A DNA stretch of 47,485 nt from an uncultured Ruminococcus sp. (GTDB taxonomy: Bacteria; Bacillota; Clostridia; Oscillospirales; Acutalibacteraceae): the NCBI GenBank assembly GCA_902773635.1, contig CACYFH010000008.1:1-47485 (forward strand). Direction: 5' to 3'. The first letter of the stretch is position 1. Every line of letters begins with the position of its first letter. The notes under the pieces are model-generated. The model made no database searches. It saw nothing but the letters and a program-made list of their open reading frames with translations, and was not told where the DNA came from. Shown one piece after another: positions 1 through 47,485 of the stretch. Position numbers and translations under genes: made by a program.

Positions 1-68
1 CTCGGCTGGAAATCCCCTCGAGAGTTCCTAAACCACTTCCTGCAAACAGGAGAGGTCATTCTTTCTTA

Positions 69-81
69 ATGTGTAACACAT
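69..81. promoter_or_regulatory. 13-bp palindrome, possible operator
   Basis: ATGTGT-A-ACACAT is a perfect inverted repeat around one base. It lies 140 bp upstream of the synthetase promoter and shares AATGT...ACAT with the stronger palindrome at 251-271. It could be a second binding site of the same regulator or belong to a gene left of the window. No function is shown by the sequence alone. Confidence 0.35.
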
Positions 82-130
82 CATTGACAAACCTACATTG
101 CGTTGCGGACTGTGCCCGTCGGGGTATGGG

Positions 131-207
131 TGGGCTATGCCGTCGGAGCAGGGTGGGCTATGCCGTCGGAGCAGGGTGGGCTGTGCTGTCGGAGCAGGGT
201 GGGCTTC
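131..207. repeat. 23-bp tandem repeat, about 3.3 copies
   Basis: A unit beginning TGGGCTATGCCGTCGGAGCA recurs at 131, 154, 177 and 200 (period 23 bp), with the third and fourth copies diverging. It lies just upstream of the acyl-CoA synthetase promoter. An in-frame upstream extension of that gene would translate it, but promoter and ribosome-site positions argue that it is non-coding. It is too short and lacks unique spacers, so it is not a CRISPR array. Confidence 0.8.
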
Positions 208-219
208 GCTGAAAAGTGT

Positions 220-271
220 TTGACATTCCCGTTTGTTTTCGTTATTATTAGTAATGTATGTAAAACATTAC
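220..271 (+). promoter_or_regulatory. Sigma-A promoter overlapped by a palindromic operator
   Basis: TTGACA (220-225) and TATTAT (243-248) are 17 bp apart. Directly after the -10 box, GTAATGT (251-257) and ACATTAC (265-271) form a perfect 7-bp inverted repeat with a 7-bp spacer, covering the expected transcription start. This is the usual layout for repression by a TetR- or GntR-type dimer responding to an acyl-CoA or fatty acid. The regulator is not identifiable in the window. Confidence 0.7.
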
Positions 272-294
272 CAATCAGGTCAGAGGAATTTACT

Positions 295-1983
295 ATGAGC
301 GAGCAATTTGTTATTGATTATCCTGAGCTGACCATGTTCCAGAAGGTGGAGCAGGCGGCTATGCAATTTCCGAACGACGACGCGGTGGAGTTCTACGGCA
401 AGAAGATCTCTTATTCCGCGTTCATCAAGCGGATCGTGCGCTGTGCGCGCGCATTCACCGCGATCGGCATCAAGAAGGGCGACGCCGTCACCCTGTGCAT
501 GCCCAATATCCCGCAGACGCTTGACTGCTTCTATGCGCTCAACCGCATCGGCGCGGTCGCGAACATGGTGCACCCGCTCTCCGCACAGAAGGAGATCACC
601 TACTACCTCAACGTCTCCGAGAGCAAGGCGATCGTCACGGTGGACATGTTCTTCGGCAACGTGAAGAAGGCGATCGCAGCCGCCGACCATCCGGTGCTCG
701 CGATCGTGACCCGCATGCAGGACGAGCTGCCGCCGATCTTCGGCGCGGTATTCTTCCTGAAAAAGGGCAAGGAGTTCCGGCACTATCCCGACACGGAGAA
801 CAGCATCCGCTATAAAAAATTCCTCAAAGGCGCTGAGAGGGTGGGAAAGCTCCCCGAGATCGGCTTTGAGAAGGATCGCACCGCGGTCATCCTCTACAGC
901 GGCGGAACCTCCGGTCTGCCGAAGGGCATCTGCCTGACCGACCTCAACTTCAACGCCTGCGCCATGCAGTCGCGCGAGGCGATCAGCATGCCGTTCCATA
1001 ACGGTCTCCGCATGCTCAGCTGTATGCCGATGTTCCACGGCTTCGGGCTGGGTATCAATATCCATACCGTCCTGATCCACGGCGCGTGCTGTATGCTGAT
1101 GCCGACCTTCGACAAGCACAGCTACGCCAAGGCGCTGATCAAGAAGCGCCCGAATTTCATCGCGGGCGTGCCGACGATCTTTGAGGCGCTCCTGCATCTG
1201 CCGGAGCTGGAGGGGCAGGATCTGTCCTTTTTGATGGGCATGTTCTGCGGCGGAGATTCGCTCTCCGTGGAGTTGAAGCACAGCATCGACACCTTTCTCA
1301 AAGCGCATAACGCGAAGATCCAGGTGCGCGAGGGCTACGGTCTGACCGAGTGCGTTACCGCGTCCTGCCTCACGCCGAAGGATGAATACAGAGAGAACAG
1401 CATCGGTCTGCCTTATCCCGACACCTATTATCAGATCGTCGCGCCGGGTACGGACGACGTTCTGCCGTATGGGGAAGAGGGCGAGATCATTCTGCGCGGT
1501 CCGTCCGTTATGAAGGGCTATTTAAAGAACCCGGAGGAGACTGCAAAGACCCTCAGAAGGCTCGCGGACGGCAACATCTGGCTCTATACGGGCGACCTCG
1601 GCTCGATGGACGAGGACGGCTACGTTTACTTCAAACAGCGCATCAAGCGCATGATCATCACCAATGGATATAATGTCTATCCCGGTCCGATCGAGAACGT
1701 GATCGACGGCGTGGACGAGGTCTCCTATAGCTGCGTCATCGGCGTGAAGGATCCCCGCAGGATGCAGCGTGTGCGCGCGTATGTTGTCCTGCGCGACGGC
1801 GCTGAGCCGAGCGACGCGCTCAGAAAGAAGATCATGGACGAGCTTTCTCTGCATGTTGCGAGATATGCGCTCCCGAAGGAGATCATCTTCCGCGACGAGC
1901 TCCCTAAGACCTTGGTCGGCAAGGTCGCTTACCGCAAGCTGGAGGAGGAAGCGAACGCAGAAGCGGAGGCGCAGAAGGCATGA
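295..1983 (+). CDS. AMP-dependent acyl-CoA synthetase (class I adenylate-forming)
   Basis: A 562-aa AMP-binding enzyme expected to activate a carboxylic acid to acyl-AMP and then acyl-CoA. The P-loop reads LYSGGTSGLPKG, a variant of the usual TSGTTGxPKG. Later motifs are YGLTE, YTGDLG, and the C-terminal GKVAYRK with the conserved lysine of the adenylation half-reaction. The start at 295 follows AGAGGAATTT and lies downstream of the promoter at 220-248; an in-frame extension back to 103 would run through promoter and repeats. The stop overlaps the next start by 4 bp (ATGA), so it heads an operon with the MBL-fold and acyltransferase-like genes. The substrate cannot be read from sequence. The operator suggests induction by substrate or product. 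Confidence 0.9.
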   Translation: MSEQFVIDYPELTMFQKVEQAAMQFPNDDAVEFYGKKISYSAFIKRIVRCARAFTAIGIKKGDAVTLCMPNIPQTLDCFYALNRIGAVANMVHPLSAQKEITYYLNVSESKAIVTVDMFFGNVKKAIAAADHPVLAIVTRMQDELPPIFGAVFFLKKGKEFRHYPDTENSIRYKKFLKGAERVGKLPEIGFEKDRTAVILYSGGTSGLPKGICLTDLNFNACAMQSREAISMPFHNGLRMLSCMPMFHGFGLGINIHTVLIHGACCMLMPTFDKHSYAKALIKKRPNFIAGVPTIFEALLHLPELEGQDLSFLMGMFCGGDSLSVELKHSIDTFLKAHNAKIQVREGYGLTECVTASCLTPKDEYRENSIGLPYPDTYYQIVAPGTDDVLPYGEEGEIILRGPSVMKGYLKNPEETAKTLRRLADGNIWLYTGDLGSMDEDGYVYFKQRIKRMIITNGYNVYPGPIENVIDGVDEVSYSCVIGVKDPRRMQRVRAYVVLRDGAEPSDALRKKIMDELSLHVARYALPKEIIFRDELPKTLVGKVAYRKLEEEANAEAEAQKA

Positions 1984-2759
1984 AGCTGAAATGGTACAAA
2001 ACGGCGGCGGTGATGCTCGAGAGCGAGGGGTACAGGCTCGTGTTCGACCCCTTCCTCGGCATGCCCTTGAAGGCTGATCCCGTTCTCAGAGAGAGCATGA
2101 GCGGCGCGTTCCGTTCCGCCGACGCGGTGCTGGTGACGCACGGTCACTTCGACCACATCCGCGATATCCCGAGAATCTACCAAAATTCCAATATAGAAAT
2201 ATACGCAACCAAGACGCCTTGCAAAACGCTGAGATCGCGCGGCGTAGAAATGAAGAAGCTGAGGTGTATCGCTCCCGGCGCGGAGCTGACGCTCGGCGGC
2301 TTTACCGTCCGCGTGTATCAGGGGCGGCATTGTAAATTTGATTTCGGCGTCGCGCGAAAGACGATCTTTAAGAGCGATACGCTCCTGCATTTGGATCGGT
2401 TGATCAAGCTCTGGAAGCTCAACAAGCGTTATCCTGAGAACGGCGAGACGCTGTTCTATGAGATCGAAGCCGAGGGCAAGCGGGTACAGCTCATGGGCAG
2501 TATGGGGCTTGATATGACGGTCGATTATCCCACCGGCGCGGACGTGCTGATTCTGCCGTTTCAGGGAACGGGGAACCCGTCGGCGACCGTTGCGCCCATT
2601 ATCGAGCGCTTACAGCCCAAGGCGATTTACCTCGATCATTACGACGATACGTTCCCGCCGCTGTCGTCTCAGGTGCCGACCGTCGGCTTTATGCGGAAAA
2701 TGACGGCGCGCGGCGTTCCGACCGCCGCGCTGCGCTACGGAAGAAGCTATACCATATAA
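1980..2759 (+). CDS. MBL-fold metal-dependent hydrolase (UlaG-like)
   Basis: A 259-aa metallo-beta-lactamase-fold protein. The metal motif HxHxDH is seen in VTHGHFDHI at about residues 51-59. Later ligand candidates are the His in QGRHCKFD, the Asp in SMGLDMTVD and the His in YLDHYDD. The family hydrolyses phosphoesters, lactones or thioesters. It is translationally coupled to the acyl-CoA synthetase and precedes an acyltransferase-like gene, so thioester or acyl-ester cleavage is a reasonable guess but not shown. There is no signal peptide, so it should be cytoplasmic. Confidence 0.85.
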   Translation: MKLKWYKTAAVMLESEGYRLVFDPFLGMPLKADPVLRESMSGAFRSADAVLVTHGHFDHIRDIPRIYQNSNIEIYATKTPCKTLRSRGVEMKKLRCIAPGAELTLGGFTVRVYQGRHCKFDFGVARKTIFKSDTLLHLDRLIKLWKLNKRYPENGETLFYEIEAEGKRVQLMGSMGLDMTVDYPTGADVLILPFQGTGNPSATVAPIIERLQPKAIYLDHYDDTFPPLSSQVPTVGFMRKMTARGVPTAALRYGRSYTI

Positions 2760-2773
2760 TAGGGGGAAGAAGA

Positions 2774-3670
2774 ATGGCGAAGGTCATCAACGGATATAAA
2801 CTGAAATGGGGCGACCGCTGGGACGGCCGCCGCGTGAAAACGCCCGGCTTGCAGACCATCATGGCGAGCCTGTGGCCGAACCGTACCGACAGCGAGGTCT
2901 ATCTCTACGATACGATCGACGTGACCGAGCTGATGGAGTTCATTAAGAGGAAGAATGAGGAGCATCCCGAACTGAAAACGACCTTCTTCCACTGTGTGAT
3001 CGCTGCTGTCGCGAAGATGGTGCGTGAGAGACCGCTGATGAACCGCTTCATCGCGGGCAGACGCACCTATGAGCGCTACGAAATCAGCGTCGCCTTTGCC
3101 GCGAAGCTCGCGTTTGAGGATCACGCGGAGGAAGCGCTCTTGTTTTTTGTTCCGAAGGACACGGATAATGTGGACAACGTCAGCCGGATGGTCGTCGACC
3201 GCGTGAAGAAGGTGCGCGGTCAGGGAGATCACAAGGGCGGCGTTGACAAGACGCTCGACTCCCTCGCGAAGCTCCCGCGCCCGATCATCATGTTGCTCGC
3301 GAAGATCGTCCGCTGGCTGGACTTCTGGGGCAAGACCCCGAAGGCGCTCAGAGAGGGCGACCCGCACTACAGCTCGATCTTCCTCTCGAACCTCGGCTCC
3401 ATCAAGTGCCCCGCCGTTTACCATCACCTCAACAACTACGGCACCCAGTCCATGATGATCACTATCGGCACCATCCACGATGAGGAGCGCATCATGCCCG
3501 ACGGTTCAAAGGAGATCAGGAAGGTCTGCGACATCGGCGCGACCCTTGACGAGCGTATCGGCGACGGCTTCTATTTTGCCCGCAGCTTAAAGCTCGTGCA
3601 GTATCTTTGCAGCCATCCCGAACTTCTCGACCGCCCGATCGGCGAGCCGAGCGGCTTTGACTATCAGTAA
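2774..3670 (+). CDS. E2/CAT-fold acyltransferase-like protein lacking the catalytic His
   Basis: A 298-aa protein resembling the catalytic domain of 2-oxoacid dehydrogenase E2 acyltransferases and chloramphenicol acetyltransferase, without lipoyl or E1/E3-binding domains. The E2 landmark SNLGS is present. The terminal HxxxDG motif (normally DHRxxDG) aligns to DERIGDG at about residues 258-264, with Glu in place of the catalytic His. It lies 14 bp after the MBL-fold gene, behind AGGGGGAAGA. The operon of synthetase, hydrolase and acyltransferase-like protein suggests one acyl-modification pathway. With His missing it may use other chemistry or act as a binding protein. Confidence 0.75.
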   Translation: MAKVINGYKLKWGDRWDGRRVKTPGLQTIMASLWPNRTDSEVYLYDTIDVTELMEFIKRKNEEHPELKTTFFHCVIAAVAKMVRERPLMNRFIAGRRTYERYEISVAFAAKLAFEDHAEEALLFFVPKDTDNVDNVSRMVVDRVKKVRGQGDHKGGVDKTLDSLAKLPRPIIMLLAKIVRWLDFWGKTPKALREGDPHYSSIFLSNLGSIKCPAVYHHLNNYGTQSMMITIGTIHDEERIMPDGSKEIRKVCDIGATLDERIGDGFYFARSLKLVQYLCSHPELLDRPIGEPSGFDYQ

Positions 3671-3690
3671 CACAGTATCAGTCAAATATC

Positions 3691-6273
3691 ATGAAGAATA
3701 ATCTATCGAAAAACCCTGCGTTCTGTTATTATGCAGCATACGCACTGGCAGAGGAGCAACCGAGCGAAAAGTACTTCAAAGGGAAAAAGCCGGAGAAACA
3801 GAACTCACGCAAAAACTATTCCATCTCATGGTTCTATGAGGGCGTTCGGAATGGGAAGATATCCTATTCTCCCGTTCTGCCTTTGATACTCGGCGAGGGG
3901 GAGGTCATAGATCCGCTCAGGACCGAGAAGGTGGGAGACTATCAGCAGTACCTGATAGATAACGATCCGGACAGGGGGCTGAATGACAGCCAGAGGACGG
4001 CGATACAAACCGCGCTCAGCCATCCTCTCACGGTGATCGAGGGACCTCCCGGAACAGGCAAGACGATGACGATCGTCAATCTGATGTCCTGTATCATCGG
4101 TCTGGGGAAAACCGTCGCCATGGTATCGTTCAACACTGAGGCAGTAGACAATGTCGCAAAGAAGATCGGCGGGTTCAGCCAGAGCCCGCGTGATTCCGCC
4201 GCGTACAAGCTGTATCAGGCTTACGCGCCGCTTGGCAACGCATCAAAAAGGGCGGAATTCTATGAGACAGCCGCCTATGCCGCATATTTGAGCCAATTTT
4301 CTCAAAAAGAAAAAACAAATAGCAAAAAACCGAATTCAGGCAGCTTTCTGAAAAAATTCCCGGCGATCAGCAGTACGATCCACTCGGTACGCCGTCAGTT
4401 TATCGACAGTGATAAAGCGCTCTTTGATTACGTTATCATGGATGAGTCCTCTCAGACGCGGCCCGATCTCGGAATGATCGCCGCCTCCTGTGCGCGCCAT
4501 CTGGTGTTGGTCGGCGACGCCGAGCAGCTCCCGTCCTTCTGTGATACGGAGCTTTTGAAGGAAGAAGCGGTTGTGAAGGCTGACGCTGCGCTCATCGGCA
4601 GAGAGAGCTACCGGATGCTCCGCGACCTCGGATATCATAACGTTGAGAATAACAGCTTTTTTGATATTGCTCATGACGTTTTGACCCGTTGTCGGAAAGA
4701 AGAGTCCGACGTTCTGCCGATCGTCATGCTGAACGTGCATTATCGATGCCACCCCAAGATCATCGGATTCTGTAATCAGGCGGTTTACGGCGGCAGAATG
4801 ACGATAAAATCCACGGCGTCGAATCCCGATGAATGTCCGATACGCGTATGGTTTTTTAACGGCGATTATAATGAACGCTGTTACCTGTTTGACGACGAGG
4901 AACAAAAACCCACGGGCGAATCTCATCACAATCCCAGACAGCTCGCGATATTAAAGGAAAAAGAATTCGATTCTATCTTCGAGAAGCTGATGGACGGCGG
5001 ATCTGTCTGCATCCTTACTCCGTACAGGGGACAGCTCAACGATCTTCATGCGGCGCTGCTTGCCGAAACGAACAAGCGGCTGAATGATCCTTTGCTCTCC
5101 GAAGAGCACAGGACAAGGCTTCAGAATATTCGGAAATCTCTTGACAGCAAGGCTCAAGGCGCGGCGGGGAAGGACGCAGAACCTTATGGCGAGGATAAAC
5201 GGAGCTTTGAGAAGTGCGTGCTCACGGTTCATAAGTCCCAGGGGAAGGAATACGATACGGTATATCTGCTCCCTGTGGAGGACGGAAACTGGATGTGGCC
5301 TTGGAGCCACAGCAGATGCCTCATCAACGTAGCGGTTTCCCGTGCAAAGCAGGAGCTTGTGATCATCACTTCCACCGCGCTGATGTCGGAGACTCTCCAG
5401 AGAAATCTGGGGATCGCCTGTCCGATACAGCTGCAGAAAAAAGCGGGTAAGGCGCACCTCGCCGCAAAGGAAGTATACCTGAAAAAACTCCTGGACTATG
5501 TTTGGGAGGAATGTAAGGATCAGCCCGGTGACTACGGCTTTCATCCCTCGGGCTTCCGCTCTGTTTTTGATGAAAAACCGCTGATCACAGAATGGGTCGC
5601 TTCCGATCCGCGCGCGGTAAGACTGTTGAAAAAAAGCAGAAACAGTAACGGCACCGGCATCTCCTGTGAGGAGCTGGCGCTCTTTCAGGCGCTGAACAAG
5701 CTGACCAAAGACCTCGGCGGCGCTTACAAAGCGCTTTATGAGCTCCCGATCAAAGCGCTCTTTGAGAATTATAAAGAACGTATCCATGATATCCCTGACT
5801 CAATGTTCGGGGAGGGAGCTTCATTCGGAAAGGATGATCTCATAGAGTATATCGAGAACGGCGCTTCCTGCGATTTTGTCGTTCTTGACAGATGGAACGT
5901 GATCCAATGCGTCATCGAGGTACAGGGCGCGCCGCATCGGATGATCGACAGGTTTGACCCATCCTTTCTATCCGATTCATCTGAGGAAAGATTCGAGCAC
6001 GTCGCGGATAACCGTATTCGTGACGAGAAGAAAAGGGTCATCCTCCAATGCTTCTTGGGGGCTAAGTACAGATTTCTTTGCTGGTCTACCGACTCGTCTG
6101 TGTTCAAGGAATATGAGACCGATCATCTCAGAAAGAACGTGTTGACTCATCGGCCGAAAAAAGCAACAAAAGCCGATATGGACAGCCTCAAACCCTTCTT
6201 GGAGGAAAACAGGAGGATCCAAAAAGCGCTGCGAAGCTACAGCATCTGGAAAGCAAATAAAGCAAAACCGTAA
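3691..6273 (+). CDS. Superfamily I DNA/RNA helicase with C-terminal DUF2726-like domain
   Basis: An 860-aa UvrD/Upf1-like helicase. Visible are the Q-like motif LNDSQRTAI (about 97-105), Walker A GPPGTGKT (118-125), Walker B MDESSQT, motif III VGDAEQLPS, VHKSQGKEYD and the motif VI-like VAVSRAKQEL. The last 250 residues hold a DUF2726-like segment (DFVVLDRWNVIQCVIEVQG), a fold related to restriction-type nucleases. No ribosome site precedes the ATG, and a 7-bp repeat TATCAGT occurs at 3662 and 3676, so the N-terminus may be truncated or the start misplaced. It has more AGA/AGG/CGG/ATA codons than its neighbours. Helicases with such tails are common on islands and some act in DNA repair or phage defence; its role here is unknown. 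Confidence 0.85.
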   Translation: MKNNLSKNPAFCYYAAYALAEEQPSEKYFKGKKPEKQNSRKNYSISWFYEGVRNGKISYSPVLPLILGEGEVIDPLRTEKVGDYQQYLIDNDPDRGLNDSQRTAIQTALSHPLTVIEGPPGTGKTMTIVNLMSCIIGLGKTVAMVSFNTEAVDNVAKKIGGFSQSPRDSAAYKLYQAYAPLGNASKRAEFYETAAYAAYLSQFSQKEKTNSKKPNSGSFLKKFPAISSTIHSVRRQFIDSDKALFDYVIMDESSQTRPDLGMIAASCARHLVLVGDAEQLPSFCDTELLKEEAVVKADAALIGRESYRMLRDLGYHNVENNSFFDIAHDVLTRCRKEESDVLPIVMLNVHYRCHPKIIGFCNQAVYGGRMTIKSTASNPDECPIRVWFFNGDYNERCYLFDDEEQKPTGESHHNPRQLAILKEKEFDSIFEKLMDGGSVCILTPYRGQLNDLHAALLAETNKRLNDPLLSEEHRTRLQNIRKSLDSKAQGAAGKDAEPYGEDKRSFEKCVLTVHKSQGKEYDTVYLLPVEDGNWMWPWSHSRCLINVAVSRAKQELVIITSTALMSETLQRNLGIACPIQLQKKAGKAHLAAKEVYLKKLLDYVWEECKDQPGDYGFHPSGFRSVFDEKPLITEWVASDPRAVRLLKKSRNSNGTGISCEELALFQALNKLTKDLGGAYKALYELPIKALFENYKERIHDIPDSMFGEGASFGKDDLIEYIENGASCDFVVLDRWNVIQCVIEVQGAPHRMIDRFDPSFLSDSSEERFEHVADNRIRDEKKRVILQCFLGAKYRFLCWSTDSSVFKEYETDHLRKNVLTHRPKKATKADMDSLKPFLEENRRIQKALRSYSIWKANKAKP

Positions 6274-6277
6274 GGAT

Positions 6278-6303
6278 CAAGCTCCCTTGTATGAGGGAGC
6301 TTT
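6278..6303 (+). terminator. Hairpin terminator of the helicase gene (copy 1)
   Basis: AAGCTCCC and GGGAGCTT form an 8-bp stem with loop TTGTATGA followed by T residues, 5 bp after the helicase stop. An almost identical hairpin occurs at 6502-6528. Confidence 0.7.
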
Positions 6304-6320
6304 CAGACTGTAGAAAAAGT

Positions 6321-6479
6321 GTCATCCTGAACGAAGTGAGGCAGTGGCACTTAGCCAATCGCTACGCTCTTGGAGCGCTGTTGCATGGGAGTTGTAAACC
6401 AAATCGAAGATTTGGACAACTCCTCAAAGGATCTTTACACTGCATATAGTCTAAGATTCTTCGCTGCGCTCAGAATGAC
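6321..6479. repeat. MITE-like element with GTCATYCTGARCG inverted ends
   Basis: The left end GTCATCCTGAACGAAGTGAG and the right end CTTCGCTGCGCTCAGAATGAC are imperfect inverted repeats about 159 bp apart. The interior has further hairpins (AATCGAAGATTTGG; AGTTGT...ACAACT). It has no coding capacity. Elements with GTCATTCTGAGC ends are widespread in Clostridia and Bacteroidetes genomes. It is bracketed by two copies of the same terminator hairpin. Confidence 0.7.
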
Positions 6480-6501
6480 AATTGAACTTTATCGACAAGC
6501 T

Positions 6502-6528
6502 CAAGCTCCCTTGTATGAGGGAGCTTTT
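6502..6528 (+). terminator. Second copy of the terminator hairpin
   Basis: The same 25-bp AAGCTCCC-loop-GGGAGCTTT as at 6278-6303, followed by TTGTTTT. It sits downstream of the repeat element and just before the DUF1836 promoter. No gene ends here, so it looks like a duplication made when the element between them arrived. Confidence 0.6.
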
Positions 6529-6568
6529 GTTTTGGAAAAATTTTTCTGAGATTTTCATCCGAAAACTA

Positions 6569-6597
6569 TTGACAGTCATATGAACCTGTGATATAAT
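6569..6597 (+). promoter_or_regulatory. Consensus sigma-A promoter
   Basis: TTGACA (6569-6574) and TATAAT (6592-6597) are separated by 17 bp. This perfect consensus lies about 28 bp before the start of the DUF1836 gene. Confidence 0.85.
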
Positions 6598-6624
6598 CGA
6601 GTAAACTTCAAAGGGAGGTGCCGA

Positions 6625-7167
6625 ATGACAGGAGCACTTGATGAAAAGAGACCGGCGGGTCGGATCGCTGATTATATCCCGCTGATCAGAGCGACCGACG
6701 GCCTGACGCTCAGCCAGATCTGCCTGCTCAGCGGGCTGGAGACGTCCACGATCCAGAATTGGATCAAGCGCGGTTTTGTGCCGCACCCGGTCAAGAAGAA
6801 GTATTATGAGCGGCATTTGGCGCGTATCCTGCTGATCGCATCTCTGCGCGAGACCATGCAGATCGACCGCGTGGGCGAGCTTCTCCGTTTTATCAACGGC
6901 GACGCCGACGACGAGAGCGACGATATGCTCGAGGAGGAAAGGCTCTACGATATCTTCCGCGAGATCACGCTCCTGCTTGAGGAGAAACAGCCCGCGCCGG
7001 ACGAGGTGGGGGAGCTGGTGGAGAAAAAGGCGAGAGAGCTTCTCTCCGATTTCAACGCCGACGACCGCAGGAAGATCACAAGCGCGCTGTACATCATGGC
7101 GTACACCTTTATCGCGGGACGCTACAAACAAAAAGCGGATAAACTATTCACTGAGATCATAAACTAA
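6625..7167 (+). CDS. DUF1836 helix-turn-helix protein
   Basis: A 180-aa cytoplasmic protein of the DUF1836 family. Residues about 25-60 (LTLSQICLLSGLETSTIQNW followed by IKRGFV) form a MerR-like helix-turn-helix. The rest is helical and acidic (DADDESDDMLEEER). The ribosome site GGGAGGTG is excellent. It is followed 13 bp later by the SPFH/NfeD membrane genes and probably shares their transcript, which would make it a regulator of, or partner to, that cluster. Its ligand and targets are unknown. Confidence 0.8.
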   Translation: MTGALDEKRPAGRIADYIPLIRATDGLTLSQICLLSGLETSTIQNWIKRGFVPHPVKKKYYERHLARILLIASLRETMQIDRVGELLRFINGDADDESDDMLEEERLYDIFREITLLLEEKQPAPDEVGELVEKKARELLSDFNADDRRKITSALYIMAYTFIAGRYKQKADKLFTEIIN

Positions 7168-7180
7168 CAAGGAGTTCAAC

Positions 7181-8014
7181 ATGGACAGCAACAATGTCAA
7201 GACGGTACACGTCACCAATCCGAAAATCAAAAGATATATCATCCTCGGCGTCGCGGCGCTGTTGGTCGTCTTTCTGGCGTTCAACGCGTTCACCATCGTC
7301 GACGCGGGTCACACCGGCGTCGTCGTGACGATGGGTAAGGTCAACGAGGGCGTCCTGCAGGAGGGCATGCACTTCAAGATCCCCTTCATCCAGAACGTCG
7401 TGAAAATCGACAACCGTATCCAGAAGCTGGAGGTGCAGACGGAGGCTTTCTCCAAGGACCTGCAGAGCGTCGATACCACCCTCGCGATCAACTACCGCGT
7501 CGACACAGCGAAATCCTACAGCATCTATAAGAACATCGGCGCGAATTATGAGAGCGTGCTCGTGACGCCCGCCGTGAATGAGGTCTTGAAGGCGATCACC
7601 GCGACCTACACCGCGGAGGAGACGGTCACCAACCGTGCGCTGATCTCCGACGGTCTGGTAGAGGGCTTGAACGACAAGCTCAACTCCATCGGTTTGTATG
7701 TCACGGACGTCAACATCATCGACTTCGACTTCTCCGAGGCGTTCATCACCGCGATCGAGGAGAAGCAGGTCGCCCAGCAGCAGCTCTTAAAGGCTGAGAC
7801 CGAGAAAAAGACCGCCATCACCAACGCCGAAGCCGACGCGGAAGCCGCGAAGGTTCGCGCAGAGGGTGAGGCGGAAGCCAACAAGACCCTGTCGCAGTCT
7901 CTGACCGCAGAGGTCATCGAGAACAAGAAGATCGAGAAATGGAACGGCGAGCTGCCCCGCGTTACCGGCGACGGCGGCACCATCATCGACTTCGGTTCCG
8001 TCGACAAGGATTAA
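7181..8014 (+). CDS. SPFH/Band 7 (prohibitin-like) membrane protein
   Basis: A 277-aa protein with one N-terminal membrane segment (about residues 20-40), then a Band 7 domain beginning DAGHTGVVVTMGKV, and an Ala/Glu-rich coiled coil (QQQLLKAETEKKTAITNAEA). SPFH proteins form oligomeric rings in membrane microdomains and often control membrane proteases. RBS AAGGAG. It shares the cluster with a small two-helix protein, an NfeD protein and a second SPFH protein, an established gene pairing. Confidence 0.9.
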   Translation: MDSNNVKTVHVTNPKIKRYIILGVAALLVVFLAFNAFTIVDAGHTGVVVTMGKVNEGVLQEGMHFKIPFIQNVVKIDNRIQKLEVQTEAFSKDLQSVDTTLAINYRVDTAKSYSIYKNIGANYESVLVTPAVNEVLKAITATYTAEETVTNRALISDGLVEGLNDKLNSIGLYVTDVNIIDFDFSEAFITAIEEKQVAQQQLLKAETEKKTAITNAEADAEAAKVRAEGEAEANKTLSQSLTAEVIENKKIEKWNGELPRVTGDGGTIIDFGSVDKD

Positions 8015-8034
8015 ACACTTATTGGGTGACAATT

Positions 8035-8343
8035 ATGGAAAACAATCATACCGATTTTATGAAGAATCGCCCTGTAGCGGCACAGGCGAACCAGTTCAAG
8101 GACGTCTACGGCTCACAGAAAAGATCGACGCGCACCACCGTCAGCGCCGTGTTGGGTGTGATCGTGTTCATCCTCATGATGATCGCGATCTTCACTGGCA
8201 ACAACCTGATGATGGTGATCTTCATCCCGCTGTTCGTGATCCTGCTGATATCGTTCTTTGTCGGAAAACACGCGGATCATCAGAACAGACCCGCAGAGCC
8301 CCGGGAGCATCCCGACGCGATCTTCAAGGATCATGAGATATAA
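8035..8343 (+). CDS. Small membrane protein, two predicted helices
   Basis: A 102-aa protein of no family I recognise. After about 35 polar residues, two adjacent hydrophobic segments (VSAVLGVIVFILMMIAIFTG and LMMVIFIPLFVILLISFFVG) form a hairpin, followed by a charged tail. It lies between the SPFH and NfeD genes, 20 bp after the first and 12 bp before the second, so it is probably a membrane partner of these. The ribosome site is weak (GGGTGAC). Confidence 0.75.
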   Translation: MENNHTDFMKNRPVAAQANQFKDVYGSQKRSTRTTVSAVLGVIVFILMMIAIFTGNNLMMVIFIPLFVILLISFFVGKHADHQNRPAEPREHPDAIFKDHEI

Positions 8344-8355
8344 CGGAGGTGACTT

Positions 8356-8790
8356 ATGAGCGGTATGACAATATTTTGGCTGATCTTCACAGTCGTGATG
8401 GCGGTACTGGAGGGCTTGACCGTCCAGCTGGTGTCCGTCTGGTTCGCTGTCGGCGGACTGGCGGCATGTATTACCTCGCTGTTTACCGACAGCATCCCGA
8501 TCCAGGCAGTCGTGTTCGTAGTCGTCACGGCGATCGCGCTGGTCGTCACCAGACCTTTGGTGAAAAAGATAAGGAAGAAGAAAGCTGAACCGACCAATGC
8601 CGACCGCTATATCGGCAAGACTGCCGTCGTCGTTACGGCGATCGACAATCAAAACGCCGAGGGCATGGTCAAGGTCGACAACCAGAAGTGGACGGCACGC
8701 TCCGAGAGCGGAGAACACATTCCCGAGGGCGCGACCGTCACCGTCACCGCCATTGAAGGCGTGAAGCTGATCGTCAGTATTAACAAATAA
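8356..8790 (+). CDS. NfeD family membrane protein
   Basis: A 144-aa protein with hydrophobic helices in the first 75 residues and a C-terminal OB-fold-like domain (IGKTAVVVTAI, GMVKVDNQKWTARSE, GATVTVTAIEGVKLIV) typical of NfeD. NfeD proteins are encoded with SPFH/stomatin partners and are thought to help organise membrane microdomains and proteolysis. RBS GGAGGTGAC is strong. The downstream SPFH gene begins after a heptamer repeat. Confidence 0.88.
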   Translation: MSGMTIFWLIFTVVMAVLEGLTVQLVSVWFAVGGLAACITSLFTDSIPIQAVVFVVVTAIALVVTRPLVKKIRKKKAEPTNADRYIGKTAVVVTAIDNQNAEGMVKVDNQKWTARSESGEHIPEGATVTVTAIEGVKLIVSINK

Positions 8791-8791
8791 C

Positions 8792-8819
8792 CGGCAACCG
8801 GAAACCGGTAACCGGCAAC
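8792..8819. repeat. Heptanucleotide tandem repeat (ACCGGNA)x4
   Basis: ACCGGCA, ACCGGAA, ACCGGTA, ACCGGCA follow one another directly after the NfeD stop codon, with period 7. It lies inside an operon spacer. Heptamer arrays of different sequence occur at 23262-23282, 23354-23381 and 28574-28622. Confidence 0.75.
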
Positions 8820-8840
8820 TTGAATAGAAAGGAAATCATC

Positions 8841-9746
8841 ATGGAATTCATTCCGATCATTATTATCGCACTGATCGTACTCGCGGTCATTATCATCATC
8901 GCCCGCAATATCAAGATCGTCCCGCAGGCGCATGCGTTCGTTATCGAGCGTCTCGGCGCGTATCATCAGACATGGGGCACGGGTCTGCACCTGAAAGTCC
9001 CCTTCATCGACAGGATCGCGAAGCGCGTCTCCCTGAAAGAGCAGGTCGTGGACTTCCCGCCCCAGCCGGTTATCACGCGCGACAACGTCACCATGCAGAT
9101 CGACACGGTCGTCTACTTTGAGATCACCGACCCGAAGCTCTACACCTACGGCGTGGAACAGCCCTTAGCGGCGATCGAGAATCTCACTGCCACCACCCTC
9201 AGAAACATCATCGGCGATCTGGAGCTCGACTCGACCCTGACCTCCCGCGACACCATCAACGACAAGATCCGCATCATCCTCGATGAAGCGACCGACGCCT
9301 GGGGCATCCGCGTCATCCGCGTAGAGCTGAAGAACATCCTGCCGCCGCGTGAGATTCAGGACGCGATGGAAAAGCAGATGAAGGCGGAGCGTGAGCGCCG
9401 CGCACGCATCCTCGACGCAGAAGGTGAGAAGCGCTCTCAGATTCTCGTCGCAGAAGGCTTGAAGGAATCCGCTATCTTAAAGGCTGACGCTGTGAAGGAA
9501 TCCAAGATCCGCGAGGCGGAGGGTGAAGCGCAGGCGATCCTCGCCGTCCAGAAGGCTTACGCCGACGCGCTGAGAATGCTCTCTGAGGCGAACCCCTCCG
9601 AGAAGGTCATCCAGCTCAAATCTCTGGAAGCTCTCCAGAAGGTCGCGGACGGCAAGTCCACCAAGCTGATCATCCCCTCCGATATGCAGAAGATCGCCGG
9701 CCTCGCCGCCTCCGTCAAGGAGATCGTCACCGACGTGAAGGAGTAA
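8841..9746 (+). CDS. SPFH/Band 7 (stomatin-like, QmcA type) protein
   Basis: A 301-aa protein starting with a membrane anchor (IPIIIIALIVLAVIIIIA), then a Band 7 domain (IVPQAHAFVIERLGAYHQTW, LKVPFIDRI, ITRDNVTMQIDTVVYFEITD) and an Ala/Glu coiled coil. This is a classic stomatin partnered with NfeD. The start at 8841 follows AAAGGAAATCATC; an upstream TTG at 8820 overlaps the end of the heptamer repeat and is less likely. A terminator follows at 9764. Confidence 0.9.
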   Translation: MEFIPIIIIALIVLAVIIIIARNIKIVPQAHAFVIERLGAYHQTWGTGLHLKVPFIDRIAKRVSLKEQVVDFPPQPVITRDNVTMQIDTVVYFEITDPKLYTYGVEQPLAAIENLTATTLRNIIGDLELDSTLTSRDTINDKIRIILDEATDAWGIRVIRVELKNILPPREIQDAMEKQMKAERERRARILDAEGEKRSQILVAEGLKESAILKADAVKESKIREAEGEAQAILAVQKAYADALRMLSEANPSEKVIQLKSLEALQKVADGKSTKLIIPSDMQKIAGLAASVKEIVTDVKE

Positions 9747-9763
9747 CCCATAAATATGTATGA

Positions 9764-9796
9764 GGAGCAGTCCGCGAGGGCTGCTCCTTTTGTTTC
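9764..9796 (+). terminator. Rho-independent terminator of the SPFH/NfeD cluster
   Basis: GGAGCAG and CTGCTCC pair around a GC-rich loop and are followed by TTTTGTTT, 18 bp after the stop codon. Confidence 0.8.
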
Positions 9797-9807
9797 GAAA
9801 TATAATT

Positions 9808-9890
9808 GTAGGGCGGGGGTACCCCCGTTGGGGGAATGTCCGAAGGACAAGGGGAGGAGCCGTCTCCGGCGAGGAATGCTCCCGCCCTGC
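9808..9890. repeat. Palindromic repeat GTAGGGCGGGGG...CCCGCCCTGC, long form
   Basis: An 83-bp element with inverted ends GTAGGGCGGG/CCCGCCCT and an internal sequence that recurs almost identically on the opposite strand at 40230-40308. Short versions occur at 14969-14996 and 33469-33496. It is non-coding. Confidence 0.85.
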
Positions 9891-9904
9891 ATTTTTTTGA
9901 ATGT

Positions 9905-10018
9905 TCAGTTGTAATCATTTTCCATATGCCTGTCTGCTTCGCTTGCGATGTTGAGCATTGCCATGACTGCGACGCCGACGAAGCCGCCGATGAATAAGCC
10001 TATTATGAATCCGACCAT
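9905..10018 (-). CDS. 37-aa single-helix membrane protein (DUF3789-like)
   Basis: Reading leftward from 10018, the frame gives a Gly-rich hydrophobic helix (MVGFIIGLFIGGFVGVAVMA) followed by MLNIASEADRH and a short polar tail. AGGTGAG lies 4 bp upstream as ribosome site. This resembles the small DUF3789 membrane proteins of Firmicutes, whose function is unknown. The gene stands alone between a repeat element and an AT-rich stretch. Confidence 0.6.
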   Translation of the reverse strand: MVGFIIGLFIGGFVGVAVMAMLNIASEADRHMENDYN

Positions 10019-10221
10019 TTTCTCACCTCGCTTTTGCTTATCATATAAATCCTGCTTCGCTTTGTGGGATTGTGTTTGTTAAAAATATATTTATTGCTAT
10101 TATTCCATTTGTTAATTATAAATATGCTTTGATGCTGTAAAATACTATATATAGCGCCGCTTTAATTCCGCAGCGCAAAATAAGGTTAAAACATTGTAAT
10201 CGAAGATATTAGTTTTGTTAC
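10019..10221. other. AT-rich spacer without recognisable genes
   Basis: About 200 bp of low-GC sequence between the small membrane peptide and the next promoter. It contains the upstream region of that minus-strand gene. I see no hairpin terminator, riboswitch or ORF of note. Confidence 0.5.
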
Positions 10222-10250
10222 TTGAAAACCACAAGATATTGTGCTAAAAT
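10222..10250 (+). promoter_or_regulatory. Sigma-A promoter
   Basis: TTGAAA (10222-10227) and TAAAAT (10245-10250) with a 17-bp spacer and TGTGC before the -10. It lies 84 bp upstream of the NrdD-tail-like gene. Confidence 0.65.
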
Positions 10251-10333
10251 TCGTATTGCAATCAAGATAAAGTGATTTTTCACCACTATATTTTCGATAG
10301 AAAACAGAAATTAACATGAAAGAGGAGATTATC

Positions 10334-10627
10334 ATGACAGTAACAGTCACAGGCGGCAGCCTTTCTCAGAACGAGATCAACGCATATGTTCAGCAGCTCA
10401 AGGAGCAGAATCCCGATAAGGTCATCAAGACCGTTGACTTCACCGTAGACGGCGAGTTCGTCGACATGAGCTACACCTTCGATAGCGTGCCCTTTGAGCG
10501 CATCCGCCGCATCACCGGCTATCTCGTCGGTACCGTCGACCGCTTCAACGACGCAAAGCGCGCCGAGGTACAGGACAGAGTGAAGCACACCCTCGACTGC
10601 GGCTGCTCTCTGGAGGAGATCGCTTGA
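10334..10627 (+). CDS. NrdD C-terminal-like small protein
   Basis: A 97-aa protein. Its second half (ERIRRITGYLVG, DRFNDAKRAEVQDRVKH) matches the C-terminal region typical of anaerobic ribonucleotide reductase NrdD in Firmicutes and ends with a CGC pair. The first half does not resemble the NrdD barrel. It has its own promoter and good ribosome site (AGAGGAG, start 10334), and no full nrdD is nearby. It may be a free-standing regulatory or radical-domain-like module. Similarity to NrdD rests on motif recall. Confidence 0.6.
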   Translation: MTVTVTGGSLSQNEINAYVQQLKEQNPDKVIKTVDFTVDGEFVDMSYTFDSVPFERIRRITGYLVGTVDRFNDAKRAEVQDRVKHTLDCGCSLEEIA

Positions 10628-10633
10628 TCATTT

Positions 10634-10671
10634 GTCATTGCGAGGCATTTATGCCGCGGCAATCTCAACCG
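10634..10671 (-). repeat. REP-like element (GTTGAGATTGCCGCGGCAT family), copy A
   Basis: Read on the minus strand it gives GGTTGAGATTGCCGCGGCAT followed by AAATGCCTCGCAATGAC. Two further copies lie inside the T-box leaders at 15302-15335 and 20789-20822. It ends 10 bp before the metK promoter -35 box. Confidence 0.8.
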
Positions 10672-10680
10672 AAAAAACAC

Positions 10681-10709
10681 TTGACAGATTCTGTCAAATC
10701 GTGTACAAT
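10681..10709 (+). promoter_or_regulatory. metK promoter
   Basis: TTGACA (10681-10686) and TACAAT (10704-10709) with a 17-bp spacer, immediately upstream of the S-box. Confidence 0.85.
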
Positions 10710-10720
10710 TCCATATCGAA

Positions 10721-10851
10721 CCACTTATCAAGAGCGACGGAGGGAACAGGCCCTGTGAAGTCCGGCAACCTGCGAGAGTAAGGTGCCAAATCCTGCGGTA
10801 TCACCGGAAGATGAGTTATAAGCTCCATGTGTATACCGCATGGAGCTTTTT
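10721..10851 (+). promoter_or_regulatory. SAM-I (S-box) riboswitch with terminator
   Basis: The aptamer shows the S-box signature: CTTATCAAGAG, GGAGGGA, GGCCCTGTGAAG, CCGGCAACC, GGTGCCAAATCCTGC and GGAAGATGAG (10722-10815). A terminator follows: AGCTCCATG/CATGGAGCT with a T run (10820-10851). SAM binding should favour termination and shut down metK 140 bp downstream, which is feedback control by the enzyme's product. Confidence 0.95.
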
Positions 10852-10992
10852 GACGCTTACGGACGTGCGGACACGCGGACGCGCGCGTCTTTATCCCGCC
10901 TATTGATATGTTTCCGATGACGATGCCGGCTTCAACGGCGTGTCAGGCTATCCGCAAAACTGTTCAAAATTCATTTAATCGAGGTAATCATT

Positions 10993-12174
10993 ATGTCATA
11001 TTTCTTTACGTCTGAATCCGTGACCGAGGGGCATCCCGACAAGGTCTGCGACCGCGTTTCGGATTCTATCTTAGACGCGATCCTCTCTCAGGATGAGAAC
11101 GCGCATATCGCATGCGAGACGACCGCCACCACCGGCAGGGTCAATATCATGGGCGAGGTCAGCACCACCGCCAAGGTGGATTATGAAGCCGTCGCGAGAA
11201 AGGCGATCTGTGAGATCGGCTACGACTGCGAGCGCGCGACCTTCGACGGCAACACCTGTGAGGTCAACGTTTTTCTCGACACCCAGAGCCCCGATATCGC
11301 GATGGGCGTCAACGCTTCCTATGAGCTCAAGGACGGCGAGGAGGTCGAGGAGAATCAGATCGGCGCGGGCGATCAGGGCATGATGTTCGGTTATGCTTGC
11401 GACGAGACCCCGGAGCTGATGCCGCTGGCGATCTCCCTGTCTCACAAGCTCGCCTACCGTCTGACCGAGGTCAGGAAGAACGGCACGCTCGCTTATCTCA
11501 GACCCGACGGCAAAACGCAGGTCACGATCGAATACGACGGCGAGAAGGCGAAGCGCGTGGACACGGTCGTCGTCTCTACCCAGCACGACGAGGATATTCC
11601 GCTCGAGAAGATCCGCGAGGATATCATCGCTGAGGTCATCCGTCCGATCATCCCCGCCGAGCTGATGGATGAGAACACCAAGATCTTCGTCAACCCGACC
11701 GGACGCTTCGTGATCGGCGGTCCCGAGGGCGATTCAGGTCTCACCGGCAGAAAGATCATCGTCGACACCTACGGCGGCTACGCGCGTCACGGCGGCGGCG
11801 CCTTCTCCGGCAAGGATCCGACAAAGGTCGACCGTTCCGCGGCATATTTCGCCCGCTATATCGCGAAGAACCTTGTTGCGGCGGGGCTTGCGAAGAAGGC
11901 GGAGGTCCAGCTCGCCTACGCGATCGGCGTGGCAAAGCCCGTCTCCGTCATGGTGGAGAGCTTCGGCACCTCAAAATATACCAACGAGCAGCTTGCCGAC
12001 GCGGTGAACAAGGTGTTCGACGCGCGTCCCGTCTCCATCATCAAGACGCTCGACCTCTTACATACTAAGTACGCGCCGCTCTCCGCTTACGGCCACATGG
12101 GCCGCGAGGAGCTGGGCGTGAAGTGGGAAGATACCGACAAGACCGACGCGCTGAGAGCAGCGGTCGCAGAGTGA
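10993..12174 (+). CDS. metK: S-adenosylmethionine synthetase
   Basis: A 393-aa enzyme making SAM from methionine and ATP. Signatures are [16 protein letters not shown] at the N-terminus, [12 protein letters not shown] and [16 protein letters not shown]. The length is normal for the family. The ribosome site is GAGG. It is controlled by the S-box at 10721-10851. The following small gene starts 9-15 bp after its stop and is probably co-transcribed. Confidence 0.98.
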
Positions 12175-12189
12175 CAGGGGAGAATGGCT

Positions 12190-12648
12190 ATGAGCGCTAT
12201 GACTGAGGAATTCGTCTCCGCATTGGAGCTTTTTATCAACGAATGTGACGCGAAGGAGGAGTACGCCGACTGGGACTACGCCGAGCGCGGTCACATGGCG
12301 GCATATTATCAGAATGATATGCTCAGCTTCCTGCTGCGCCTGATGGGTACGGACGGCGTGTTCAGCGAACAGGAGACCGATCTGCTCAACGAGACCTTCG
12401 GCTTCCGTTATCGCCCCGACGAGCTGGAGGAGATCTACGAGACCTGCGAGAGCGAGCTGGGCGACGACTTCGACGAGCACCTCGAGGAGGATATCCGCGA
12501 GCTGTATCGCATGGATGAGAACATGGGGCAGATGTTCATGGATCTCCTGCTCCTGATCTGTGATATAATGGCGCAGAGCGACGGCTTCGTCTACTCCAAG
12601 GAGGACGAGGAGATCGCCAAGCTGCACGATATCATGTCAAATATTTGA
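12190..12648 (+). CDS. Acidic TerB-like helical protein
   Basis: A 152-aa, strongly acidic all-helical protein. The pattern of two helical halves (MLSFLLRLMGTDGVFSEQET ... LLLLICDIMAQSDGFVYSKE) recalls the TerB/TRAP-type repeats with 'D-G-x-x-x-x-E' turns. The function is unknown. The start at 12190 has the best spacing from GGGGAG; 12184 and 12199 are alternatives. It is co-transcribed with metK and ended by a strong terminator. Confidence 0.7.
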   Translation: MSAMTEEFVSALELFINECDAKEEYADWDYAERGHMAAYYQNDMLSFLLRLMGTDGVFSEQETDLLNETFGFRYRPDELEEIYETCESELGDDFDEHLEEDIRELYRMDENMGQMFMDLLLLICDIMAQSDGFVYSKEDEEIAKLHDIMSNI

Positions 12649-12655
12649 TGATGCA

Positions 12656-12689
12656 TGAAAGGCTGACCCGATGAAGGTCAGCCTTTTTT
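12656..12689 (+). terminator. Rho-independent terminator
   Basis: AAAGGCTGACC and GGTCAGCCTTTTTT form a 9-10-bp stem after the metK-linked gene. The A-rich 5' side could let it serve the convergent mazF transcript as well. Confidence 0.9.
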
Positions 12690-12710
12690 GGATTCATACG
12701 GACATTCCGT

Positions 12711-13067
12711 TTATCCGATCAGCCCGAAGGAGACGGACAATGCCTGATTGATGGCTTTCATGGACTGTACGTCCACGCTCCCCATCTTCTCCTTCAATCT
12801 GCGCTTGTCGAGGGTGCGGACCTGCTCGAGCAGGACGACGCTGTCGCGCTGTAAGCCACAGTCGCCTGCTTCGATGGGGATATGGGTGGGGAGCTTGTTC
12901 TTGCTCTGCTTACTGGTGATCGCCGCCGCGATCACGGTGGGGGAGTAGCGGTTGCCCACGTCGTTCTGGATGATCAGCACCGGGCGGACGCCGCCCTGCT
13001 CACTGCCGACGACGGGACTGAGGTCGGCGTAATAGATGTCGCCACGTTTGACGTTCAATTCATTCAC
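12711..13067 (-). CDS. mazF: MazF/PemK-family endoribonuclease toxin, no adjacent antitoxin
   Basis: A 118-aa PemK/MazF toxin ([37 protein letters not shown]) with the conserved Arg and Thr of the family. Such enzymes cleave mRNA at short motifs. No antitoxin ORF lies upstream; its start overlaps the 3' end of the CDF transporter gene by 8 bp. Lone chromosomal mazF genes with a distant or absent antitoxin are common in Clostridia (NdoA/EndoA type). Confidence 0.92.
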
Positions 13068-14004
13068 GCTCCTGTTTTTCTTTCTTCCGATGATATTGTC
13101 GGCATCTTGACGCGGATTTATTCATCTTTCCGATCGGACAGATCACGGCTTCCGCTTGGAGCTCTTCTTTGATATGCTTTCTGAGGAGCGGGATGACTGC
13201 TTCTGCATTGTCGCAACAGATGTAGATGGTCAACACTCTGCGCTGAGGACCGTAGTCGTGGATCGCGGGTTCGGAGAAGCCTTTGACGCGCGGATCGCTC
13301 TGCATGATCCCGCTCAGCTTATCGAGCGTTTCCTTGTCGATCCCTCGTCCGAGAAGGGGCGCTCCGCTCTCCCAAACGGAGTGCGCGCCCGCGTAGAGGA
13401 TGCACAGCGCGACCAGCACGCCCGTGAAGCCGTCCGCGTTGAAGCCGGTGAGGTTCTCGATGACGATCGATGTGAGGATGGCGAGGGTTGCGATGCAGTC
13501 GGCGAGGGAATCCATCGCCGCCGCCTTCATGCCGGCAGATTCGATCCGTTTTCCGATACGGCTGTTGTACAGGTACATGAAGCCCTTTACCGCAACCGAG
13601 ATCAGGAGGATCACGATCACCGTGGGACAGCCGTCCACCTCCTGCGGATGGAGGAGCTTCCCGATAGAGGACAGGAGCATCCGACAGCCGATCCCGAGGA
13701 CGGCGAGGGAGATCAGAAGCCCCGAGAGGTACTCGAGCCGTCCGCAGCCGAAGGGAAAGCGCCTGCACGGGCGCATGTTGCCGAGCAGAAAACCCGACAG
13801 CGCGAGGATGCACGAGCCCGCGTCGGCGAGATTGTTGAAGCCGTCGGCTGTGATCGCGATCGAGCCCGAGAGTGTGCCCGCTGTGTATTTGAGGGCGAAG
13901 AGCATGAGGTTCAACAGCATACCCAGCACGCTGAATAAAGCGCCGAGCCTGCGCCGACCTTTCCCGCTCTCACCCGAAAAACGCCTGATGATCCGTTCCG
14001 TCAT
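13060..14004 (-). CDS. Cation diffusion facilitator family metal transporter
   Basis: A 314-aa protein with about six membrane helices and a cytoplasmic C-terminal domain. Metal-site helices show [12 protein letters not shown] and [10 protein letters not shown], and the tail has [20 protein letters not shown] proteins export divalent cations such as Zn, Mn or Fe by proton antiport. The metal cannot be deduced. It is translationally overlapped with mazF downstream. Confidence 0.92.
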
Positions 14005-14016
14005 AAAACACCGTTA

Positions 14017-14045
14017 TTGAAAATAGTCATGGTTTGTGTTACAAT
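14017..14045 (+). promoter_or_regulatory. Promoter of the DMT transporter gene
   Basis: TTGAAA (14017-14022) and TACAAT (14040-14045) with a 17-bp spacer, preceded on the other strand by the CDF gene start. Confidence 0.7.
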
Positions 14046-14083
14046 GATTACACTATTTCATCATATGACCGGGGTCGGATATC

Positions 14084-14953
14084 GTGAGCAATCGCAGTAA
14101 GGGAATTTTCTTTCTTGTGTTATCGGCGTTCTTTTTCGCCTGTATGAATATGTTCGTCAAGCTGTCGGGCGAGGAACTGCCTGTCTTTCAGAAGGTATTC
14201 TTCCGCAACGCGATGGCGGCTGTTGTGGCGTGTATTATTCTGATAAAGAATAAAGCGCCCTTCAAGCCGTCCGTCAAGGGCAGTCTGCCGTTCCTCACGA
14301 TGCGGACCCTGTTCGGGCTTGCGGGCGTGATCTGCAACTATTACGCGCTCGAGACGCTCAACCTCCCCGACGCCTCCATCCTCAACAAGATGTCGCCGTT
14401 CTTTGCGGTGCTGTTCTCCTTCATCTTCATCAAGGAGCGTCCGAAGGTCTATCAATGGCTGATCCTCGGCGGCGCGCTGTTCGGCACGCTGTTCGTCATC
14501 AAGCCCTCGTTCGCGAACGCCGCGTTCCTGCCGGCGGTGGTCGGCTTCATGGGCGGCGTGTTCGCGGGTGCGGCTTACGGCTGCGTCCGCAAGCTCGGGC
14601 TGATGGGGGAGAGCAACCCCTTCATCGTGTTCTTCTTCTCGGCGGGATCGACCCTGCTGGTCACACCCGTCATGATCATCGGCTACGTCCCGATGACGGC
14701 GCTCCAATGGGTCTATCTGCTCTCTGCAGGCGTCAGCGCCGCGCTCGCGCAGTTCTCCATCACCGCCGCCTATACCTATGCGCCCGCAAAGGAGATATCC
14801 GTCTACGATTTCAGCCAGATTATCTTCGCGTCTCTGATGAGCCTGATCGTGTTTCAGCAGATACCGGATATCTACAGTATCGTCGGCTATGTGATCATCA
14901 TTTCAATGGCGGTGTTGAATTTCTTCCTCAGCACAAGGAAAACAAATACATAG
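14084..14953 (+). CDS. EamA/DMT family transporter
   Basis: A 289-aa membrane protein with ten hydrophobic helices in two EamA repeats (KGIFFLVLSAFFFACMNMFV; FLPAVVGFMGGVFAGAAYGC). Members export or import small metabolites, often amino acids or nucleosides. It starts with GTG at 14084. It is the gene immediately upstream of the first BCAA T-box unit, but transcription is separate. No substrate can be assigned. Confidence 0.9.
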   Translation: MSNRSKGIFFLVLSAFFFACMNMFVKLSGEELPVFQKVFFRNAMAAVVACIILIKNKAPFKPSVKGSLPFLTMRTLFGLAGVICNYYALETLNLPDASILNKMSPFFAVLFSFIFIKERPKVYQWLILGGALFGTLFVIKPSFANAAFLPAVVGFMGGVFAGAAYGCVRKLGLMGESNPFIVFFFSAGSTLLVTPVMIIGYVPMTALQWVYLLSAGVSAALAQFSITAAYTYAPAKEISVYDFSQIIFASLMSLIVFQQIPDIYSIVGYVIIISMAVLNFFLSTRKTNT

Positions 14954-14968
14954 GAAACAAGTATTGCT

Positions 14969-14996
14969 GTAGGGCGGGGGCTTGCTCCCGCCCTAC
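14969..14996. repeat. Short palindromic repeat GTAGGGCGGGGG/CCCGCCCTAC
   Basis: A 28-bp hairpin (GTAGGGCGGG-loop-CCCGCCCTAC), the minimal form of the family at 9808, 33469 and 40119. It lies 15 bp after the transporter stop and could stop transcription weakly. Confidence 0.8.
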
Positions 14997-15083
14997 GGAT
15001 TATATCCGAACGTCAGCCCCTCTGCGGAAATATATCCTAAAATATTTCGCGTTCGGTGAGAGAAATCCGTCGAAATGACGGTA

Positions 15084-15111
15084 TTGACTTTTTGGGGATT
15101 TGTGCTAGAAT
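15084..15111 (+). promoter_or_regulatory. Promoter of T-box leader 1
   Basis: TTGACT (15084-15089) and TAGAAT (15106-15111), 16-bp spacer. The transcript would begin near 15118. Confidence 0.7.
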
Positions 15112-15117
15112 ATGACC

Positions 15118-15440
15118 AGACAATTAATAAAGGCTGTGACGAAGACGGTCAAGGCTGAGTTCTTCCAGAGAGTCGGCGGCTGGTGTGAGCCGACAGAACG
15201 AACCTGAGTACCCATCCCTTCTGAGCCGGGAGCCCGAACGACCAAAGGTTAAGTAGATACTCCCCGTGATTGCTGCGTAAAGGCATAGGGATTCATAACG
15301 GTTGAGATTGCCGCGGCATAGACGCCTCGCAATGACAATTCATATCGATCCTGAGAGCGGCAGTAGTAATACTGCAAATTGAGTGGTACCGCGGATGTGA
15401 TTTTCACACTCGTCTCAATGCTGAGACGGGTGTTTTTTTA
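15118..15440 (+). promoter_or_regulatory. T-box leader 1, specifier probably AUC (Ile)
   Basis: The stem I base GGCU (15132-15135) pairs with AGCC (15224-15227) around the K-turn GUGAC/UGA, and GAAG (15141-15144) pairs with CUUC (15218-15221). The triplet placed as in the two other leaders of this window, one base before that helix, is AUC (15214-15216). The T-box TGGTACCGCG lies at 15384-15393, and the terminator (ACACTCGTCTCA/TGAGACGGGTGT plus T7) ends at 15440. A REP-like hairpin sits between stem I and the antiterminator. Uncharged tRNA-Ile should raise expression of the synthetase gene. Other alignments would give CCC, so the Ile reading is an inference. Confidence 0.88.
15302..15335 (+). 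repeat. REP-like element inside T-box leader 1 (copy B)
   Basis: GTTGAGATTGCCGCGGCAT followed by AGACGCCTCGCAATGAC, nearly identical to the copy at 10634-10671. Ends ATTGC/GCAAT pair, so it can fold as an extra hairpin in the leader RNA. Confidence 0.85.
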
Positions 15441-15483
15441 TTGATTGCTCTACCCAATTTACTTCATATGGGAGGAAAACAAG

Positions 15484-17748
15484 ATGTCAGTAGTAGATAA
15501 TGAAAAGTTGATCGAGGTTGCGGAAAGAATCCGCGAGATGCGCGAGATCAGCGGCTTCTCCGTAGAGGAAATGGCGGATAAGACGGAGGTCACCGTCTCC
15601 GAGTATCTCGATTATGAGAACGGCACGGTCGATTTCCCCTTCACCTTCATCCACAAGTGTGCGCTCGCCTTTGGGCTGGGCATCACGGATATCCTCGAGG
15701 GTGAATCCGCAAGGCTGAGAAGCTACACCGTGACCCGACGCGGCGGCGGCAGACAGACCGCTGAGGAGCAGGGCATCTCCATCGTGAACGTCGCGCCGAT
15801 GTTCAAGAACAAGATCGCTGAGCCGTACTTCTGCAAGTACGATTACAGCGACGCTCTGCAGAACAAGCCCATCCATCTGACCAAGCACGCCGGTCAGGAG
15901 TTCGACTATGTTCTCTCCGGCAAGATGAAGATCCAGATCGGCAATAACTTTGAGGAGCTGCAGGCGGGCGACAGTATCTACTACAATTCCTCCACCCCTC
16001 ACGGCATGATCGCGATCGGGGGAGAGGACGTCACCTTCATCGCCATCATCCTGCCCGGTGAGAAGGATACGGAGGAGCTCGACGACGACGTCATGAAGGC
16101 GCATATCGCCAAGAAATCCGCGATCACCGGTCAGTTCGTCCGCACCCTTGAGGACGAGGACGGTTGCTTAAAGGCGATCAGCTTCAAGAATGAGGATAAG
16201 TTTAACTTCGCCTTCGACTGCGTGGACGCGATCGCGAACAACACCCCCGACAAGCTCGCCATGCTCCACATCGACCGCGATATGACCGAGCGCCGCTTCA
16301 CCTTCAACGACATGAAGCGCCGCAGTAACCAGACGGCGAATTACTTCAAATCGCTCGGCATCAAGAAGGGCGACCGCGTCATGCTGGTGTTGAAGCGCCA
16401 TTACCAGTTCTGGTTCTCCATGCTGGCTCTGCACAAGCTCGGCGCGATCGCGATCCCCGCGACGAACCAGCTTCTTGCGCACGATTTCGAGTACCGCTTC
16501 CAGTCCGCGGGCGTTTCCGCCATTGTTGCGACGGCCGACGGCTCCGTCGCCGATTCCGTCGATGAGGCGCAGAAGACCTCTCCGACCCTGAAAACCAAGA
16601 TCCTCGTCGGCGGTCAGCGTGAGGGCTGGCACGATTTCAACGCGGAGTTCGATATGTTCTCTACCCACTACTACCGTACTGTGGAGACACCCTGCGGCGA
16701 TGACACGATGGTCATGTTCTTCACCTCCGGCACGACTGGCTATCCGAAGATCGCCGAGCACAGCTATAAGTACGCTCTCGGTCATTATGTGACCGCGAAA
16801 TACTGGCACGGCGTAGACCCCGACGGTCTGCACTTCACCATCTCCGACACCGGCTGGGGCAAGGCGCTCTGGGGCAAGCTCTACGGTCAGTGGCTCTCTG
16901 AGGGCGCAGTATTCACCTATGACTTCGACCGCTTCCATGCAGACGATATCCTGCCGATGTTCAAGAAGTATCATATCACCACCTTCTGCGCACCGCCCAC
17001 CATGCTCCGTATGATGATCAAGGAGGATATCAGCAAGTACGACCTCTCCAGCATCATCCACATGACCACCGCAGGCGAGGCGCTGAACCCCGAGGTCTAC
17101 CGCCAATTCAAGAAGGCGACCGGGCTGAGAATCATGGAGGGCTTCGGTCAGACGGAGACCACCCTCACCATCGGAAACCTCTTCGGCACCACCCCGAAGA
17201 TCGGCTCCATGGGCAAGCCCACTCCCGGCTATGACATCGACATCGTCGACCCGGACGGCAATCCTGTTCCCGACGGCGAGCCGGGCGAGATCATTATCCG
17301 TACCGATAAAAAGGTGCCCTGCGGTCTGTTCAAGGGCTACTATAACAACCCGGAGGCGACCGCCGAGGCATGGCACGACGGCATGTACCACACCGGCGAT
17401 ACCGCATGGAGAGACGAGGACGGCTACTTCTGGTATGTAGGTCGTACCGACGACGTGATCAAGAGCTCCGGCTACCGCATCGGACCGTTCGAGATCGAGT
17501 CTGTCATCATGGAGCTGCCGTATGTCCTCGAGTGCGGAGTCTCTGCTGCTCCCGATGAAGTAAGAGGTCAGGTCGTCAAGGCTTCTGTCGTGCTCGTCAA
17601 GGGCACAGAGGGCACCGACGCCCTGAAGAAGGAGATCCAGGACTACGTCAAGAAGCACACCGCGCCGTATAAGTACCCGCGTATCGTCGTGTTCAAGGAG
17701 AGCCTGCCCAAGACGATCAGCGGCAAGATCCAGAGGAATAAGCTGTAA
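15484..17748 (+). CDS. XRE-cupin-acyl-CoA synthetase fusion (Ile T-box unit)
   Basis: A 754-aa three-domain protein. Residues about 9-73 form an XRE helix-turn-helix (SGFSVEEMADKTEVTVSEYL). Residues about 100-195 form a cupin (HAGQEFDYVLSGKM, GDSIYYNSSTPHGM). From about 235 it is a medium-chain-type acyl-CoA synthetase: TSGTTGYPK (414-422), SDTGWGKALWG, EGFGQTE, YHTGDTAWRDEDGY, and the catalytic Lys in KTISGKIQR. The start at 15484 follows GGAGGAAAACAAG. With a T-box upstream the protein should serve amino acid supply; activating 2-methylbutyrate for isoleucine synthesis fits. The regulator-like N-terminus may sense the acid or acyl-CoA and control its own or other genes. It is paralogous to the gene at 20971. 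Confidence 0.93.
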   Translation: MSVVDNEKLIEVAERIREMREISGFSVEEMADKTEVTVSEYLDYENGTVDFPFTFIHKCALAFGLGITDILEGESARLRSYTVTRRGGGRQTAEEQGISIVNVAPMFKNKIAEPYFCKYDYSDALQNKPIHLTKHAGQEFDYVLSGKMKIQIGNNFEELQAGDSIYYNSSTPHGMIAIGGEDVTFIAIILPGEKDTEELDDDVMKAHIAKKSAITGQFVRTLEDEDGCLKAISFKNEDKFNFAFDCVDAIANNTPDKLAMLHIDRDMTERRFTFNDMKRRSNQTANYFKSLGIKKGDRVMLVLKRHYQFWFSMLALHKLGAIAIPATNQLLAHDFEYRFQSAGVSAIVATADGSVADSVDEAQKTSPTLKTKILVGGQREGWHDFNAEFDMFSTHYYRTVETPCGDDTMVMFFTSGTTGYPKIAEHSYKYALGHYVTAKYWHGVDPDGLHFTISDTGWGKALWGKLYGQWLSEGAVFTYDFDRFHADDILPMFKKYHITTFCAPPTMLRMMIKEDISKYDLSSIIHMTTAGEALNPEVYRQFKKATGLRIMEGFGQTETTLTIGNLFGTTPKIGSMGKPTPGYDIDIVDPDGNPVPDGEPGEIIIRTDKKVPCGLFKGYYNNPEATAEAWHDGMYHTGDTAWRDEDGYFWYVGRTDDVIKSSGYRIGPFEIESVIMELPYVLECGVSAAPDEVRGQVVKASVVLVKGTEGTDALKKEIQDYVKKHTAPYKYPRIVVFKESLPKTISGKIQRNKL

Positions 17749-17805
17749 GCCTCGGTGCTAAATTGGGCGCTGCGGGAGCTGCGCTCTTGAGAACAATCAT
17801 AATGA

Positions 17806-17838
17806 AAAACGGTGCAGTCGATACGGCTGCACCGTTTT
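17806..17838 (+). terminator. Terminator after the first XRE-cupin-synthetase gene
   Basis: AAAACGGTGCAG and CTGCACCGTTTT form a perfect 12-bp stem around a short loop. It is symmetric and may act on both strands, serving the convergent TetR gene too. Confidence 0.88.
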
Positions 17839-17928
17839 ATTATGCTGATTTTACTTGCTTATGCTTATGTGGATAGTATATATTATCTAATAAAACAGCT
17901 TAACAGCTGTTGCATGACACACAGAATC

Positions 17929-18507
17929 TTATGCTTGCTGACTTCTCAAATACGCATAGATGCTTTTGTCAAGCTCAGACAGCGTTTTAACGATGTATTC
18001 CTGCGGGCGCTCAAGACCGGTTGTAACCCAATCGGCAATCACGGCAAAACAGCCGTTCACATGATAGCGAATGACGCAGGTTAAAACACTTTCGGGATAA
18101 TCGGGACCAAACTGTTCCGATAAAAACAAGCCCTCATATCCGATAAACAGCTTGAGTATATTTTGGTAAAGACGGCTTGTGTTGTGGGGGCTGAATATCA
18201 TTTTGAAATAAACGGTATGCTCCGACACATAGTTTAATATATCATAATAAAACGTCGCGGGCGTTTTTTCACCGTGCTGAGTTAAAAGGACGCCTACCTC
18301 GCATAAAATTATTTTGGTCAGCTGCTCGTAAACATCATATATATCCAGAAAATGCTTGTAGAAGGTGACGCGGTGAATATCTGCCTTGTCCGAGATATCC
18401 TGAACGGTAATATGGCGGAGTTCTTTTTCGGTCATCAGCTCGGCAAGCGCCGTAAAGATTGCGTTCTGAGTTTTCGTAGCCCTGCGGTCGGGTTTTTTTA
18501 CAGCCAT
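17929..18507 (-). CDS. TetR/AcrR family transcriptional regulator
   Basis: A 192-aa repressor-like protein. The N-terminal TetR helix-turn-helix is clear (KTQNAIFTALAELMTEKELR, ITVQDISDKADIHRVTFYKHF), followed by an all-helical ligand domain. It is transcribed divergently from the exported-protein gene 220 bp away; their shared spacer holds repeated TGTAAATTAGGCTAC sites, its likely operators. Codon use is AT-richer than in the flanking synthetase genes, consistent with the pair having been inserted together. Confidence 0.92.
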   Translation of the reverse strand: MAVKKPDRRATKTQNAIFTALAELMTEKELRHITVQDISDKADIHRVTFYKHFLDIYDVYEQLTKIILCEVGVLLTQHGEKTPATFYYDILNYVSEHTVYFKMIFSPHNTSRLYQNILKLFIGYEGLFLSEQFGPDYPESVLTCVIRYHVNGCFAVIADWVTTGLERPQEYIVKTLSELDKSIYAYLRSQQA

Positions 18508-18570
18508 AAAATCAACTCTCCCTTCTGTAGCTGATCAGATTATAGCATTAACCGCTGCAATTATCAAGTT

Positions 18571-18636
18571 GGCTACAATTTATTTATTTCTGTAAATTAG
18601 GCTACGCCTGCCTGCAAATGTGTAAATTAGGCTACA
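18571..18636. promoter_or_regulatory. Repeated operator-like sites in the TetR/exported-protein spacer
   Basis: TGTAAATTAGGCTAC occurs at 18591-18605 and again at 18621-18635, exactly 30 bp apart (about three helical turns). The second reads TGTA...TACA at its ends. A related GGCTACAATTTA lies in the other orientation at 18571-18582. The sites lie between the divergent genes and upstream of the exported gene's presumed promoter near 18657-18685. Confidence 0.65.
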
Positions 18637-18727
18637 AATCGCGACTTGATTGAATATTGTTCACAGTGAAAAAAGGTGATATAGTGTAGTCAAGATCACA
18701 AAACAACAATCTACAGAGGTGATAATG

Positions 18728-20362
18728 ATGAAAAAGAATGGTATCAAAACAAGAATTATCGCAACTGCATTATCCGTAATCGCGGTATTTTCGGTAGGTT
18801 CAGCCACCATTGTACCGGCATCGGCTAACGTAGCAGCAGGGGCTTCGGTCTCCGGGGATGTAGTCGGAAGCATGGCAAAGACCGCCTTCGGGTATATCGG
18901 TAAAACATTACTTAGCGCAACAGGCATGAAGCTTGCCAATATGGCGATCGCTCCCGTATTTAACCTTATTCTCGGTTTGGACGACGGTCCCTCAAATCAG
19001 GAAGTTAAAGATGACATTGATAAGCAGGCGGCTGAGATTAAGGCTAAGGTCAACGAGGTTCTCACCGAGGTTCAAGCCCTTTCGGAAAAGGCAAATCAGT
19101 ATCACGGCGAAGAAATGCGTCAGCTTCAGATGATTGATTCTAACATCAGCACCTTGGAATTCAGAAAGCAAACCGACAAAATCGCCGAGGATTATGCGAA
19201 TATTTTTAAGCGTATCTCTCAGCATAAGGATAATTTCACCTGCGACGGCATGGGTAAGCTCAATAACACCACGTACAAGGCTTACAAGGAAATCATCAGC
19301 GACCCCGTTTGCAACGTAAGCAATCTGCAGGCTGATTTTGACGCGATGCTCAGCTTCCTTAAGGGCGAGCGCAGCTCAAACAATCACGAAAACGGCTATC
19401 AGCAGCTCACGTCCTACCTGCTTGACAGGGTGATTGCCGCCGACAAAAACGAGCACAGTTATACCAATACACCCGATTACCACAAGGTTATCAAGGGCAT
19501 CAATACAGAGATAACCTCTATGGAGGAGCACGCTATCCTTGACTTTTTTGCAATCAACGTACTGAACAATATGGCGAAAAAAGTAAAGGAATATGAAATT
19601 GACAATAACATCATCACGGTAAACGCGGATGAAGCGCCTTATACAAAGTATGAGAATACAGCTTCCGAAATGCTCCAAAGCCTCGGTACTATGGACGGTA
19701 TTTTCACAAAGGTTATCGAGGATAACAATAACAAGATTCTCGACATTGCTCCCTACACGCTTAGAACCACAAATCTAAATAAATCTACCGCAGAAAAGGG
19801 CTGCAGAAGCTTTATCGACGCTTGGTCGCAGGGCGTTGACTCGAGGTGTGATTTTACAATCGACTCCAACGGAAGATTTATCACCGTAAAAGCTGACGCA
19901 AAAAAAGGCTACAAGCTCGACGATAACGTAAAGGGTATCAATTCAAGCGGTGGTTTTGAGGTCCCCGAGCGCAGAAAGGTAGAATTGAATCTCGGCAGAG
20001 ATAACTCGAACGGAAGCACATTTGACTCCACCGCTAAGTCCGATCTCAACACCTTCTCGGTTTCAAGCAACTCTGATTTTACACTGACCTATACTTTCGT
20101 AAAGGGTGGCCGCCACGCGATTTATGTCCCGGGTAGCGCTGAAAACGCACAAATATACCATAACCGCGGCACCGTATACGGCACAACAGGCTCAGCGATC
20201 TGTATCGATTCCGGTGCAAAAAACACCAACGCAACGATCATCGGCGATTACAATTATGACTGCGCTGGCGGATTTGAGGATAAGGGCAGCAATACAACAA
20301 CGGGATATATCATCTTCTCTAAGATCGATCCCCCAAGCAAGGAACCCGACTGGTACACCTGA
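18728..20362 (+). CDS. Large exported protein of unknown function
   Basis: A 544-aa protein with a signal peptide (TRIIATALSVIAVFSVGSAT, cleavage likely after ASA at about 33). A glycine/alanine-rich hydrophobic stretch (about 42-85, ending APVFNLILGLD) is followed by a long helical, partly coiled-coil region (about 90-335) and a beta-rich C-terminal third with Gly/Asn/Ser-rich strands. A long helical body plus hydrophobic segment recalls alpha-helical pore-forming or surface proteins, but I recognise no family. The start at 18728 is set by AGAGGTG. It is probably controlled by the divergent TetR protein. Its composition is AT-richer than the flanking genes. Confidence 0.8.
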   Translation: MKKNGIKTRIIATALSVIAVFSVGSATIVPASANVAAGASVSGDVVGSMAKTAFGYIGKTLLSATGMKLANMAIAPVFNLILGLDDGPSNQEVKDDIDKQAAEIKAKVNEVLTEVQALSEKANQYHGEEMRQLQMIDSNISTLEFRKQTDKIAEDYANIFKRISQHKDNFTCDGMGKLNNTTYKAYKEIISDPVCNVSNLQADFDAMLSFLKGERSSNNHENGYQQLTSYLLDRVIAADKNEHSYTNTPDYHKVIKGINTEITSMEEHAILDFFAINVLNNMAKKVKEYEIDNNIITVNADEAPYTKYENTASEMLQSLGTMDGIFTKVIEDNNNKILDIAPYTLRTTNLNKSTAEKGCRSFIDAWSQGVDSRCDFTIDSNGRFITVKADAKKGYKLDDNVKGINSSGGFEVPERRKVELNLGRDNSNGSTFDSTAKSDLNTFSVSSNSDFTLTYTFVKGGRHAIYVPGSAENAQIYHNRGTVYGTTGSAICIDSGAKNTNATIIGDYNYDCAGGFEDKGSNTTTGYIIFSKIDPPSKEPDWYT

Positions 20363-20411
20363 TTGCCCGACATAAAAGCAAAACAATTTAAGCTATTGAC
20401 ATCAATGTTTC

Positions 20412-20437
20412 GAACCCTCCGTAAAAACGGAGGGTTC
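20412..20437 (+). terminator. Hairpin after the exported-protein gene
   Basis: GAACCCTCCGT and ACGGAGGGTTC form a perfect 11-bp stem with an AAAA loop. The T tract is weak (AGTATTTAT). Confidence 0.75.
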
Positions 20438-20445
20438 AGTATTTA

Positions 20446-20519
20446 TACTAAGTTTCATTAAAACACTTTAACATTTATTACGTTAAATTTGTTAAAGCGT
20501 TTAATGGAAACTTTGTATT
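20446..20519. repeat. Long inverted repeat, TACTAAGTTTCCATTAAA family
   Basis: The left arm TACTAAGTTTCATTAAAAC and the right arm (minus strand TACAAAGTTTCCATTAAACG) are inverted copies separated by TTAAC/GTTAA-rich sequence. The right arm matches the sequence at 34762-34801 almost exactly, so this is a dispersed repeat family. It lies between the exported-protein gene and T-box leader 2. Confidence 0.75.
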
Positions 20520-20579
20520 AGAGGTTGTTCATAAAATATTAACTCATACAGATTTGCGTTGACACTTGCAAATTCAAGC

Positions 20580-20608
20580 TTGACAAATCAAGAATCATGT
20601 GATAATAT
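20580..20608 (+). promoter_or_regulatory. Promoter of T-box leader 2
   Basis: TTGACA (20580-20585) and TAATAT (20603-20608) with a 17-bp spacer. The transcript would start near 20615. Confidence 0.8.
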
Positions 20609-20614
20609 AAGACG

Positions 20615-20938
20615 AGTTAAAGGCTATGACGAAGAGGGCATGGTTGGTATTCACTCAGAGAAGGAGCGGCCGGTGAAAGCTCCCGTGATGAATTCCGTGT
20701 TTGTAGCTTCTGAGCCGGGGAGAAGAAAGCGTAATCGTGATTAGACCTCCTCCGTGATTGCTGCGTGAATGCATAAGGGTTAATATCAGTTGAATTGCCG
20801 CGGCATAAATGCCTCGCAATGATAATTTTTATAGACCCTGAGAGCGGCGGAACTGAGATATCAGACCGCAATTTGAGTGGTACCGCGGGTGAATCGCACT
20901 CGTCTCAAAGTAATGACTTTGGGATGGGTGCTTTATTA
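20615..20938 (+). promoter_or_regulatory. T-box leader 2, specifier probably GUA (Val)
   Basis: Stem I is laid out as in leader 1: GGCU (20622-20625) with AGCC (20713-20716), K-turn AUGAC/UG, GAAG (20631-20634) with CUUC (20707-20710). The triplet one base before CUUC is GUA (20703-20705), followed by a purine, giving Val. The T-box TGGTACCGCG lies at 20878-20887, and the terminator GCACTCGTCTCAAAGT/ACTTTGGGATGGGTGC at 20896-20938. The leader is homologous to leader 1 outside stem I and also contains the REP-like hairpin. UUU (Phe) is the alternative reading if the codon lies three bases further 5'. Confidence 0.88.
20789..20822 (+). repeat. REP-like element inside T-box leader 2 (copy C)
   Basis: GTTGAATTGCCGCGGCATAA followed by ATGCCTCGCAATGA, at the same place relative to the T-box as copy B in leader 1. 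Confidence 0.85.
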
Positions 20939-20970
20939 TTGTTTCGCCCGTCCCGGGAATGAGGTATGTG

Positions 20971-23259
20971 ATGGAAACCAAAAAGACTGCATTGGACATC
21001 AAGATCCAGGAGATGGCGGCGCGTATCAGAGAGCTCAGAGAGCTCGAGGGCAAGACCGTCGCTGAGATGGCGGCGTTCACCGACGTCTCCGAGGAGGAGT
21101 ACATCGCCTGTGAATCCGGCGAGCAGGATCTGAACTTCGCGTTCATCTACCGCTGCGCCCAGGCGCTGAACGTCAACGTGACGGAGATCATCGAGGGTAT
21201 CTCCCCGAACCTTAAATCCTACACCGTGACCCGTAAGGGACTGGGTCAGAAGGTGAGTCAGGCGCACGGCATGACCTATTATAACCTCGCCTACGCCTTC
21301 CAGAACCGTATCGCCGAGCCGCTGTTCGTCAAGAGCAAGTACAACCCCGACGCGCAGTCGAAGCCCATGGAGCTGACCACCCACGACGGTCAGGAGATCG
21401 ACATCGTTATCGAGGGTCAACTGATGGTGCAGGTCGGCGATCATAAGGAGATCTTAGGCCCCGGCGACACCATCTACTTCGATTCCAACACCCCGCACGG
21501 CGAGATGGCGGTCGGCGAGCAGGACTGCGTGTTCTACGCCATCGTCCTCAACCCGAAGGGCGAGCCCATCCCCGAGCTGACCCAGACCAAGGCGATCGCC
21601 GCCAAGAAGGTAGAGACAGCCGACCCGAAGGAGCGCGTTTGGAAGAAGTTCGTCGACTTTGAGGTCAACGAGAACGGCACGCCCACCAAGGTCACCTTCA
21701 AGAACGAGGATACCTTCAACTTCGGTTATGACGTCATCGACGCCATTTCCTATAAAGATCCCGAGAAGCTCGCTATGATCCACGTCTCTAAGGACAAGAC
21801 CGAGCGCCGCTTCACCTTTACCGATATCCGCCACGCCTCCTGCCAGTGCGCGAACTACTTCAAGTCGCTGGGCATTCGCAAGGGCGACCGCGTCATGCTG
21901 ATCCTGAAACGCCATTACCAGTTCTGGTTCGCGATCATCGGTCTGCATAAGCTGGGCGCGATCGCGATCCCCGCGACCAACCAGCTCCAGGCGCATGACC
22001 TCGAGTACCGCTTCAAGGCGGCGGGCGTCTCTGCGATCCTCTGCACCGGCGACGGCTACTCCGCCGAAGAAGTCGAGAAGGCGATGGAGAATTATCCCCA
22101 GATCAAGCGCATCATGGTCAACGGCGTGCGCGAGGGCTGGCGCAACTTCGACGAGGAATACAAGCTCTTCTCCTCTCACTTTGAGCGCAACGAGCATACG
22201 CCCTGCGGCGACGCGCCGATGCTGATGTACTTCACCTCCGGCACCTCGGGTTATCCGAAGATCGCCGCACATAATTATAAATTGGCTCTCGGTCACTTCA
22301 TGACCGCGAAATTCTGGCACAACGTCGACCCCGACGGCCTGCACTTCACCATCTCCGACACAGGCTGGGCGAAGGCGGCTTGGGGCAAGCTCTACGGTCA
22401 ATGGCTGTGTGAAGCGCCGATGTTTGTCTATGACTTTGACCGCTTCCATGCCGACGATATCCTCCCGATGTTCGCAAAATATCAGATCACGACCTTCTGT
22501 GCGCCGCCCACCATGCTCCGCATGATGATCAAGGAGGATATCAGCAAGTACGATTTCTCCTCCGTCAAGCGCATGACCACCGCCGGCGAGGCGCTGAACC
22601 CTGAGGTCTACTACCAATTTGAGAAGCTCACCGGTCTGCAGATCATGGAGGGCTTCGGTCAGACAGAGACCGCCGTCATCATCTGCAACATGATCGGCGC
22701 GCCGCATAAGATCGGCTCGATGGGCAAGCCCTCTCCGATCTATGACATCCACCTGCTCGACAAGGACGGCAACGACGTCCCCGACGGCGAACCCGGCGAG
22801 ATCTGTATCAATATCAGTAAGAAAATGCCCTGCGGTCTTGCAATGTACTACTACAATGATGTAGAGAGTACCCGCAAGAACTGGCGCAACGGCTATTACC
22901 ATACCGGCGACCTCGCGTGGAGAGACGAGGACGGCTTCTTCTGGTACGTCGGACGTGTGGACGACGTTATCAAGAGCTCCGGCTACCGTATTGGACCGTT
23001 CGAGATCGAGTCTGTCATCATGGAGCTGCCGTATGTTCTCGAATGCGGTGTTTCCGCGGCTCCCGACCCGGTTCGCGGTCAGGTCGTCAAGGCGTCCATC
23101 GTGCTCGTCAAGGGTACGGAAGGCACCGACGAGCTGAAAAAGGAGATCCAGGACTACGTCAAGACGCATACCGCGCCGTATAAGTACCCGCGAATCGTCG
23201 TCTTCCGCGAGTCCCTCCCCAAGACCACCAGCGGAAAGATACAGAGAAATCTTTTATAG
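20971..23259 (+). CDS. XRE-cupin-acyl-CoA synthetase fusion (Val T-box unit)
   Basis: A 762-aa paralogue of the gene at 15484 with the same order: XRE helix-turn-helix (about 12-75, GKTVAEMAAFTDVSEEEYI), cupin (about 105-200, TTHDGQEIDIVIEGQLMVQV, PGDTIYFDSNTPHGEM) and medium-chain-type acyl-CoA synthetase (TSGTSGYPK at 422-430, SDTGWAKAAWG, EGFGQTE, YHTGDLAWRDEDGF, KTTSGKIQR). The start at 20971 follows GAGG; an ATG at 20959 overlaps that site. The specifier GUA and the pathway context suggest isobutyrate activation for valine. A 40-odd-bp stretch near the C-terminal end is base-identical to the paralogue, hinting at gene conversion. Confidence 0.93.
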   Translation: METKKTALDIKIQEMAARIRELRELEGKTVAEMAAFTDVSEEEYIACESGEQDLNFAFIYRCAQALNVNVTEIIEGISPNLKSYTVTRKGLGQKVSQAHGMTYYNLAYAFQNRIAEPLFVKSKYNPDAQSKPMELTTHDGQEIDIVIEGQLMVQVGDHKEILGPGDTIYFDSNTPHGEMAVGEQDCVFYAIVLNPKGEPIPELTQTKAIAAKKVETADPKERVWKKFVDFEVNENGTPTKVTFKNEDTFNFGYDVIDAISYKDPEKLAMIHVSKDKTERRFTFTDIRHASCQCANYFKSLGIRKGDRVMLILKRHYQFWFAIIGLHKLGAIAIPATNQLQAHDLEYRFKAAGVSAILCTGDGYSAEEVEKAMENYPQIKRIMVNGVREGWRNFDEEYKLFSSHFERNEHTPCGDAPMLMYFTSGTSGYPKIAAHNYKLALGHFMTAKFWHNVDPDGLHFTISDTGWAKAAWGKLYGQWLCEAPMFVYDFDRFHADDILPMFAKYQITTFCAPPTMLRMMIKEDISKYDFSSVKRMTTAGEALNPEVYYQFEKLTGLQIMEGFGQTETAVIICNMIGAPHKIGSMGKPSPIYDIHLLDKDGNDVPDGEPGEICINISKKMPCGLAMYYYNDVESTRKNWRNGYYHTGDLAWRDEDGFFWYVGRVDDVIKSSGYRIGPFEIESVIMELPYVLECGVSAAPDPVRGQVVKASIVLVKGTEGTDELKKEIQDYVKTHTAPYKYPRIVVFRESLPKTTSGKIQRNLL

Positions 23260-23261
23260 AG

Positions 23262-23381
23262 AACAGATAACAGATAACAGATAACGGTTTTAGGAAACGC
23301 TTCGCGTTTTGGATTCCTATTAGGATTGTCTGAGCGAAGCGAGATACATTCATCGTTCTCCGTTCACTGTTCTCCATTCTC
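23262..23381. repeat. Spacer with heptamer arrays at both ends
   Basis: AACAGAT is repeated three times at 23262-23282. On the far side CGTTCTC, CGTTCAC, TGTTCTC, CATTCTC (23354-23381) form a degenerate array with the same 7-bp period. GAGAACAG (23259-23266) and CTGTTCTC (23367-23374) are inverted copies that could close a long hairpin over the inner stem AAACGC-TTC-GCGTTT. No ORF is seen. Confidence 0.7.
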
Positions 23382-23402
23382 CACACAAAACGGAGTTAAA
23401 AT

Positions 23403-24065
23403 ATGCACTACAAACGCTTAACAATCCTGTGCGGGCATTACGGCTCGGGAAAGACCAATATCGCCGTCAATATGGCGTTCGACCTCGCCGCTCAGCGCGA
23501 GAACGTCGCGATCGCCGACCTCGATATCGTCAATCCCTATTTTCGCTCTAAGGACAGCGAGGACGAGTTCAAAGCGAGGGGCATTCGCCTGATCTGCTCG
23601 GACTTCGCTTCCTCCAATGTCGACCTGCCCTCCATGCCCGCCGACCTATATTCCATCACCGACGACAAGAGCATGAGCGTTGTTCTCGATATCGGCGGCG
23701 ACGACAGGGGAGCTTACGCTCTCGGCCGTCTGCGCGATGCGATCAAGGCGGAGAACGACTACGAGATGCTCATGGTCGTCAATAAGTTCCGTCCGCTCAC
23801 CCCTGACGCAGAATCCACCATCGAGGTCATGCGCGAGATCGAATGGGCGTGCGGCATCCCGTTCACCGGGATCATCAATAACTCAAACTTAGCGGGGGAG
23901 ACCGACGCGGATGATGTCCTCGGCTCTCTGACTTACGCAGAAGAGGTCGCGAAGCTCGCCAACCTCCCGCTCGTCCTGACTACCGTAGAGGAGAAGCTCT
24001 ACGATGAGCTCAAGGACAAGATCAGCCCACTGTTCCGCTTGAAGCTGCAGGCGCGACCTGTTTAA
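23403..24065 (+). CDS. ParA/MinD-like P-loop ATPase
   Basis: A 220-aa SIMIBI-type nucleotide-binding protein. The Walker A is GHYGSGKTN (11-19), followed by IADLDIVNPYFRS and the Walker B-like VVLDIGGDDRG; VNKFRP is in the position of the base-recognition segment. Similar single-domain ATPases are found near 2-oxoacid:ferredoxin oxidoreductase genes in Firmicutes, and here the four-subunit complex begins 240 bp downstream. A role in cofactor delivery or regulation is possible but unproven. It is separated from that operon by a palindromic repeat. Confidence 0.8.
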   Translation: MHYKRLTILCGHYGSGKTNIAVNMAFDLAAQRENVAIADLDIVNPYFRSKDSEDEFKARGIRLICSDFASSNVDLPSMPADLYSITDDKSMSVVLDIGGDDRGAYALGRLRDAIKAENDYEMLMVVNKFRPLTPDAESTIEVMREIEWACGIPFTGIINNSNLAGETDADDVLGSLTYAEEVAKLANLPLVLTTVEEKLYDELKDKISPLFRLKLQARPV

Positions 24066-24105
24066 AATAACGCTGTCGTTGTCTGAGCGTATCAGAGAAG
24101 CTGAC

Positions 24106-24212
24106 GTAGGGACGATCATTGATCGTCCGTATGGCAGAGACATATCCTTCTATCTACGGCTCTCGACAGCAGAAACGCCCGTCCCGCTCGGATGACCAAT
24201 GGTCATCCCTAC
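24106..24212. repeat. Palindromic element GTAGGGACGATC...GGTCATCCCTAC
   Basis: A 107-bp element with inverted ends. Each end is itself a hairpin: GACGATCATTGATCGTC and GATGACCAATGGTCATC. A 65-bp relative lies at 45948-46012 with compensatory changes. It is non-coding. Confidence 0.85.
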
Positions 24213-24304
24213 GGAATATCCAGGGACGTCTCATCTTTGACAGCGTAAATGTGTTTCAAGCGAAATTGATATAATCAATATCATCATCAGATGAAGAAGG
24301 GAAA

Positions 24305-24517
24305 ATGTATATGGCAAAACTGACATTCAAGACCGACAACTGTAAGGGTTGTGCTCTGTGCGTTGACGCGTGCCCCAAGGGTATCCTGCAGATTGCCACA
24401 GACAAAATCAACAAAAAGGGTCATCATCCCGTTGAGTGCACCGATATGGAGCAGTGTATCGGCTGCGCGTCCTGCTACATGATGTGTCCCGACTGCATTA
24501 TCAAGGTAGAAAGGTGA
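24305..24517 (+). CDS. 2-oxoacid:ferredoxin oxidoreductase, ferredoxin-like (delta) subunit
   Basis: A 70-aa protein with two 4Fe-4S motifs: CKGCALCVDACPKG and CIGCASCYMMCPDC. It carries electrons between the TPP enzyme and free ferredoxin. The start is 24305 or 24311; both have AAGAAGG upstream. It is the first of four genes (delta, alpha, beta, gamma) with 9-bp or 1-bp junctions. This gene order is that of VOR/KOR-type complexes. Confidence 0.95.
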   Translation: MYMAKLTFKTDNCKGCALCVDACPKGILQIATDKINKKGHHPVECTDMEQCIGCASCYMMCPDCIIKVER

Positions 24518-24526
24518 TGAAAAGAC

Positions 24527-25590
24527 ATGGCAGATAAGATTTTGATGAAGGGTAACGAAGCGATCGCCGCCGCCGCTATCAAAGCCGGCTGCATGCATTA
24601 CTTCGGTTATCCGATCACCCCTCAGACGGAGATCGCCGCATATATGGCGAAGGTCATGCCCAAGATCGGCGGCACCTTCCTGCAGGCGGAGTCTGAGATC
24701 GCCGCGATCAATATGGTCTACGGCGTTGCTTCCGCCGGTAAAAGAGTGATGACCTCTTCTTCCTCTCCGGGCGTTTCCCTGAAGGGTGAGGGTCTCTCAT
24801 ACCTCGCAGGCTCCGATCTCCCGGCCCTGATCGTTAACGTCCAGCGCGGCGGCCCGGGCTTAGGCGGCATCCAGCCCTCCCAGTCCGACTACTTCCAGTC
24901 CACCCGCGGTGGCGGTCACGGCGACTATCATATGATCGTTCTCGCTCCCGCTTCCGTCCAGGAGATGGCGGAGCTGACCGTCAAGGGCTTTGAGCTGGCG
25001 GATACCTACAGAATGACCGCGATGATTCTTGCGGACGGTACGATGGGTCAGATGATGGAGCCCGTTTCCATCGACGACCTCAAGGTCAATCCCGCTCCCG
25101 AGAAGCCGTGGGCGACCACCGGCACCAAGATGGCGCGCGAGCATAATATCGTCAATTCCCTGTCCCTCGTTCCCGAGGAGCTCGAGGAGCTGAACTTCAA
25201 GCGTTATGACCGCTATAAGGTCATCGAAGAGAATGAGACCATGTATGAGGAATATATGGTAGAGGACGCTGACATTGTTCTGGCGGCGTTCGGCATCGCG
25301 GCGCGTGTCAGTAAGAACGCTGTCGATGAAGCGCGCAAGCTCGGTATCAAGGCGGGTCTGATCCGTCCGATCACCCTCTGGCCGTTCCCGAAGGCGCCCT
25401 TCAAGGCTGCCGCTGAGCACGCGAAGGCGTTCATCTCGGTCGAGCTGAACATGGGTCAGATGATCGAGGACGTTATCCTCGCGACCGAGAGTAAGCGTCC
25501 CGTAACGCTCTGCAACCGCGCGGGCGGCATGATCCCCGACCCCGCTCAGGTACTGAATGCGATCAAAGAAGTAAACGGAGGTATTGCGTA

Positions 25591-25591
<1 letters not shown>
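24527..25591 (+). CDS. vorB: 2-oxoacid:ferredoxin oxidoreductase alpha subunit (VorB type)
   Basis: A 354-aa subunit carrying the pyrimidine-binding and transketolase C-terminal domains of the TPP enzyme. Family motifs are GNEAIAAAAIKAGC, FGYPITPQTEIA, the Glu in QAESEIAAI and NVQRGGPG. It most resembles the VorB type, annotated as 3-methyl-2-oxobutanoate:ferredoxin oxidoreductase. The enzyme interconverts a 2-oxoacid with acyl-CoA and CO2 using ferredoxin. With BCAA T-box synthetases on both sides, reductive carboxylation of branched acyl-CoAs is the likely direction. Its stop overlaps the beta start by one base. Confidence 0.93.
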
Positions 25592-26348
<757 letters not shown>

Positions 26349-26349
<1 letters not shown>

Positions 26350-26888
26350 TGAGCGCGAAAAATATGTTGTTTTCCGGCTTCGGCGGTCAGGGTATCCTCT
26401 TTGCCGGTAAGTTCATCGCTTACAAGGGTCTGATCGAGGAGAAGCAGGTAAGCTGGCTTCCTTCCTACGGCCCCGAGATGCGCGGCGGCACGGCTTCCTG
26501 CTCCGTCATCGTTTCCGATACTCCCGTCGGCTCTCCGATCGTCAGTAATCCCGATATCCTCGTCGCCATGAACCTGCCCTCTCTGGACAGATTCGAGAGC
26601 AAGGTCGTTCCGGGCGGTATGATCTTCGCGGATTCCACCCTGATCGAGCGCAAGGTCGAGCGCGACGACGTGAAGGTTTTCTACATCCCCGCGACCAAGA
26701 TGGCTTCCGACGAGAAGCTCGGCAACCTCGCCAACATGATCATCGTCGGCAAGCTCTTAAAGGAGACCGGCGACTACACCGAGGAAGGCATCAAGGCCGC
26801 CCTCGATAAGGTCATCCCCGCAAAGCGCGCTTCCATGAAGGACGTCAACTTCAAGGCGATCCAGATGGGCGCGGAGTATGAAGGATAA
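26349..26888 (+). CDS. 2-oxoacid:ferredoxin oxidoreductase gamma subunit
   Basis: A 179-aa gamma domain ([37 protein letters not shown]) of the pyruvate/ketoisovalerate ferredoxin oxidoreductase family, contributing CoA binding. It closes the four-gene operon. The aminotransferase gene follows after 171 bp of palindromic repeat sequence. Confidence 0.95.
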
Positions 26889-26899
26889 TGACACTATGT

Positions 26900-27032
26900 C
26901 ATTGCGAAGCTCTTGAACACTATTGTTCAAGAGCTGTGGCAATCCCACAAAGAGGAGCAGAGCTTCTCTTTTAAAACGGTATCTTCGACAGGGGGATTCC
27001 CATGTCGGGATAAATCCCTCCTCGGAATGACA
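26900..27032. repeat. Composite palindromic repeat between gamma subunit and ilvE
   Basis: GTCATTGCGA at the left and TGGCAATC at 26937-26944 are the ends of a repeat whose core, AGCTCTTGAACA (26908-26919) and TGTTCAAGAGCT (26924-26935), is a perfect 12-bp stem with a CTAT loop. A second repeat remnant follows, ending CTCCTCGGAATGAC near 27031. The hairpin has no T tract, so it may attenuate or process the transcript rather than end it. Confidence 0.75.
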
Positions 27033-27059
27033 AGAAAAACTGTAAAGGAGTTAATTGTT

Positions 27060-28124
27060 ATGGATATCAAAGTTACCTTAAATCCCAATCCCAAGGAGAA
27101 GCCTGCTGATACTTCTACCCTTGGCTTTGGCAAGATCTTCACCGACCACATGTTCCGCTGGAGCTGGAACAGCGAGAAGGGCTGGTACAATCCCCGCATT
27201 GTACCCTTTGAGCGCCTTTCCATCCATCCCGCTTCCACCGTTCTGCACTACGGTTCCGAGATCTTCGAGGGCTTAAAGGCATATCGCCGCGCTGACGGTA
27301 AGGTACAGCTTTTCAGACCCATCGAGAACATCCGTCGTATGAACAACTCCGCCGAGCGTCTCTGCCTGCCTCAGATGCCTGAGGAGGACGCGATGCAGGC
27401 GCTGATCGAGTTCGTCCGCTTAGAGCAGGATTGGACCCCCTCCGACAAGGGCACTTCCCTGTACCTCCGTCCGTTCCTCTTCGGTAACGACGAAAGCCTC
27501 GGCGTTCACGCTGTCCACAACGCGGAGTTCATCATCATCGCTTCTCCTGTCGGTTCCTACTACAAGGAGGGTCTCAACCCCGTCAAGATCATGATCGAGG
27601 ATCAGGACGTCCGTGCGGTCCGCGGCGGCACCGGCTACGCGAAGTGCGGCGGTAACTACGCGGCTTCCAACCGTGCAGGCGAGCGCGCTGAGCAGATGGG
27701 CTATTCTCAGGTTCTCTGGCTCGACGGCGTGGAGCGCAAGTACATCGAGGAAGTCGGCGCGATGAACGTCATGTTCATGATCGGCGACGAGATCGTCACC
27801 CCGAAGCTGACCGGCTCTATCCTGCCCGGCATCACCAGAAAGTCCTGCATTGAGCTCTTAAAGAGCGAGGGCTACAACATCAACGAGCGTCTGCTGCCCG
27901 TTGAGGAGCTCTCTCAGGCGATGGTCGACGGCACGCTCAAGGAGGCTTGGGGCTGCGGCACCGCGGCTGTCATCTCTCCGATCGGCGAGCTGATGTACAA
28001 GGGTCACAAGTACACCGTCAACAACAACGAGATCGGCGAAATGTCCCATCATCTGTACGATACCCTCACCGGTATCCAGTGGGGCGAGATCGAGGACAAG
28101 TTCGGCTGGACTGTCGAGATCTGA
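27060..28124 (+). CDS. ilvE: Branched-chain amino acid aminotransferase
   Basis: A 354-aa fold-type IV PLP enzyme of the longer BCAT class. Visible motifs are LHYGSEIFEGLKAYRRADG, YLRPFLFGND, TGYAKCGGNYAAS (the Lys in the GYAKCGGNYA segment is the PLP-binding candidate), EEVGAMNVMF and GSILPGITRKS. It interconverts Val, Leu and Ile with their 2-oxoacids using glutamate. The start at 27060 follows AAAGGAG; an in-frame extension to 26913 would translate the repeat. Its position directly after a VOR-type complex links 2-oxoacid production to amino acid formation. Confidence 0.95.
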   Translation: MDIKVTLNPNPKEKPADTSTLGFGKIFTDHMFRWSWNSEKGWYNPRIVPFERLSIHPASTVLHYGSEIFEGLKAYRRADGKVQLFRPIENIRRMNNSAERLCLPQMPEEDAMQALIEFVRLEQDWTPSDKGTSLYLRPFLFGNDESLGVHAVHNAEFIIIASPVGSYYKEGLNPVKIMIEDQDVRAVRGGTGYAKCGGNYAASNRAGERAEQMGYSQVLWLDGVERKYIEEVGAMNVMFMIGDEIVTPKLTGSILPGITRKSCIELLKSEGYNINERLLPVEELSQAMVDGTLKEAWGCGTAAVISPIGELMYKGHKYTVNNNEIGEMSHHLYDTLTGIQWGEIEDKFGWTVEI

Positions 28125-28138
28125 TCTTAGCATAACAC

Positions 28139-28165
28139 AGCGGCAGGGGAGACCCTGCCGCTTTC
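28139..28165 (+). terminator. Terminator of ilvE
   Basis: AGCGGCAGGG and CCCTGCCGCT form a 10-bp stem with a GAGA loop followed by TTCG. The T tract is short. Confidence 0.8.
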
Positions 28166-28267
28166 GCATTTCGTGCTCGGGAGTATTGTCAAATCGACCA
28201 GATTTTCTCAGCTTGTTTCCTCTGAGTTGTCGGAAAAGACAAAACATAATTTTAACTCGTTAAAGTG

Positions 28268-28296
28268 TTGACAATCCCAAATCTTTGTGTTATAGT
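28268..28296 (+). promoter_or_regulatory. Promoter of T-box leader 3
   Basis: TTGACA (28268-28273) and TATAGT (28291-28296) with a 17-bp spacer. Confidence 0.8.
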
Positions 28297-28302
28297 ACAT
28301 TA

Positions 28303-28577
28303 CAGCATAAATGCGTTGAAGAAATTATCGCTTTTACACAAGGTCTTTTCAGAGAGCTGTCGGCGGGTGCGAGACAGCAGGACAGCAGGAGCGAGTCTCA
28401 TTTCGGAGCAGAATCGGCGAAAATGCGCGCATTGAGTAACCGATTCCGGATTGTCCCGTTATCATGGCAGAGGGCTTGTCAGAGCCCGGTGAGCGACCGT
28501 ATGAAGTATACGGTAACCAGGGTGGTACCGCGAAGTAATTTCGTCCCTGAGGTCAATGACCTCGGGGCTTTTTATTT
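28303..28577 (+). promoter_or_regulatory. T-box leader 3, specifier CUC (Leu)
   Basis: Stem I has GAAA (28321-28324) pairing with UUUC (28401-28404), an AG bulge/terminal loop (CAGAGAGCUGUC...GACAGC) and the triplet CUC (28397-28399) followed by A, one base before the helix. CUC is a leucine codon and the first gene downstream is LeuA-like. The T-box AACCAGGGTGGTACCGCG ends at 28532, and the terminator CCCTGAGGT/ACCTCGGGG plus T5 lies at 28545-28577. Uncharged tRNA-Leu should induce the three genes downstream. Confidence 0.93.
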
Positions 28578-28622
28578 AGTTGTCAGTGATCAGTGATCAG
28601 TAATCACTAACCACTAACCACT
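28574..28622. repeat. Heptanucleotide tandem repeat, about seven units
   Basis: Directly after the T-box terminator, units such as TCAGTGA, TCAGTGA, TCAGTAA, TCACTAA, CCACTAA, CCACTGA and CCACTTG follow with period 7, with a drift in sequence along the array. It has no ORF and lies between the leader and the LeuA-like gene. Confidence 0.75.
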
Positions 28623-28688
28623 GACCACTTGTTAGTTGAATTGATCAGCAACCTTACCGGATCACCAATATTGAAAAGAGGTAGTATT

Positions 28689-30059
28689 ATGAATCACATC
28701 AAAATTGCCGACACGACCTTATCGGACGTCAAGTCGAATCTCTCCTTCAAGCAGAAGCTGGAGATCGCCCGCAAGCTCGAGCGACTGGGCGTTGACGCGA
28801 TCGAGCTGCCCGAGATGGGCACAGCCCGCGCCGACAGCCTGCTCGTCCGCACGGCGGCTTCCTTCGTTAAAGGCTCCGTCCTGTCCGTCGCGGCGACTTC
28901 TTCTCCCGACGCGATCGACCGCGCGGCTGAGGCGCTCTCTACCGCAGCCCGTCCGAGGATCCGCGTCGAGCTGCCGATGACCTCTTCTATCATGGAATAT
29001 ACCCTGCATAAGAAGCAGAACAAGATGTGCGATTATGTGAGAACGATGGTCGAGAAGGCTAAGACCGTCTGTGATAACGTGGAGTTCGTCGCTGTCGACG
29101 CGACCCGCGCCGAGGAGGAATTTCTCAAAGAAGCGATCAGGACCGCTGTGGACGCGGGCGCTTCCTGCGTGACCTTATGCGACGACGCGGCGGTCTATCT
29201 GCCTGATGACTTCGCGGCGTTCGTCAGCCGTGTGACCGAGGGCGTTTCCGTTCCGGTCGGCGTTCTGTGCAACAATAAGAACGGTGTAGCGGTCGCGGCG
29301 GCGATCCTTGCCGTCAAGAACGGCGTTACCTGCGTCAAGACCTCCATCGGCGGCGAGAGCACCCCGCTGCGCACCTTCGGCACGCTGATCAAGGATATCC
29401 GCGAAAACTACGGCATCAGCTCCGAGCTCCGCACCACCGAGCTGCATCGCACCATCGACCAGATCGAGTGGATCATCAGCGGCAAGGCGCAGGCTGTCAC
29501 CACACGCGAGATCGTCGACGACGGCATCGTCTTACAGCTCAACGACACCATTGACACCGTCCGCGAGAATGTGGAGAAGCTCGGGTACGACCTCTCCGAC
29601 GAGGATATCGACAAGATCTACGCGGAATTCCGCCGCATCGCCCGCAAGAAGAACGTGGGCATCAAGGAGCTTGACGCTATCATCGCGTCCTCTGCGCTCC
29701 AGGTGCCCGAGACCTATACGCTGGAGAATTACGTCATCAACAGCGGCAACCGCATCAGCTCCTCCGCGCAGATCACCTTGAAGCGTGAGGGCAGATCGGT
29801 ACAGGGTATCGCGATCGGCGACGGCCCTATCGACGCCGCCTTCCACGCGATCGAGCAGATCATCGGCAGACATTTTGAGCTGGACGATTTCTCCATCCAG
29901 ACCGTCACCCAGGAGAAGGAAGCGATGGGCAACGCCCTCGTCCGTCTGCGCGTTGCAGGCAAGATCTACTCCGGCACCGGTCTCTCCACCGATATCGTCG
30001 GCGCGTCCGTCCGCGCGTATGTGAACGCGGTGAACAAGATCGTTTATGAAGAGGACTGA
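28689..30059 (+). CDS. LeuA-like protein lacking catalytic residues
   Basis: A 456-aa protein with the isopropylmalate/homocitrate synthase layout: HMGL-like TIM barrel (1-280), linker, and LeuA-type regulatory domain (about 355-455, VQGIAIGDGPIDAAFHAIEQ). The active site is altered: DTTLRDGEQ reads DTTLSDVKS (8-16), so the catalytic Arg is Ser. The metal motif HxHxDLG reads LCNNKNG (193-199), without either His. EDATR reads VDATR and ING reads IGG. It probably cannot do the LeuA reaction. The start at 28689 follows AGAGG. Under a Leu T-box and with an intact-looking leucine-binding-type domain, it could be a leucine sensor or scaffold; that is speculation. Confidence 0.82.
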   Translation: MNHIKIADTTLSDVKSNLSFKQKLEIARKLERLGVDAIELPEMGTARADSLLVRTAASFVKGSVLSVAATSSPDAIDRAAEALSTAARPRIRVELPMTSSIMEYTLHKKQNKMCDYVRTMVEKAKTVCDNVEFVAVDATRAEEEFLKEAIRTAVDAGASCVTLCDDAAVYLPDDFAAFVSRVTEGVSVPVGVLCNNKNGVAVAAAILAVKNGVTCVKTSIGGESTPLRTFGTLIKDIRENYGISSELRTTELHRTIDQIEWIISGKAQAVTTREIVDDGIVLQLNDTIDTVRENVEKLGYDLSDEDIDKIYAEFRRIARKKNVGIKELDAIIASSALQVPETYTLENYVINSGNRISSSAQITLKREGRSVQGIAIGDGPIDAAFHAIEQIIGRHFELDDFSIQTVTQEKEAMGNALVRLRVAGKIYSGTGLSTDIVGASVRAYVNAVNKIVYEED

Positions 30060-30061
30060 TA

Positions 30062-30085
30062 AGCCTTCCCCTTGAGGGGAAGGCT
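30062..30085 (+). other. Intercistronic hairpin without T tract
   Basis: AGCCTTCCCC and GGGGAAGGCT form a perfect 10-bp stem with a TTGA loop, starting 3 bases after the LeuA-like stop. No run of T follows, so it is more likely an mRNA stability or processing element than a full terminator. Confidence 0.65.
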
Positions 30086-30112
30086 GAATATACGAAAGGT
30101 ATGTGAAAACCG

Positions 30113-32638
30113 ATGAAATTTTCATTTTCTACCAAGGGCTGGCATGATATTTCTTTTGAAGAATTTTGTTCAGCCGCTGAATATTTCAAGTTCGAGGGCA
30201 TCGAGCCCCATAATATCAACAACGCGACCTTCTCCGAGAAGAGCGGCGTGTTCCACGAGTACTCCGCCGCCGCGACCCTCCGCATGCTCTATGACCGCGG
30301 GCTGAGCCTGCCGTGCATCGACGTGATCAACGATATCGCGTCCGAGGAGCAGTTCGACGGCGCGATCGCGGAGATCGAGCGCTGTCTGCAGATCGCGTCC
30401 AACCTGCGTATTCCGAACATCCGTCTGCGCGCGGAGAGCCATGAGGATACCGAGAAGGCGGTACAAAACGTCAAGCGCGTGATCGAATCCGTCCTCGAGA
30501 CCGCCGAGCGCGACAAGATATCTCTATTGATCGAGACGCGCGGCATGTACGCCGATACAGCGCTCCTGCGCGATACGCTGGAGTATTTCGCTTCCGATTA
30601 TGTCGCGGCGCTGTGGAATATGTCCGCCGCGTACTTTACGGTAGGGGAAAGCCCTGCGAAGATCATCTCTAACCTCGGCGCGTATGTTCGCCACGTCCAC
30701 CTCAACGACGCGGTCAAGACCGACGACGGCATCGAGTACCGTCTCGTCGGCGAGGGTGACCTGCCGATCACCGAGACCATGAAGGCGCTGCGCTCCGTCA
30801 ACTACGACGGCTTTATCTCCCTCGTCTGGGACCCGAAGTGGTGCCCGGAGCTGGACGATATGGATATCATCTTCGCGCAGTTCATCAACTATATGAAGCA
30901 GTTCGCGGATACCTCAAAGAACGAATCCGCGCTCTACTGGAACAACCGTCACACGGGTAAGTTCGTCTGGAAGAAGGAGACGCTGATCGACGCGACCTTC
31001 TCCGACGTGCTCGACCGAATGGTTGAGGAGTTCCCCGACCAGCTCGCGTTCAAGTACACCTCTCTCGACTATACCCGCACCTACAGTGAATTCCGCGACG
31101 ACGTGGACGAGTTCGCCCGCGTGCTGATCGCTCTGGGCGTGAAGGCGGGCTCTCACGTTGCTGTCTGGGCGTCGAACGTGCCGCAGTGGTACATTTCCTT
31201 CTGGGCGACCGTGAAGCTCGGCGCTGTCCTCGTCACCGTGAACACCGCCTATAAGATTCATGAGGCGGAGTATCTCTTGAAGCAGAGCGACACCCACACC
31301 CTGATCATCACCGAGGGCGCGAAGGACACCAAATACGGCGATATTATCGCGCGTCTTTGCCCGGAGCTGGAGAACGTGAAGGAGGGCGGTCAGCTCCACG
31401 CAAAGCGCCTGCCGTTCCTGAGAAACGTCATCACCGTCGGCTTTGAGCAGAAGGGCTGTCTGACATGGGAGAAGGCGTTGGAGTACGCCTCCAAGACCCC
31501 GAAGAGTGAGGTCTACCGCATGGCGGCGGCTGTCGACAAGGACGACGTCTGCAACATGCAGTACACGTCGGGTACGACAGGCTTCCCGAAGGGCGTTATG
31601 CTCACCCATTACAATATTGTCAACAACGGCAAGAATATCGGCGACAGAATGGATCTGTCCACCGCCGACCGCATGATGATTCAGGTGCCGATGTTCCACT
31701 GCTTCGGCATGGTGCTTGCGATGACTGCAAGTATGACCCACGGCGCGACCGTCCTGCCCCTGCCGTATTTCAGCCCGAAGCCCGCACTCGCGTGCATCAA
31801 CAATGAGCATATCACCGCGTTCCACGGCGTGCCGACCATGTTCATCTCGCTTTTGGAGCATCCCGACTTCCCGAAAACCGACTTCTCCTACATGCGTACC
31901 GGCATCATGGCTGGCTCGCCCTGTCCGATCGACAAGATGCGCGAGGTCGTCGACAAGATGCACATGACCGAGATCACCATCGTCTACGGTCAGACCGAGG
32001 CTTCTCCGGGCTGTACCATGAGCTCGACCGAGGATTCCATCGAGGTTCGCGTGAATACGGTCGGTAAGGAATTGCCGGAGATCGAATGCAAGATCGTCGA
32101 TCCCGAAACGGGGGAGGAATGCCCGCCGAACGTCAACGGCGAGTTCCTCGCGCGCGGCTACAATATCATGAAGGGCTATTATAAGATGCCCAAGGAGACC
32201 GCCGAAGCCATCGACAAGGACGGCTGGCTCCATACCGGCGACCTTGCCTGCAAGACTGAGGACGGCTATTACAAGATCACAGGCCGCTTGAAGGATATGA
32301 TCATTCGCGGCGGCGAGAATATCTATCCCAAGGAGATCGAGGAATTCATCTACACCAACCCGAAGGTCTCCGACGTTCAGGTCATCGGCGTACCCGATGA
32401 GAACTACGGTGAGGAGATCATGGCGTGCGTCATCCTCAAGGAGGGAGAGACCATGACCGAACAGGAGATGAAGGACTATATCGCCGCGAATATGGCGCGT
32501 CATAAGGTGCCGCGTTACATCGACTTTGTCGATTCCTTCCCGATGAATGCCGCGGGCAAGATCCTCAAGTACAAGATGCGCGAGGACGCGGTCGAGAAGC
32601 TCGGACTGCAGAGGGCGAACAGTGTGGTGACGGCATGA
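30113..32638 (+). CDS. Fusion of xylose-isomerase-like TIM barrel and acyl-CoA synthetase
   Basis: An 841-aa two-domain protein. Residues 1-265 resemble AP-endonuclease-2/xylose-isomerase-like barrels. Of the usual metal ligands E141 (LLIETRG) and H196 (VRHVHLND) remain, while the usual Asp is N169 (ALWNM) and the usual Glu is V238 (ISLVWD), so the barrel is partly degenerate. Residues about 285-841 are a complete acyl-CoA synthetase with TSGTTGFPKGV (from 485), YGQTEASPG, LHTGDLACKTEDGY, IIRGGENIYPKEIEEF and the catalytic Lys in AAGKILKYKM. It is under the Leu T-box and its stop overlaps the next gene by 4 bp. By analogy with the other two units it may activate isovalerate. This domain pairing is not one I know. 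Confidence 0.9.
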   Translation: MKFSFSTKGWHDISFEEFCSAAEYFKFEGIEPHNINNATFSEKSGVFHEYSAAATLRMLYDRGLSLPCIDVINDIASEEQFDGAIAEIERCLQIASNLRIPNIRLRAESHEDTEKAVQNVKRVIESVLETAERDKISLLIETRGMYADTALLRDTLEYFASDYVAALWNMSAAYFTVGESPAKIISNLGAYVRHVHLNDAVKTDDGIEYRLVGEGDLPITETMKALRSVNYDGFISLVWDPKWCPELDDMDIIFAQFINYMKQFADTSKNESALYWNNRHTGKFVWKKETLIDATFSDVLDRMVEEFPDQLAFKYTSLDYTRTYSEFRDDVDEFARVLIALGVKAGSHVAVWASNVPQWYISFWATVKLGAVLVTVNTAYKIHEAEYLLKQSDTHTLIITEGAKDTKYGDIIARLCPELENVKEGGQLHAKRLPFLRNVITVGFEQKGCLTWEKALEYASKTPKSEVYRMAAAVDKDDVCNMQYTSGTTGFPKGVMLTHYNIVNNGKNIGDRMDLSTADRMMIQVPMFHCFGMVLAMTASMTHGATVLPLPYFSPKPALACINNEHITAFHGVPTMFISLLEHPDFPKTDFSYMRTGIMAGSPCPIDKMREVVDKMHMTEITIVYGQTEASPGCTMSSTEDSIEVRVNTVGKELPEIECKIVDPETGEECPPNVNGEFLARGYNIMKGYYKMPKETAEAIDKDGWLHTGDLACKTEDGYYKITGRLKDMIIRGGENIYPKEIEEFIYTNPKVSDVQVIGVPDENYGEEIMACVILKEGETMTEQEMKDYIAANMARHKVPRYIDFVDSFPMNAAGKILKYKMREDAVEKLGLQRANSVVTA

Positions 32639-33444
32639 GAAACGGATTTCAGATCATCGACTCGCACTGTCACATCTACCCGGAGAAGATCGCCGCGAAG
32701 GCGGTCGCGGGAACGGATACCTTCTACGGTACGGTCGCGAAATGCGACGGAACGGCAAACAGCCTGATGAAGATCAACGAGGAATGCGGTATCGACCACT
32801 CTCTGGTGCAGTCTGTCGCGACGACCCCCAAGCAGGTCAACTCAATCAATAGCTTTATTGCGGAAACTGTCGCGAATTCAGACGGCAGGCTGACAGGACT
32901 GGGCACGCTCCACCCCGACAGCGAGGATCAGCGCGCGGATGTACAGCATTTAATTGATTTAGGGCTCAGGGGCGTCAAGCTCCATCCCGATATCCAGCAG
33001 TTCAAGATCGACGATTACCGCTGCTTGAAGATCTATGAGCTGTGCGAGGAATTCGGTCTCCCGATCCTGATGCACACGGGCGATAAGCGCTATGACTACT
33101 CCAACACGAACCGCCTGATCCCGATTTTGGAGACCTACACGAACCTGACGATCATCGGCGCGCACATGGGCGGCTGGTCGCTCTGGGATGAAGCGAGCCT
33201 TGAGCTTGCGGGTATGCCGAACCTGTATGTCGACTGCTCGTCTACGATGTACTGGGTACCGCCGGAAAAGACCGCCGAGATCATCCGCAGGTATGGCGCG
33301 GATCGCGTTCTCTTCGGTACGGACTACCCGATGTGGCACCCGAAGGACGAGGTGGAGATGTTCTTCAACCTCGGTCTGGCCGATGATGAAATGAAGCTGA
33401 TCCTCAGCGAGAACGTCAAGAAGATATATCACCTTGATATATAG
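32635..33444 (+). CDS. Amidohydrolase-2 family TIM-barrel metal hydrolase
   Basis: A 269-aa protein of the amidohydrolase-2 (ACMSD/resorcylate-decarboxylase-like) family. The N-terminal metal motif HxH is in IDSHCHIYPEK, with further landmarks KLHPDIQQF, LMHTGDKR, IGAHMGGWS and the C-terminal GTDYPMW with the Asp ligand. Members hydrolyse or decarboxylate small acids. It is translationally coupled to the barrel-synthetase fusion and ends the Leu T-box operon, so a hydrolytic or decarboxylating step on an acyl intermediate is possible. No substrate is deducible. Confidence 0.9.
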   Translation: MRNGFQIIDSHCHIYPEKIAAKAVAGTDTFYGTVAKCDGTANSLMKINEECGIDHSLVQSVATTPKQVNSINSFIAETVANSDGRLTGLGTLHPDSEDQRADVQHLIDLGLRGVKLHPDIQQFKIDDYRCLKIYELCEEFGLPILMHTGDKRYDYSNTNRLIPILETYTNLTIIGAHMGGWSLWDEASLELAGMPNLYVDCSSTMYWVPPEKTAEIIRRYGADRVLFGTDYPMWHPKDEVEMFFNLGLADDEMKLILSENVKKIYHLDI

Positions 33445-33468
33445 AGCAGAATTGTTTTTAATGATACA

Positions 33469-33496
33469 GTAGGGCGGGGGCTTGCTCCCGCCCTAC
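33469..33496. repeat. Short palindromic repeat GTAGGGCGGGGG/CCCGCCCTAC
   Basis: A 28-bp hairpin identical in sequence to that at 14969-14996, 25 bp after the amidohydrolase stop. Confidence 0.85.
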
Positions 33497-33514
33497 GACA
33501 GTAATGCAACGTCA

Positions 33515-33572
33515 CGCCGCTTTAATCAGCGGCTTTTTTCGTGAGTTCACAGCGGCTTTTTTCGTGAGTTCA
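33515..33572 (+). terminator. Terminator with tandemly duplicated 3' arm
   Basis: GCCGCTTTAATCAGCGGC plus six T is a terminator. The 23-bp segment starting CAGCGGCTTTTTTCGTGAG is present twice head to tail (33527-33549 and 33550-33572), so the 3' arm and T tract are duplicated exactly. Confidence 0.8.
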
Positions 33573-33578
33573 ATCTCC

Positions 33579-33607
33579 TTGACTATGCGGGTGTTTTGAT
33601 GTAAAAT
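33579..33607 (+). promoter_or_regulatory. Promoter of the flippase-like gene
   Basis: TTGACT (33579-33584) and TAAAAT (33602-33607) with a 17-bp spacer, starting just after the duplicated terminator arm. Confidence 0.75.
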
Positions 33608-33684
33608 ATACTTGGTAGATTATGCGGGTCAAGTCATCAGCGACCCGCCTGCCTTTCACGACCACATGATAAAGGGGGTGTCCT

Positions 33685-34761
33685 ATGGGGACGAAAAAGC
33701 CCAGTATCAAAAAACAGATCCTTAACGTTGCCGTTCTGCTCGCGCTGATCGGCGTCACGTTTTATATTATTTTCGGCAATTCCGACGGCTTCTCCATCAA
33801 GTCTGTCGGGCAGTTCATCGCCGATATCCACTGGCCGTTCCTCTTGGGCGCTTTCCTGTGCATGGTACTGAATATCGGCTGTAAGGGCATCAGTATCAGC
33901 GTGCTGTCAAAGGCGCTCGGCTACCGTAAGGGAGCGCTGAAAAATTACTCCTACGCCTCCGCGGATATCTACTTTTCCGCGATCACGCCCTCCGCGACGG
34001 GCGGTCAGCCCGCCTCCGCGTACTATATGGTGAAGGACGGCATCCCGATCTCCCACACCACCGCGATCCTCTCCGTGAACCTTCTGATGTATACCGCGTC
34101 ACTGATTGCGCTGGCGCTTTTGACCTTCATCCTGCGCCCCGGTCTTTTCCTCAATATCGACTCATGGGTCGTCAAGGTTTGTATTATTGTCGGACTGCTG
34201 GTGCAGCTTTTGTTCCTGTCCGTTTATGTGATGATCATGGTGAGCGAGAAGCTCGTCATGCGGATCGCGAGATGGCTCGTCAATATCGCCGCCTTCCTGC
34301 ACATCACCAAGCACAAGGACGAGTACATCGGGCGCATCAATGATTCCGTCCGCCGCTTCAAGTCATCCGTCCAAATGCTCAGCCATAACCGCAGGGTGAT
34401 GGTCGCGTCCTTCCTGCTCAATTTTCTGGAGCGTCTGGTCTACATCTCCATCGGCGTTCTGGTGTTCTTCGGCGCGCTGCACAACATTCCCGAGCTTGCG
34501 GGCACGAAGATCGACGTGCTCGATATCTATGCTCTGCAGGCTTACTGCTGGTTCGGCTCATACAGCGTTCCCTTGCCCGGAGCGGTCGGCGCGAGCGAGG
34601 CGATCTTCAACAACGTATTCTCTATGGTCATCAGCAACTCCGTCCTGCTCAGCGCGACGATGGTCACGACGCGCGGCATCAACTTCTATATCAGCTTCAT
34701 GTTTGCGGGCGTTGTGACGCTGATCCATCACGTTCGCACACATTTTATCAAGAAAGATTAA
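33685..34761 (+). CDS. Lysylphosphatidylglycerol-synthase-type transmembrane flippase (UPF0104)
   Basis: A 358-aa polytopic membrane protein with about eight helices. Family landmarks are SADIYFSAITPSATGGQPAS and WFGSYSVPLPGAVGASEAIF. Such proteins are the membrane part of MprF-like lipid flippases and free-standing relatives, acting on lipids or glycans in the cytoplasmic membrane. It lacks the soluble aminoacyl-transfer domain of full MprF. RBS AAAGGGGGTG is strong. It is monocistronic here, with a PAP2 phosphatase convergent downstream. Confidence 0.9.
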   Translation: MGTKKPSIKKQILNVAVLLALIGVTFYIIFGNSDGFSIKSVGQFIADIHWPFLLGAFLCMVLNIGCKGISISVLSKALGYRKGALKNYSYASADIYFSAITPSATGGQPASAYYMVKDGIPISHTTAILSVNLLMYTASLIALALLTFILRPGLFLNIDSWVVKVCIIVGLLVQLLFLSVYVMIMVSEKLVMRIARWLVNIAAFLHITKHKDEYIGRINDSVRRFKSSVQMLSHNRRVMVASFLLNFLERLVYISIGVLVFFGALHNIPELAGTKIDVLDIYALQAYCWFGSYSVPLPGAVGASEAIFNNVFSMVISNSVLLSATMVTTRGINFYISFMFAGVVTLIHHVRTHFIKKD

Positions 34762-34801
34762 TACTAAGTTTCCATTAAATGCTTTAACAAATTTATTAAC
34801 G
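34762..34801. repeat. TACTAAGTTTCCATTAAA family repeat, second copy
   Basis: ATACTAAGTTTCCATTAAAT and following GCTTTAACAAATT match the right arm of the inverted repeat at 20446-20519. It begins at the stop codon of the flippase-like gene. Confidence 0.75.
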
Positions 34802-34843
34802 GAAAATTTCGTAGAACGAGGCGGACGACGCAGACAGGCTGTC

Positions 34844-34895
34844 GCCTGTCAAGGAGGACAACGAAGTTATACGGAATTTCTGTGACAGCTTTTTT
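34844..34895 (+). terminator. Possible terminator of the flippase-like gene
   Basis: GCTGTC and GACAGC, followed by TTTTTT, could pair over a 40-base loop. The long loop makes this weak. Confidence 0.35.
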
Positions 34896-34910
34896 CTATA
34901 CTAACGCAAA

Positions 34911-34936
34911 ATCAAAGACCGCCCTTTCGGACGGCC
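34911..34936 (-). terminator. Terminator of the PAP2 phosphatase gene
   Basis: Read on the minus strand, GGCCGTCC-GAAA-GGGCGGTC is followed by TTTGATTTT. Two G-U pairs complete the stem only in minus-strand RNA, which fits the leftward PAP2 gene. Confidence 0.75.
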
Positions 34937-34986
34937 TTGATTGGGAAATCTATTATCTTTAAGGAGAGAAAAAAGAAGTTAGCAAT

Positions 34987-35490
34987 TTAGAATACAAAGA
35001 AGCCTAACACGCCGATCAGTACGCCGATGGCGGCGCCTCCGATGACGTCGCGGATGAAGTGTACGCCCGCGAGCACTCTCGTCAAGCCGATCGCAGCGGC
35101 GAGGATCAGCATGATGACGCCGATCCGCGTGGAGATATACATGAACGCCATCGCGATGATGAAGGCACAGACGGTGTGGCGGGAGGGGAAGCTCCTGCCC
35201 TTGGTTTTCTTCTCGACCGCGGGGGTGTAATCGTAGACCTCGTAGGGTCGCTTCGCGTTGATGATCGCGCGGACGATCGAGACGATGATCAGCGTCCCCA
35301 GAGGGATCAGCCCGAAGCGGAGAAAACGCTCGCTCAGAAAGCCCTCGCGGATACCCAGCATGATAAGCTGGATGGGGTAGAAGATATACATGACAAGCGG
35401 CAGAACGTCATGCAGCGCCTTGATGGTGGTATTACGCAGCCGCGTCTCGGAAAAATACGCGCTCATGCTCTTGTAGCTTTCGCCCTTCAT
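34987..35490 (-). CDS. PAP2-family membrane phosphatase
   Basis: A 167-aa protein with about five helices. The phosphatase signature is split into KKTKGRSFPSRHT and TRVLAGVHFIRDV, with the catalytic His of SRH and the His/Asp pair of the second motif. Members dephosphorylate lipid phosphates such as undecaprenyl pyrophosphate or phosphatidate outside the membrane. The start at 35490 follows GAAAGGAAGTG; an upstream in-frame ATG at 35514 would make this site coding. Confidence 0.92.
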   Translation of the reverse strand: MKGESYKSMSAYFSETRLRNTTIKALHDVLPLVMYIFYPIQLIMLGIREGFLSERFLRFGLIPLGTLIIVSIVRAIINAKRPYEVYDYTPAVEKKTKGRSFPSRHTVCAFIIAMAFMYISTRIGVIMLILAAAIGLTRVLAGVHFIRDVIGGAAIGVLIGVLGFFVF

Positions 35491-35627
35491 TCTGCCACTT
35501 CCTTTCAAATCCATAGTCAGTATCTTTGCGGTGATATCATCATAACAGACTTTTGTGACGATGACATCAACAAAAAATGACTAATTTATGAATATTCTAT
35601 GACGTTTTCTGAAAAACGTGCAGTTTT

Positions 35628-37466
35628 TTAAATCTCTATCCTGACGTGGTAGCTCTCGAGCCAGTGGTCGAGCTGGATGAGATACGCCATGATCTGCGGC
35701 GCGCGCATGAGCTGACCGTACCACGGAGAGCTGAGCCGATCGGGATGCTCCATGATATCCTCGATCCCCTCGCGGCTGAGCAGGGTGTTGATCCTGCGGC
35801 TCTTATCATTGAGTAGCTCCCGCACCCGCTCACAGCATATCTGCATGTAGACCGGATTGTGGGTCTTGGGATAGGGACTTTTCTTGCGGTAGACGATCTC
35901 ACGCGGGAGGATATCCTCAAACGCCTTGCGGATGATTCCCTTCTCACGTCCGCCGTAGGCCTTCAGCTCCCACGGCATGTTGTAGGCGTAGTCGACGAGC
36001 CTGAGGTCGCAGAAGGGTACGCGCACCTCGAGCCCTGAGTACATGGAACAGCGGTCCTTGCGCTCTAAAAGGCACTGCATGAACCAGTAGAAGTTGAGCC
36101 GGAACATCTCGCGCATGCGGCGGTCGACCTTGCTGTCGGACTTCAAATAATCTGTCTCTTTGATCGTGTCGAGGTACCTTTGGCGCACATATTCTTCTCC
36201 GCGCGGTAGGACGCCCGCCTTGAGCACCTGCCGCCTGATCGCCTGCTCTCTCGACCACGGAAAGCAGTCCTCGAATAGGATATCGTGGTTGTGATACCAC
36301 GGATAACCGCCCCATAGTTCATCTGCACATTCGCCCGAGAGCGCGACGGTGAACCGCTTCTTGATCTCCTTGCAGAATAAGAGGAGAGAGGAGTCGATGT
36401 CCACATAGCCCGGCAGGTCTCGTGCGTCCACGGAAGGGTAGAGCGCGTCCGCGACCCGCTCGTTGTCAAGGATGACCTCATGATGGCGCGCCTGACAGCT
36501 CTGCACCATCATGCCGATGTACTCATAGTCGGCGTTTGGCTGGAACAGGCTCCTTTCAAAATACTTCCGATTGTCGGTATACTCCACGGAGTAGGTGTCG
36601 ATGTTCGGAAGTTTATTTCTTTTGCGGAAATTTGAAGCGGTTTGACAGATGATACTGGAATCAAGCCCGCCCGAGAGGAAAAAGCACATCGGCACGTCGG
36701 AGACGAGCTGGCGCTCGATCGCGTCCGTCAGCAGGAAGCGCACCTTCTCGATCGTCTGCGCCTCATCGTCCTCGTGCTCGTGCGCCGTGAGGCGGTAGTA
36801 CCGCGTCTTGCTGAGCTTTCCGTCCTCATAGACAGCGTACTCCCCGGGGAGAAGCTCGTCGATATCCTTGAAGATCCCGTTGCCCGCTGTTCTCGCGGGT
36901 CCGAGAAAGAACAGCTCATACAGGCCTTCCTCCGTGACGACAGGCGCGACCATCCCGCTTTTGAGGATGGCTTTGATCTCTGAGCCGAAGAGCAGACCGC
37001 CCCTGTATTGATGATAGAACAGCGGCTTCACGCCGACGCGGTCGCGGCAGAGAAAGAGCCTGTTCGCACCCTCTTCATAGACCGCGAAGGCGAAGATGCC
37101 GTTGAGCTTTTCGGCGCATTTCTCGCCGTAGTAGCAGTATGCCTTTAATAAGACCTCGGTGTCGCTGTGCGTGCCGAAGCCGAAGCCGACCGCCTCCAGC
37201 TCCCTTCTCAGTTCATCGGTGTTGTACAGCTCGCCGTTGTAGACGATCGTGTATTTCTCGCCCTCATAGAGGGTGCTCATGGGCTGTTGACCGCCTTCGG
37301 GGTCGATGACCGAGAGCCGCCGATGCAGAAGCGCCGCGTGACGGCGGATGTACTCGCCGTGCTCGTCGGGGCCTCTGCGCGCGAGCGTCTGGGACATGCT
37401 CATGAGCAGCTCATGCTCCGCTCCTAAATCTCTGTTCTGATCCAACCAACCTGCTATTCCGCACAT
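35628..37466 (-). CDS. asnB: Glutamine-hydrolysing asparagine synthetase
   Basis: A 612-aa AsnB. The N-terminal class II glutaminase has the nucleophile Cys2 (MCGIAGW) and the glutamine-site YNGELYN. The C-terminal synthetase has the PP-loop SGGLDSS (about residues 265-271). It converts aspartate plus glutamine and ATP to asparagine. It lies 12 bp downstream of the ylbJ-like gene on the same strand and is probably co-transcribed with it. Confidence 0.97.
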   Translation of the reverse strand: MCGIAGWLDQNRDLGAEHELLMSMSQTLARRGPDEHGEYIRRHAALLHRRLSVIDPEGGQQPMSTLYEGEKYTIVYNGELYNTDELRRELEAVGFGFGTHSDTEVLLKAYCYYGEKCAEKLNGIFAFAVYEEGANRLFLCRDRVGVKPLFYHQYRGGLLFGSEIKAILKSGMVAPVVTEEGLYELFFLGPARTAGNGIFKDIDELLPGEYAVYEDGKLSKTRYYRLTAHEHEDDEAQTIEKVRFLLTDAIERQLVSDVPMCFFLSGGLDSSIICQTASNFRKRNKLPNIDTYSVEYTDNRKYFERSLFQPNADYEYIGMMVQSCQARHHEVILDNERVADALYPSVDARDLPGYVDIDSSLLLFCKEIKKRFTVALSGECADELWGGYPWYHNHDILFEDCFPWSREQAIRRQVLKAGVLPRGEEYVRQRYLDTIKETDYLKSDSKVDRRMREMFRLNFYWFMQCLLERKDRCSMYSGLEVRVPFCDLRLVDYAYNMPWELKAYGGREKGIIRKAFEDILPREIVYRKKSPYPKTHNPVYMQICCERVRELLNDKSRRINTLLSREGIEDIMEHPDRLSSPWYGQLMRAPQIMAYLIQLDHWLESYHVRIEI

Positions 37467-37478
37467 AGTTACCTCCGT

Positions 37479-38537
37479 TTAATTCTTTTGCATTTTTGCC
37501 CTCTGCTTATGTACCGAGCCGAGGAAGCACAGCGCGCTGACCACCAGCGCCGCCGAGCCGATCAGCGTAGCGGATCTCGCCGCGCTCAGGGGCGCTTCCG
37601 TGGAGTTGAAAACACTGACCTCGATCGGGAAAACCATAAGTAATATATATGTCAAACCTGCCGTGATTATACCCTGCAACATGCGAAAAAGGACAAATAT
37701 GCCGTGACGGATCGGGAGCTTGCGGCAGGCGGCGAAGATCTGCAGGTGCACGGATATCCCGCCGAAGCCTATGAAGAAGGCGATAAGCGCGAGCGGATAA
37801 CGCCTGCACAGGATCGCACAGCCCGAGGTGATCTCGATCGCCGCGGAGCTAAGGGCGGTCAGGGTCGGGATAGGAGAGACCGTGGCGATCACCTCGATCA
37901 GCGCCGTGCAGATCACCACCATCGCGCACATGTGAAAGGTCGAGCGCGAGGCGTCCGACACCGCGTCGATCAGGACGCCCTTGCCGCGGATGATCCCATT
38001 TTGCGGATGGGTTTCGGTTTGCGGGCGCTTGACGATCCGACCGATCAAGAGCGCTAAGATCAGCGTGCTGATTATTTGCGCCGTCAGCAGGAGAAGCCCC
38101 GCCTCGGGTGAGCCGAGCAGCGCGCGCCCGACGAAATTCATCAAAAAGCCCGGTCCCGCGCATACTGCGATATACGCCGTCCTCTCCGCGTCGCCCTCGC
38201 TGAGCTTGCCGTCCTCATAGAGCATTTCCGCACAGCGTGCGCCCACGGGATAGCCGCCGATCATCGCGAGGATGATGACCGCGAGCGAGGGATAGGGGAG
38301 GAGGAAGAGCCTTCGGCTCAGTCTGTCCAGCGGTCGCGCGATCTGCTCCGCCGTTCCGCTTTTGATCAGATACGCGGAGAGCACCATCATAAAGAACAGC
38401 GACGGCACCAAAACCTGGATGCAGAACAGGATACCGTTGCGTATCCCGCGTGAACATTCCTCCGCATATTTCAGACAGAGAAAGATCCCCAGCCCGATGC
38501 ACAATATTCGAAATAAGAAAAATAATTTTTGCTTCAT
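37479..38537 (-). CDS. ylbJ: YlbJ-like sporulation membrane protein
   Basis: A 352-aa protein with about eight membrane helices and nucleoside-transporter-type gate motifs: PSLFFMMVLSAYLIKSG, MIGGYPVGARCAEMLYEDGK, YIAVCAGPGFLMNFVG and FIGFGGISVHLQIFA. YlbJ is a sigma-E-controlled sporulation protein in Bacillus. The start is placed at 38537 after GGTGAT; a longer in-frame extension would run through repeats and opposite-strand yqfC. It is divergent from yqfC, another sporulation gene. Confidence 0.88.
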   Translation of the reverse strand: MKQKLFFLFRILCIGLGIFLCLKYAEECSRGIRNGILFCIQVLVPSLFFMMVLSAYLIKSGTAEQIARPLDRLSRRLFLLPYPSLAVIILAMIGGYPVGARCAEMLYEDGKLSEGDAERTAYIAVCAGPGFLMNFVGRALLGSPEAGLLLLTAQIISTLILALLIGRIVKRPQTETHPQNGIIRGKGVLIDAVSDASRSTFHMCAMVVICTALIEVIATVSPIPTLTALSSAAIEITSGCAILCRRYPLALIAFFIGFGGISVHLQIFAACRKLPIRHGIFVLFRMLQGIITAGLTYILLMVFPIEVSVFNSTEAPLSAARSATLIGSAALVVSALCFLGSVHKQRAKMQKN

Positions 38538-38569
38538 TTTATCACCAACAGGGTAGGAGTGAGAATAAT

Positions 38570-38592
38570 TGTAGGGTACGTCGCTCCCTACA
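38570..38592. repeat. Small hairpin TGTAGGG/CCCTACA
   Basis: A 7-bp perfect stem with a TACGTCGCT loop between ylbJ and yqfC, a likely remnant of the GTAGGG palindrome families. Confidence 0.55.
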
Positions 38593-38611
38593 GCTGACCT
38601 CCAACCACCAC

Positions 38612-38640
38612 TCATATATATGCGCCCTTTCTCATAAAAT
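38612..38640 (+). promoter_or_regulatory. Sigma-E-like promoter of yqfC-yqfD
   Basis: TCATATA (38612-38618) and CATAAAAT (38633-38640) with a 14-bp spacer resemble the mother-cell sigma-E consensus (ATA-type -35 and CATACAAT -10), and yqfC/yqfD are known sigma-E targets in Bacillus. Confidence 0.6.
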
Positions 38641-38654
38641 GAACGGGTGATGAC

Positions 38655-38924
38655 ATGAAACGTAAGAAGAACAAAGACGAGAGAGGCGCCCGCGCCTACG
38701 CCATCCCGCCCGCGCTGAGTGCGCCGTGCATCGAGCTTTCGGGCAACCGTGAGCTGTTGATCGAGGGGAGCAAGGGCGTTCTGGAATATTCCACGGAGCT
38801 GATCCGCGTGAATACGGTCGGGATCGTGATCACCGTGAGCGGGCGCGGGCTGAACCTGCGCTGTATCTCGGAATCCGCGCTCGTGATCGACGGCTTCATC
38901 ACGAGCCTTGCCTTTGATGCGTGA
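38655..38924 (+). CDS. yqfC: Sporulation protein YqfC
   Basis: An 89-aa protein of the YabP/YqfC family (PCIELSGNRELLIEGSKGVL, YSTELIRVNTVGIVITVSG, GFITSLAF). It is mother-cell expressed and needed for efficient spore formation in Bacillus. RBS GGGTGAT. It is followed after 7 bp by yqfD, the usual pair. Confidence 0.92.
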   Translation: MKRKKNKDERGARAYAIPPALSAPCIELSGNRELLIEGSKGVLEYSTELIRVNTVGIVITVSGRGLNLRCISESALVIDGFITSLAFDA

Positions 38925-38931
38925 GGCGCTT

Positions 38932-40113
38932 ATGCTATTAGAGTTCATACGATTTTTTCGCGGCTCTGTCCGTTTTACGATCAACGGGAAGTTTCCCGAA
39001 CGCTTTCTCAATATCACGGCGGGTCGCGGGGTGCGGCTCTGGAACGTGAGACGCGGCGCGGACTTCTCCGCGTGCATGTATATGGCGAATTACCGCAGGA
39101 TCAGACCTCTGGCGCGCGGCGCGGGCGTTCGGCTGAGAGTCACTCAGCGGTTCGGCTTTCCTTCGCTGTTGAAGCAATACCGCGACCGCACGGGGCTTTT
39201 GATCGGCGCGTGCGCGTTCCTTTTGACGGTATTCATCATGTCACAGTTCATCTGGAGCATCGACGTCGTCGGGACACAGACACTCAGCCGCACGGAGGTG
39301 CTCGCCCTTCTGAGGGAGAACGGACTGTATGTCGGCGCGTTCAAGCCTTTCGTGGACGATACGGCGATCGCACATGAGATGATGCTCAGTCGTCCGGAGA
39401 TCGGCTGGATGGCGGTCAATCTGACGGGCTCCTACGCTTCCGTGGAGATCAAGGAGGAGACCCCGCCGCCCGAGGTCAAGGATATTGCCGCACCGTGCAA
39501 CGTGAAGGCGACCCGCGACGGCAGGGTCATCCGGCTCAACGCCTATGAGGGCACGACGGAGGTCGAGGAAGGCTCGGGCGTTGTGGCGGGTCAGCTCCTC
39601 GTCAGCGGCGTGATGGGCTCGCCCGAAGTTGGGGAACGGCTGGTTCATGCCGACGCGCTCGTGATCGCGGAAACGGTGCATGAAGCGAGCTTTTCCGTGC
39701 CCGATCACCTGACAGGGATCAGACCAAATGGCGAGTTTGCCGAGAGAAGGAGCGCGGAGCTTTTCGGTCTGCGGCTTCCGTATGGCTTTGCGGGCGTGTC
39801 ATCGGAGCGCTCCGTCGTTTTGGAGCGGAAGGAATCGCCCGCGCCGATGGACGTCACGCTCCCGCTCGCCTCCGTCTCGGAGAAGGTATACGCGCTGGAG
39901 GAATTCGAGAGATCGCTCGATGAAAAGACGGCGGAAGGCTTGCTGTTACAGCAGTCCGAACTTTATGAGACCTTCGCGCTCTGCGACTGTACCGTGACGA
40001 ACAGGAGCACGAGGCTGACCCATAACGGCGGTCAGTATACGCTCTGTGTGACCTATACCTGCGAGGAGGATATCGCAGAGAGCGTTCCGATCGGGACATA
40101 CACGCTGGGATAG
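38932..40113 (+). CDS. yqfD: Sporulation protein YqfD
   Basis: A 393-aa sporulation protein with one membrane segment (GLLIGACAFLLTVFIMSQFI, about 80-100) and an extracytoplasmic domain (SIDVVGTQTLSRTEVLALL, GWMAVNLTGSYASVEIKEE, VARDG-like repeat region). The start at 38932 follows GTGAGG and is 7 bp after yqfC. In Bacillus yqfD precedes phoH and ybeY, whereas here a repeat and a YmdB-type gene follow, so the usual synteny is broken. Confidence 0.93.
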   Translation: MLLEFIRFFRGSVRFTINGKFPERFLNITAGRGVRLWNVRRGADFSACMYMANYRRIRPLARGAGVRLRVTQRFGFPSLLKQYRDRTGLLIGACAFLLTVFIMSQFIWSIDVVGTQTLSRTEVLALLRENGLYVGAFKPFVDDTAIAHEMMLSRPEIGWMAVNLTGSYASVEIKEETPPPEVKDIAAPCNVKATRDGRVIRLNAYEGTTEVEEGSGVVAGQLLVSGVMGSPEVGERLVHADALVIAETVHEASFSVPDHLTGIRPNGEFAERRSAELFGLRLPYGFAGVSSERSVVLERKESPAPMDVTLPLASVSEKVYALEEFERSLDEKTAEGLLLQQSELYETFALCDCTVTNRSTRLTHNGGQYTLCVTYTCEEDIAESVPIGTYTLG

Positions 40114-40118
40114 TGTTT

Positions 40119-40308
40119 GTAGGGCGGGGGCTTGCTCCCGCCGATGCTCTCCGCAAAATTCCGTGTAATTGCGAAGCATATGAAGCTATATTTGCTCCGC
40201 GCATAAGAACCTTCAATATGAAACGTCTCGGCGGGAGCATTCCTCGCCGGAGACGGCTCCTCCCCTTGTCCTTCGGACATTCCCCCAACGGGGGTACCCC
40301 CGCCCTAC
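40119..40308. repeat. Composite GTAGGGCGGGGG...CCCCCGCCCTAC element
   Basis: A 190-bp element with inverted ends. Its right 79 bp (40230-40308) is the reverse complement of the element at 9808-9890. The left end is the short form joined to about 85 bp of unrelated AT-richer sequence, as if one copy had inserted into or recombined with another. Confidence 0.85.
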
Positions 40309-40323
40309 GATAATGTGTTCCGC

Positions 40324-40352
40324 TTGCCAAGACGCTCCGCTTGTGCTATACT
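40324..40352 (+). promoter_or_regulatory. Promoter of the YmdB-type gene
   Basis: TTGCCA (40324-40329) and TATACT (40347-40352) with a 17-bp spacer and TGTGC before the -10. Confidence 0.7.
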
Positions 40353-40383
40353 GAGACCATCTCAGATATAGAAAGATGATCAT

Positions 40384-41157
40384 ATGCGTATTATGTGTAT
40401 CGGCGACGTGGTGGGTACTGTGGGATGCACCTTCCTCAGAAAGCACCTTCCGTCGTTCAAAAAGGTTCAGAATGTTGACCTCGTCATCTGCAACGGGGAG
40501 AATTCCGCCGACGGCAACGGCATGACCGTCCGTTCCGCAGAGTATCTCTTCGCGTCGGGTGTGGACGTTATCACGCTCGGCAACCACAGCTTCCGCCGTA
40601 AGGAGGCGTTCTCCATGATGGACGAGAATCAGAATATCGTCCGACCTGCGAACTTCCCGCCCGCGACTACTCCGGGCAGAGGATACTGTGTCGTGGATAT
40701 GGGCTTTACGACGGTCGGGGTCGTCAACCTGATGGGTACGGTCGCGATGGACGCGCACCTGGATAATCCCTTCCTCACGGCGGATAAGATCCTCTCACAG
40801 CTCGACACGAAGATCACGATCGTCGATTTCCATGCGGAGGCGACCTCCGAGAAGCGCGCGATGGGCTTCTATCTCGACGGCAGGGTATCAGCTGTTTTCG
40901 GCACGCATACCCATGTGCAGACCGCGGACGCGCAGGTGCTCCCGAACGGCACGGGTTATATCACGGACGTCGGCATGACCGGCGTGATCGACAGCTGTCT
41001 CGGCGTGAAGAAGGATATCATCATCCGGCGCTTCACGACCCAGCTCTCCGAGCGCTTTGAGCTTGCGGACGGCGACTGCATGCTCGACTGCGTGATCTTC
41101 GATATCGACCGCTCCACGGGACGGTGTACGGCGGCTCAGTCATTTGAACTAAGATAA
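40384..41157 (+). CDS. YmdB-type metallophosphoesterase (TIGR00282 family)
   Basis: A 257-aa phosphodiesterase. Metal-site motifs are MCIGDVVGTVG, CNGENSADGNG, TLGNHSFRRKE, VDFHAEATSEKRAMG and FGTHTHVQTADA. YmdB hydrolyses 2',3'-cyclic nucleotides and affects RNA turnover and multicellular behaviour in Bacillus. The length is normal. It stands between palindromic repeats and the FakA-like gene, each with its own promoter. Confidence 0.93.
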   Translation: MRIMCIGDVVGTVGCTFLRKHLPSFKKVQNVDLVICNGENSADGNGMTVRSAEYLFASGVDVITLGNHSFRRKEAFSMMDENQNIVRPANFPPATTPGRGYCVVDMGFTTVGVVNLMGTVAMDAHLDNPFLTADKILSQLDTKITIVDFHAEATSEKRAMGFYLDGRVSAVFGTHTHVQTADAQVLPNGTGYITDVGMTGVIDSCLGVKKDIIIRRFTTQLSERFELADGDCMLDCVIFDIDRSTGRCTAAQSFELR

Positions 41158-41193
41158 TTTGCAATTTATTACCCTTTTTTGTATACAAAATGC

Positions 41194-41222
41194 TTGCTAA
41201 TTGTTTCAATTTAGTGTATAAT
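41194..41222 (+). promoter_or_regulatory. Promoter of the FakA-like gene
   Basis: TTGCTA (41194-41199) and TATAAT (41217-41222) with a 17-bp spacer and TGTG before the -10. Confidence 0.7.
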
Positions 41223-41262
41223 AAAACAAGTTTGTAACAATTAGGCAAAGGAAGTGTTTACG

Positions 41263-42948
41263 TTGATTAACGGCGAAACCCTAAAGCTGGCGATAATTTC
41301 CGGCGCAAACAATATCTCATCTATCAAGGCGCGTATCAATGACCTGAATATTTTCCCTGTACCCGATGGTGATACCGGCACAAATATGTCCATGACCATC
41401 ACGGCGGCTGCAGAAGCTCTCAAAAACATGGAGGAAGGCGACGTAGCGGCTGTCTCCAAGGCGACCGCCTCCGCGATGCTTCGCGGCGCGCGCGGCAACT
41501 CCGGCGTTATCACCTCTCTTCTGTTCCGCGGTATCTCCAAGGGACTTGAGGGCAAGGTCAGAGCCTCGGGCGAGGATCTGATCCATGCGCTGGGTCTCGG
41601 CGTAGAAGCCGCCTACAACGCGGTCACCAAGCCCACCGAGGGCACCATCCTCACCGTAGCCCGTATGGGTTACGAGGCGGGTCTTGAGGCGCTCGATACC
41701 GAGGAGGACGCCGCTGTCCTGTGGGAGACCGTCTGTGACGCTGCCGCAGAGGCGCTGGAGCTGACTCCCACCATGCTGCCTGTTCTGAAAAAGGCGGGCG
41801 TTGTGGACGCCGGCGGCAAGGGTATTTTGACCATCTTCGAGGGTATGCTTTCCGTACTGCGCGACGGCGTTGTCGTTGAATATGAGGAAGAATCCTATGA
41901 GAAGGAGAACGACGACGACTGGTTCCGTTCCGCCGCCGCCGAATTCGATCAGGTCATCAACTTTACATATTGCACAGAGTTCATCGTCGGCAGAAACCCT
42001 GAGGTCGAGACCGACCCGAATGAGCTCAGACTTTATCTCGAGACCATCGGCGACAGCATCGTAATGGTTGCCGACGACGAGATCATCAAGGTCCATGTCC
42101 ATACCGAGCAGCCCGGCAACGCGATGCAGCATGGTCTGGAATACGGCCAGCTCCTGACCGTCAAGGTCGAGAACATGAAGGAGCAGCATAAGAAGGCGAA
42201 AGAGGACAACGATAAGGCGAAGGAAAAGGCTGAGAAGAAGGCGCAAGCCGAAGAGAAGCCCGCGCTCGAGCCTGTCGAGCCGACTGAGGACTACGGCTTT
42301 GTCGCGGTTGCCGCGGGCGAAGGTCTGTGCAACCTCTTCAAGGAGCTCGGCTGTCTGAACGTCGTCTCCGGCGGTCAGAGCATGAACCCCTCCACAGACG
42401 ATATCCTTGAGGCGATCTTAGCGACTCCCGCAAAGCGCGTTTTCGTTCTGCCGAACAACAAGAACATCATCATGGCGGCTGAGCAGACCATCGCTCTGGT
42501 CGAGGATCGCGAGGTCACCATTGTTCCGACCCGCACCATCCCGCAGGGCCTCTCCGCGATGCTGGTATTCGATCCGGATTCCGACGCCGAGACCAATGTT
42601 GAGAACATGCTCCAGGCGGCGAAGAACGTCGCGACCGGTCAGGTCACCTTTGCGGCGCGCGACTCCGAGTTCGGCTCCAAGAAAATCAAGGAAGGCGAGA
42701 TCATCGGCTTGGAGAACGGTAAGCTCACCGTCACGGATAAAACGCCCAACAAGGCGCTGTACAAGCTCGCCAAGACCATGATCAACAAGGACATGTCTTT
42801 TGTCACCCTGATCTCCGGCGAGGACGTTTCCGACGAGGACGCCGCGGCGGCAGTTGAAATGCTCGAGAGCAAATTCGCTGATCAGGTCGATATCACCTAC
42901 ATCAAGGGCGATCAGCCGATCTACTACTACATTTTCAGCGTAGAATAA
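41263..42948 (+). CDS. fakA: DAK2/DhaL-domain fatty acid kinase (FakA-like)
   Basis: A 561-aa FakA-family kinase. The N-terminal DhaL domain has the Mg-ATP motif PVPDGDTGTNMSMT and RGARGNSGVITSL; a middle domain and the C-terminal DegV-like/FakA domain follow, joined by a Lys/Glu-rich helix (about 310-345). FakA phosphorylates fatty acids held by FakB (DegV) proteins. The start is taken as TTG at 41263, giving INGETLK directly; GTG at 41254 lies too close to AAAGGAA. In this fatty-acid-using genome it may feed exogenous acids into lipids. Confidence 0.9.
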   Translation: MINGETLKLAIISGANNISSIKARINDLNIFPVPDGDTGTNMSMTITAAAEALKNMEEGDVAAVSKATASAMLRGARGNSGVITSLLFRGISKGLEGKVRASGEDLIHALGLGVEAAYNAVTKPTEGTILTVARMGYEAGLEALDTEEDAAVLWETVCDAAAEALELTPTMLPVLKKAGVVDAGGKGILTIFEGMLSVLRDGVVVEYEEESYEKENDDDWFRSAAAEFDQVINFTYCTEFIVGRNPEVETDPNELRLYLETIGDSIVMVADDEIIKVHVHTEQPGNAMQHGLEYGQLLTVKVENMKEQHKKAKEDNDKAKEKAEKKAQAEEKPALEPVEPTEDYGFVAVAAGEGLCNLFKELGCLNVVSGGQSMNPSTDDILEAILATPAKRVFVLPNNKNIIMAAEQTIALVEDREVTIVPTRTIPQGLSAMLVFDPDSDAETNVENMLQAAKNVATGQVTFAARDSEFGSKKIKEGEIIGLENGKLTVTDKTPNKALYKLAKTMINKDMSFVTLISGEDVSDEDAAAAVEMLESKFADQVDITYIKGDQPIYYYIFSVE

Positions 42949-42958
42949 GATATCTGAT

Positions 42959-42988
42959 ACGGGGTTGTCGTTCGCGACAGCCCCTTTC
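42959..42988 (+). terminator. Terminator of the FakA-like gene
   Basis: GGGGTTGTC and GACAGCCCC form a stem with a GTTCGC loop, followed by TTT. Confidence 0.8.
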
Positions 42989-43008
42989 TGTTTGTAAAGG
43001 ATGATGAC

Positions 43009-43773
43009 ATGAACCAGCTTGAAAGAAGAGATTATCTCATTCGGTACATGCTCCGCGAACGCGGTGAGCAGTTCACAATTCCGCAGGATGAAACAGGGCA
43101 GAAGCGGCTTCTGCGCTCGCTGTTCAACGTGCGAATGCCCGCGCCGGCGGATGAAGAATTCCTGCGTGTGCAGGATGAATATTTGAAGGAAGCGAATACG
43201 GAGAAGGGGATCACCCGCCTTTCCGACCTACAGCAGATCGAGGACGGCATCTATCTCTGGCAGGGAGATATCACGACCCTCGATTGCGACGCAATCGTCA
43301 ACGCCGCGAATTCTCAGATGCTCGGCTGTTTTCAGCCCTGTCACGGCTGTATCGACAACGCCATCCACACCTTCTCGGGCATACAGCTCAGGGCTTGCTG
43401 TTACGAGCTGATGCGGGAGCAGGGGCATGAGGAGCCGACGGGTCAGGCGAAGATTACGCCTGCCTATAACCTGCCGTGCAAATATGTCCTGCACACGGTC
43501 GGACCGATCGTCAGCGGCAGATTGACCGAGAGACATTGCGAACTGCTGAGAAGCTGTTACCTCTCCTGTTTGGCGCTTGCTGAGGAAAACGGCTGTGAGA
43601 GCGTCGCGTTCTGCTGTATCTCAACAGGTGTGTTCGGTTTCCCGCAGAGAGAAGCGGCTCAGATCGCTGTGGAGACCGTGCGGAAATATCGGAAAACGCA
43701 TGATATCAAGGTTATCTTCAATGTGTTCAAGGACGACGACCTGATGATTTACAGAAATCTTCTGACAACGTAA
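43009..43773 (+). CDS. Zinc-dependent macrodomain protein (ADP-ribose hydrolase type)
   Basis: A 254-aa protein with a macrodomain from about residue 78: WQGDITTLDCDAIVNAANSQ, GCFQPCHGCIDNAIHTFSG, TGQAKITPAYNLPCKYVLHT, STGVFGFPQREAA. The Cys/His segment GCFQPCHGC marks the zinc-containing class, which removes ADP-ribose from proteins and is often encoded beside sirtuin ADP-ribosyltransferases (SirTM) and lipoyl-type GcvH. No such partner is adjacent here; recG follows under its own promoter. The RBS is AAAGGATG. Confidence 0.92.
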   Translation: MNQLERRDYLIRYMLRERGEQFTIPQDETGQKRLLRSLFNVRMPAPADEEFLRVQDEYLKEANTEKGITRLSDLQQIEDGIYLWQGDITTLDCDAIVNAANSQMLGCFQPCHGCIDNAIHTFSGIQLRACCYELMREQGHEEPTGQAKITPAYNLPCKYVLHTVGPIVSGRLTERHCELLRSCYLSCLALAEENGCESVAFCCISTGVFGFPQREAAQIAVETVRKYRKTHDIKVIFNVFKDDDLMIYRNLLTT

Positions 43774-43783
43774 AAAAATATAA

Positions 43784-43812
43784 TTGACATATATGTTCGA
43801 AGGCTGTAAAAT
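43784..43812 (+). promoter_or_regulatory. recG promoter
   Basis: TTGACA (43784-43789) and TAAAAT (43807-43812) with a 17-bp spacer. Confidence 0.8.
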
Positions 43813-43843
43813 GATGATATAAACCAACGGAAGGAGGACGGCG

Positions 43844-45886
43844 ATGTCCCTGTATGAAATACCGATCACCAAGCTCAGCGGCATAGGGGAGAAGCGCGCC
43901 GCCTTGTTCCGCAAATTAGGCATCGAGACCGTCGGCAATATGATCTCCTTCTATCCGCGTGACTATGAGTGCTGGTCGGACGTTACGCCGATCGCGGACG
44001 CCGTCCCCGGAGAGCGCTGTGTTGTTCGCGCGCGTGTGGCGACGCCCGTCAACCAGACGCGGCTGCCCGGCGGCAGGCTCATGTGCAAGCTCCGTATCGG
44101 AGATGACACCGGCTTTCTGAATCTTGTCTACTTCAATAACCGCTATATCTCCTCGATGCTCCGTTTTGGGGAGGAATACCTCTTTATGGGAAAGGTCGCC
44201 TACGACCGTTACGGACGGCAGATGGTCTCTCCGGAGCACCGCGTCGCCGCGGACGCCGACGCGATCACACCGATCTATAACTTGACGGCAGGCTTGAACA
44301 ACCATATCATGGTGCGTGCCGCGAAGGAAGCGCTCTCCATGCTTCCCGACGTCCTGCGCGATCCTCTCCCGTATGATATCCTGAACCGCTATCAGCTCTG
44401 CCCGCTGTCCTACGCCTTGCAGAATATCCATTTTCCGTCGGATATGCAGGCGATGGAGAAGGCGCGCCACAGGCTGGTGTTTGAGGAGCTTTTGACCCTT
44501 AACCTCGGCATGCGTATGATGAAGAGTCGTTCGCAGGAGGACACGGCGATCCATATGCCGACGGATTTCACGCCTGAGTTCGTGGAGCGCCTGCCGTTCA
44601 CCCTCACGGGCGCCCAGCAGAGAGCGGTCAGCGAATGTGTCGCCGATATGCGCGATAAGCCTTCTCCGATGAACCGCCTGATACAGGGCGACGTCGGATC
44701 GGGCAAGACGGCTGTCTGTGCCGCGCTGTGCTATCATACCGTGAAGAACGGCTTTCAGGCGGCGTTCATGGCGCCGACGGAGATTTTGGCACAACAGCAT
44801 TTTGAGAATTTTGAGAAGATGTTCGCCGATACGGGGATGCACATCGAGCTTCTGACCGGGTCGATGACGGCGGCGGAGAAGCGTCACGCTCGCGAACGCA
44901 TCGAGAGCGGCGAGAGCGATATCGTGATCGGTACGCATGCGCTCCTGTCCGAGAGTACGGTTTTCCGCAGTTTAGGCTGTGCGATCACGGATGAACAGCA
45001 CCGCTTCGGCGTAGCTCAGCGCGCGCGGCTGGCTTCCAAGGGCGACCACCCGCATGTGCTCGTCCTCTCCGCGACCCCGATCCCGCGCACCCTCGGGCTG
45101 ATCATTTACGGCGATCTGGATATCACCGTCATCGACGAGCTGCCGCCCGGCAGAACGCCCATCGAGACCTACTTCATCGGTACGGATAAGCGCGACCGCG
45201 CTTTGGGCTTCGTGAAGAAGCAGGTGGACGAGGGACGTCAGGCGTACATCGTCTGTCCTCTGGTGGAGGAAGGCGAGGGAGATTTGGAGCTTCAAAACGC
45301 CAATGATTACGCGGCGGAGCTGATGCTCGGCGTTTTCAAGGACTATCCCGTCGGCATCCTGCACGGCAAGATGAAAGCCAAAGAGAAGGAAAAGGTGATG
45401 GCGCAGTTCGCGAGCGGCGAGATCGCCATCCTGGTCTCCACAACGGTCGTAGAGGTCGGCGTGGACGTGAAGAACGCCACCGTCATGATGGTGGAGAACG
45501 CCGACCGCTTCGGTCTCTCGACTCTCCATCAGCTCCGCGGACGCGTCGGCAGGGGAAAGCATAAAAGCTATTGCATCCTCGTGTCCGATCACAAGGGTGA
45601 GAACACGGAACAGCGCCTGACGACCATGTGCCGCACGGAGAACGGCTTTGAGATCGCGGATATGGACTTGAAGATGCGCGGTCCCGGCGATTTCTTCGGC
45701 AACCGTCAGCACGGTTTGCCGCAGCTTTCGATCGCGGATTTCTCCGATACCGAGACCCTCGCCCAGAGCCAGGAGGCGGCGGAGTTCCTCTTGAAGATAT
45801 CTCCCGATCTGAGCGACGACGCGATGCGCCTGCTTCGTGCCAAGATCAAACAGCTTTTCCGCACCACGGAGAATACGATGAACTGA
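43844..45886 (+). CDS. recG: ATP-dependent DNA helicase RecG
   Basis: A 680-aa RecG, the branch-migrating helicase that remodels stalled forks and recombination intermediates. It has the N-terminal wedge/OB region (KLRIGDDTGFLNLVYFNN), Walker A GDVGSGKT, box DEQHRFG, SATPIPRTL, STTVVEVGVDV and QLRGRVGRGKHKSYC. The length is normal. RBS GGAAGGAGG is strong. Confidence 0.98.
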   Translation: MSLYEIPITKLSGIGEKRAALFRKLGIETVGNMISFYPRDYECWSDVTPIADAVPGERCVVRARVATPVNQTRLPGGRLMCKLRIGDDTGFLNLVYFNNRYISSMLRFGEEYLFMGKVAYDRYGRQMVSPEHRVAADADAITPIYNLTAGLNNHIMVRAAKEALSMLPDVLRDPLPYDILNRYQLCPLSYALQNIHFPSDMQAMEKARHRLVFEELLTLNLGMRMMKSRSQEDTAIHMPTDFTPEFVERLPFTLTGAQQRAVSECVADMRDKPSPMNRLIQGDVGSGKTAVCAALCYHTVKNGFQAAFMAPTEILAQQHFENFEKMFADTGMHIELLTGSMTAAEKRHARERIESGESDIVIGTHALLSESTVFRSLGCAITDEQHRFGVAQRARLASKGDHPHVLVLSATPIPRTLGLIIYGDLDITVIDELPPGRTPIETYFIGTDKRDRALGFVKKQVDEGRQAYIVCPLVEEGEGDLELQNANDYAAELMLGVFKDYPVGILHGKMKAKEKEKVMAQFASGEIAILVSTTVVEVGVDVKNATVMMVENADRFGLSTLHQLRGRVGRGKHKSYCILVSDHKGENTEQRLTTMCRTENGFEIADMDLKMRGPGDFFGNRQHGLPQLSIADFSDTETLAQSQEAAEFLLKISPDLSDDAMRLLRAKIKQLFRTTENTMN

Positions 45887-45889
45887 TGA

Positions 45890-45925
45890 AATGCGCCCCC
45901 TCTTTTCAGAGGAGGCGCATGTGTT
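45890..45925 (+). terminator. Terminator of recG
   Basis: ATGCGCC and GGCGCAT flank an inner CCTCT/AGAGG stem and are followed by GTGTTT. Confidence 0.75.
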
Positions 45926-45947
45926 TAGGATAGATTAGGTGTTTTCT

Positions 45948-46012
45948 GTAGGGACGGTCATTGACCGTCCGAGAAACGCTCCTGCCGGCGGACGACCAAT
46001 GGTCGTCCCTAC
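45948..46012. repeat. Palindromic element GTAGGGACGGTC...GGTCGTCCCTAC
   Basis: A 65-bp relative of 24106-24212. End hairpins are GACGGTCATTGACCGTC and GGACGACCAATGGTCGTCC. Compared with the other copy, both members of two base pairs have changed together. Confidence 0.85.
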
Positions 46013-46031
46013 CGTATAAGGTCTGTAGGTT

Positions 46032-46676
46032 CTACGCCCTGTGGACGAGATTATAGACGCAGACGAGCTTCTCGCTCAGCGCTCTGTCCTCATGGAGACT
46101 GCCGAAGTACCACTCGCCGTAGCGGGTGTTGCGGAGCATCGTGTCGAGGAACATGTTCAGGTCGTTGATCGTGGCGCTCCTGTCGATCAGACGCTTGACG
46201 GACGCGGGCGCTTCATGCGTGATGACCAGATCGACCCTTCTGTGATGCTTTTGAAGATTGTCGACCGCCTTCTGCAGCTCGTCATCCGAGGGCAGAGACG
46301 CCGCGTCGTCGTCCTCGTCCGCGTAAGGATCGAGCCCGCCGCCGAGGGCGAAAACGCTCTTGCCCTCGATCGTGTAGATCTCTCCGCGGCTGAGACAGTA
46401 GATGTTGTCGGCGATCCTTCGTGCCGGTGCGCCGCAGAATTCGACCTCCTCATATTCCTTGAGCCTTTCGTGATTCTCGTGCGCGCCGTCGACGAAGAGG
46501 ATGGTATACTTCTTCTTCTCGAGCTTTTTCAGATTCTTTATTTCTTCTTTAGAATTATCCCAGATAAAGCCGAAATCTCCCGTGATGATCAGGTGATCGC
46601 CCTTTTTCAGCCTATCGAGCCTTCTTTCCTGAAAGAAATTGTAATCGCCGTGCAGGTCTCCTGTAATGTATATCAA
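46032..46676 (-). CDS. Calcineurin-like metallophosphoesterase
   Basis: A 214-aa phosphoesterase with the metal-site sequence GDLHGDY, TGDFGFIWD, VDGAHENHERL and DLVITHEAP. Similar small proteins hydrolyse phosphodiesters or act on proteins. It is leftward, convergent with recG, with a weak ribosome site (GGAGGG at 46681-46686). Confidence 0.9.
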   Translation of the reverse strand: MIYITGDLHGDYNFFQERRLDRLKKGDHLIITGDFGFIWDNSKEEIKNLKKLEKKKYTILFVDGAHENHERLKEYEEVEFCGAPARRIADNIYCLSRGEIYTIEGKSVFALGGGLDPYADEDDDAASLPSDDELQKAVDNLQKHHRRVDLVITHEAPASVKRLIDRSATINDLNMFLDTMLRNTRYGEWYFGSLHEDRALSEKLVCVYNLVHRA

Positions 46677-46718
46677 AATTTCCCTCCGAAAATTTCCGTA
46701 TTTTTTTCATATTTCCAA

Positions 46719-46747
46719 TTGATATCATTTGTGGAATAGTGTAGAAT
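46719..46747 (+). promoter_or_regulatory. Promoter of the carboxypeptidase-like gene
   Basis: TTGATA (46719-46724) and TAGAAT (46742-46747) with a 17-bp spacer. Confidence 0.65.
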
Positions 46748-46812
46748 ATAAATAAATATGAGCTTTTCTATGCTTCAGTTAATTATTCTAACATAAAATA
46801 AAGGAAATTACG

Positions 46813-47485
46813 ATGAAAAAACGATTACAATTTATCATATCCCTGATCCTTGTGTTCATGATCTCGCTCAGCGCGCTGGTGATGCCGGCTTCGTCCTTTA
46901 CGAACGACGTCGTCACCTCTACGGAGGACATGCTGCTGGTGAATCTGGACACGCACACGACCGTCTTCTCTCGAAAGCCGGATAATATGTGGTACTGCGG
47001 CTACCTGACGGAGCTGATGACCTTTCTGATCGCTGAGGAGGAGCTGAGCGATCCGACTGCTGTCTCCGTCACCGTCGAGCAGGATTTCATCGACGCTCTG
47101 CCGTATTCCGACGGGTGCCTGAATAAGTTTGTCGGTGAGAAGCTGACAGCACAGGATCTCATGGGCATCATGCTCATGACCACCGGCAGCGACGCCGCGT
47201 ATGCGCTCGCCGATCTCGTGACCGACGGCGACAGGGACACTTTCGTCAAGATGATGAACGACAAGGCGGTCGCGCTCGGTATGACCAAGACCAATTATCT
47301 CGAACCCGGCTACAGCGATAACAAGAGCCATCACACCACCTGCCGCGACCTGATGCGCCTGTATCTGGAGGTCGACAAGAGCGAGTTCTATAACCGCGTG
47401 ATGGAGGATAAGAGCTACACGCCCGCAGGTCTCAAGGAGAAAAAGTATACCGTCAACTCTCAGGCTTCCATCCTCAACGATGACA
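46813..47485 (+). CDS. D-Ala-D-Ala carboxypeptidase homologue without catalytic residues (3' end outside window)
   Basis: At least 224 residues, open at the right edge. A signal peptide (QFIISLILVFMISLSALVMP) is followed by the peptidase S11 fold. The usual active-site SLTK reads YLTE (in GYLTELMTFLIA): the nucleophile Ser is Tyr and the general-base Lys is Glu. The SGN motif reads TGS (TTGSDAAYALAD). S11 enzymes trim the peptidoglycan stem peptide, so this should be a catalytically dead exported homologue that may bind cell wall or partner proteins. The start at 46813 follows AAAGGAA. Confidence 0.88.
   Translation, partial: MKKRLQFIISLILVFMISLSALVMPASSFTNDVVTSTEDMLLVNLDTHTTVFSRKPDNMWYCGYLTELMTFLIAEEELSDPTAVSVTVEQDFIDALPYSDGCLNKFVGEKLTAQDLMGIMLMTTGSDAAYALADLVTDGDRDTFVKMMNDKAVALGMTKTNYLEPGYSDNKSHHTTCRDLMRLYLEVDKSEFYNRVMEDKSYTPAGLKEKKYTVNSQASILNDD

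What the first reader, a model, noticed from the sequence alone, without database searches (positions are those of the whole stretch)
15118..33444. A putative T-box-controlled branched-chain fatty acid to BCAA pathway
Seen: three T-box leaders with triplets AUC, GUA and CUC each precede acyl-CoA synthetase-containing units, and a VOR-type 2-oxoacid:ferredoxin oxidoreductase plus a branched-chain aminotransferase lie between them. Known: T-boxes activate on uncharged tRNA; rumen ruminococci need isobutyrate, 2-methylbutyrate or isovalerate and can carboxylate their CoA esters reductively; a Methanosarcina medium-chain acyl-CoA synthetase prefers 2-methylbutyrate. Inferred: the three synthetases activate the acids for Ile, Val and Leu. 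T-box control of fatty-acid-activating enzymes by BCAA tRNAs would be a new regulatory logic.
Basis: partly seen in the sequence, partly recalled or inferred. Interest (0 to 1): 0.93.

Follow-up and report, generated by a model that had tools for sequence, protein, structure and literature searches.

The report
tRNA-controlled branched-acid-to-amino-acid pathway
In gut Ruminococcus-like bacteria that appear to lack the usual genes for making isoleucine, valine and leucine, three acyl-CoA synthetase units around a carboxylating enzyme are each preceded by an RNA switch reading the matching empty tRNA, which points to these amino acids being made from scavenged branched short-chain acids.

Summary
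Observation confirmed, interpretation supported beyond the window. T-boxes with specifiers AUC, GUA and CUC precede an HTH-cupin-acyl-CoA-synthetase fusion (ACS1), its paralogue (ACS2, followed by VOR and IlvE), and a LeuA-like/TIM-barrel-synthetase/amidohydrolase unit. Of 154 such leaders (3 from the window), 152 were readable: ACS genes carry only Ile or Val codons, LeuA-like genes only Leu codons. On a synthetase tree 73 Ile- and 49 Val-labelled proteins separate on one branch without error. In the synthetase domain one column separates the clades completely: Gly (Ile clade, MacsMa) versus Ala (Val clade), four residues before MacsMa's pocket Trp259. ilvC is present in 1 of 19 order genomes with two ACS matches and 95 of 128 with none; full TIM-synthetase and LeuB-grade genes never co-occur in 39 genomes. 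Genome G037 fits arm by arm; G010 does not. New here: the "LeuA" has lost its catalytic motifs but keeps its regulatory domain, probably as a leucine sensor. No activity was measured. The chemistry is long known, and a conserved element before Geobacter iorAB-paaK is a partial precedent; T-box control of acid-specific synthetases was not found in the literature searched.

The parts
15084..15111 (+). promoter-like site (TTGACT-16-TAGAAT) upstream of the Ile T-box
   Evidence: consensus match only
15127..15420 (+). T-box leader, specifier AUC (Ile) at 15214-15216; terminator hairpin 15406-15433
   Evidence: RF00230 77.9 bits, below gathering score 93; codon; terminator
15484..17748 (+). ACS1: HTH (Xre type)-cupin-acyl-CoA synthetase fusion; proposed 2-methylbutyryl-CoA synthetase (Ile arm)
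   Evidence: start 15484 (not 15445) chosen by eye behind a GGAGG
20580..20608 (+). promoter-like site (TTGACA-17-TAATAT) upstream of the Val T-box
   Evidence: consensus match only
20617..20910 (+). T-box leader, specifier GUA (Val) at 20703-20705; terminator hairpin 20896-20931
   Evidence: RF00230 65.6 bits, below gathering score 93; codon; terminator
20971..23259 (+). ACS2: HTH-cupin-acyl-CoA synthetase, 64% identical to ACS1; proposed isobutyryl-CoA synthetase (Val arm)
   Evidence: start chosen by eye (ORF tool gives 20959)
23403..24065 (+). P-loop CbiA/ParA-like ATPase kept in the cluster, role unknown
   Evidence: found in 50 of 52 named loci with room
24305..24517 (+). VorD-like 70-aa ferredoxin subunit (two Cys clusters visible in the translation)
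   Evidence: translation; no family search was run on it; conserved place in relatives
24527..25591 (+). VorB, 2-oxoacid:ferredoxin oxidoreductase alpha subunit
   Evidence: NF005507 540 bits, cut-off 399
25591..26349 (+). VOR beta (TPP-binding) subunit
   Evidence: PF02775; 2-oxoacid oxidoreductase beta models below cut-off
26349..26888 (+). VOR gamma subunit
   Evidence: PF01558; gamma models below cut-off
27063..28124 (+). branched-chain aminotransferase IlvE, type II
   Evidence: NF009897 474 bits, cut-off 307; TIGR01123 399, cut-off 250 (on the longer ORF from 26913; start chosen by eye)
28268..28296 (+). promoter-like site (TTGACA-17-TATAGT) upstream of the Leu T-box
   Evidence: consensus match only
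28307..28551 (+). T-box leader, specifier CUC (Leu) at 28397-28399; terminator hairpin 28545-28567
   Evidence: RF00230 119.1 bits, above gathering score; codon; terminator
28692..30059 (+). pseudo-LeuA: isopropylmalate-synthase fold without the catalytic motifs, with LeuA regulatory domain; proposed leucine sensor
   Evidence: start chosen by eye (ORF tool gives 28629)
30113..32638 (+). TIM barrel (xylose-isomerase/epimerase type) fused to acyl-CoA synthetase; proposed isovaleryl-CoA synthetase (Leu arm)
32635..33444 (+). amidohydrolase-2 family protein with conserved HxH, role unknown; terminator-like site 33516-33533 follows

Best explanation
A tRNA-controlled isoacid assimilation system that stands in for ordinary branched-chain amino acid synthesis. 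When tRNA-Ile, tRNA-Val or tRNA-Leu runs uncharged, the matching T-box lets transcription pass its terminator and the matching acyl-CoA synthetase is made: ACS1 activates 2-methylbutyrate, ACS2 isobutyrate, the TIM-barrel synthetase isovalerate. One shared VOR reductively carboxylates the acyl-CoAs with ferredoxin and CO2 to the 2-oxoacids, and IlvE aminates them to Ile, Val and Leu. VOR and IlvE probably sit in the Val-T-box transcript. In the Leu arm a catalytically dead LeuA probably serves as a leucine-binding feedback partner. Shown here by sequence: genes, leaders, codons and their conservation, the clade-codon match, the pocket residue, absence of the ordinary pathway in most carriers, loss of LeuA catalytic motifs. 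Inferred: substrates, direction of VOR, transcript limits, sensor role.
For: Leaders, promoter-like and terminator-like sites. Codon rule fits 4 of 4 other T-boxes of the genome. Of 154 non-duplicate leaders before ACS or LeuA-like genes (3 from the window, the rest from relatives) 152 are readable: ACS 74 AUC, 53 GUA, 3 GUC; LeuA-like 18 CUC, 4 CUG; all 154 have UGGU in the T-box (7 codons settled by the first script or by eye). The Ile/Val label changes once on the ACS tree, 73 vs 49, no error. Within the synthetase domain one column separates the clades with no overlap: Gly 73/73 vs Ala 49/49, with Leu/Met vs Met/Ala/Thr three columns on. [quoted passage not shown] numbering matched by a constant offset of 23). 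MacsMa has Gly there, acetyl-CoA synthetase 9g79 Val; in fungal Acs the equivalent WIT motif surrounds the alkyl group (passage of PMC8383264). S. aureus MbcS uses 2-methylbutyrate and isobutyrate but isovalerate poorly (PMC10026030), fitting a different synthetase family for Leu. Order-wide, ilvC in 1 of 19 genomes with two or more ACS matches, 17 of 50 with one, 95 of 128 with none (Fisher two vs none 7e-9). LeuB-grade hits in 0 of 15 full TIM-synthetase genomes and 22 of 24 others (Fisher 5e-9). G037: ilvC and ilvD but no ACS2; ACS1 but no IlvA or CimA hit; Leu unit but no LeuB-grade or LeuC-sized hit.
Against: No assay, labelling or expression data. G010 has ilvA, ilvC, ilvD, LeuB and LeuC and also an Ile-T-box ACS1, with no VOR in the 9 kb read around it. 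G100 has two ACS matches and ilvC. 33 of 50 single-ACS genomes lack ilvC without a demonstrated Val synthetase; 33 of 128 genomes without ACS match also lack ilvC. 18 of 126 ACS genes in the named loci with at least 450 nt upstream show no T-box core motif. 11 of 52 named loci with room have no second ACS nearby. Genomes are related, so Fisher values overstate independence. The clade-codon match rests on one duplication. Own genome is 75% complete.
Confidence: 0.85

Rival explanations
1. The synthetases feed branched-chain fatty acid (membrane lipid) synthesis, as S. aureus MbcS does, and BCAA come from outside; T-box control couples lipid priming to BCAA supply.
For: MbcS serves this in S. 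aureus (PMC10026030); the best NCBIfam model of ACS1 and ACS2 is MbcS, below its cut-off.
Against: VorB lies in the same cluster in 50 of 52 named loci with room and would not be needed for lipid priming; ordinary BCAA genes are mostly missing where the units are present; separate leaders for three amino acids.
Confidence: 0.07
2. The cluster is catabolic: IlvE and VOR degrade BCAA to acyl-CoAs and the synthetases run backwards.
For: VOR enzymes are reversible and often catabolic in fermenters (recalled).
Against: T-boxes induce on uncharged tRNA, that is on starvation (recalled; PMC3766115 passage, states that they sense amino acid availability through uncharged tRNA); AMP-forming synthetases are ill suited to conserve ATP (recalled); carriers would mostly be left without a BCAA source of their own.
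Confidence: 0.03
3. The LeuA-like protein is a real enzyme of altered chemistry, forming with the TIM barrel and the amidohydrolase a new leucine route rather than an isovalerate-activating arm.
For: LeuA-like and TIM-synthetase occur together in 26 of the 33 named loci that show the LeuA-like gene, flanks being short; TIM barrel and amidohydrolase keep conserved polar residues and HxH.
Against: The His pair is lost in 31 of 31 and RDGxQ in 28 of 28 members that cover it, with varying replacements, unlike a new active site; synthetase motifs are intact.
Confidence: 0.1

Closest known systems
Isoacid reductive carboxylation in rumen anaerobes (Allison 1966; Robinson and Allison 1969; Allison and Peel 1971, seen only as cited in passages of PMC7356843)
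   Same: isobutyrate, 2-methylbutyrate and isovalerate carboxylated and aminated to Val, Ile, Leu
   Different: those works describe the conversion; here are candidate genes, three proposed acid-specific synthetases and T-box control
Conserved element 5' of iorAB-paaK, listed under tryptophan in Geobacter (Table 2 of PMC2700814, passages); the same table has a Leu T-box on leuA
   Same: an amino-acid-related leader before a 2-oxoacid:ferredoxin oxidoreductase and a CoA ligase; a Leu T-box before a leuA
   Different: that element is not called a T-box there and concerns one aromatic amino acid; the leuA there is an ordinary one
T-box riboswitches (Rfam RF00230)
   Same: Stem I, specifier codon, T-box core, terminator
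   Different: targets here activate carboxylic acids; the words CoA and ferredoxin occur 0 times in the main text of survey PMC2494555, and acyl-CoA, branched-chain and ferredoxin 0 times in PMC3766115 (supplements not read)
S. aureus MbcS (PMC10026030) and M. acetivorans Macs (3etc)
   Same: nearest acyl-CoA synthetases, acting on 2-methylbutyrate (both) and isobutyrate (MbcS)
   Different: HTH-cupin fused at the N-terminus, two paralogues with Ile and Val leaders, score below the MbcS cut-off
2-isopropylmalate synthase LeuA
   Same: fold, C-terminal regulatory domain
   Different: catalytic motifs lost; no LeuB-grade gene in the 15 TIM-synthetase genomes examined

Membership tests
T-box leader RF00230 | covariance model match over full length | tested here: met
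   1-219/219 for all three, E 2.8e-26, 1.1e-15 and 1.7e-12
T-box leader RF00230 | Rfam gathering score of 93 bits | tested here: inconclusive
   met by the Leu leader (119.1), not by the Ile (77.9) and Val (65.6) leaders, which have long inserts; the trpB leader of the same genome scores 79.2
T-box leader RF00230 | terminator-like hairpin directly before the gene | tested here: met
   15406-15433, 20896-20931, 28545-28567 (consensus scan)
T-box leader RF00230 | response to the matching uncharged tRNA | not testable with these tools
   needs a transcription assay
MbcS equivalog NF047394 | curated cut-off 850 bits | tested here: not met
   444.3 and 415.4 bits
branched short-chain acyl-CoA synthetase (MbcS/Macs function) | activity on 2-methylbutyrate or isobutyrate | not testable with these tools
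   only nearest structure and pocket residues
2-isopropylmalate synthase LeuA | catalytic RDGxQ and metal HxH motifs | tested here: not met
   HxH pair absent in 31 of 31, RDGxQ absent in 28 of 28 that cover it; both kept in the 2 aligned canonical controls, and an RDGxQ is visible in the 5 other LeuA-type ORFs fetched
2-isopropylmalate synthase LeuA | NCBIfam cut-off | tested here: not met
   best 279 bits against 532
2-isopropylmalate synthase LeuA | LeuA_dimer regulatory domain | tested here: met
   PF08502 106.7 bits; YxGxGxSTD motif kept in 31 of 31
VOR (VorB, NF005507) | curated cut-off 399 bits | tested here: met
   540.1 bits
VOR | specificity for branched 2-oxoacids and carboxylating direction | not testable with these tools
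   needs assay; beta and gamma subunits score below the cut-offs of named models
IlvE (NF009897) | curated cut-off 307 bits | tested here: met
   474 bits

The most novel reading that the evidence does not exclude
Many gut Clostridia have replaced ordinary branched-chain amino acid synthesis by three tRNA-gated salvage arms, each pairing one T-box with one acid-specific synthetase. Selectivity between the Ile and Val precursors is set by one Gly/Ala residue beside the pocket Trp, and the Leu arm carries a dead isopropylmalate synthase kept as a leucine sensor. Such organisms would be misread as BCAA auxotrophs.
Probability: 0.55. Interest if true: 0.9.

Novelty: new variant of a known kind. 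Interest (0 to 1): 0.85.

Why it matters
It would give a genetic basis to the long-known isoacid requirement of rumen fibre digesters and show amino-acid-specific tRNA sensing wired to carboxylic acid activation. The RNA leaders label each synthetase with an amino acid and so predict its substrate, which makes the pathway directly testable. It also warns that gene-based auxotrophy predictions for gut bacteria may be wrong where this cluster is present.

Tried and rejected
Rejected or demoted: BCAA catabolism and pure lipid priming (see rivals). The mir-395 match at 20440-20523 (30 bits, gathering score 56) is an AT-rich hairpin. A scan of viral contigs confirmed no relative. I first took the Trp of 'AKYW' for the MacsMa pocket Trp (note); checking the numbering showed that Trp259 is the Trp of 'GWGKCVW', and the report uses that. 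Fisher totals were one too large (own genome counted twice); one search has the corrected ones.

Literature: T-box with acyl-CoA synthetase, branched-chain and tRNA: 0 papers. T-box with isobutyrate: 5 papers listed; one, the Geobacter genome PMC2700814, turned out to be relevant and its passages were read. Other searches, seen as listings or with passages of single papers: 20 of 543 listed; 13; 0; 12 of 115 listed. Vitreschak 2008, Gutierrez-Preciado 2009 and the MacsMa structure paper are not held, so earlier mention there is not excluded.

The tree and the clade comparison dropped ACS hits under 500 aa, with stops, under 44% identity or under 400 bits, so the window's ACS1 itself is not a row there. 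The LeuB-grade limit of 440 bits and the LeuC size were set after seeing the hits. In some searches and 97 genomes were drawn from the order at 90% completeness or more, and only the best five candidates per genome were scored, so ACS numbers are lower bounds; some of the second matches are partial. The 39-genome and 197-genome sets overlap. Output was cut, so cluster counts come.
Full report
Observation. The window is contig C8 of a 1.66 Mb, 68-contig, 75% complete genome. Three T-box leaders are found by covariance model; the Leu one passes the Rfam gathering score, the Ile and Val ones do not but match over the full model at E 1e-15 and 2e-12. The triplet before the closing helix of Stem I is AUC, GUA and CUC. 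The same rule by eye on the other four T-boxes of the genome gives Cys, Thr, Phe and Trp codons before what the translations show, to my eye, to be cysE/cysS, thrS, pheS/T and trpB. Each of the three leaders has a promoter-like site upstream and a terminator-like hairpin downstream, among the best sites of the region.

Genes. ACS1 and ACS2 are 64% identical fusions of an Xre-type HTH, a cupin and an acyl-CoA synthetase. Their best NCBIfam model is MbcS, far below cut-off. Their best solved relative is 3etc (628 and 601 bits), named only 'AMP-binding protein' in the table; that it is MacsMa is recalled and fits the residue numbers in PMC10455477 with a constant offset of 23. MacsMa prefers 2-methylbutyrate (passages). 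VOR subunits and IlvE follow ACS2, and the scan shows no strong + strand terminator between them, so they may belong to the Val transcript. The Leu leader is followed by a LeuA-like gene, a TIM-barrel-synthetase fusion and an amidohydrolase.

Conservation. Of 52 of these loci with at least 7.5 kb after the first ACS, 41 have a second ACS, 50 the ATPase and 50 VorB within 8.5 kb; the LeuA-like gene is seen in 33 of 80 and the TIM-synthetase in 28 of 80, both in 26, flanks being short. 140 of 148 T-box core motifs in these loci lie within 400 nt upstream of an ACS or LeuA-like match; of 126 ACS genes with at least 450 nt upstream, 108 have such a motif and 18 do not. Of 154 non-duplicate leaders from all sources, three of them the window's, 152 could be read: ACS 74 AUC, 53 GUA, 3 GUC; LeuA-like 18 CUC, 4 CUG.

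Tree. On a FastTree of 149 synthetases, 122 with a readable leader, one branch (support 99) separates 73 Ile-labelled from 49 Val-labelled proteins without exception; the label changes once. This is one duplication, so it shows long retention, not repeated origin.

Pocket. Of 22 columns where the clades hardly overlap, 20 lie in the HTH-cupin or linker and two in the synthetase. Column 459 of ACS1 is Gly in 73 of 73 and Ala in 49 of 49; column 462 is Leu (72) or Met (1) against Met, Ala or Thr. Column 463 is Trp in 122 of 122. [quoted passage not shown] MacsMa has Gly in column 459; acetyl-CoA synthetase 9g79 has Val, and the equivalent WIT motif surrounds the alkyl group in fungal Acs (passage of PMC8383264). 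That Gly suits 2-methylbutyrate, Ala isobutyrate and Val acetate is my inference. ACSM2A, with Ile at this place, is a medium-chain enzyme by its name, so the series is not general.

The ordinary pathway. Of 39 genomes (own included), eight of the own genus have two HTH-cupin-synthetase matches (G000, G004, G011, G012, G014, G016, G017, G023; one copy is partial in G004 and G011 and split between frames in G014). None of the eight has an IlvC, IlvD, LeuB-grade or IlvA hit. Their aconitase-family hits are frames of 621-663 aa, not LeuC-sized, apart from a 243-aa fragment at a contig edge in G011 and none in G000. Counting any match that reaches into the cupin part, ilvC is present in 3 of 18 such genomes and 19 of 21 others. 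Full TIM-synthetase occurs in 15 of 39 (two with an in-frame stop) and LeuB-grade hits (over 440 bits) in 22 of 39, never together; G034 has a 305-bit Iso_dh hit beside the TIM-synthetase, and G024 and G028 have neither in full. Order-wide, ilvC is present in 1 of 19 genomes with two or more ACS matches, 17 of 50 with one and 95 of 128 with none. G037 (93% complete) keeps ilvC and ilvD and has ACS1 and the Leu unit but no ACS2, and shows no IlvA, CimA, LeuB-grade or LeuC-sized hit, as expected if ACS2 serves Val alone. G010 runs against simple replacement: all the ordinary genes tested plus ACS1.

Pseudo-LeuA. By prediction it folds like isopropylmalate synthase (pLDDT 86, pTM 0.60; M. tuberculosis LeuA ranks first in Foldseek). 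In 31 members (window included) the HxH pair is absent in all, one keeping the first and one the second His, and RDGxQ is absent in all 28 that cover it, five keeping the Arg; YxGxGxSTD[IV] of the regulatory domain is kept in 31 of 31. Two canonical LeuA from relatives, aligned as controls, keep both motifs; five further LeuA-type frames show RDGNQ in the printed start but were not aligned. That this domain binds leucine in LeuA is recalled, and a leucine-bound LeuA structure is among the fold matches (3fig). The sensor role is inference.

TIM barrel and amidohydrolase. The N-terminal domain of the Leu synthetase is a confident xylose-isomerase/sugar-epimerase-type barrel (pLDDT 90.6). Its role and that of the amidohydrolase are open.

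Known against new. The chemistry is known in rumen bacteria (passages of PMC7356843). MbcS activates two of the acids but hardly isovalerate (abstract and passages of PMC10026030), which fits a separate synthetase for Leu. A conserved sequence before iorAB-paaK, listed under tryptophan, and a Leu T-box on an ordinary leuA are in print for Geobacter (passages of PMC2700814). T-box control of acid-specific synthetases for Ile, Val and Leu was not found and the term counts; two main surveys were not available.

Noticed in passing
28692-30059 and 30 relatives: LeuA homologue without catalytic motifs but with conserved regulatory domain, in front of the Leu-arm synthetase.
   Followed up: yes
15484-17748, 20971-23259: 20 of 22 columns that separate Ile- and Val-clade synthetases lie in the HTH-cupin or linker part, suggesting a second, paralogue-specific regulatory layer.
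   Followed up: partly
23403-24065: P-loop ATPase (CbiA/ParA-like) near VOR in 50 of 52 named loci with room; role unknown.
   Followed up: no
17929-18507 (-) and 18719-20362 (+): A TetR-like reading frame (by eye) and a 547-aa frame with signal-like start and no Pfam or NCBIfam hit lie between ACS1 and the Val leader here; in many relatives ACS2 follows ACS1 directly.
   Followed up: no
10722-10817: SAM riboswitch (76.1 bits) before an S-adenosylmethionine synthetase at 10993.
   Followed up: no
L119 (G010): Ile-T-box ACS1 alone, in a genome with the ordinary pathway genes and no VOR in the 9 kb read.
   Followed up: partly
G024, G028, G033 (second copy), G038, G081, G106, G116, G147 (second copy), G190: HTH-cupin-synthetase matches with in-frame stop codons; decaying copies or sequencing errors.
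   Followed up: no
L057, L075: The only two of 52 roomy named loci with an ACS but no VorB nearby.
   Followed up: no
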